Virus record (IMG/VR): IMGVR_UViG_3300045135_000603
Span: 1-26,669 of that record
Direction: 5' to 3' (one strand)
DNA length: 26,669 nt
Origin: a virus
In this document: positions 1 to 26,669 of the stretch, piece after piece
Layout of the letters: each line of letters opens with the position of its first letter
Position numbering within the stretch: position 1 is the stretch's first letter
The notes under the pieces: model-generated
Databases searched by the model: none
What the model was told of the DNA's origin: nothing
Seen by the model: the letters and a program-made list of their open reading frames with translations, nothing else
Translations under genes and position numbers: made by a program

Positions 1-389
1 TCGTTTCTACACAATTTCCAGAAATTGAGAAACAGATTGGAGTTAAACCATTTAAAGGAACAGCATACCCAAAGATTAATGTGTATGAGTGGGATACCAA
101 AGTTGGTGTCATCGCAGAGATTCCAGGACTATCAAAGAAAGACTTGTCAGTAGAGGTTACTGACGGAGTTCTTACAATTAGTGGAGATAAACATAAGTTG
201 TTTGATGTAGGAGATGCTAAAGTAATTCGTAGAGAATTAAAAGAGTCATCTTTTAAAAGACAATTTGAGTTAGGTGAAGAACTTGACGGAGATAATATCA
301 ATGCTAAATTTGAGGACGGTATACTCTCGATTGAGATTCCAAAGGTAGAACCAGAGAAACCAAAAACAAACAAAATAAAAATCTCTTAA
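1..389 (+). CDS. Hsp20 small heat shock protein, 5' truncated
   Basis: The reading frame is open from base 3 to the stop at 387-389, so the gene begins before the window. The GTG at 81 is an internal valine codon, not a convincing start. The visible 128 residues contain the alpha-crystallin domain: a PKINVYEWD segment, then the hallmark AEIPGLSKKDLSVEV and GVLTISGDK strands, and near the end a FEDGILSIEIPK strand. Small heat shock proteins form oligomers that hold unfolding proteins without ATP. Hsp20 genes are common in T4-like phages of marine bacteria, where a role in virion assembly or host proteostasis is presumed. The next gene is a J-domain-like protein, which suggests a small chaperone module. 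The family call is secure. Length and start are unknown because of the window edge. Confidence 0.9.
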   Translation, partial: VSTQFPEIEKQIGVKPFKGTAYPKINVYEWDTKVGVIAEIPGLSKKDLSVEVTDGVLTISGDKHKLFDVGDAKVIRRELKESSFKRQFELGEELDGDNINAKFEDGILSIEIPKVEPEKPKTNKIKIS

Positions 390-420
390 TTTAAATAAGG
401 TTATATCTATTTATAGTTGA

Positions 421-456
421 GGGGTTTTTAAATTCAAGTGGGAAACTTGGTGCCCC
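421..456 (+). promoter_or_regulatory. Hairpin in the leader of the J-domain-like gene
   Basis: GGGG (421-424) can pair with CCCC (453-456), enclosing a second stem CAAGT (435-439)/ACTTG (445-449) with a GGGAA loop. It lies 12 bases upstream of a start codon that has no recognisable Shine-Dalgarno sequence. It could be a terminator remnant for the Hsp20 gene or a translation-control element. Pairing is seen in sequence; function is inferred. Confidence 0.35.
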
Positions 457-468
457 TTGCTATAAATT

Positions 469-1029
469 ATGGATGATTTAATAAAGTTACGACAAAAAAA
501 GATTCGACAAAAACTTCGTTATCTACAATTAGAATTAATGGAAGCGAAGATTATCTACAAGAACTCTTTACAAAAGTTTCACAAAGACTTTTCACAAGAC
601 ATCAAACCAGATAAAGACAATAAAGAAAAGATTGATGTCAAAGACCCATACGAAGAAATACAAACAGAAGTATCAGATGATACAATGAAAAAAGTATATC
701 GCAAGGTAGCTAATAAAGTTCACCCGGACAAAAAGGGTGGAGATAAGAAAAAGTTCCAGATAGCTGCAAAGGCAAAAAAGAATAATGACTTTGGACAATT
801 ATTAGAAATGGCAGATGAGTTAGAAATTGATATAGAGTTATCAAATGAATTGATTGATGAAATGAATAAACAATGTAATGCAGTTGTGAACAACATCAAC
901 ACAATCAAAACAACAACAGCGTGGACTTGGGCACATTGTCAACCACAAGAACGAGAAGGATTACGACAATACATATTAGCCACCATTACCCCACCAAAAG
1001 ATTTAACAGAGGAAAAAACGAAAAACTAA
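469..1029 (+). CDS. J-domain-like protein (DnaJ-type co-chaperone)
   Basis: This 186-residue protein has a basic, coiled-coil-prone N-terminus (about residues 1-35). A J-domain-like core follows: a helix YRKVANKV leads directly into HPD at residues 85-87, then KKGGDKKKFQIAAKA. The HPD tripeptide between two basic helices is the J-domain signature and is what stimulates Hsp70 ATPase activity. Helix III differs from canonical DnaJ and there is no zinc-finger or client-binding domain, so it would be a minimal J protein redirecting host DnaK. The start lacks a Shine-Dalgarno sequence and follows TATAAATTATGGAT, a 14-mer also found at the start of the gene at 2532. It follows the Hsp20 gene on the same strand. 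J-domain assignment is fairly likely; client and role are unknown. Confidence 0.6.
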   Translation: MDDLIKLRQKKIRQKLRYLQLELMEAKIIYKNSLQKFHKDFSQDIKPDKDNKEKIDVKDPYEEIQTEVSDDTMKKVYRKVANKVHPDKKGGDKKKFQIAAKAKKNNDFGQLLEMADELEIDIELSNELIDEMNKQCNAVVNNINTIKTTTAWTWAHCQPQEREGLRQYILATITPPKDLTEEKTKN

Positions 1030-1032
1030 AAT
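1003..1032 (+). promoter_or_regulatory. Possible sigma70-type promoter for the structured RNA
   Basis: TTAACA (1003-1008) and TAAAAT (1027-1032) each match the sigma70 consensus at five of six positions and are 18 bases apart. Transcription would begin near 1039, just before the structured region. In AT-rich DNA such matches arise by chance, so this is tentative. Confidence 0.3.
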
Positions 1033-1370
1033 TGATATCGTAGAGTTTTCATTCCCAAAACTGCTTGGGTTTAATTTTTGCGGAGTTGAGTGAGAGGTTT
1101 GGATGAGCGACCAAACGAAAGTTCTGATGAGAGAGTGTTCATCAGTCACGATAATAAGTTCCGAAGGGAACTTTAGTGATTTACTAAAAAGTCATCAGAA
1201 GATACCCTAACACAAAGGACAGATAATTGCACTATAAGTTAGGCTGGGTTGTAGACCAAAGATGTAGTGTAATACCAAGCAATACTTGATTTGTTCGGTT
1301 GATATAGCAATCGGACAGGTCAGTTTGAAAAAAATGACGGAATAGTGTGCCCGTCTTATACTTATATTAA
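1033..1370 (+). ncRNA. Putative structured RNA, about 330 nt, unidentified
   Basis: This is the largest gene-free stretch in the window. No plausible protein is seen in it. It contains helices dense enough to suggest a folded RNA: 1097-1102/1111-1116 (6 bp); 1122-1130/1192-1200 (9 bp, perfect); 1146-1149/1176-1179 enclosing 1156-1162/1167-1173 (7 bp, GAAG loop); 1227-1234/1265-1272 (8 bp) crossed by 1206-1211/1238-1243 (6 bp), which makes a pseudoknot; 1292-1301/1308-1317 (10 bp with two G-U pairs); and 1336-1340/1351-1355. It lies between two intact genes. It could be an independent trans-acting RNA or a long leader of the gene at 1388. I do not recognise tRNA, tmRNA, RNase P or a complete group I intron. 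The pairing was found by eye and no energy was computed. Confidence 0.55.
1054..1079 (+). terminator. Weak terminator-like hairpin after the J-domain-like gene
   Basis: CCCAA (1054-1058) pairs with TTGGG (1065-1069) around a 6-base loop and is followed by TTTAATTTTTG. The stem is short, so it may instead be the first helix of the structured RNA. Confidence 0.3.
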
Positions 1371-1387
1371 AGGTGGGAGAAAAAATT

Positions 1388-2290
1388 ATGGAAAACTCAA
1401 AATATTTTTATATATGGATTGGATTGTCAGCATTACTTATCGCAGGTAGTGCAGCAGCATTTTCGGTCTATGGATTAGCAAAACTTTTTAGTGGAGCGTT
1501 CTTATCAGTAGTGGTAATGGCAGGTTCATTAGAATTAGGTAAATTAGTTACGGCATCATTTTTATATCGTTATTGGAATGTGATTAATTATTTCCAAAAA
1601 GTTTATATGACGATAGCAACATTGGTATTGATATTCATTACATCAGCAGGTATCTTTGGATATTTGTCAAACGCGTATCAAGGAGCAACATTAGAATTTG
1701 AAAAACAATCTACTGAACTATTAACAATAGAAGAACGAATAGACCAATTAGAAGAAGATAAAGTTTTTCTAAAAGAAGAATTAGAAGTTGCTATATCTGA
1801 ATTACCAGATAACTACATCACAGCAAAAAGAAAGTTGAGAGAGGATTACAATCCACAGATTTTACAAATCAATAATGAGTTGTTGGAATATAAAAAGACA
1901 AGAGCTGATTTAGAAATACAATTAGTATCTACGGGAGTTGATGTTGGACCAGCAATTTATTTGGCAAGAACTTTCGGAACCGACATAGATACCGTAGTTA
2001 AGTTCTTTATCTTTATTCTTATCTTTGTGTTTGACCCGTTAGCAGTTATGTTAGTCATAGCATATAATCAAGCACTATTAGAAAGAAAACCAAAAGAAAA
2101 AACACAACACGAGAATTGGCAAGACATTTATTCACAACCAACATTGATTGAGGATAATGAACGAATGGATATAATTGGTCAGAACGGAAACGACGGATTA
2201 CATTATGATGTAGAACCAGACATAGAACCAGATGATAATAATAATCCAAATCCACAACCAACAGCAAGAGGTGGAATAAGAATAAAATGA
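1388..2290 (+). CDS. Membrane protein with central coiled coil, unknown function
   Basis: The ATG at 1388 is chosen over the in-frame GTG at 1373 because AGGTGGGAG (1371-1379) sits at the right distance as ribosome site. The product is 300 residues. It has hydrophobic segments near residues 5-25, 32-55 and 72-92, a charged coiled coil of about 90 residues (roughly 103-190), a further hydrophobic segment near 205-230 containing FDPLAVMLVIAY, and an acidic, Asn/Pro-rich tail. This reads as a multi-pass inner-membrane protein with a large coiled loop between the third and fourth helices. No enzymatic motif is visible. It directly follows the structured RNA region and may be its regulated target. 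Family unrecognised; the membrane topology is the only firm statement. Confidence 0.75.
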   Translation: MENSKYFYIWIGLSALLIAGSAAAFSVYGLAKLFSGAFLSVVVMAGSLELGKLVTASFLYRYWNVINYFQKVYMTIATLVLIFITSAGIFGYLSNAYQGATLEFEKQSTELLTIEERIDQLEEDKVFLKEELEVAISELPDNYITAKRKLREDYNPQILQINNELLEYKKTRADLEIQLVSTGVDVGPAIYLARTFGTDIDTVVKFFIFILIFVFDPLAVMLVIAYNQALLERKPKEKTQHENWQDIYSQPTLIEDNERMDIIGQNGNDGLHYDVEPDIEPDDNNNPNPQPTARGGIRIK

Positions 2291-2316
2291 TTTTAACTAC
2301 ACAACAGGAGAATACA

Positions 2317-2478
2317 ATGAGTAAGAAGTATGAGTATAAGTCAAAACTATTTAGAAAAGTTCATCAATTACAAAAACGATTGTATCGGACAGAACAAAAT
2401 CCAGGACATTCAGAGGATAAAGTGTGGTTTAGAGAAATGAGAATTAAGAAGTTAATTAATAAAATTAAAGAAAAATAA
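2317..2478 (+). CDS. Small basic protein, unknown
   Basis: A 53-residue protein very rich in Lys and Arg (begins MSKKYEYKSK, ends KLINKIKEK). The start at 2317 is preferred to the in-frame ATG at 2287 because AGGAG lies 7 bases upstream of it; 2287 would overlap the preceding stop and has no ribosome site. The charge would suit nucleic-acid binding, but there is no recognisable domain. It sits in a run of short accessory genes. Confidence 0.6.
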   Translation: MSKKYEYKSKLFRKVHQLQKRLYRTEQNPGHSEDKVWFREMRIKKLINKIKEK

Positions 2479-2487
2479 AAAAAATGC

Positions 2488-2516
2488 TTGACAAACGAAA
2501 AAAAATGTTGTATATT
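2488..2516 (+). promoter_or_regulatory. Sigma70-type promoter, TTGACA-N17-TATATT
   Basis: A perfect -35 hexamer (2488-2493), exact 17-base spacer and a TATATT -10 (2511-2516) lie in the gap before the gene at 2532. The predicted start near 2523 gives a leader of about 9 bases without a Shine-Dalgarno sequence. Its strong consensus suggests recognition by the host housekeeping polymerase, i.e. an early promoter. Confidence 0.75.
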
Positions 2517-2531
2517 AAGGGTATATAAATT

Positions 2532-2762
2532 ATGGATATTAGAGAAATAGTAAAACGATTAGAAACAATAGAAGCTGAAGCTCGTGATAAAAAACAATAT
2601 GAATTAGAGGATTCGGTTGGTAGACTAATTGAGGATATTATTGAAATTGACTTGGAACAAGAAAAAGAGTTCCAAAAAGAAGTATCCAAATATATAGATG
2701 AAAAAATAGAAAAAGAGTTAGTAAGGAGGGCATACGCGTCAGGTTCAATGGCGCAAGCGTAA
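2532..2762 (+). CDS. Small acidic helical protein, unknown
   Basis: A 76-residue protein, strongly charged and predicted mostly alpha-helical with heptad-like spacing (KRLETIEAEARDKK, then a Glu/Lys-rich second half). It is the first gene behind a consensus promoter at 2488-2516 and has a very short leader, so it is probably expressed early. No family recognised. Small, acidic, early phage proteins are often host-takeover or anti-defence factors, but nothing in the sequence shows that here. Confidence 0.65.
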   Translation: MDIREIVKRLETIEAEARDKKQYELEDSVGRLIEDIIEIDLEQEKEFQKEVSKYIDEKIEKELVRRAYASGSMAQA

Positions 2763-2767
2763 AAGAT

Positions 2768-3214
2768 ATGAGTAAGTTTGAAGATAATGGTGGTTATTAC
2801 ATTGACGGAGTTCCTTATATGGATTGTAAATATACTGGAATACCAGTTAAGAATGTAAGTGAAGATGCCACATATGTTATTAGTGATAAAGCGTTACAAT
2901 CAAGAATGTATAAAATGTTTCCAGAGGATTTTGCGGAAAAGACGAAGTATAAACCAACAGGTCGTCCTGCTGGTTGGCACTTTATGAACGAGTTTGTTGA
3001 TAAAGACGGAAATGTTTTTCACAAAGGTAAAGAACAACCTAAACTAAAAGGAACTTTACCACCGACAAAAGTCAAACCAAAAAAGAAAGTCAAAAGAAAA
3101 ACCAAAGATGAAATCTTGGTTGCTCGTCATAAAGAAAAGTTAGCAGTTGAAAGAAAACTAAAAAAAGATTTAGACAAACAAAAAAAATTCCTAATGGGAG
3201 AGGTTGATAAATGA
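2768..3214 (+). CDS. Unknown protein with basic C-terminal half
   Basis: A 148-residue protein. The N-terminal half (about 1-90) is compact and aromatic-rich, with paired motifs of the type DGVPYMDCKYTG and KDGNVFHKGKEQ that could form small beta-hairpins. The C-terminal half is very Lys-rich (a KVKPKKKVKRK patch) and helical, suitable for binding nucleic acid or ribosomes. It starts 5 bases after the previous stop with no clear Shine-Dalgarno site, so it is probably translationally coupled. Not recognised. Confidence 0.65.
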   Translation: MSKFEDNGGYYIDGVPYMDCKYTGIPVKNVSEDATYVISDKALQSRMYKMFPEDFAEKTKYKPTGRPAGWHFMNEFVDKDGNVFHKGKEQPKLKGTLPPTKVKPKKKVKRKTKDEILVARHKEKLAVERKLKKDLDKQKKFLMGEVDK

Positions 3215-3405
3215 TAATGAAAAAAAGATTAGTAATTGGTAAATTACTAAAAGGTGATAAAAGATTAGACGGAGAAACTTTCGTAGAATACAAAGAAAGA
3301 ATGAAATTAGAAAAGTCTTTATTAAAGGATTATCTATCTGGTGTTTGGGTCACCACAGAAGAATTTAGGAATAATAAGCAAAAAACACTTGACAAATTAA
3401 AATAA
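3211..3405 (+). CDS. Small basic protein, unknown
   Basis: A 64-residue, Lys/Leu-rich, probably helical protein. The start overlaps the previous stop (ATGA at 3211-3214) and a GGAGAGG ribosome site precedes it; an alternative ATG lies at 3217. The -35 of the next promoter falls within its last codons. No domain recognised. Confidence 0.6.
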   Translation: MIMKKRLVIGKLLKGDKRLDGETFVEYKERMKLEKSLLKDYLSGVWVTTEEFRNNKQKTLDKLK

Positions 3406-3417
3406 ATAGGTTATATT
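3389..3417 (+). promoter_or_regulatory. Sigma70-type promoter giving a predicted leaderless transcript
   Basis: TTGACA (3389-3394), a 17-base spacer and TATATT (3412-3417) overlap the end of the preceding gene. Only six bases (AAGGTT) separate the -10 from the ATG at 3424, so the expected transcription start coincides with the start codon. Confidence 0.75.
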
Positions 3418-3423
3418 AAGGTT

Positions 3424-4347
3424 ATGAATTTAGGTTATGCGTGTATCAATATGAAGTTGTCGTATCCAAAAAAATATGGATTGGACCAACATAGAATAAC
3501 AATGAACAGAAGTATGATTAAACGAACCTTTGATGAAAAGGGTTTGGATTATACATCTGAATTAGTTATGAAAAATGTTGCAGACTTACATAAGATTATA
3601 CAATGGAACGAAGACAATGGTATCAAGTTCTTTCGTATGTCATCAGAAACATTTCCTTGGGCATCCGAGTATTACAAAGATTGGACACAATTTCCAAACA
3701 TTAGATTTATTCACGCAATGTTATCTGATTGTGGTAAGTTAGCAACTCAATACGGACACAGACTGACTGCTCACCCAGGACCTTTCAATGTATTGGTATC
3801 ACCAAACGAAGATGTAGTTCAGAACACAATCACAGATTTGACTATACACGCAGACATTATGGACTTTATGGGTTTATCAAGAACACCATACAACAAACTC
3901 AACATACATTGTAATGGTGTGTATGGAGATAAACAATCTGCTATGGATAGGTTTTGTAAAAACTTTGAACGACTACCCGAGTCAGTTCAGACAAGACTTA
4001 CCGTAGAGAACGACGATAAAGCATCTATGTATTCAGTAAAAGATTTATACGAGGGTATTCACAAACGAATCGGAATACCAATTGTGTTTGACTACCATCA
4101 TTACAAGTTCAACACCGGAGAACAAACAGAACAAGAAGCATTAGAAATGGCATTATCTACTTGGGGAGATGTAAAACCAGTAGTTCATTATTCAGAAAGT
4201 CGTTCCGTAGAACAATTAGATGAGTCAATCAAACCACAAGCACACTCGGACTTAATTAAAGAATTACCAAATACCTACGGACACGATGTAGATATTATGG
4301 TAGAAGCAAAACACAAAGAATTAGCAATAGAGAGGTTTATAAAATGA
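3424..4347 (+). CDS. uvsE: UV-damage endonuclease, UvdE/UvsE family
   Basis: A 307-residue TIM-barrel endonuclease that nicks DNA 5' to UV photoproducts, starting an alternative excision repair. The family's metal-site motifs are in order: LTAHPGPF with H117, NIHCNG with H162, LTVENDD with E195 and D197, FDYHH with D223 and H225/H226, and VVHYSES with H255. Length matches bacterial UvdE (about 300). It is expressed from its own promoter, apparently leaderless, and its stop overlaps the start of the RimK-like gene (ATGA). A photorepair gene makes sense for a phage of sunlit water. Identification is strong; the exact substrate range is not determinable from sequence. Confidence 0.92.
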   Translation: MNLGYACINMKLSYPKKYGLDQHRITMNRSMIKRTFDEKGLDYTSELVMKNVADLHKIIQWNEDNGIKFFRMSSETFPWASEYYKDWTQFPNIRFIHAMLSDCGKLATQYGHRLTAHPGPFNVLVSPNEDVVQNTITDLTIHADIMDFMGLSRTPYNKLNIHCNGVYGDKQSAMDRFCKNFERLPESVQTRLTVENDDKASMYSVKDLYEGIHKRIGIPIVFDYHHYKFNTGEQTEQEALEMALSTWGDVKPVVHYSESRSVEQLDESIKPQAHSDLIKELPNTYGHDVDIMVEAKHKELAIERFIK

Positions 4348-5237
4348 ATGGTTGGATAATACATAAAAAACAATTAGGAGAAAATCACGAAGTCCAAAGA
4401 CTTGTTGAAGAGTTTGAAAAACGAGGAGTTAAGATTCGTGTAGTTAATCCACAAGATGTAGATATATTTGTTGATAGAGATGATAGAAACTCTATATTGG
4501 TTGAGGGTAAACCAAGAAGACTTCCAGACTTTGTATTACCGAGAACCGGAAGTGGAACAACTTACTTCATCAAAGCAATCATCAGACATATGGAAAGACT
4601 TGGTGTCACGATGATTAACGGAAGTGATGCCATTGACAATGTTAAAGATAAATTATATTCACAACAAATACTTGGACAATCAAATTTACCTTGTCCAAAA
4701 ACTATGTTGGTAAAGCATCCGATTAATGTAAAAATGATAGAGGATAATTTAAGTTATCCAATGATTGTAAAAACTTTAAGTGGTAGTTATGGTAGTGGAG
4801 TGTTTATGGTGGAGAACAGAAAACAATTTGTTCAGATGATGAAAATGGCAGAGATAACTAAACCAAGTTATAATATTATTATACAAGAATGTATAGAAGA
4901 TTCTTTCGGTAAAGACTTACGAGTATTGGTAGTGAATGGTAAAGTTGCAGGTTGTATGATGAGACAATCAGTTGACGGAGACTTTCGTGCAAACTTAACT
5001 CGTGGTGGAGAAGCAATTCCTTATCAAGTTGATGATGACATTGAGTGGATTAGTGGAGAGAGTGCAAGACTTTTAGATTTAGATATAGCAGGAGTTGACT
5101 TGTTATTTAACGGAGATAGTTATACTATTTGTGAGGTTAATTCAGCACCAGGTTTTGAAGGTATGGAAAAATATACCAAGGTAAACATCGCAGAAAAAAT
5201 GGTAGACTATATAATTAAAAAAGTGGGAAGTAAATAG
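4344..5237 (+). CDS. RimK-like ATP-grasp ligase
   Basis: A 297-residue ATP-grasp enzyme. It has a pre-ATP-grasp N-terminal domain (about 1-95), then the nucleotide-binding MIVKTLSGSYGSG (glycine-rich loop at 146-152), FGKDLRVLVVNGK, a FRANLTRGGEA segment, and the metal-binding CEVNSAPGFEGME with E264 and N266. These match RimK-type enzymes, which add glutamate residues to a protein C-terminus (ribosomal protein S6 in Escherichia coli) or ligate amino acids to small acids. The start overlaps the UvdE stop and has an AGAGAGG ribosome site, so the two are translationally coupled. The substrate here is unknown: host S6, a phage protein, or a small molecule. The family call is strong. Confidence 0.88.
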   Translation: MNGWIIHKKQLGENHEVQRLVEEFEKRGVKIRVVNPQDVDIFVDRDDRNSILVEGKPRRLPDFVLPRTGSGTTYFIKAIIRHMERLGVTMINGSDAIDNVKDKLYSQQILGQSNLPCPKTMLVKHPINVKMIEDNLSYPMIVKTLSGSYGSGVFMVENRKQFVQMMKMAEITKPSYNIIIQECIEDSFGKDLRVLVVNGKVAGCMMRQSVDGDFRANLTRGGEAIPYQVDDDIEWISGESARLLDLDIAGVDLLFNGDSYTICEVNSAPGFEGMEKYTKVNIAEKMVDYIIKKVGSK

Positions 5238-5262
5238 TTATTACTATAAAAGGACGGAAACT

Positions 5263-5805
5263 ATGAAAAGATACTTTATAATATTTTTAACATTTTTTAC
5301 TTTATTCAATGGATTGGTTTGGGATAAACTATTCAAAGGGTATCGTGAATACTATATGGCAATGATTGATAGTCTTGAAGACGATAGAGTTAGACTACAA
5401 TTAAAGATTGACGAATTAACAAACGGAGTTCGTTTAGACGGACTTGATGTTGTGGTTACAATGTATCACCCGGTTAGAAATCAAACCGACAGAACACCAA
5501 ACATATTAGCAGACGGAACAAAGATTACAATACATAAAGCATCAGAATACAAGTATGTTGCGGTTAGTCGTAATTTATTAAAGCGTTGGGGTGGTTGGTT
5601 AGACTATGATGACTTTATTGTATTATCCGGAACAGACGGAAAGGACGGAGTGTATCAAGTCAAGGACACAATGAATAAACGATTTGTAAATCGTATTGAT
5701 ATATTGGAAAGTCCAGGAACTAAACCATACAAATTTACAAGTGCTAAAATTAAGAAAGCAAATCTAAACGAGGATATAAAGTTTGTTTCAGAAAAAAATA
5801 ATTGA
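5263..5805 (+). CDS. Membrane-anchored 3D-domain (double-psi barrel) protein
   Basis: A 180-residue protein. Residues 2-20 (KRYFIIFLTFFTLFNGLVW) form an N-terminal hydrophobic anchor or uncleaved signal, followed by a short coiled segment. The region from VVVTMYHPV (about residue 65) to NRIDIL resembles a 3D (Asp-Asp-Asp) domain: an ADGTKI segment, YVAVSRNLL, and YQVKDTMNKRFVNRIDI, which carries late aspartates. 3D domains belong to the double-psi barrel fold shared with MltA and RlpA, proteins acting on peptidoglycan. A role in lysis or wall remodelling is plausible but inferred. The ribosome site is AAGGACGG before 5263. Confidence 0.6.
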   Translation: MKRYFIIFLTFFTLFNGLVWDKLFKGYREYYMAMIDSLEDDRVRLQLKIDELTNGVRLDGLDVVVTMYHPVRNQTDRTPNILADGTKITIHKASEYKYVAVSRNLLKRWGGWLDYDDFIVLSGTDGKDGVYQVKDTMNKRFVNRIDILESPGTKPYKFTSAKIKKANLNEDIKFVSEKNN

Positions 5806-5822
5806 TTTTAAAAAATCATCGT

Positions 5823-5831
5823 TATATTTAT
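5823..5831 (+). promoter_or_regulatory. TATATTTAT motif, candidate late promoter
   Basis: This motif lies in a 75-base gap, 49 bases before the glycosyltransferase-like gene. The same 9-mer recurs in four other gene-free positions, always pointing to the following gene. A gp55-like sigma factor is encoded in the window; T4 gp55 recognises an AT-only -10 (TATAAATA) without a -35. Confidence 0.5.
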
Positions 5832-5880
5832 ATATGTAGACGAAATAATTAACAATTGAAAAATACATAGGAGAAGTAAA

Positions 5881-7374
5881 ATGGATTATAAAGATTATAA
5901 TCATAGGTTATATGGTAGACGAATTCTACATATAATGTCCCCAGTTCGTTGGAGAAGTAAGAAGTTCTTACATCACGCAGATTCAAATTACAAAGTTATG
6001 ATGAAAACAATTAAGTTTTTACCAATGTGTCATCATACAATATTAGTACCGGAACATAATGAAATACCAGATTTAGGCGATAATGTTACAAAGATACCAT
6101 TTCCGTATGCTCAATCGGTATTGTCAAATCGTGGACAATTTCACGGAAGAAAATTTACCAATCAAACAGATTGGAGAGCAAAAGATTACGACTTTATTTT
6201 TAATCATCAACCAGAGTTATTATACAATGTATTTAATTCAATCTTTACTGGTCGTTATGGTATGTCAGTTGAAGGATTTAATTTTTTCCATTGGGTCGAT
6301 TGTGAAAAGAGTAGAGTTACATCATCATATCCAGTAGGGTTTTACAGACAATTAGAAGCAATCAATATGTCTTATCGTTCTTATTTTCATAGTCCAGTAA
6401 GTTTTGATTATATGAAATCTAATTTTACAGGTAAAACAAAATACACCATTACTGATGTAAATGACGAAGTTATGAAAGATAAAGTAAATTACTTCCCATT
6501 AGGAGTAGGAGACTTTCCAGAATCAGAACCATTTGATTTAGGAACAGATAAAAAAATATTACTATTTAATCACAGATGGAATAACTCAACCGGTATAGAA
6601 AAACTTATCGAGTACACCAAAGACTTGGATAGAGATGAGTGGTTAGTATGGATTACTGATGAACAAGCAAAGAAACCAATGGCAGGAGCACCAGCACCAA
6701 GTTGGATGCATATCCAAAGTTTACCGAGTGGTGGTAATTACAGATACTTAATTGAGAAATCATTTGCAACATTGACACTTGTTGATAATTATATGACTTG
6801 GAACTTATCAGTTCAAGACGCAGTTAAGTTAAAGAAACCAAGTTTAGTATTTAAACACGACACGCACAAGTATGTGTTGGGTGATAATTATCCATTATAC
6901 TTTGAAAACAAATCTGACTTTATTGATTTAATTAATAAAATCCCAGAGGGTAAAGAAGTTAATTGGGAACTTCCACCACACGACCAAACATTTGAAGAAA
7001 ATCTTGTTGGAGATTTAATTCATTGTTTAGACAATAGTAAGAAAAAGAAAACTTCAAAAACTAAATATGGTGTGGAGTGGTTGTATCATATCCTACAAGG
7101 AAATGGTTATAAGAAAAATCTACTTCATAACTCTCACCCAAAACTTTACAAAAGTAATGCGTGGGAAGGTATTAGACAATGGTGTTTAGATAGAGGTGCG
7201 AAAGACACACCAACATCTAACGATACTTTGTTATGGATACCAGATGAGAACAAAGAAGCAGTTCAAAAAATCATTGACGATGCGGGTAATGTAGATTACA
7301 AGGGAGACCCACTTGGAGAATCCAAGAAAGACCCCAAGTATGAGAAAAATAGTCAAATGAATAAATTCTTTTAG
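5881..7374 (+). CDS. Probable GT-B type glycosyltransferase
   Basis: A 497-residue soluble protein. The N-terminal half opens with RRILHIMSPVRW, as in the first Rossmann strand of GT-B enzymes. Near residue 220 a second Rossmann-like unit begins with KKILLFNHRWNNSTGIEKL, followed by a region where SVQDAVKLKKPSLVF occupies the place of the usual donor-sugar-binding segment. The last 100 residues are charged and may be a separate domain. The enzyme could glycosylate DNA, virion proteins or a host envelope component; no classical DNA-glucosyltransferase signature is recognisable. It has an AGGAG ribosome site and a TATATTTAT motif upstream, suggesting late expression. The fold assignment is moderately supported, the substrate not at all. 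Confidence 0.5.
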   Translation: MDYKDYNHRLYGRRILHIMSPVRWRSKKFLHHADSNYKVMMKTIKFLPMCHHTILVPEHNEIPDLGDNVTKIPFPYAQSVLSNRGQFHGRKFTNQTDWRAKDYDFIFNHQPELLYNVFNSIFTGRYGMSVEGFNFFHWVDCEKSRVTSSYPVGFYRQLEAINMSYRSYFHSPVSFDYMKSNFTGKTKYTITDVNDEVMKDKVNYFPLGVGDFPESEPFDLGTDKKILLFNHRWNNSTGIEKLIEYTKDLDRDEWLVWITDEQAKKPMAGAPAPSWMHIQSLPSGGNYRYLIEKSFATLTLVDNYMTWNLSVQDAVKLKKPSLVFKHDTHKYVLGDNYPLYFENKSDFIDLINKIPEGKEVNWELPPHDQTFEENLVGDLIHCLDNSKKKKTSKTKYGVEWLYHILQGNGYKKNLLHNSHPKLYKSNAWEGIRQWCLDRGAKDTPTSNDTLLWIPDENKEAVQKIIDDAGNVDYKGDPLGESKKDPKYEKNSQMNKFF

Positions 7375-7382
7375 GAGTAAAA

Positions 7383-8168
7383 ATGAAACAATTAACAGAA
7401 CAACAAATTACAGATAACTGGAAAGAACTTCGTGGAATAATCAACGATACATTTAGTGGAGAAAGATTAGAAAAACTAAACAAAATGTATGACTTCTTTG
7501 AAGACAGAATGTGTATGGCACCTGCGAGTGGTAAAGCACATTTCCACAACGCAATGGTTGGTGGTTATGTAGAACACATACTACACGTTGTTAAGTTCTC
7601 TCAACAAGTAAGAGATACTTGGGAACAAAATGGTGCCGAGATAAACTTTACAAATGAAGAACTAATCTTTGCAGCACTTCATCACGATTTAGGTAAGATA
7701 GGAGATTTGGAAGAAGACTATTATGTACCGGAAGAATCAGATTGGCATCGTAAGAACCAAGGAAGTATATTTACACACAATCCTAAATTACAATATATGG
7801 TCGTAACGGATAGAGCATTTTATTTATTACAACACTTTGGAATTAAGATGTCGGAGTGGGAATATATTGGATTGATGTTAACTGACGGAATGTATGAAGA
7901 AGCAAACAAAAAGTATTATACAAGTTTTAATCCAGACTTTAGATTAAAATCTAATATCGCATATATCTTACACCAAGCAGATATGATGGCAACACATATC
8001 GAGGGAGACCAATGGAGAAGAGGTGATAAGGTAGAAAGTAAAAAGGTTGAACAATCAGTAAACAAAATAAAACAGGCAGTCGATAATGAAGTAAAAGAAA
8101 AGTTCAATACCAAATCAACAGACGCAAAAGATATATTTAACGAACTATTTGGAGAACCGAAAAAATGA
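7383..8168 (+). CDS. HD-domain phosphohydrolase
   Basis: A 261-residue protein with a full HD metal-binding set: H53/H55 in a HFHNAM segment, GGYVEH (H65), the diagnostic HHDLGK (H100, H101, D102) and a later HQADMM (D200). HD-domain enzymes hydrolyse nucleotides, (p)ppGpp, cyclic nucleotides or RNA ends; the spacing recalls YhaM-type and related small HD proteins. In phages they commonly adjust nucleotide pools, but the substrate here is unknown. AGGAG precedes the start and the end overlaps the next gene by an ATGA. Confidence 0.82.
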   Translation: MKQLTEQQITDNWKELRGIINDTFSGERLEKLNKMYDFFEDRMCMAPASGKAHFHNAMVGGYVEHILHVVKFSQQVRDTWEQNGAEINFTNEELIFAALHHDLGKIGDLEEDYYVPEESDWHRKNQGSIFTHNPKLQYMVVTDRAFYLLQHFGIKMSEWEYIGLMLTDGMYEEANKKYYTSFNPDFRLKSNIAYILHQADMMATHIEGDQWRRGDKVESKKVEQSVNKIKQAVDNEVKEKFNTKSTDAKDIFNELFGEPKK

Positions 8169-8416
8169 TAGGATATATAATATTAGGAATAATTTCCTTG
8201 ACTTTAAGCTATATTGTGTTTAACTTAACAAGAAAAGTAGAAAGACTTGAAACTTGGGTTGAGGATTATGCACAACGAATACAAGACACTCAACAAGTAT
8301 TAAAAGAAATTGATAGTAAAGGAACATTTGAAGCTGATGATGAAATCGGTGTAATCTTTACATCAATAAAAGAAGCAGTAGATGAGATAAACGAAATAAC
8401 AGAACAGGAGTTATAA
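8165..8416 (+). CDS. Small single-pass membrane protein with coiled coil
   Basis: An 83-residue protein. Residues 2-22 are a hydrophobic helix (IGYIILGIISLTLSYIVFNL), followed by a heptad-like charged helix of about 55 residues rich in Glu, Asp, Gln and Lys. The layout is that of an N-anchored membrane protein with a cytoplasmic or periplasmic coiled coil. The start overlaps the HD gene stop and its stop overlaps the ATG of the sigma-factor gene (TAATG), so all three are co-translated. Function unknown; a spanin or regulator role is speculation. Confidence 0.65.
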   Translation: MIGYIILGIISLTLSYIVFNLTRKVERLETWVEDYAQRIQDTQQVLKEIDSKGTFEADDEIGVIFTSIKEAVDEINEITEQEL

Positions 8417-9141
8417 TGCCACGAAAAGCAAAAAAAGGTTCATCAAGATATTACTTTACTGATGATACAGAAAGAGCAATCATCAGACACAATAACGAAA
8501 CTCGTCCACATATGAGAGAACGAATTTATAACGAACATATCAAACAACCTTTTGAAAAGTTGGCAGAAAATATGATTCATACATTTAAGTTTTATTACTT
8601 TGATGTTCCAAGTGAAGATGTAAAACACGAAGTAGTAAGTTTCTTGTATATGAATATGCATAAGTTTACCGAGGGTAAGGGAAAAGCATTTAGTTATTTC
8701 AGTATTGTGGCAAAGAATTATCTTATTCTACACAACAATAATAATTACAAAAAATTAAAACAACATCAAGGAGAAGAAGTATCAGATTACAAAAGAGATG
8801 CTTTATCTGAAAATCAAAGACTTGATATATTGGAAGGACAAAAAGAATATATGGATTTATTCATAGATTATTGGTCCAACAATATGACTACGGTTTTCAA
8901 AAGAAAACAAGACATTGATGTTGCAAACGCGGTTATATATCTAATGGAACAAAGAAAAAATATTGAGAACTTCAATAAGAAAGCACTCTATATTCTAATT
9001 AGAGAAATGACTGGTAGTAATACACAACACATTACCAGAGTTATAAATGTTCTAAAAAAACATCACACTAACTTACAGAAAAATTATCTCGCTACTGGTT
9101 CGATAGAAACCAAGTGGACAGGTAGTTGGGATATATTATAA
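8416..9141 (+). CDS. Late-transcription sigma factor, gp55-like
   Basis: A 241-residue protein resembling gp55-type sigma factors of T4-like phages. The conserved stretch runs from IYNEHIKQPFEKLAENMIH through SEDVKHEVVSFLYMNMHKF to GKAFSYFSIVAKNYLI, which corresponds to the sigma region 2 core that melts the -10. There is no clear region 4, as expected for gp55, which needs a sliding-clamp-linked coactivator in place of -35 contacts. The C-terminal 100 residues are helical. It is longer than T4 gp55 (185). It would recruit host RNA polymerase to late genes; the recurrent TATATTTAT motif in this window is its natural candidate target. AGGAG ribosome site at 8407. Confidence 0.8.
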   Translation: MPRKAKKGSSRYYFTDDTERAIIRHNNETRPHMRERIYNEHIKQPFEKLAENMIHTFKFYYFDVPSEDVKHEVVSFLYMNMHKFTEGKGKAFSYFSIVAKNYLILHNNNNYKKLKQHQGEEVSDYKRDALSENQRLDILEGQKEYMDLFIDYWSNNMTTVFKRKQDIDVANAVIYLMEQRKNIENFNKKALYILIREMTGSNTQHITRVINVLKKHHTNLQKNYLATGSIETKWTGSWDIL

Positions 9142-9171
9142 TAATAGTCCACTAATAGGAGAGAACATAAA

Positions 9172-10215
9172 ATGCTTAAAGTGAATTTATTTCCAAAAAG
9201 CATGATTGACCTTGAGAGTCAACTCAATGAGCTCAAACAAAACGGACGAACAGGAATTCAATTTCCTGCCGATTTTGAAGTTCAAGACGTAGGCCTAAAA
9301 GTTATCAATCGTAACGACATTGTATTTAACAACCCATTAGGACAAATTAGGGTTGGAGACGCAATAGAAAAAAGAGGTAAACGATTAGCATACTCATTTA
9401 GTAATGGAGTAGATTGGTCGGCACCTTTTCCAGTAGTCTTTGAGAAAGATGGTTCCTACTTCCTTGCCGAAGGTTTCGGTAGAGACGCAGGATTTGATAA
9501 TCTTAATCAAGATTGTTGGATATATCAGGTAGTAAAAGTAAAACCCAGACACGAAGTAAAAACAAGATTGTGGTTAAATAGGGATTTACCATCTACACCA
9601 AATACTAAATTAGATATTGTACACGCAGCTATTGAAGATGTGAAAAAGAAATATCTAAAAGTAGGTAAAATGCATTTTACCAAATATGTTAACGACACAA
9701 ATCCCCACGTTTCAGATGCTATGAAAAAGGAGATTGTGGCAACACTTTTGAATAAGTTTAAACATAAACTTCCTAAAAAGTACAATCGTTACACATCTTA
9801 TAAACCAGCAACACTAAAAAGAGATTGGATTGCAAAACATTGGTCAAGTGCCAAAAATTACAATTTTAATCTTACAAATAGTGGTGCTAGGAAAGATGTC
9901 GGTAAATTCTTTACCGCAGCACTTCCGTTCGGATATGAGCATATTAAAATCATAAATGCTATGAAAGACTATGCACGAACAGGTAAGATGACATATTTTA
10001 TTTGTTATGAGATTAATGCTATAACAAGTGAAAAATCATTACGAAACAAAAGAAAGAAGTTTCTTAAAAATGTTGAAGAATTAGTTTCAACATTTGAGAA
10101 ACTATCTAACAATACTTCTGGAAGTGATTTCAGAAAATCGTTCAAAATTTTAGGTTTTATTCCACAAGACCAAAATGAGAACATCAAAGAGTTAGTTAGT
10201 ACAACTAATTTTTAA
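9172..10215 (+). CDS. Orphan protein, weak ParB-like N-terminal patch
   Basis: A 347-residue protein of unknown function with a good AGGAG ribosome site. Residues about 80-120 read APFPVVFEKDGSYFLAEGF then GRDAG, which resembles the strand-helix of ParB/sulfiredoxin-fold domains (hydrophobic strand, then a GFHR-like motif). The rest is basic and helical, with RDWIAKHW and long Lys-rich segments suggestive of nucleic-acid binding. It is sealed off by a strong terminator and stands between the sigma factor and the structural genes. It contains GAGCTC, AGGCCT and CATG, which are rare elsewhere in the window. This hints at separate acquisition, but the evidence is thin. Confidence 0.5.
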   Translation: MLKVNLFPKSMIDLESQLNELKQNGRTGIQFPADFEVQDVGLKVINRNDIVFNNPLGQIRVGDAIEKRGKRLAYSFSNGVDWSAPFPVVFEKDGSYFLAEGFGRDAGFDNLNQDCWIYQVVKVKPRHEVKTRLWLNRDLPSTPNTKLDIVHAAIEDVKKKYLKVGKMHFTKYVNDTNPHVSDAMKKEIVATLLNKFKHKLPKKYNRYTSYKPATLKRDWIAKHWSSAKNYNFNLTNSGARKDVGKFFTAALPFGYEHIKIINAMKDYARTGKMTYFICYEINAITSEKSLRNKRKKFLKNVEELVSTFEKLSNNTSGSDFRKSFKILGFIPQDQNENIKELVSTTNF

Positions 10216-10216
10216 T

Positions 10217-10248
10217 AAAAAAAAGGGGTGATATTCTCACCCCTTTTT
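10217..10248. terminator. Bidirectional intrinsic terminator
   Basis: GGGGTGA (10225-10231) pairs perfectly with TCACCCC (10237-10243) around a TATTC loop. Eight A residues lie on the left and five T residues on the right. Both strands therefore read as a GC-rich stem followed by a U-run, right for the convergent genes ending at 10215 (+) and 10258 (-). Confidence 0.92.
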
Positions 10249-10257
10249 AATCCACCT

Positions 10258-10479
10258 TTATTTGTTAAGTAATCCAAGTATCACGATAAGTGATATAAAT
10301 CCAGCAAACCCTGCGTTTCCGATAGTGTTTACTAAACTTACTAAATTACCAACAATGTCTATTCCAAGGAATCCACCTACAAATACTAATTGTACGAGAA
10401 CCCCTAATCCGACTATGTGAAGTAGTAAGTCTTTAATTCCACCTACTGCTTCCATAATCATTTTGATTGTGTCTTTCAT
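10258..10479 (-). CDS. Small two-helix membrane protein, holin-like in size
   Basis: This is the only minus-strand gene in the window. The start at 10479 is chosen over an in-frame ATG at 10554 because AAAGGGGGAAA precedes it and the upstream extension would translate a hairpin. The 73-residue product has an amphipathic N-terminus (MKDTIKMIMEAVGG) and two hydrophobic helices near residues 18-40 and 50-71, very rich in Gly, Val, Leu and Ile, with a short polar link. Holins look like this, but so do other small phage membrane proteins. Transcription is isolated by a bidirectional terminator downstream. The function is not established. Confidence 0.65.
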   Translation of the reverse strand: MKDTIKMIMEAVGGIKDLLLHIVGLGVLVQLVFVGGFLGIDIVGNLVSLVNTIGNAGFAGFISLIVILGLLNK

Positions 10480-10505
10480 TTTAGTTTCCCCCTTTAAATG
10501 AACAA

Positions 10506-10527
10506 AAATCGGCGTCAAAACCGATTT
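10506..10527 (-). terminator. Attenuator-like hairpin in the leader of the minus-strand gene
   Basis: Read on the minus strand, AAATCGG pairs with CCGATTT (7 bp, 8-base loop) and continues into TTTTTGTT, the form of an intrinsic terminator. It sits 26 bases before the start codon, between that gene and its presumed promoter, so it could attenuate expression. Confidence 0.45.
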
Positions 10528-10570
10528 CGTATAATAACTATATAGTAAAATCAAAAAAATTAATCAGTAT

Positions 10571-10579
10571 ATAAATATA
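10571..10579 (-). promoter_or_regulatory. TATATTTAT motif on the minus strand
   Basis: The plus strand reads ATAAATATA, so the minus strand carries the same 9-mer as the plus-strand late-promoter candidates, directed at the membrane-protein gene about 90 bases away. The plus strand here also spells TATAAATA (10570-10577), the T4 late -10 consensus, so orientation is ambiguous. Confidence 0.4.
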
Positions 10580-10601
10580 TATCCCTATTTTTCCATAACT
10601 C

Positions 10602-10610
10602 TATATTTAT
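10602..10610 (+). promoter_or_regulatory. TATATTTAT motif, candidate late promoter of the structural block
   Basis: It lies 15 bases before the ATG at 10626, the first gene of the 12.5 kb structural run. With a -10 here the transcript would have a leader of about 10 bases carrying a minimal AGGT ribosome site. Confidence 0.5.
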
Positions 10611-10625
10611 TGTTAGGTAAAATTT

Positions 10626-11018
10626 ATGGCAAACGATTACGAAATATTCAAAGGAAAAACCTTATCTGATGTATTCAAAGACATCTATGATAATTCCAAA
10701 ACCAACAAAACTCAATTAGAAGTATTGATGAAAGAGGTTGTGGGATTTATCAAAGACGGAGATACAGCTATTCAGATAATTCCTATGTTAAAAGAATACT
10801 TGGAAATCAATGTAAAAAATGATGAACAATTAGTTAAACTTGCAACAGTAGTTCAACGAATTATAGCATCAGAAAAAAGAATAACATCAGATAGTGGAGA
10901 TGAGTTCGGTTTATCTGAATCAGAAAAACAACAACTTATGGACGCAATAGAATCTGATGTTCAAGAGTTACAAATCAAAAAAGACGAAATAGATAATTCA
11001 TTAAATAAGGAAAACTAA
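10626..11018 (+). CDS. Small protein heading the structural operon, unknown
   Basis: A 130-residue, acidic, mostly helical protein. It begins MANDYEIFKGKTLSDVFKD and ends in a Glu/Asp/Lys-rich coiled segment. No family recognised. Its position, directly before the spike gene with overlapping stop and start (TAATG at 11016-11020), and the shared candidate late promoter suggest a virion or tail-assembly role, perhaps a chaperone or a hub component. Confidence 0.65.
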   Translation: MANDYEIFKGKTLSDVFKDIYDNSKTNKTQLEVLMKEVVGFIKDGDTAIQIIPMLKEYLEINVKNDEQLVKLATVVQRIIASEKRITSDSGDEFGLSESEKQQLMDAIESDVQELQIKKDEIDNSLNKEN

Positions 11019-12712
11019 TGGCATGGCATAAACCTAAACCAGCAGACTCTGGTGGTGGTGAGAACACTTCTTTTGACGATGAAGTCATTACAAGGAGTAG
11101 TTTAAAATCCATATCAAAACAAATAGCCACATCACAAGAGTTTTATGAACTTGAAGTGTTTGAGGTAATGGACATTTACAGACGCGATGGGAATCCAAAA
11201 ATAACTACATCTGGTCAAGTCCTTGGTAGATACTTACATTCTGAACAAGGAACAGAAGTTAAAAACTTATTTACATTTACACCACTTAACTCAAATATAT
11301 TACAGCATCCTATCGTAGGTGAATTGTGGTTAGGTGTAAATCTTGAAGGTAAAAGATATTATCTTGCACCAGTCAATGACAATATTGATGAAATAAATTT
11401 TGAAGAATTTGATAAAAGTATTCCTAATGAAAAAGAAGCCAATGTAACTATTAAACCAGAAGACTTCACACTTAATTCAAATAAGGTAGATGAGGATTAT
11501 AAACAGGGTTCATACTTTGAAGATGTCAGTCCTTTAAAACTTACACCGAACGAAGGCGACACTTTAATACACGGGAGATTTGGAAACTCAATTAGACTTG
11601 GTGCTAATCAAAGAGAGGAAACTGAAACTGACACAACCGACTCACCAAATATAAAATTAGTCGCAGGTAATTTAGGAACATTAGAAGAATTAGAAGATGA
11701 TAAAGCATCTATTTATTTAACAACCAATGAATTAGTATTATATCCAGAACCAGCACTAACTAATCTTGGAGATGAATATAGAGACCCACAATTAATTTTA
11801 GATTCAGATAGAATTGTGTTGAATGCTAAAAAAGATGAAATTGGTATCTATTCACAAAACAATATTAATATAAATTCCGAAGACGGAGATGTATTGATAA
11901 AAGGTAATAATAGTGTAGATGTAGAAGTACAAAATAGTACAATAAATTTAAAAGCAATAAAGGGTGGTTCATTAAAAGAAACCTTTAATCCAGACGGAAA
12001 TATTATGCTACCGAAAATGATTGTAGAACGAGCTGGAGATTTAAAACCAATGGTAGAGTTTTTAAAATTAGAAATGTTAGCAATACCAAGTTTAATTTTA
12101 CCACCGGTATTATCAGGTGGAGCACCAAACCTTGCATTTATGGCAGGTATGAAATTAAAGTTTGACCAAATAAAACACATTAAAGAACAAATAGAAAGAT
12201 TCATTAGTTTAGAGTGGTTACCAGAATTTAATTTTGAGTTTGTAGAATTAGATAAAGTATTAGACGAATTAGGACTTCCAGCAGTTCCTGGATTTGATGC
12301 TCTTGGTGGTTTTGAAGGAATACTATCAGACATAGCAGCGGCAAAGGCAAAGGTAGAAGCATTAAAAGCAGCAGCAAGTGCCGCAGTTGATGCTATAAAA
12401 CCAGTTGGAGATAGAGTAAATAAATACATCAGTACAGACCCAGATGAGATTGATGACGACCCAAAAGACTTTTTAGCATTCCTTGATGAATACGAAAGTA
12501 ATCCAGACAATCCACCAATAGATACATCAGACATTAGAGATGTTATTTCAAGTGGACTTTTAAATAGTGGGCCTGAATTAGGTAGATATTTTCAAAATGG
12601 AGGTTCACCAGAATTACAAAATGTCTTAACTGACGCTTTAAAAGCAGAACAAGATGTTCAACAATTAGACCAAGTAATAAAATTAGCAGAAATAAGTAAA
12701 GCAGTAAATTAG
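11018..12712 (+). CDS. Baseplate central spike/hub protein, gp5-like
   Basis: A 564-residue tail-spike type protein. Residues about 40-130 form an OB-fold-like region (YELEVFEVMDIYRRDG through a GELWLGVNLEG segment). DTLIHGRFGNSIRLG (about 186-200) is the segment typical of gp5-type hub proteins in T4-like phages of marine bacteria. Residues about 265-325 (LILDSDRIVLNAK, IGIYSQNNININ, DVLIKG) have the repeating strand pattern of the gp5/VgrG triple-stranded beta-prism needle. No lysozyme domain is seen. The last 230 residues are helical and Ala-rich (AAAKAKVEALKAAASAA) and are not part of the classical spike. It leads the baseplate genes. The role in piercing the outer membrane is inferred from the family. 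Confidence 0.72.
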   Translation: MAWHKPKPADSGGGENTSFDDEVITRSSLKSISKQIATSQEFYELEVFEVMDIYRRDGNPKITTSGQVLGRYLHSEQGTEVKNLFTFTPLNSNILQHPIVGELWLGVNLEGKRYYLAPVNDNIDEINFEEFDKSIPNEKEANVTIKPEDFTLNSNKVDEDYKQGSYFEDVSPLKLTPNEGDTLIHGRFGNSIRLGANQREETETDTTDSPNIKLVAGNLGTLEELEDDKASIYLTTNELVLYPEPALTNLGDEYRDPQLILDSDRIVLNAKKDEIGIYSQNNININSEDGDVLIKGNNSVDVEVQNSTINLKAIKGGSLKETFNPDGNIMLPKMIVERAGDLKPMVEFLKLEMLAIPSLILPPVLSGGAPNLAFMAGMKLKFDQIKHIKEQIERFISLEWLPEFNFEFVELDKVLDELGLPAVPGFDALGGFEGILSDIAAAKAKVEALKAAASAAVDAIKPVGDRVNKYISTDPDEIDDDPKDFLAFLDEYESNPDNPPIDTSDIRDVISSGLLNSGPELGRYFQNGGSPELQNVLTDALKAEQDVQQLDQVIKLAEISKAVN

Positions 12713-12720
12713 GAGTAATA

Positions 12721-13203
12721 ATGAATAAAGATAAATTAAAAAATATAATTGAATTAATTGTTCGTAAAGAAATCAAAAAACAATTAAGTGAGATATTTAT
12801 TAATGACGAAAAAGAAATTAGTTTATCGGAAACAATTTCTAAACCTAAACCTAAAAAGGTTATCAAGAAACCTAAAAAACAATACACTAAAAATGCAGCA
12901 TTAAATGAAGTATTGAACAACACTAAACCATTAGGTAGTCAAGAACAAGAAGACTGGCCAACTTTGGGTGGTGGAGTATTAGGTAGTGATAATATGGCAG
13001 AAGTATTAGGATACGGAGATTTAGGTAAAGGACAGAATAAAGAAAAAGCAAGAGAAATGGCAGCAGTGGACACAATCAAGAAACAAGGTGTTTCAGTAGA
13101 CGCAGTTCCTGAAGGTGTTCAAAACGCATTAACTCGTGATTATTCTGGTTTGATGAAAGCAATAAATAAAAAGAAATCAGGTGAAGGTGGATTTAGACCA
13201 TAA
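12721..13203 (+). CDS. Small tail/baseplate-region protein, unknown
   Basis: A 160-residue protein with a charged helical N-terminus, a Lys/Pro-rich linker (KPKPKKVIKKPKK) and a Gly-rich C-terminal half with a LGGGVLGSDNMAEVLGYGD segment. The layout, flexible linker plus short conserved tail, suits a virion assembly or tape-like connector protein. It has an AGGAG ribosome site, its stop overlaps the gp25-like ATG, and it lies between spike and wedge genes. Not recognised by family. Confidence 0.6.
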   Translation: MNKDKLKNIIELIVRKEIKKQLSEIFINDEKEISLSETISKPKPKKVIKKPKKQYTKNAALNEVLNNTKPLGSQEQEDWPTLGGGVLGSDNMAEVLGYGDLGKGQNKEKAREMAAVDTIKKQGVSVDAVPEGVQNALTRDYSGLMKAINKKKSGEGGFRP

Positions 13204-13610
13204 TGGCAAGAAGCGTAAGAGAAATAGATAGAAATGACGACAAGTATGTTGGAATAAGATTTCCATTGGATTATAGTCCAGAAGGGTTTTTTTACAAAAC
13301 AAAAACTATCTCTGAACAATCAAAGGCAAATTTAAGAAATCTTTTGTTGACAACACCAGGAGAACGAGTGTTTCAGCCAACATTTGGTAGTCAATTAAAA
13401 AATATTATCTTTGAACAAGGTAGTGATATTCCAAATAGAGTTGAAGAAGCTATTCGTTCATCAGTAGATAATTTCTTACCTTATATTAATATTATTAATG
13501 TATTCACTATACAAGATAAAAACAAAGTCAACACACAAATAGAATTTTCAACACCTATAAATCCGGAAACAATTGAAATATTAAACTTTGACTTTAGAAT
13601 TGGAGAGTAA
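13203..13610 (+). CDS. Baseplate wedge protein, gp25-like
   Basis: A 135-residue protein of the gp25 family (T4 gp25 is 132). The hallmark LRNLLLTTPGERVFQPTFGS is present at about residues 47-66, with the conserved glycine-glutamate-arginine turn, followed by an amphipathic helix and a terminal beta-hairpin. In contractile tails gp25 is a lysozyme-like-fold structural subunit that primes sheath polymerisation at the baseplate; it is not an active lysozyme. It is followed after 2 bases by the gp6-like gene, the same order as in T4 and many contractile systems. High confidence. Confidence 0.92.
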   Translation: MARSVREIDRNDDKYVGIRFPLDYSPEGFFYKTKTISEQSKANLRNLLLTTPGERVFQPTFGSQLKNIIFEQGSDIPNRVEEAIRSSVDNFLPYINIINVFTIQDKNKVNTQIEFSTPINPETIEILNFDFRIGE

Positions 13611-13612
13611 TA

Positions 13613-15568
13613 ATGGCCGACTACGGAACATTTAAGAAAAAATTATCAAAAGAAGTAAATTATCTCGGTAGAGATTTTACTGACATTAGAGAAAATCTAA
13701 TTGAGTTTGCAAAAACATATTTCCCTAATTCCTACAATGACTTCAATGAAGCATCACCAGGTATGATGTTTGTTGAAATGGCAGCGTATGTTGGAGATAC
13801 ATTAAATTATTATGTTGATAATCAATTTAGAGAAACATTATTACAACACGCAGAAGAAAGAAAAAATGTTTTAGCGATTGCACAATCATACGGATATAAA
13901 CCAAGATTAGCAACACCAGCAACCGTAGAGTTAACTTTTACAATTGATGTTCCGGCAAAAGCAGTAGGTTCTACATTCCAACCAGATTTAGATTTTGCTG
14001 GAAAAATATCTGCTAACTCTACTATGTTAGCAAACAATGGAACAGAATTTACATTATTAGATGATGTTGATTTTAAAGTATCAAGTTCATTAGATACTAT
14101 GGAAGTAAAAGTATTAGCACCTTCATCAGGTACAGACCCACAAAATTTTAGACTAACTAAAAAAGGTTTAGCAAAATCTGGTGTTAGAGAAGAAGAAACT
14201 TTTACATTTGGTAATGCAAAAGAGTTTGATAAAATTGTTTTATCTAATGAAAAGGTTACATCTATCGTGGATGTTGTTGATAGTGAAAATAACAAATACT
14301 ATGAAGTTCCATTTTTAGCACAAGACACAGTTTTTGAAGATGAAGAAAATACATCACTCAATGACCCAGAGTTATCAGAATTTAAAAACGATACACCTTA
14401 CTTATTAAAACTTATTAAAACAGCAAGACGATTTACAACAAGAGTTCGTGATGACAATAAAATGGAATTACGATTTGGTTCAGGTGTTAGTGATAATGCG
14501 GACGAGGAATTAATTCCAAATCCAGATAATGTTGGTTCAAGATTGGGACTTGGTGTATCAAGATTAGATGAAAGTTTTGACCCAAGTAATTTCTTAAAAA
14601 CACAAACCTTTGGATTAGCACCAAGTAATACAACACTTACCGTAACTTATAATTATGGTGGAGCAGTTGAACATAATGTTCCAGTAAATAGTATTATATC
14701 ATTTAGTAGATTAACTTATACAAATTCAACGACAGGTTTAAATAGTGATACTCTTGATGATGTTAAGGCAAGTATTAGAGTAGTTAACGAAGACCCAGCA
14801 TCAGGTGGAGCATCAACAGAAACAAATACAGAAATTAAATTACAAGCAGCAGCCTACTTTAATTCACAAAATCGTGCCGTAACAAAAGCAGATTATATTA
14901 CAAGAGTTTACTCTTTACCACAAAAATATGGTAATGTGGCAAAAGCATATATTGTTCAAGACGAACAATTAGAAAAAGAACAATTGGTTATTCAAGATGG
15001 AATAGCAAGAAAAATAACACAAGACGAGCAAAATCCATTAGCACTTAATTTGTATTTGTTGGGATATGATGCTAATAAAAATTTAGTTAGACTAAATAAA
15101 GCAGTAAAACAAAATGTTAAAACTTATTTATCACAATATAGATTGTTAACAGACGCTATCAACATTAAAGACGGATATAGAATTAACATTGGTGTAAAGT
15201 ACAACATCATTACTAAACGAGGATATAATAAAAATGATGTCTTGTTTAGAACGATACAAAAAGTAAAAGACTTTTTTAATATAGAAAAATGGCAAATGAA
15301 TCAACCAATAGTTTTGAGTGATTTAGCATATCAGATTTCTACTTGTGAGGGAGTTGTATCATTAGTTCCACCAGAAGCTAATAATCCTAACAAAGAATTA
15401 ATTTTAATTGAGAACAAACATTTACAAAGTGATGGATATAGTGGTAATGTATATGATATGTCATCAGCAACAAAAGACGGAATTGTATATCCATCATTAG
15501 ACCCAAGTATATTTGAATTGAAATTTCCAAATTCAGATATTGAAGCAAGAGTAGTAGGAGATAGATAA
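13613..15568 (+). CDS. Baseplate wedge protein, gp6/gpJ-like
   Basis: A 651-residue baseplate J/gp6 homologue (T4 gp6 is 660). The N-terminus carries the family's dimerisation region: LGRDFTDIRENLIEFAKTYF, then FNEASPGMMFVEMAAYVGD and LNYYVDNQFRETLL. The later AVTKADYITRVYSLPQKYG segment (about residues 422-440) is the J-family core motif. It is the main structural unit of the wedge, joining gp25 and gp7/gp53 equivalents. It is the gene expected after gp25, with a GGAGAG ribosome site. Its stop overlaps the next ATG. Confidence 0.93.
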   Translation: MADYGTFKKKLSKEVNYLGRDFTDIRENLIEFAKTYFPNSYNDFNEASPGMMFVEMAAYVGDTLNYYVDNQFRETLLQHAEERKNVLAIAQSYGYKPRLATPATVELTFTIDVPAKAVGSTFQPDLDFAGKISANSTMLANNGTEFTLLDDVDFKVSSSLDTMEVKVLAPSSGTDPQNFRLTKKGLAKSGVREEETFTFGNAKEFDKIVLSNEKVTSIVDVVDSENNKYYEVPFLAQDTVFEDEENTSLNDPELSEFKNDTPYLLKLIKTARRFTTRVRDDNKMELRFGSGVSDNADEELIPNPDNVGSRLGLGVSRLDESFDPSNFLKTQTFGLAPSNTTLTVTYNYGGAVEHNVPVNSIISFSRLTYTNSTTGLNSDTLDDVKASIRVVNEDPASGGASTETNTEIKLQAAAYFNSQNRAVTKADYITRVYSLPQKYGNVAKAYIVQDEQLEKEQLVIQDGIARKITQDEQNPLALNLYLLGYDANKNLVRLNKAVKQNVKTYLSQYRLLTDAINIKDGYRINIGVKYNIITKRGYNKNDVLFRTIQKVKDFFNIEKWQMNQPIVLSDLAYQISTCEGVVSLVPPEANNPNKELILIENKHLQSDGYSGNVYDMSSATKDGIVYPSLDPSIFELKFPNSDIEARVVGDR

Positions 15569-16728
15569 TGCATTATTTTGAGTTTGGAAAAAGAGATACA
15601 ACATTATATTCCGGTGGAACAACCGCATCAAGAAACACAGGTATTGATGAAATATTAGAAGTTAATAAAGTTGTAAACAATAATGGTACGGTAGGAAATG
15701 TATCAAGAATATTAATTGACTTTGATTTAACTTATATATCACAATCAATTCAATCAGGAAAAATACCATCTACTGCAAAATATTATTTAAATCTATTTGA
15801 CGCAACATCAGAAGAAGTTGAAGTAGAACAACCAATACATATTTATATGGTTAGTGGTAGTTGGAAACAAGGAACAGGAAAACTTGACCACGACCCCGTA
15901 ACACAAGACGGAGCAACTTATCAGTATCGTGACCATAAAAGACAAACACCTTGGGTAACTGGTTCAGTATTGACTGACGGGGGTGCTTGGTTTACTTCAA
16001 GTTTGAGTGGACAATATGAAGTTTCTACTTCTTATGATTTGACATTTGATAAAAAAGACATTAGAGCAAATGTAACTGACTTGGTAAATAACTTTATATA
16101 CTCATCTTCTAATTATCCTAACAACGGATTTATTATCAAGAGAGAAGATAGTGGTTCTCACGGAGAACACCCAAGTTCATCTATGTTTGACTTTGACGCA
16201 GGACAAGAGGGAGATAGTTCTACATTAGGAAATCTAAAATATTTCTCTCGTGAAACTCACACAATCTATCCACCTAAATTAGAAGTAGTTTGGGACGATA
16301 GTTCTTGGTCAACAGGAAGTTTATCACCTTTATCTACATCAGATTTAGAAAATTTAAAAGTATATTTTAAAAATTTAAGAGAGGAATATCAAGAAAAGTC
16401 TATTGTTAAGTTTAGACTTGTTGGTAGAGAACTTTATCCATCAGCAAGTTTCGACACAACACCAAGTGAACTTACAGTTAAATATCTACCAAGTGCATCG
16501 GTTTACTATCAAATAAAAGATGCCGACACCGAAGAAGTTATTGTTCCATTTGGTACAGGTTCAAAAGTTAGTTGTGATTCAACAGGTAATTTTTTCAGAG
16601 TTCAAATGGACGGATTTCAATCAGAAAGAAATTATCGTTTTAGTATTAAAGTAGTTAGTGGTAGTGATACGACTGATGAACAAATAAATTATTATGATGA
16701 TGGATATGAATTTAGAGTAGTGAGGTAA
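15568..16728 (+). CDS. Structural protein with DNRLRE-like domain
   Basis: A 386-residue, mostly beta protein. Residues about 45-240 follow the DNRLRE-like plan: a strand SRILIDFDL, then AKYYLNLFDATSEEVEVEQ, then IHIYMVSGSWKQGTGKLDH, later FIIKREDSG and a final PKLEVVWDD strand. Such domains occur on surface and adhesion proteins and in phage tail structures of marine T4-like viruses. The rest (about 255-386) resembles a beta-sandwich. Located directly after gp6, it is probably part of the baseplate periphery or a fibre attachment protein. AGGAG ribosome site; overlaps the gp6-like stop. Confidence 0.6.
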   Translation: MHYFEFGKRDTTLYSGGTTASRNTGIDEILEVNKVVNNNGTVGNVSRILIDFDLTYISQSIQSGKIPSTAKYYLNLFDATSEEVEVEQPIHIYMVSGSWKQGTGKLDHDPVTQDGATYQYRDHKRQTPWVTGSVLTDGGAWFTSSLSGQYEVSTSYDLTFDKKDIRANVTDLVNNFIYSSSNYPNNGFIIKREDSGSHGEHPSSSMFDFDAGQEGDSSTLGNLKYFSRETHTIYPPKLEVVWDDSSWSTGSLSPLSTSDLENLKVYFKNLREEYQEKSIVKFRLVGRELYPSASFDTTPSELTVKYLPSASVYYQIKDADTEEVIVPFGTGSKVSCDSTGNFFRVQMDGFQSERNYRFSIKVVSGSDTTDEQINYYDDGYEFRVVR

Positions 16729-16731
16729 ACA

Positions 16732-17466
16732 ATGCCATACTTACCGGAAGACGCAGCAAAGAAATCAAATCTCTATAACAATCTTATAAATGGAGACAGA
16801 TTAGAGTACGAACGAGAAATTGAAGACTTAATTAAAAAACAACAAATTTCAGGTTCAGCAGATTCTAATATGCCGTTAAGAGATGATAATGGTATTTTAG
16901 TATCATTTGAATCAGAAGAGGCTGGTGTCGCACTTGAAGAATCATTTCAAGATGTCAGATTAGAAAATTCACAATTCTTTTTTGAAGGAACATTAGACCA
17001 AGAGTTTAAATATTATTTTCAACCAGAAGATGTTGAAGATGATGAGGAAGAAGAGGATACTGGTGGTGCGACAGATGAAGAAGTAGAATTCCAAATGACA
17101 AAACGAGATAACTTAATTCAAGTTATGAACGAATACTTTAACGAAGAATACACACCAGATATATCAACCGACTTACTTCATAATAAATTATACGAGTTTT
17201 TTAAAATAGAAGGTCCTAAAGGTGGGTCAAATGCAGAGGGTTGGAAAGAGTTTAGACAAGCAAATATTAATGTTAAAAAGTTTAGAAGAAAAGGTAAAAA
17301 GAAATATCCAGGTTCGGGTGGTAAACCTTATGCGAATTACAGAGATTTAAAAAGAGATATAGAGGGATTTCATTATGATGATGTAATAAGATTTCAATTG
17401 TATTACACAAATGAAGGACAAAGGATATGGTTAAAATTAGGATTTCCATATCAGCGTAATGAATAA
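16732..17466 (+). CDS. Baseplate-region protein, unknown
   Basis: A 244-residue protein. A highly acidic linker (DVEDDEEEEDTGG, about residues 101-113) separates an N-terminal helical part from a C-terminal part that contains a basic patch (FRRKGKKKYPG) and ends with aromatic strands. No family recognised. It lies 3 bases after the previous stop with GTGAGG as ribosome site, within the baseplate run, so a structural role is likely. Confidence 0.6.
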   Translation: MPYLPEDAAKKSNLYNNLINGDRLEYEREIEDLIKKQQISGSADSNMPLRDDNGILVSFESEEAGVALEESFQDVRLENSQFFFEGTLDQEFKYYFQPEDVEDDEEEEDTGGATDEEVEFQMTKRDNLIQVMNEYFNEEYTPDISTDLLHNKLYEFFKIEGPKGGSNAEGWKEFRQANINVKKFRRKGKKKYPGSGGKPYANYRDLKRDIEGFHYDDVIRFQLYYTNEGQRIWLKLGFPYQRNE

Positions 17467-17477
17467 CAAATAATAAA

Positions 17478-18383
17478 ATGGCAAGAGAATACGGATTTAC
17501 ACAAGAAGAAAGAAATCAATACTTTGACCCAGAAAAAGTTTATAGTAGTTGGGGTAGAGATTTCAATTCAGACTTTTTAGTATTGTATGTTTATGATACT
17601 TCCGGTAATCTTTTAATAAGTAAGATTATGGGACTAAACGAAGTACAACTGGAAAGTGATGGAGATTATGTTGACTTAAATGTTGGACAACACTTACGAG
17701 ATTTAGGATTTCGTGAGGGAGAGTATGATGTTCATTATAAATTTTTAAGACGATTAGCGGGTAGAGAAAGAACTGTATTTGTTGATAAAAAAGGTAAGGT
17801 CTTTGATAAAAATGTAAAAAGATTAGTCATAGACGGAGAAGTAAAATATTTCAAAGATGTCGGAGATGAAACTGACAAAGGGGAAAGAGAAGAAGTATTC
17901 ATTAAAGAAATGAAATACAAACTTGTAGAAACTTCACCGGATAGAAGTGAGTTTATTTTAGAATTAGACGAAAAAATAAACAATGCCGAATATAGAAATG
18001 AGTTTGTTGAAATGGGACAAATGATTGAGTATGAACCAATTGACAAAGACAATAAAGGAACAATCAAGTTTGATTCCAAAGACCCGCATGTATTAGAATT
18101 TGATATTGACCCACAAGATAGAGGTTTTACACAAAATATGGTGGGTGGACAAATTGTTATACCGAGTATGTATAAAATTACAGGTGAAGAGGATACAGAC
18201 AATAGTGATGTACAAACAGATGTTACACTTACTTTACAAGAAAGATTAGAGTCAGGAGACGCAACAGACTTTCTTGATTTATCAACAGAAGAATTAATCG
18301 ATATAATGTTAAACGACCCAGATGAAAATGAAAGAGAATTAGCTGACGGGGCATTACAAGAACGAGCAAACGAACAAAGATAA
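17478..18383 (+). CDS. Baseplate-region protein, unknown
   Basis: A 301-residue acidic protein. The N-terminal 120 residues have beta character (FLVLYVYDTSGNLL, YDVHYKFLRRLAG) and a later part has IEYEPIDKDNKG with several DxDxD-like acidic turns. The last 60 residues are helical and very acidic. No Shine-Dalgarno site is visible before the ATG. Its stop overlaps the start of the 1592-residue gene (TAATG), so both are likely made together. Probably the partner or chaperone-type subunit of that protein, by position only. Confidence 0.6.
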   Translation: MAREYGFTQEERNQYFDPEKVYSSWGRDFNSDFLVLYVYDTSGNLLISKIMGLNEVQLESDGDYVDLNVGQHLRDLGFREGEYDVHYKFLRRLAGRERTVFVDKKGKVFDKNVKRLVIDGEVKYFKDVGDETDKGEREEVFIKEMKYKLVETSPDRSEFILELDEKINNAEYRNEFVEMGQMIEYEPIDKDNKGTIKFDSKDPHVLEFDIDPQDRGFTQNMVGGQIVIPSMYKITGEEDTDNSDVQTDVTLTLQERLESGDATDFLDLSTEELIDIMLNDPDENERELADGALQERANEQR

Positions 18384-21300
18384 TGGCAAGAAAAAGAGGA
18401 TTCATAGGAACAAACAGGAGAACCGATACCGAGTCTAATCAAGGTAAGGGTAAACAAACCAGTTCTCAACAACAAGTTGTTAGACAACAGCAACAAGTTG
18501 AGGTAGGTGGTGGTAGAGCAGCTACACGACCACCAGCACCAGTAAGACCTGCTAATGTACCTACACCAACACCACCACAAGTTGATGTTACAAGACCTTC
18601 AACACCAGCACCGGCACCAACATTACCGGTTGTTGAGACCACAACTGCTGCACCAGTAGAAACGGCAGTAGAAGAAGTCATAACACCAACCCCAGTTGCT
18701 GAAAGTTTTCCGAGTCCACAAGATATACCAGCACCGGACCCATCTCCTGCACCACCGGAAGACTTTCCACCACCACCACCGCCACCACCGGTGGAAGTGG
18801 CACCGAAACCACCGGCACCAATTAAACCACCAAGTTCTATTGCTAAACCACAGACGGTACAAAGTGTTCCGATTGTATCAGTAAGTCCACCACCACCACC
18901 GGTGTTGATTATTCCACCACCACCAGTTGATGGAGACCCAAAAGATACATCACAACCTAATAATGCTGCGTTAAACATCAAGACAAAATTTAAACCAAAA
19001 CAACCTATTAGTCCAGTAAGAGTTGTAAACGAACAGATTGATACTACTAACAACACTACAAAAGTTAGTGAACCAAAACCAGTTCAATCATTAATTGAAT
19101 TACCAAAACCAAAACCAAGTTTACCAACAGCACCAATAAGAACTATTCAGTCAATAGGTGGTCAAAAAGTATTACCACCACGAGGACTTGGTGAACCGAT
19201 AGTTAGAGACAATCCACCAGCACTACCAATAAGACCTACGGAAGTTAAAGCACCAGAAGAATTTAAACTACCATTATTTAAAGGTAATAAAGGAAAACCA
19301 AAGAAACTTATTTCTAAACCAAAACCTATCCCACAAAACATCGTAACGGGTCCAACTTTTAAAGGTTCACCTACCATTGTAAGACCAGACGGAGTAACAG
19401 AAGTTTTAGGACCAGGTGGAGTTGTTTTAGAAGAGATTGGTAGAGATGGAAAAATTACCGTTGACCCAATCAAAGACGCAGGATTTGACCCAAAAAATCC
19501 ACCAGAAAGTATTAAGAAACTTCGTGATGAATTTAGACAACACGTTATATCTTTTGCAGATGAGAACGGAGAACCCTTTTATGTATCGGAAGAAACCAAA
19601 CAAGAATTAGTAAATGATGGATTAGGTAATGTAGGTGGAGCATTAACCGCAAAGGAACAAGCAGAAAAACTTGAAAAATTAGCACCAGACGGAGATGTAT
19701 CTAATCTTTCCGCAGGATTTGCAATTTTACAAAATGATTTAATAAAAAAAGGAATTATAAAACAACCAGAACCAGAAGTAAATGTTAAAAAAGGAAAGAA
19801 AGCAAAAGAAAAGGTTGTTAATGTAAAACAAGTTCAGGCAAATTTAAAACCAAGAGACTACTTGGCAACTATCGAAGAAGTAATTGATTCAAATCGTATT
19901 AGAGTTTCGTTATCTTACAATGACGGAGTTAATCTTTACCAACATAAAGGAGAAGACGATGTATCAAAACGATTTAAAGGATTCAAAGTTAATTACTTAA
20001 AAAACAATATACAAAGATATAAAACTTATGTTAAAGTTGGTTCTCAATATTATCTTGTTGTAAATAGTGTATTGGGTGTTGATGGAAAACAAAGAATTTT
20101 AAAAGTTAAACAATCATTGGTTGATGATGTTCAATTAAATGAAGGATTTACATTTGTTGAAAAAAGATTACCAGACTACCAAGATAGAATTAGATTAGTT
20201 CCATTTGAAGATGAAGATAGAGAAGGAATATTTTTAAGACTACCAAACTTTAATTCCGTAGACAATCCTATTAATTTCCAAGGGACAAACTATCAAACTC
20301 ATACAGGTATGTTGAGTGATAACGACCAAGACTCGCAAGATATAGAAAGACTTTTAATATCAGGTAGTTTATTAAATGTTCAACCAAATATTGATTATCA
20401 AAAAACAACAACCAATTTAAATTTAGAAGCAGACGATACTGGATTTGGAAACTTTATTCACTTTTCTAATGCGGAATCAAGACTTCGTAATTTTAGAGAC
20501 AAGTTAGAATTAATTGAAGGATATAATACAGAAAGTTCTTCATTGGTAAATATAACAAGTTCATTGTCAACTATACAAGAAATAGAAAGAAAAAGACAAC
20601 GAGTTAAAAATTCTTTTGACCCGTTTGAACATTATATGTATTTTGAAAGTTCATCTTATGTTAGTTCATCTGACGGACAATTCCACGATACAAGTTGGCC
20701 AAAAACTAACTCATCAAAACCATATACATTAGAAGCAGTTGGAAGTGCAACAGCAGTTAGTTGGTTTAACAATATGATAGAAAGTGCTTCTGCGTATGAC
20801 CAAAGAAATATGAACTCATTGAGAAATTCTTTACCAGAACATATTTACGCCGACACGACGAATAATGTATTTTTAGAATTTATGGATATGGTTGGACAAT
20901 ACTTTGATGAAGTGTGGACATATACTAAATCCGTTACAGACTTAAATGTTAGAGTAAACAAATTATCTGAAGGTATATCCAAAGATGTTGCAATACATTA
21001 CGCAAGAGCACTTGGATTAGACATATATAATGGTAATGATTTATTAACTCTACCAAATTATTTATTAGGTAAAAATCAAGACGGAACTGATTTATATGAA
21101 TCACCACAAGAAGAAGTTACGGAAAAGATTTGGAAAAGAATATTAGCAAATCTACCTTTCTTCTTAAAAACAAAAGGAACAGAAAGAGCATTAAAAGGAT
21201 TACTAAATTGTTATGGTATTCCAAGTACAATGTTAAGAGTTCGTGAGTATGGTGGGCCAGATAAAGGAACAAGAGTAAGTTATGAAATCAAAAGAAAGTT

Positions 21301-23161
21301 TACAAGAGCAACAGATTTTAAAGCTGCACAATACATTAAATCCAATTGGAAAGCAGGTTCAGACGGATTAATACCAGATACTATTGAGTTTAGATTTAGA
21401 ACACCTTATAGTGTTGGTTCATCAGGTTCAATGGTATTATTACAAAAAGACGATGACTTCGCCATATCTTTACAAGACAATGGAACAACAGATGAATATG
21501 GACATTTACGATTTACCATTAGTGGTTCAGACGGAAGTGTAAACTTCATTACATCATCATTACAAAAATTCTACAATGATGAGTTCTGGTCAGTTATGTT
21601 AACAAGAAAGTCAGCAAGTAATGGTTTAGAATTTGATGATGATAGTATTTATGCGAGTTCTTCATTTGAATTAACAACAAAATATTATGAGTCTTCAAGA
21701 CAAAAGATTTTATATCAAGATAGTCAAAGTATGGAAGTAACAGCTTCAGTTGTGAACGCTGCCTTTACTTCAAGTGGACACGTTTATCTTGGTGGTAGTG
21801 GTAGTTCGTTTGGAAATCAATTGAGTGGTTCATTAATGGAATATCGTTTATGGTCAGAACCATTAAGTCAAAGTGTATTTAGTAATCACGTTCGAGTTCC
21901 AAAAGCATACAATGGTAATCATTATTCATCATCTTATGACGAGTTATTAGTTCGTTATCAATTAGATGAAAATAAAAACTTATCATCATCAGCAACAGCA
22001 TCAAACACTGCACACGATTTAAGTTATGAAAATCATAGTGTTGATGTAGATGGATTTACTGGAAACTTTTCACGAACATTAGTAGACCAAGAAAAAATTA
22101 GAATACCAAGTTTAGGCCCTACTCGTAGAAATGCAACCAAGATTAGAATAGAAGAAATAGAGGTTGATAAAACTAAACCATTAATGGTAGATAGAAGAAA
22201 AGAAGAACAAAAATCAAGTAATAATTTTGCAGCAAAAGATGAACATCAACTTGGTATTTATTTCTCACCAGTTGATGTAGTTAATGAAGACATAATGTAT
22301 AGTATTGCTGATTTTAATTTTGACGATTATATCGGTGACCCACGAGACCAATTCAAACCTTTCTATCCAAGTTTAAGTGATTTAAGAAAAGAATATTTTA
22401 AACGATATGATATGACAAATAACTTCTTTGACTATTTAAGAATTTTAAACTTTTATGATAATAGTATTTATGACACATTAAGACACTTTGTTCCAGCAAG
22501 AGCAAAGTCAACTCTCGGTGTGTTGATAGAACCTAACATTTTAGAAAGAAATAAACAGATTATTGGAAAACCACTTGAATTTGATAATCAGTATTTTGAA
22601 AACGCAAATGATTTTGATGAAGGTATAAAGGTTACAAGAATTGTTTCTGGTTCTGATGATAATTATTTTGTACCAAGTGGAGAATATACTACATATAATG
22701 GATTAATTAATTTAGGAACATTTGATACCGCATCATCATTAGGATTTTTAAATCAACGCTCATTAGTTAAATTAGATGAGATTGATAAACGAAGTGAGTT
22801 TGGAACTTTATACGCAACCGCAAGTATCGTTTCAGGTTCACATAATAATATATTTACAGAAGTATTACAACCTAATATTACAGGTTCAAGATTATCAGAA
22901 ACAAGTCAGGTTGAAAGATTTTTCTATTCAAGTTCGTTAAGTGCGTCAATAGGACCAAGTGTAGCATATAGTTCATCATTTGATAAATCAGATGTAGAAA
23001 GTATGGCTATTACTACGAACTTATTTAGAGCATTTATAAAAGGTACTTTACTTACAAGAGATAACACAATTGACGGAGAAGAACCAGTTATCATTAATGA
23101 AGTAGCACCTACGGTATTGAAGACACAGGATTCTGAACAAAGTAAGTTGAGAACAGAATAA
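18383..23161 (+). CDS. Giant tail/baseplate protein: Pro-rich head, tail core, LamG-like domain
   Basis: A 1592-residue protein, the largest in the window. Residues 1-330 are low complexity and Pro-rich, with eight consecutive prolines at 129-136 and many Pro-Lys repeats, probably an extended flexible stalk. Residues about 480-700 have beta character. Around 815-960 lies a helical stretch with LEFMDMVGQYFDEVW and LPFFLKTKGTERALKGLLN, similar in style to phage tail protein I/baseplate wedge proteins that link fibres to the wedge. Residues about 1000-1180 read as a LamG/concanavalin-like sandwich (TIEFRFRTPYS, GHVYLGGSG, SLMEYRLWSEPLS). The end (about 1260-1592) is unknown. No ribosome site is visible. 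Host-surface recognition via the LamG-like part is inferred. Confidence 0.75.
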   Translation: MARKRGFIGTNRRTDTESNQGKGKQTSSQQQVVRQQQQVEVGGGRAATRPPAPVRPANVPTPTPPQVDVTRPSTPAPAPTLPVVETTTAAPVETAVEEVITPTPVAESFPSPQDIPAPDPSPAPPEDFPPPPPPPPVEVAPKPPAPIKPPSSIAKPQTVQSVPIVSVSPPPPPVLIIPPPPVDGDPKDTSQPNNAALNIKTKFKPKQPISPVRVVNEQIDTTNNTTKVSEPKPVQSLIELPKPKPSLPTAPIRTIQSIGGQKVLPPRGLGEPIVRDNPPALPIRPTEVKAPEEFKLPLFKGNKGKPKKLISKPKPIPQNIVTGPTFKGSPTIVRPDGVTEVLGPGGVVLEEIGRDGKITVDPIKDAGFDPKNPPESIKKLRDEFRQHVISFADENGEPFYVSEETKQELVNDGLGNVGGALTAKEQAEKLEKLAPDGDVSNLSAGFAILQNDLIKKGIIKQPEPEVNVKKGKKAKEKVVNVKQVQANLKPRDYLATIEEVIDSNRIRVSLSYNDGVNLYQHKGEDDVSKRFKGFKVNYLKNNIQRYKTYVKVGSQYYLVVNSVLGVDGKQRILKVKQSLVDDVQLNEGFTFVEKRLPDYQDRIRLVPFEDEDREGIFLRLPNFNSVDNPINFQGTNYQTHTGMLSDNDQDSQDIERLLISGSLLNVQPNIDYQKTTTNLNLEADDTGFGNFIHFSNAESRLRNFRDKLELIEGYNTESSSLVNITSSLSTIQEIERKRQRVKNSFDPFEHYMYFESSSYVSSSDGQFHDTSWPKTNSSKPYTLEAVGSATAVSWFNNMIESASAYDQRNMNSLRNSLPEHIYADTTNNVFLEFMDMVGQYFDEVWTYTKSVTDLNVRVNKLSEGISKDVAIHYARALGLDIYNGNDLLTLPNYLLGKNQDGTDLYESPQEEVTEKIWKRILANLPFFLKTKGTERALKGLLNCYGIPSTMLRVREYGGPDKGTRVSYEIKRKFTRATDFKAAQYIKSNWKAGSDGLIPDTIEFRFRTPYSVGSSGSMVLLQKDDDFAISLQDNGTTDEYGHLRFTISGSDGSVNFITSSLQKFYNDEFWSVMLTRKSASNGLEFDDDSIYASSSFELTTKYYESSRQKILYQDSQSMEVTASVVNAAFTSSGHVYLGGSGSSFGNQLSGSLMEYRLWSEPLSQSVFSNHVRVPKAYNGNHYSSSYDELLVRYQLDENKNLSSSATASNTAHDLSYENHSVDVDGFTGNFSRTLVDQEKIRIPSLGPTRRNATKIRIEEIEVDKTKPLMVDRRKEEQKSSNNFAAKDEHQLGIYFSPVDVVNEDIMYSIADFNFDDYIGDPRDQFKPFYPSLSDLRKEYFKRYDMTNNFFDYLRILNFYDNSIYDTLRHFVPARAKSTLGVLIEPNILERNKQIIGKPLEFDNQYFENANDFDEGIKVTRIVSGSDDNYFVPSGEYTTYNGLINLGTFDTASSLGFLNQRSLVKLDEIDKRSEFGTLYATASIVSGSHNNIFTEVLQPNITGSRLSETSQVERFFYSSSLSASIGPSVAYSSSFDKSDVESMAITTNLFRAFIKGTLLTRDNTIDGEEPVIINEVAPTVLKTQDSEQSKLRTE

Positions 23162-23184
23162 ACTAATGGAAAATTTAACTTTCT

Positions 23185-23193
23185 TATATTTAT
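23185..23193 (+). promoter_or_regulatory. TATATTTAT motif, candidate late promoter
   Basis: It lies in the 77-base gap after the giant gene, 45 bases before the ATG at 23239, and so could start a separate high-level transcript for the three fibre-type genes. Confidence 0.5.
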
Positions 23194-23238
23194 TAATGAA
23201 AAAGAATAGTTATATCATTTCCACAGGAGTAAAATAAA

Positions 23239-23922
23239 ATGGGATTTTTAGATAACACAAGTATAACAGTAGATGCTATCTTGACAAAAAAAGGTCGTGA
23301 ACTTTTGGCAAGAGGGCAAAACGAATTTAAAATTACAAAATTTGCATTAGCAGATGACGAGGTTGATTACAATCTTTACGATACATCACACCCAAACGGG
23401 TCAAACTTCTATGCGGCAGTAATTGAAAATATGCCACTATTAGAAGCGTTCGTAGATGAAAATCAATTAATGAGATATAAATTAACAACACTTCCAAAGG
23501 AAACAAACAAACTTCCTATTTTGGAACTACCAGCATCATCATTGACTTTCAATGGAGCAGGTATTAGTCAAACCGTAACACCAAATACAAGAAACGGATT
23601 AGACAATTCTTATACATTTACATTATTTAATGCAGATGTAGCAAATATGACACTATCCGGTAGAGGTGTTCCAGTAAGACGAGGTGGTAATAGAGGAGCA
23701 ATCAACAGACTGATTAAAGAAGATAACTTTGGTGCAACAACACCAGTATTCTTAAACGAAGCAGAAAGAAAACGCTCTATCACCGTAGTTGGTAAAAGTG
23801 TTAGAGTTATTTCAAGGTCGTTAACTACTTTAACAAATACTAATCTATCAGTAACGGGTAATCAGACTGGTGCACAATTCACCATAGCACTTACCGTTAA
23901 AGCTGACCCAAGTAAATTATAA
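23239..23922 (+). CDS. Virion structural protein (tail/fibre type)
   Basis: A 227-residue protein beginning MGFLDNTSITVDAILTKKG, followed by RELLARGQNEFKITKFALADDEVDYNLYD. This N-terminal pattern is one I associate with virion proteins of T4-like marine phages, placed among tail fibre genes. The C-terminal part (about 90-227) is beta-rich with repeated short polar strands, like a trimeric fibre or collar protein. It has a strong AGGAG ribosome site, a candidate late promoter upstream, and its own separate transcription start is plausible. Exact position in the virion unknown. Confidence 0.6.
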   Translation: MGFLDNTSITVDAILTKKGRELLARGQNEFKITKFALADDEVDYNLYDTSHPNGSNFYAAVIENMPLLEAFVDENQLMRYKLTTLPKETNKLPILELPASSLTFNGAGISQTVTPNTRNGLDNSYTFTLFNADVANMTLSGRGVPVRRGGNRGAINRLIKEDNFGATTPVFLNEAERKRSITVVGKSVRVISRSLTTLTNTNLSVTGNQTGAQFTIALTVKADPSKL

Positions 23923-23932
23923 GGAGTAAGTA

Positions 23933-24955
23933 ATGTCATTTCAAAGATTTAATCCAGAAAACGATATTGTTGAAAATCAACGAACAACCATATCAAGTGG
24001 TTTGTGGACAGGTGGAAGTGCAACTCTTACTTCATTCTTTACTCAATCTACAAACGGAAATATAACAGGTTCATTTTTAGAACTATATAATGAAGACCCA
24101 AATCAATCAAGTTCAGCAGAAGTACAATTCGCAGTTGGATATGCAAATATTCACGGAAGTGGTTCAGCAGGAAACACAACTAAATTAACAACTGGTGGTA
24201 GACAAACAGCAGCACTTTATAGACAATTTAGAAATGTTATCTTGGCACCAAATACAGACGAATTTACTTTTACAAGTGCGCCATCATCAAGTGATGACTT
24301 CTACTTTATCTCGTTCCAAAGAGCAAGACAAAGAGAAAAGATTGACCCAGGTAATTGGGAACTTACTTTATCAGGACAAATGTCAGGAAAAGCAAGTAAA
24401 ATTCACTTAATTGATGATAGTGGTGCTACAACAAATCCTACCGTTGAAGAAGGTGGTAGAGTGTTTAATGTTGTAAGTGGTAGTATTGCAGACGGAGTAA
24501 ACACAACTGCAGCAAATCAGCCTGGTGGTGGTTTAGGATTATTCTATCCGGATTTAGGTATTATATTATTAGACGCATCACAAATGGAAGCAAGTGGTGG
24601 ACTAACAGCAAACGCAAGAGACGCCGATATGTTTATCAGTCGTTCAGCAGCGTTTTATGATAGTATAGACTCTGGTTCGTCTTTCCAAGCAAGAAGAGAA
24701 GAAGAAATTAGTTCAACAAATTATTTTGTTCGTGTTAATAACAAGAACTTTAATTTTAGTTCTAATCCAACTTTCTCAACTGGTTCAGACGGAAGTTTAA
24801 CACAAGGAACTTTCTTTAAAGACCCTAAAACTTTTATTACACAAGTTGGTCTTTACAATGATGAGAACGAACTATTAGCTATTGCAAAATTAAGTAAACC
24901 TATTTTAAAATCATATTCAAGGGAAGCTATAATTAAAGTGAAACTTGATTTTTAG
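23933..24955 (+). CDS. Tail-fibre-like structural protein, paralogue A
   Basis: A 340-residue, Ser/Thr/Gly-rich, beta-rich protein. The N-terminus (RFNPENDIVENQRTTISSGLW) is followed by a segment with FTSAPSSSDDFYFISFQRARQ. The C-terminal 45 residues (FITQVGLYNDENELLAIAKL then SKPI) closely match the end of the next protein. The shared module may be an attachment or trimerisation domain. A ribosome site AAGGAG precedes the start, 10 bases after the previous stop. Probably a virion surface protein; the role in host binding is inferred. Confidence 0.6.
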   Translation: MSFQRFNPENDIVENQRTTISSGLWTGGSATLTSFFTQSTNGNITGSFLELYNEDPNQSSSAEVQFAVGYANIHGSGSAGNTTKLTTGGRQTAALYRQFRNVILAPNTDEFTFTSAPSSSDDFYFISFQRARQREKIDPGNWELTLSGQMSGKASKIHLIDDSGATTNPTVEEGGRVFNVVSGSIADGVNTTAANQPGGGLGLFYPDLGIILLDASQMEASGGLTANARDADMFISRSAAFYDSIDSGSSFQARREEEISSTNYFVRVNNKNFNFSSNPTFSTGSDGSLTQGTFFKDPKTFITQVGLYNDENELLAIAKLSKPILKSYSREAIIKVKLDF

Positions 24956-24964
24956 GACAATCTA

Positions 24965-25954
24965 ATGTTCAAAAATCTTGATTTAGACAATGACGCTACA
25001 ATAAAAGCATTTCAGTCTTTTAAAAACTTTACATTTACAAATAATGATAGTGGTAGTGGTGTATTCGCAATCAAGGCTCGTAGTGGTTCACGATTTAATT
25101 ATGTGAGTTCATCAGACGAAATTGTAACGATTACGAGTGCATCCACATCTACTAATTTTTTTGGTTATCCAACATACACAATGTTACATAATCTTTATTA
25201 TTCGGACCACGGAAAATCTTATGTAAATGAAGAAAGACAAAATCGTGAATTACATAATTCAGCATCAGTCATAAGTGTTGCGAGAGAATTGTATGGTGAG
25301 AAAATAAAACCATTAAGTATAGAATTATCTGCTACGGTAGGTGGACAAACTTTTGAAATACGAGATGACGGAGAGGGTAATTTATATGATAATAACTTTT
25401 CTTCAAGTTTTGTAACTCACAAATCAAACAACTTTACAAGTGGTAGTTCAACTACTGCGGCAACTCGTGGTAGTGGTTCAGAAGTAGGGAACATATTTTA
25501 CGAACAAGGACTATTAGTATTCACAGATACAGGTTCTTATAAAGATGTAGGATTTGGAACATCATACACATTAAAATATAAAGCAACACAAACTCATTAT
25601 CAATACGAGTATCAAGTAAGAGTTAAACCACACGAGTTTAATTCCACAACAAATATCAGTATTACACCAGGTCGTAGTGGTAGTATCACAATGGCAGAGG
25701 GAGTTGTCAGTATGTCTAATTACTTTGGACCAAGTGACCAACCAACAGGACAAGGGACAGGTAGTTATGCTACATTTTACAACGCAGCAACTGAATCTAT
25801 TGGTATTGTAACCGAATCTACTTTCCGACCATTTGTTACAGACATTGGTTTATATAGTGAAAATAATGAACTATTAGTTCACGGAAAACTCGCAAAACCT
25901 ATCAAATTATCTGACGATATTGAAACTTCATTTATCGTTAGGTTCGATGTATAA
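24965..25954 (+). CDS. Tail-fibre-like structural protein, paralogue B
   Basis: A 329-residue, Ser/Thr/Asn-rich, beta-rich protein. Residues about 80-110 (SVISVARELYGEKIKPLSIEL) introduce a central domain with FEIRDDGEGNLYD, seen in phage fibre proteins that carry repeated ligand-facing units. The end, FVTDIGLYSENNELLVHGKL then AKPI, aligns with the end of paralogue A. It follows A by 9 bases with a GGAC weak ribosome site. It is likely to be in the same virion structure as A, or an alternative of it. Confidence 0.6.
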   Translation: MFKNLDLDNDATIKAFQSFKNFTFTNNDSGSGVFAIKARSGSRFNYVSSSDEIVTITSASTSTNFFGYPTYTMLHNLYYSDHGKSYVNEERQNRELHNSASVISVARELYGEKIKPLSIELSATVGGQTFEIRDDGEGNLYDNNFSSSFVTHKSNNFTSGSSTTAATRGSGSEVGNIFYEQGLLVFTDTGSYKDVGFGTSYTLKYKATQTHYQYEYQVRVKPHEFNSTTNISITPGRSGSITMAEGVVSMSNYFGPSDQPTGQGTGSYATFYNAATESIGIVTESTFRPFVTDIGLYSENNELLVHGKLAKPIKLSDDIETSFIVRFDV

Positions 25955-25967
25955 TATTCTTTCATCT

Positions 25968-25976
25968 TATATTTAT
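25968..25976 (+). promoter_or_regulatory. TATATTTAT motif, candidate late promoter
   Basis: It lies in the 50-base gap before the secreted-protein gene, 28 bases from its ATG. It is the fifth occurrence of the motif in the window. Confidence 0.5.
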
Positions 25977-26004
25977 TATTGACTAAAACTCAACGGAGAA
26001 AACA

Positions 26005-26669
26005 ATGTTTCAGTTTATGAAAAAAATGGTTATGTCAGCAGTTATGTTTGGACTTGTCTTTGCACAATCCCCAATCATAAGAGTAAAACAATTAGGTAAT
26101 TGGGATACCCCACAAATGTGGTGGAAAGATTCCGTTACACAAGATTTAGATGACTTTTTAGCACAAGACACCGACAATCAAGCATTTGATAATAATAACT
26201 TTGATAGTTGGAGAGATAAAGTCTTGGAAATGGAAGTTACATTAGACGATGTGGGAGAAGATATTACCACATTAAGATTTGATATTGCCTTTGATAATGA
26301 CTTAATCACTTGGGTAGAATCAGGTGAAACATCAATCAACGCTTGGAGTCAAGGAGATTCCAAAGTTGTTAAAGGTAGTCATATATCAGGTTGGACTGAA
26401 GGTGATGAATCATCAGGAGCAGACTACTCGTTTGAAGTAGTTCATTATGCAAATGTTGGTTATCAAGACTCGTTAGCAGTCGGTTCATCTACGACATTAG
26501 TAGAAGAATCAATATCCGATACAAGATATGATTGGTTAAGAGTTACTATGGTATCACACGGAGTTGATGCCGATAATGACGGAACACCAGACAAAACATT
26601 TGGTGGTGGTAATGGAGTAGAAAAACAAGTAATAAAGTTTTTCTTTAAAATAAATGATGTTGTTGATGA
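26005..26669 (+). CDS. Secreted cohesin-like protein, 3' truncated
   Basis: The frame opens at ATG 26005 after a GGAG ribosome site and remains open to the window end (221 codons, no stop), so the gene continues beyond. The N-terminus is a classical signal peptide: two lysines (residues 6-7), a hydrophobic core and a predicted cut after VFA (residue 20). The mature part begins QSPIIRVKQL. Residues about 70-110 (MEVTLDDVGEDITTLRFDI, then a DNDLITWVE stretch) resemble the cohesin-type beta-sandwich opening. A later DADNDGTPD (about 190-198) is a calcium-loop-like pattern as in dockerin and thrombospondin-3 repeats. Few phage proteins of tail regions carry cleavable signals. The fold call is tentative; secretion is fairly secure. 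Confidence 0.7.
   Translation, partial: MFQFMKKMVMSAVMFGLVFAQSPIIRVKQLGNWDTPQMWWKDSVTQDLDDFLAQDTDNQAFDNNNFDSWRDKVLEMEVTLDDVGEDITTLRFDIAFDNDLITWVESGETSINAWSQGDSKVVKGSHISGWTEGDESSGADYSFEVVHYANVGYQDSLAVGSSTTLVEESISDTRYDWLRVTMVSHGVDADNDGTPDKTFGGGNGVEKQVIKFFFKINDVVD

Follow-up and report, generated by a model that had tools for sequence, protein, structure and literature searches.

Avoidance of restriction sites by viruses has been surveyed by Rusinov et al. (2018, PMC6286503); in the sections of that work drawn on here, avoidance is confined almost entirely to orthodox type II sites, reaches completeness or nearly so in roughly a tenth of viral genomes and, for DpnI-type GATC, takes the site below expectation in every one of the 46 phages with hosts that have enzymes of this type. 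Phage phiX174 is wholly without GATC, and restored sites lower its mutation rate, according to the excerpted text of PMC5014478. The chlorovirus PBCV-1 is described, in the part of PMC7248222 used here, as encoding GATC and CATG restriction systems. GATC avoidance is in itself a known habit; its depth and reach in the phages described below are unusual, and a literature search of partial coverage, based on titles and the openings of abstracts, turned up no paper that names the loss of GATC from a clade of this kind.

The window, by which we mean the whole stretch of 26,669 bases that was analysed, belongs to an uncultured T4-like phage, of whose genome it is the baseplate region. Genes for T4-type baseplate wedge proteins adjoin at 13203–15568, the arrangement by which T4-like myoviruses were recognized: a gp25-like subunit (13203..13610, + strand; phrog_261, E 1.4e-15) is followed by a gp6-like protein (13613..15568, +; phrog_219, E 1e-22; phrog_6, E 3.2e-22), which served as the marker for finding relatives and building trees. 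The first gene, cut at its 5' end, encodes the small heat-shock protein Hsp20 (sHSP; 3..389, +; phrog_432, E 6.3e-20). Also assigned were a UV-damage endonuclease, UvdE (3424..4347, +; PF03851, E 6.5e-63; TIGR00629), a RimK-like ATP-grasp ligase (4344..5237, +; PF08443, E 1.2e-48) and a metal-dependent phosphohydrolase (7383..8168, +; phrog_28876, E 2.2e-11). No integrase was among the families matched in a scan of part of the genes of these partial genomes. The source is a bacterial virus, probably marine, judging from metagenome numbers, MAG names and the hosts of named relatives.

The first-pass annotation had reported GATC as missing and had proposed a count against a second-order Markov model, in which tens of sites would speak against avoidance. 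The count returned 0, with 91.4 expected under that model and 77.2 from base composition. Codon choice was then compared in a hand-picked set of 25 genes predicted in the window. The Asp codon before C was GAC in 44 of 44 cases, as had been claimed, whereas before A, G or T it was GAT in 368 of 553. Ile after G was never ATC (0/69; elsewhere 85/454), and Ser after xGA was never TCN (0/16), against 381/594 overall. The eight Asp-Pro and Asp-Gln examples cited earlier all read GAC C.. and lie within 6 bases of the positions then given, at 643, 7306, 12437, 18315, 19463, 19487, 3484 and 12164; among them are two Asp-Pro pairs written GAC CCA (643..648 and 12437..12442, both +) and, within UvdE, the Asp-Gln pair GAC CAA at 3484. 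Across 300 synonymous shuffles that kept protein and codon usage, with codons pooled over the window, GATC averaged 73.4 (sd 6.5, minimum 58), so protein and codon usage do not account for the avoidance in the window. GATC is palindromic, and the zero count holds on either strand throughout the window (1..26669).

CATG, also described earlier as rare, occurs exactly three times, at the positions then listed (9201..9204, 11022..11025 and 18087..18090), with 69.9 expected under the same model. Observed and expected counts in the window were 1/50 for CTAG, 6/57 for ACGT, 12/48 for TCGA and 23/78 for GTAC, and AATT, TTAA, CCGG and GGCC stood close to Markov expectation. The earlier description, synonymous selection against one tetranucleotide, is borne out by shuffles and codons as to the selection but is too narrow as to the target, because these five further palindromes are avoided too. 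In 160 sequences of the window's clade, the eight most depleted tetranucleotides (ranked among those with an expectation of at least 200) are all palindromes, with GATC and CATG the two most depleted. Depletion of CTAG, ACGT, GTAC, TCGA and CATG varies from lineage to lineage. Small groups of relatives of the Microcystis phage Mel-JY01 differ in the palindrome that they have lost: GATC is gone in L096/L097/L099, ACGT in L104-L111 and GTAC in L098/L100/L139. This variation suggests several specificities, with lineages differing in those they met.

A repeat of the count in relatives, likewise proposed earlier, gave a single GATC in those 160 clade sequences (1.57 Mb), with 5237 expected; in window and clade alike the observed/expected ratio lies below 0.1. 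On a gp6 tree of 400 rows, the window's GATC-poor clade comprises 153 rows with GATC at 2/4813 (observed/expected), against 1201/2995 in a sister clade of 81 rows. Nine metagenomes holding both clades, picked by hand from contig names, gave 1/811 for the window's clade and 177/569 for the sister. Four contigs nested inside the otherwise GATC-free clade (G423, G424, G425 and G427) carry GATC at 0.18–0.29 of expectation, most simply read as a probable regain; such partial levels are what relaxed pressure predicts.

We consider restriction-site avoidance the likely cause: hosts of this T4-like clade would long have possessed GATC-cutting enzymes, any genome entering with the site would risk cleavage, and mutations creating GATC would be removed, mostly without cost to the protein since Asp, Ile and Ser have alternative codons. 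Further enzymes would act on the other palindromes. The agent would be a host type II enzyme, whose target may be either unmethylated GATC (MboI/DpnII/Sau3AI type) or adenine-methylated GATC (DpnI type). A loss that is synonymous and clade-wide, and much weaker in same-sample sisters and nested lineages, has the look expected of restriction pressure. Counting against host restriction, a loss so uniform over so broad a clade exceeds the patchiness expected of mobile restriction-modification systems.

For the host, a protein of contig G001, read as an outer-membrane protein, had its best matches in genomes of 0.7–1.0 Mb from the phylum of MAG TMED198, possibly the SAR406/Marinimicrobia group; this hint comes from one protein at ~32% identity. 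The phylum of a Flavobacteriaceae MAG gave weaker matches to it (20/148 with E no higher than 1e-8, lowest 2e-11), and a second phage protein matched in 0 of 199 genomes. Of 245 genomes of the TMED198 phylum, 4 have DpnII-family enzymes and 5 have DpnI-family enzymes over the cut-off. The earlier proposal of a GATC-cutting system in hosts fits the synonymous, clade-wide pattern. Eight stretches taken from seven genomes of this candidate phylum, ~119 kb in all, do not avoid GATC (357/455). PF02086 methylases were present in 2 of 19 genomes, and PF04556 in none of the 7 binned genomes holding a gp6 relative.

Several contigs are short and codon usage is skewed, points in favour of a mutational or compositional bias, or of a library or assembly artefact such as GATC-cut DNA. 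Such an origin is hardly credible: none of the shuffles approached zero, palindromes are singled out among tetranucleotides, and sister contigs from the nine shared metagenomes have GATC, so that the same-metagenome counts reject a library or assembly artefact. Also very unlikely is avoidance of methyl-directed mismatch repair, with GATC as the strand-discrimination site, the explanation proposed for phiX174. The mutation-rate effect in that phage speaks for it, but it leaves the depletion of CATG, CTAG, ACGT, GTAC and TCGA unexplained, and MutH-type repair is known only from some Gammaproteobacteria, which counts against it. The first-pass annotation saw no dam-like methylase in the window, and none was found in 23 of its 25 genes scanned against PHROGs or Pfam, but four related contigs encode a D12/Dam-family methylase (PF02086, E 1.3e-27; 58.6 bits against NCBIfam dam TIGR00571, under the cut-off of 114.85). 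In the three contigs holding both genes, it lies 11–17 kb upstream of the one for the sHSP. If this enzyme made G6mATC, sites could have been removed either because DpnI-type hosts cut them or because methylation harms the phage. All four contigs have 0 GATC and, as noted, DpnI-family genes exist in the candidate host phylum, yet we regard this course of events as decidedly improbable. The methylase was not found in GATC-free G370 (81 kb) or G432 (82 kb), both partial genomes, and its homologues (51–55% identity) occur in phages that retain GATC, namely cyanophages and one uncultured phage; in the four counted among 300 matched records, observed/expected values were 74/119 and 277/284 for S-PM2, 144/189 for S-SCSM2R, 90/91 for S-P4 and 101/199 for LR756502. 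The D12 methylase does not track GATC loss and was rejected as its general cause. Its predicted structure (pLDDT 37) was too poor to use.

A phage-encoded cause is possible but weak. We think it very unlikely that the phages encode a nuclease that cuts GATC in the DNA of hosts or competitors, and protect themselves by having genomes free of the site. A conserved HNH protein of 161–169 amino acids is the candidate; in G001 its gene sits ~8 kb upstream of that for the sHSP. It was found in 7 of the 22 contigs or stretches searched, all with 0 GATC (G001, G018, G370, G371, G430, G432 and L432), and was not found in the sister records G021 (all 125,608 bases) and G019 (97,848 of 101,285). It is well conserved, with 74–92% identity to the first of five rows, and PBCV-1 supplies a precedent. 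The protein nevertheless tracks clade membership as many other genes do. Eight GATC-free or nearly free sequences without it (G420, G421, G422, G431, G434, L251, L253 and the window) are uninformative because, by gene order, they probably do not reach its place, which may likewise lie beyond the contig ends in GATC-bearing G423, G424, G425 and G427. A loss of HNH in G424 and G427 was considered and withdrawn, since gene order differs there and its place may be off-contig. HNH relatives at 37–40% identity, in 3 of 57 phage records found, keep GATC (442/391, 235/228 and 116/114); three distant relatives in IMG/VR have 124/103, 32/34 and 4/33, and the predicted structure (pLDDT 52) was too poor to use. 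Were the HNH protein specific for GATC, it would destroy host or rival DNA, and a site-free genome would need no protective methylase; there is little likelihood of this, but GATC in the nested lineages would then mark loss of the nuclease, and a further nuclease, confined to some lineages, could account for CATG.

With host restriction as the likely cause, the clade offers a natural experiment, with near-absolute site loss, nested partial return and palindromes differing between relatives, and restriction selection can therefore be studied in it without culture. Assuming mutation-selection equilibrium, 1/5237 would correspond to scaled selection of ~7–9 per site. The set of avoided palindromes could serve as a fingerprint for finding hosts. 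Protocols for proximity ligation or cloning that rely on GATC-cutting enzymes (DpnII, MboI, Sau3AI) would miss these phages.

Among described systems, the non-temperate dsDNA phages of Rusinov et al. (2018, PMC6286503) have, in the sections drawn on, likewise lost palindromic type II sites, among them GATC, almost completely; here the pattern is traced through upwards of 150 uncultured contigs, trees show both the loss and a probable regain, and a restriction enzyme of the host is the presumed agent. phiX174 shares the zero count but, in the excerpts of PMC5014478, is an E. coli phage with a mismatch-repair explanation, whereas the present T4-like phage avoids several palindromes; we assume GATC alone to be affected in phiX174, and here CATG, CTAG, ACGT, GTAC and TCGA are depleted too. 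PBCV-1 has its own restriction-modification systems for the same two tetranucleotides, GATC and CATG, and, as far as the portion of PMC7248222 used here goes, keeps and methylates its sites; in the present phages the sites have been eliminated, though for CATG this does not hold in every lineage, and the nuclease is a candidate only. Mel-JY01 (PP395634), with a gp6 46% identical, has 0 GATC and 0 CTAG in the 98 of 190 kb counted, with CATG only moderately reduced and ACGT normal, and stands outside the window's clade on the gp6 tree.

Tetranucleotide counts across the window were compared with expectations from a second-order Markov model (written as observed/expected throughout). GATC was absent, as the first-pass annotation had claimed, with 91.4 sites expected under this model and 77.2 from base composition, and CATG was reduced to 3 sites versus 69.9 expected, exactly where they had been placed. 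The annotation's view that one tetranucleotide is avoided held for the loss of GATC and failed for its being the sole target, as CTAG (1/50), ACGT (6/57), TCGA (12/48) and GTAC (23/78) were also depleted; AATT, TTAA, CCGG and GGCC were close to expectation.

Codon choice was followed in 25 predicted window genes, hand-picked from ORFs. Asp preceding C was GAC in 44/44 cases, and Asp preceding other bases was GAT in 368/553, so the proposed codon switch holds; all eight Asp codon sites cited for it were found, offset by at most 6 bases. Ile after G was never ATC (0/69; elsewhere 85/454), nor was Ser after xGA ever TCN (0/16), which makes up 381 of the 594 Ser codons overall. When synonymous codons were permuted among equal residues 300 times, the shuffled genes held a mean of 73.4 GATC (minimum 58) versus 0 in the real ones, and AATT (279 vs 357 expected), TGCA (49 vs 100) and TTAA (246 vs 284) were in milder deficit relative to the identical shuffles. 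Codon bias and shuffling therefore show selection against GATC, acting via silent choices in all three phases.

The window, a virus record of 26,669 bases, encodes the T4-type baseplate proteins gp25 and gp6, as well as Hsp20, UvdE, a RimK-like ligase and a phosphohydrolase. A search of the phage collection with bases 1–25,000 gave no close match at the DNA level, and the gp6 protein matched those of Microcystis phage Mel-JY01, an uncultured 484-kb phage and Flavobacterium phage immuto at 46, 41.5 and 40%, respectively. Window positions 26005–26667 and positions 41304–48077 of the longer record G001 hold a series of phage genes whose products start like signal peptides, with FAQ or FGQ at the end of several (putative, by reading); among them is a 949-amino acid protein resembling the window's last ORF by eye, and those scanned matched no known family.

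Among the best 80 of 422 gp6 relatives in IMG/VR, a single GATC was found in 749,654 bases versus 2393 expected. Extension to 160 sequences (the window, most gp6 relative loci and some longer pieces; 1.57 Mb), from which six overlapping loci and G370-type lineages were left out and in which some near-identical contigs were kept, bore out the loss in relatives (GATC 1/5237). In this set CATG (71/3903), CTAG (473/3312), ACGT (424/2732), CGCG (75/328), GTAC (973/4246), TCGA (1145/2715) and GCGC (216/356) followed in order of depletion, and the lowest non-palindromic 4-mer stood at 0.66 of expectation. A gp6 tree of 400 proteins (401 sequences entered) was built without overlapping or re-fetched loci and without L083, a stretch of the 484-kb phage (GATC 238/220). 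GATC was below 0.1 of expectation in 159/400 members, 153 of which formed one clade with the window (support 100; GATC 2/4813), probably a marine one; the other six (L084 from Mel-JY01, L096, L097, L099, L155 and L410) lay elsewhere. The sister clade (n = 81) was itself moderately depleted (1201/2995). Nine metagenomes yielded both clades, with GATC at 1/811 in the window's clade and 177/569 in the sister; a library or assembly artefact is thereby rejected.

A candidate replication gene, gp46 (SbcC-like by reading), was used as a probe and gave 26 loci, many on longer contigs. GATC was missing from G370 (0/310), G432 (0/306), G431 (0/276), G430 (0/211), G420 (0/203), G001 (0/200), G434 (0/159), G018 (0/142) and G371 (0/139), nearly so from G422 (3/314) and G421 (1/144), and present in G423 (51/260), G425 (67/228), G427 (59/240) and G424 (24/131). 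A careful gp6 tree placed G424 and G427 inside the GATC-poor clade (support 99/99 for 26 rows and 100/99 for a group of six), and in the gp46 tree the GATC-bearing groups fell inside an 18-row clade with support 100/100. The 153-member gp6 clade had appeared pure because these nested carriers were not yet included. Regain of GATC in nested lineages is the simpler reading; repeated elimination keeps some small chance, given that some forks are open. Outside the clade, the G429 group was low as well (G429, 19/254; loci L499–L502, 6–7 of 85–104, with CATG 0).

The other palindromes shift between lineages (INDEPENDENTLY). CTAG is mostly retained in the group of locus L253 (28/37 in L286) and almost lost in the window; for GTAC, L292 has 0/37 and L031 has 13/42; and G370 has retained GTAC (270/296) and lost ACGT (2/101), which stands at 61/115 in the related G432. 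CATG ranks second in depletion in the 160-sequence set, yet varies (G370, 45/263; G430, 133/237; G422, 213/325), so that GATC alone is common to the GATC-free lineages. Other single-palindrome losses occur among Mel-JY01 relatives, and such a mosaic would be expected from changing restriction repertoires.

Mel-JY01 itself (L084 and L085, 98 of 190 kb) has GATC 0/182 and CTAG 0/88, and its annotation includes a DNA methylase (COG0863) at L085 15922–16704. Its relatives L104–L111 lack ACGT in all eight loci, each with a small expectation, and L098, L100 and L139 have GTAC at 0/17, 1/24 and 1/51; GATC is about half to normal in both groups. Sister-clade loci L408, L409 and L411 show GTAC at 0/23, 1/34 and 0/24, with GATC at about half of expectation. 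Synechococcus phages L435–L437 and L458 have CCGG at 0/7, 1/20, 0/13 and 0/16, low AGCT and mostly retained GATC. The immuto-like contig L224 (IMGVR_UViG_3300046779_001504, 4,552 bases) has 7 CpG versus 123 expected, and 95 GpC.

Two phage genes were considered as possible causes. One, at G001 697–1590, specifies an adenine methylase of the D12 class (PF02086, 1.3e-27), whose nearest solved chain is M.DpnII (E = 5.7e-8) and which scores under the NCBIfam dam cut-off. It is present in four IMG/VR contigs, all GATC-free, and was rejected as the cause of the loss, being not found in GATC-free G370 or G432 (both partial genomes) and having homologues (51–55%) in phages retaining GATC. G001 1587–5164 (in L086) encodes a carbamoyltransferase, a UDP-glucose dehydrogenase and a putative GroES-like protein, the last by reading. 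That the phage itself encodes a GATC nuclease is very unlikely: the candidate, an HNH protein (G001 6528–7013), occurs in 7/22 contigs or stretches searched and all seven carriers are GATC-free, but many other genes share this pattern, and 5/6 counted stretches with HNH relatives come from phages with normal GATC (the sixth, L463, has 4/33), so it is a lead only. It was not found in sister records G021 and G019, and was unmatched in eight GATC-free or nearly GATC-free and four GATC-bearing contigs, most or all of which, by gene order, miss its place.

Seven gp6 relatives were located in binned genomes. The closest, L251 and L253 (both 63%), lie in bins labelled Gammaproteobacteria and Flavobacteriaceae, conflicting labels that may reflect misbinning. 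A putative outer-membrane protein of G001 (by reading) was matched in 140/199 genomes from the phylum to which MAG TMED198 belongs, its 15 best matches (E = 3.5e-22 to 4.0e-18) all being in genomes of 0.7–1.0 Mb; in the phylum of the Flavobacteriaceae MAG the best was 2e-11 (148 genomes). A second phage protein matched 0/199 genomes of the TMED198 phylum. Few genomes in that phylum encode GATC enzymes (4/245 for the DpnII family and 5/245 over cut-off for the DpnI family), and GATC is not avoided in eight stretches from seven of its small genomes (357/455). On the minus strand of L450 4900–9612 (genome G159, 0.9 Mb), two D12 methylases stand side by side next to three ORFs of 160, 244 and 533 amino acids that matched no Pfam family, an arrangement that looks like an R-M locus. 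A 147-amino acid DpnI-family gene lies in a shared neighbourhood in two small genomes (L481 1495–1938 and L482 1492–1935), adjoining a putative transporter-like gene (by reading).

Of the initial proposal of GATC-cutting hosts, the selection stands; a host restriction enzyme is probably its agent, as suggested by the pattern and by the finding in PMC6286503 that phages generally avoid sites of orthodox type II enzymes, as well as GATC where it is the DpnI-type site. Restriction-site avoidance is known, and this near-absolute, clade-wide loss, in which nested lineages carry part of the expected GATC again, adds a strong new example.

Follow-up and report, generated by a model that had tools for sequence, protein, structure and literature searches.

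The 343-base gap at positions 1030 to 1372 of the window (the whole 26,669-nucleotide stretch of viral DNA analysed here, IMG/VR record IMGVR_UViG_3300045135_000603) encodes, with near certainty, a structured RNA on the + strand. That the RNA founds a new family among structured phage RNAs, unlike any in Rfam 15, is nearly certain too, and our confidence that it is real, conserved and outside every known family is very high. The gap itself, first pointed out in an earlier note on this DNA, is genuine: it separates the stop codon of a DnaJ-like gene (1029) from the next start codon (1373 or 1388), and no + strand open reading frame (ORF) of 40 aa was found within it.

The window, a fragment from the genome of an uncultured virus, carries gp25- and gp6-like genes of a phage baseplate wedge as well as genes for Hsp20, a DnaJ-like protein and UvdE. 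Its baseplate protein is nearest to that of Microcystis phage Mel-JY01 and Flavobacterium phage immuto, and its presumed marine source derives from the earlier note and from the setting of the relatives. Within positions 1-5237, genes for Hsp20, the DnaJ-like protein, the UvdE endonuclease and a RimK-like ATP-grasp enzyme are clustered; a tblastn search of phage records with the DnaJ-like protein returned no match. A long hairpin at 409-467 (AUUUAUAGU.GAGGGG ... CCCCUUGCUAUAAAU) has its 3' end two bases before the ATG of the dnaJ-like gene, which lacks a Shine-Dalgarno sequence in the window; the hairpin is kept, with a variable loop, in L006, L008, L009 and L016 and may possibly be a translational control element of that gene. 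Another gap, at 10216-10625, may contain a small gene for a hydrophobic protein on the - strand (10258-10554, 98 aa) and has two TATAYTTAT motifs that point outwards. Neither tRNA nor tmRNA genes were found in the window (ARAGORN; Rfam), and tRNA genes lie 3' of the locus in several relatives (L087 3591-3663, L094 8766-8839, L101 5722-5795 and L013 3226-3299).

Folded as + strand RNA, positions 1022-1387 reach -98.8 kcal/mol, compared with -76.6 +/- 5.1 kcal/mol in shuffled sequences (z -4.3; 0 of 100 shuffles as good), and the opposite strand of the gap folds less well (z -2.9). No match in the whole window attained the Rfam 15 gathering threshold, and at E up to 10 the region 900-1500 yielded just three matches, each scoring far under its threshold: mir-92, mir-1297, which falls within the membrane-protein gene, and RAGATH-35; the same search on ten homologous loci gave nothing relevant. 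We found no description of this RNA in the open-access subset of the literature. Length differences among the homologues do not come in codon steps, which, together with the lack of an ORF, indicates an untranslated region. The earlier note's proposal of a structured RNA of no recognised class is thus borne out by folding energy, by compensatory changes (see below) and by the absence of translation. Two of the helices that it listed are present exactly as described: the 10-bp stem 1292-1301/1308-1317 (UGUUCGGUUG/CAAUCGGACA), which corresponds to P6, the best-supported helix of all, and the 7-bp GAAG hairpin at 1156-1173 (AAGUUCC-GAAG-GGAACUU), which lies inside an optional domain. Its suggestion of an own promoter at 1003-1032 was not supported, the 8 promoter-like sites found being not above chance (5.6 expected); a better candidate motif, TATACTTAT at 1357-1365, is situated at the opposite end of the gap.

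An exact 20-base pattern from the gap is present in seven IMG/VR contigs. Pattern scans and protein-anchored scans of IMG/VR, together with nhmmer and a covariance model (R1), brought the number of distinct sequences to 15, including the window (L002, L004, L005, L007, L008, L009, L012, L014, L016, L018, L026, L087, L094 and L101). The 13 complete sequences score 138-243 bits with R1, which was built from them; the independent matches are L014, truncated by the contig end (114 bits), and L101 (65.6 bits, E 2e-14, E-values being rough after a short calibration). L101 (2350-2632) retains the 3' part alone, from P6 to a promoter-like motif, behind a different 5' part that is still strongly folded (z -3.3), and looks as if RNA domains had been swapped. 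Each contig searched carries one strong R1 match. Among 32 contigs with the membrane-protein gene, 29 gave no match at E <= 0.001, and the other three comprise two known members and one weak match (22 bits); the RNA is absent from most phages sharing the hsp20-membrane locus. When three versions of the RNA were compared by blastn with 50,697 phage records, there were no matches or only short ones at E 0.2-0.3, and a core-motif scan of the genome collection returned 18 stretches, about the number that chance is estimated to give, of which R1 confirmed none. At the sensitivity used, the RNA was thus found in neither named phage records nor bacterial genomes. Two weak model matches were discarded: G018 has little in common with the family beyond the promoter-like tail, and G015 was not reproduced on re-search.

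The RNA measures about 240 nt without the optional domain and 330-370 nt with it. Its core consists of six helices and one pseudoknot, laid out in the window as follows.

469 to 1029, + strand: upstream gene, DnaJ-like protein with an HPD motif (Pfam DnaJ, 27.7 bits; cut-off 27.8)
1036 to 1356, + strand: RNA as modelled, conserved core plus optional domain 1123-1205 (R1 match 1036-1365, 187 bits; ends approximate)
1054 to 1069, + strand: P1, 5' hairpin CCCAA/UUGGG (strand table; also picked by the terminator scan)
1075 to 1096, + strand: P2, hairpin UUUUUGC/GUGAGAG (weak support, with pairing in 76% of cells)
1097 to 1116, + strand: P3, hairpin GUUUGG-AUGAGCGA-CCAAAC (covariation: GUCUGG/CCAGAC, GUUAG/CUAAC)
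1123 to 1205, + strand: optional domain, 83 nt, holding the GAAG hairpin (homologue comparison)
1206 to 1211, + strand: pseudoknot 5' strand CCUAAC (covariation; RNAalifold)
1226 to 1273, + strand: P4, outer stem AUUGCACUA (1226-1234) / UAGUGUAAU (1265-1273) (individual folds)
1238 to 1243, + strand: pseudoknot 3' strand GUUAGG (covariation; RNAalifold)
1244 to 1259, + strand: P5, CUGG/CCAA with loop GUUGUAGA (1248-1255) (covariation)
1292 to 1317, + strand: P6, 10-bp stem with loop AUAUAG (1302-1307) (covariation; strand table)
1336 to 1355, + strand: 3' hairpin GACGG/CCGUC (weak; position kept, sequence inconsistent between relatives)
1357 to 1365, + strand: TATACTTAT, probable phage promoter of the next gene, at the 3' edge of the RNA (motif scan)
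1388 to 2290, + strand: downstream gene, conserved membrane protein (GTG at 1373 is an alternative start)

The helices persist while their sequences change. P1 reads CCAC-UUCG-GUGG or ACCC-GAAA-GGGU in relatives, and the P5 pairs vary among CUGG/CCAG, CGGG/CCCG and CGAG/CUCG. P4 encloses P5 and the 3' strand of the pseudoknot, which crosses it; in L094 the strands of P4 are almost wholly replaced (GGUAAUCUUA/UAAGGUUACC) and the pseudoknot is formed by CCUAUU/AAUAGG instead of CCUAAC/GUUAGG. The loop GUUGUAGA is invariant in 13 of 13 aligned rows, as is the strand AAGUCCUA, which bridges the point where the optional domain was excised from the rows of the window, L005, L007, L008, L009 and L016; the P6 loop is near-invariant, with UAUAG in all 13 rows. 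T-loops follow the pattern U-U-N-N-A, which the P5 loop (G-UUGUAGA-C) fits, so that it may be called T-loop-like. The outer helix in the window's minimum-energy fold, GCUUGGG/CCAAGC, lacks conservation, and the model has P1 in its place; a possible contact between UCGU at the 5' end and GCGA in the P3 loop was dropped, no double changes being seen by eye. A systematic search for further covarying helices yielded nothing new.

Covariation was measured on an alignment (A4) of the 13 sequences, made by sequence only after the optional domain had been excised. P1-P6 and the pseudoknot are paired in 85.7% of its cells, compared with 77.4 +/- 0.9% in shuffles and 33-46% when slid; double changes affect 20 of 42 pairs (10.8 expected from shuffles) and 46 cells (17 in shuffles), in sequences that are mutually related, so that cells are not independent events. 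The covariation measure is 0.294, against 0.167 in shuffles, and none of 500 shuffles reached any of these values. RNAalifold, unaided, recovers P3, P5, P6 and both strands of the pseudoknot. Pairing the strands by hand, a procedure biased towards the structure, gives 59/60 paired cells for P1, 76/76 for P3, 78/78 for the pseudoknot, 91/91 for P4, 46/52 for P5 and 104/108 for P6. The hand-aligned helices contain 29 G-U and 5 A-C cells, which fits an RNA made from the + strand.

Between P3 and the pseudoknot, the core accommodates a domain of 112-125 nt in L005, L007, L009 and L016, of which the 83 nt of the window are a shorter version; seven sequences lack it (L002, L004, L012, L018, L026, L087 and L094). 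Its presence is patchy: L002 (without) and L005 (with) share 89.5% core identity, and L026 (without) and L016 (with) 84.4%. Between the two deep lineages, which are separated in the RNA-core tree, the long domain is more alike than the core, with 84% (L005-L016), 87% (L007-L016) and 80% (L005-L009) identity in the domain and 65, 64 and 62%, respectively, in the core (overall 80-87% in the domain against 62-66% in the core). The simplest reading is that the domain has been exchanged between lineages by recombination, which, should it be borne out, would be an uncommon way for an RNA to evolve; slow evolution of the domain combined with repeated loss is the alternative. In L005, L009 and L016, the domain carries a second GUUGUAGA loop in a 5-bp hairpin (AAGUA-GUUGUAGA-UGCUU), that is, the same eight bases as in the invariant P5 loop.

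The genes around the RNA change from phage to phage. It is preceded by the DnaJ-like gene in the window, L008, L009 and L018, where it starts a few bases past the stop codon, by ORF X in L002, L004, L005, L007, L012, L016, L026 and L094, and by another small ORF in L087. ORF X, directly 5' of the RNA, encodes about 60-80 aa (..IGNDRYVVLGTVKVSSGYSPETIKSMYGLADTVLRNG..), lies just upstream of 2612 in L016 and has no match in PHROG at E up to 1. The gene that follows is dnaJ-like in L002, L004, L005, L007 and L094, the membrane protein in the window, L008, L012, L016, L018 and L026, and a Zn-ribbon ORF in L009. By this comparison of loci, the RNA is an accessory that occupies a position of variable content within a syntenic block, on the + strand and immediately after a short gene belonging to the hsp20 cluster. 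Measured in nine relatives, the distance from the upstream stop codon to the start of the RNA ranges from -39 to +2 nt. The RNA ends at a TATAYTTAT-like element (TAYTTAT in 13 of 13 rows), and such a motif lies between RNA and next gene in every full-length relative. TATAYTTAT occurs in the window at 1357, 5823, 10602, 23185 and 25968 (+) and at 10571 (-), and all six sites are intergenic and oriented towards the next gene. Across 15 sources, of which three overlap in part, 37 sites fall outside ORFs (25.5 kb of sequence) and 18 within them (142 kb), an enrichment which indicates that the motif is likely a promoter of these phages. It is also seen about 66 nt 5' of hsp20 in several relatives and resembles the T4 late promoter in look.

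Given that phage genomes are compact, a non-coding fold of 240-370 nt whose invariant loops are kept across deep lineages of marine phages implies a task that repays its cost. The best explanation, which we advance tentatively and with slightly less than even confidence from context and conservation, is a trans-acting accessory RNA. It would be transcribed together with the hsp20 cluster, as the 3' portion of that transcript, or else from a promoter of its own, and would then be released or persist as a stable RNA; no intrinsic terminator was found 3' of the RNA on the + strand, so that a separate transcript would require processing. The RNA would act in trans as a compact docking RNA: in the course of infection, its conserved loops would bind a protein or an RNA of phage or host, and it might, for example, serve as a decoy. 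A CsrA decoy based on GGA motifs was considered and set aside, since the GGAs vary among homologues, as judged by eye. The trans-acting reading is favoured by the complex fold and conserved loops being kept while the neighbours change, and by the presumed promoter of the next gene skipping the RNA. Against it stand the missing terminator and the confinement of all members to a single short stretch of related phage genomes, between two genes on the same strand, as would also hold for a cis element.

A cis-acting control region for the downstream gene is nonetheless somewhat unlikely. The fold would then be a 5' leader on hsp20/dnaJ read-through transcripts and switch the next gene, at the level of transcription or translation, in the manner of an attenuator or riboswitch, consistent with its constant strand, its closeness to the next start and its invariant loops and pseudoknot, which are typical of aptamers; manA, also a marine-phage RNA, has been reported upstream of ibpA (hsp20-type) chaperone genes (PMC2864571). 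However, the downstream gene varies between phages, so that the association with one gene class expected of a riboswitch is not constant among relatives. Moreover, transcripts from the promoter-like motif would not include the leader, and the next gene could be transcribed without the RNA. The variation of both flanking genes and the lack of the RNA in most relatives of the locus likewise argue against a leader tied to one gene and point to a trans-acting accessory RNA. The earlier note had left the choice between a new ncRNA and a regulatory leader; the varying downstream gene and the intervening motif favour the former.

That the RNA abuts the upstream stop codon and ends where the promoter-like motif begins would suit a 3' UTR element that blocks exonucleases, or one by which the hsp20-cluster transcript is terminated or insulated ahead of the next promoter. 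We consider this quite unlikely: the upstream gene varies too (DnaJ-like, ORF X or another small ORF), a plain barrier would not require invariant loops or a 240-nt fold, there is no + strand terminator, and most relatives of the locus manage without the RNA. A ribozyme or degenerate self-splicing intron is very improbable, the flanks of the RNA being complete genes and a promoter-like motif rather than exons and no Rfam intron or ribozyme matching, even if P4 and the pseudoknot resemble the P7/P3 arrangement of group I, with its P3-P7 pseudoknot topology. It is scarcely credible that there is no RNA function at all, the gap being a DNA-level element or a gene-poor stretch that folds by chance; DNA-level hairpins would covary as well, and nothing else specific speaks for it, but covariation exceeds that of all shuffles and G-U cells outnumber A-C cells.

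Returning to the trans-acting RNA, a bolder version, which we regard as unlikely, would make it a new functional class, a modular RNA that presents its pseudoknot and T-loop-like hairpin to host machinery for docking, with the removable domain passing between phage lineages faster than the core. If true, phages would mix and match RNA domains like protein domains. The family, absent from Rfam release 15, is of tractable size, has a defined pseudoknot and includes members from which the optional domain is naturally deleted, features that make its function testable.

By setting, the nearest known RNAs, phage structured RNAs themselves, are manA and wcaG (Rfam RF01745 and RF01761) of marine T4-like phages (PMC2864571), which are described as elements of the 5' UTR, where a metabolic, photosynthesis or chaperone gene would be expected to follow. 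Their models do not match the window RNA even at E up to 10, and, unlike them, it follows the hsp20 cluster and is itself followed by a promoter-like motif; the next gene is dnaJ-like in five relatives and another one elsewhere, with the motif in between. The group I intron core (RF00028) shares with it a P7/P3-like order (pseudoknot 5' strand, P4 5' strand, pseudoknot 3' strand, hairpin, P4 3' strand), but the window RNA has no P4-P6 domain, exons or RF00028 match, and the spacing of about 14-30 nt between pseudoknot and P4 in all 13 aligned members leaves no room for P4-P6; a group I reading was rejected on these grounds. GOLLD and ROOL, which occur in phages, are large structured RNAs of unknown purpose, as is the RNA described here; they are much larger than its 240-370 nt, which match nothing in Rfam. 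RNA complexes of ROOL and GOLLD are described in PMC12286853. Finally, set in an overall fold that is not tRNA-like, the P5 loop fits the sequence pattern of the T-loop modules known from the T arm of tRNA.
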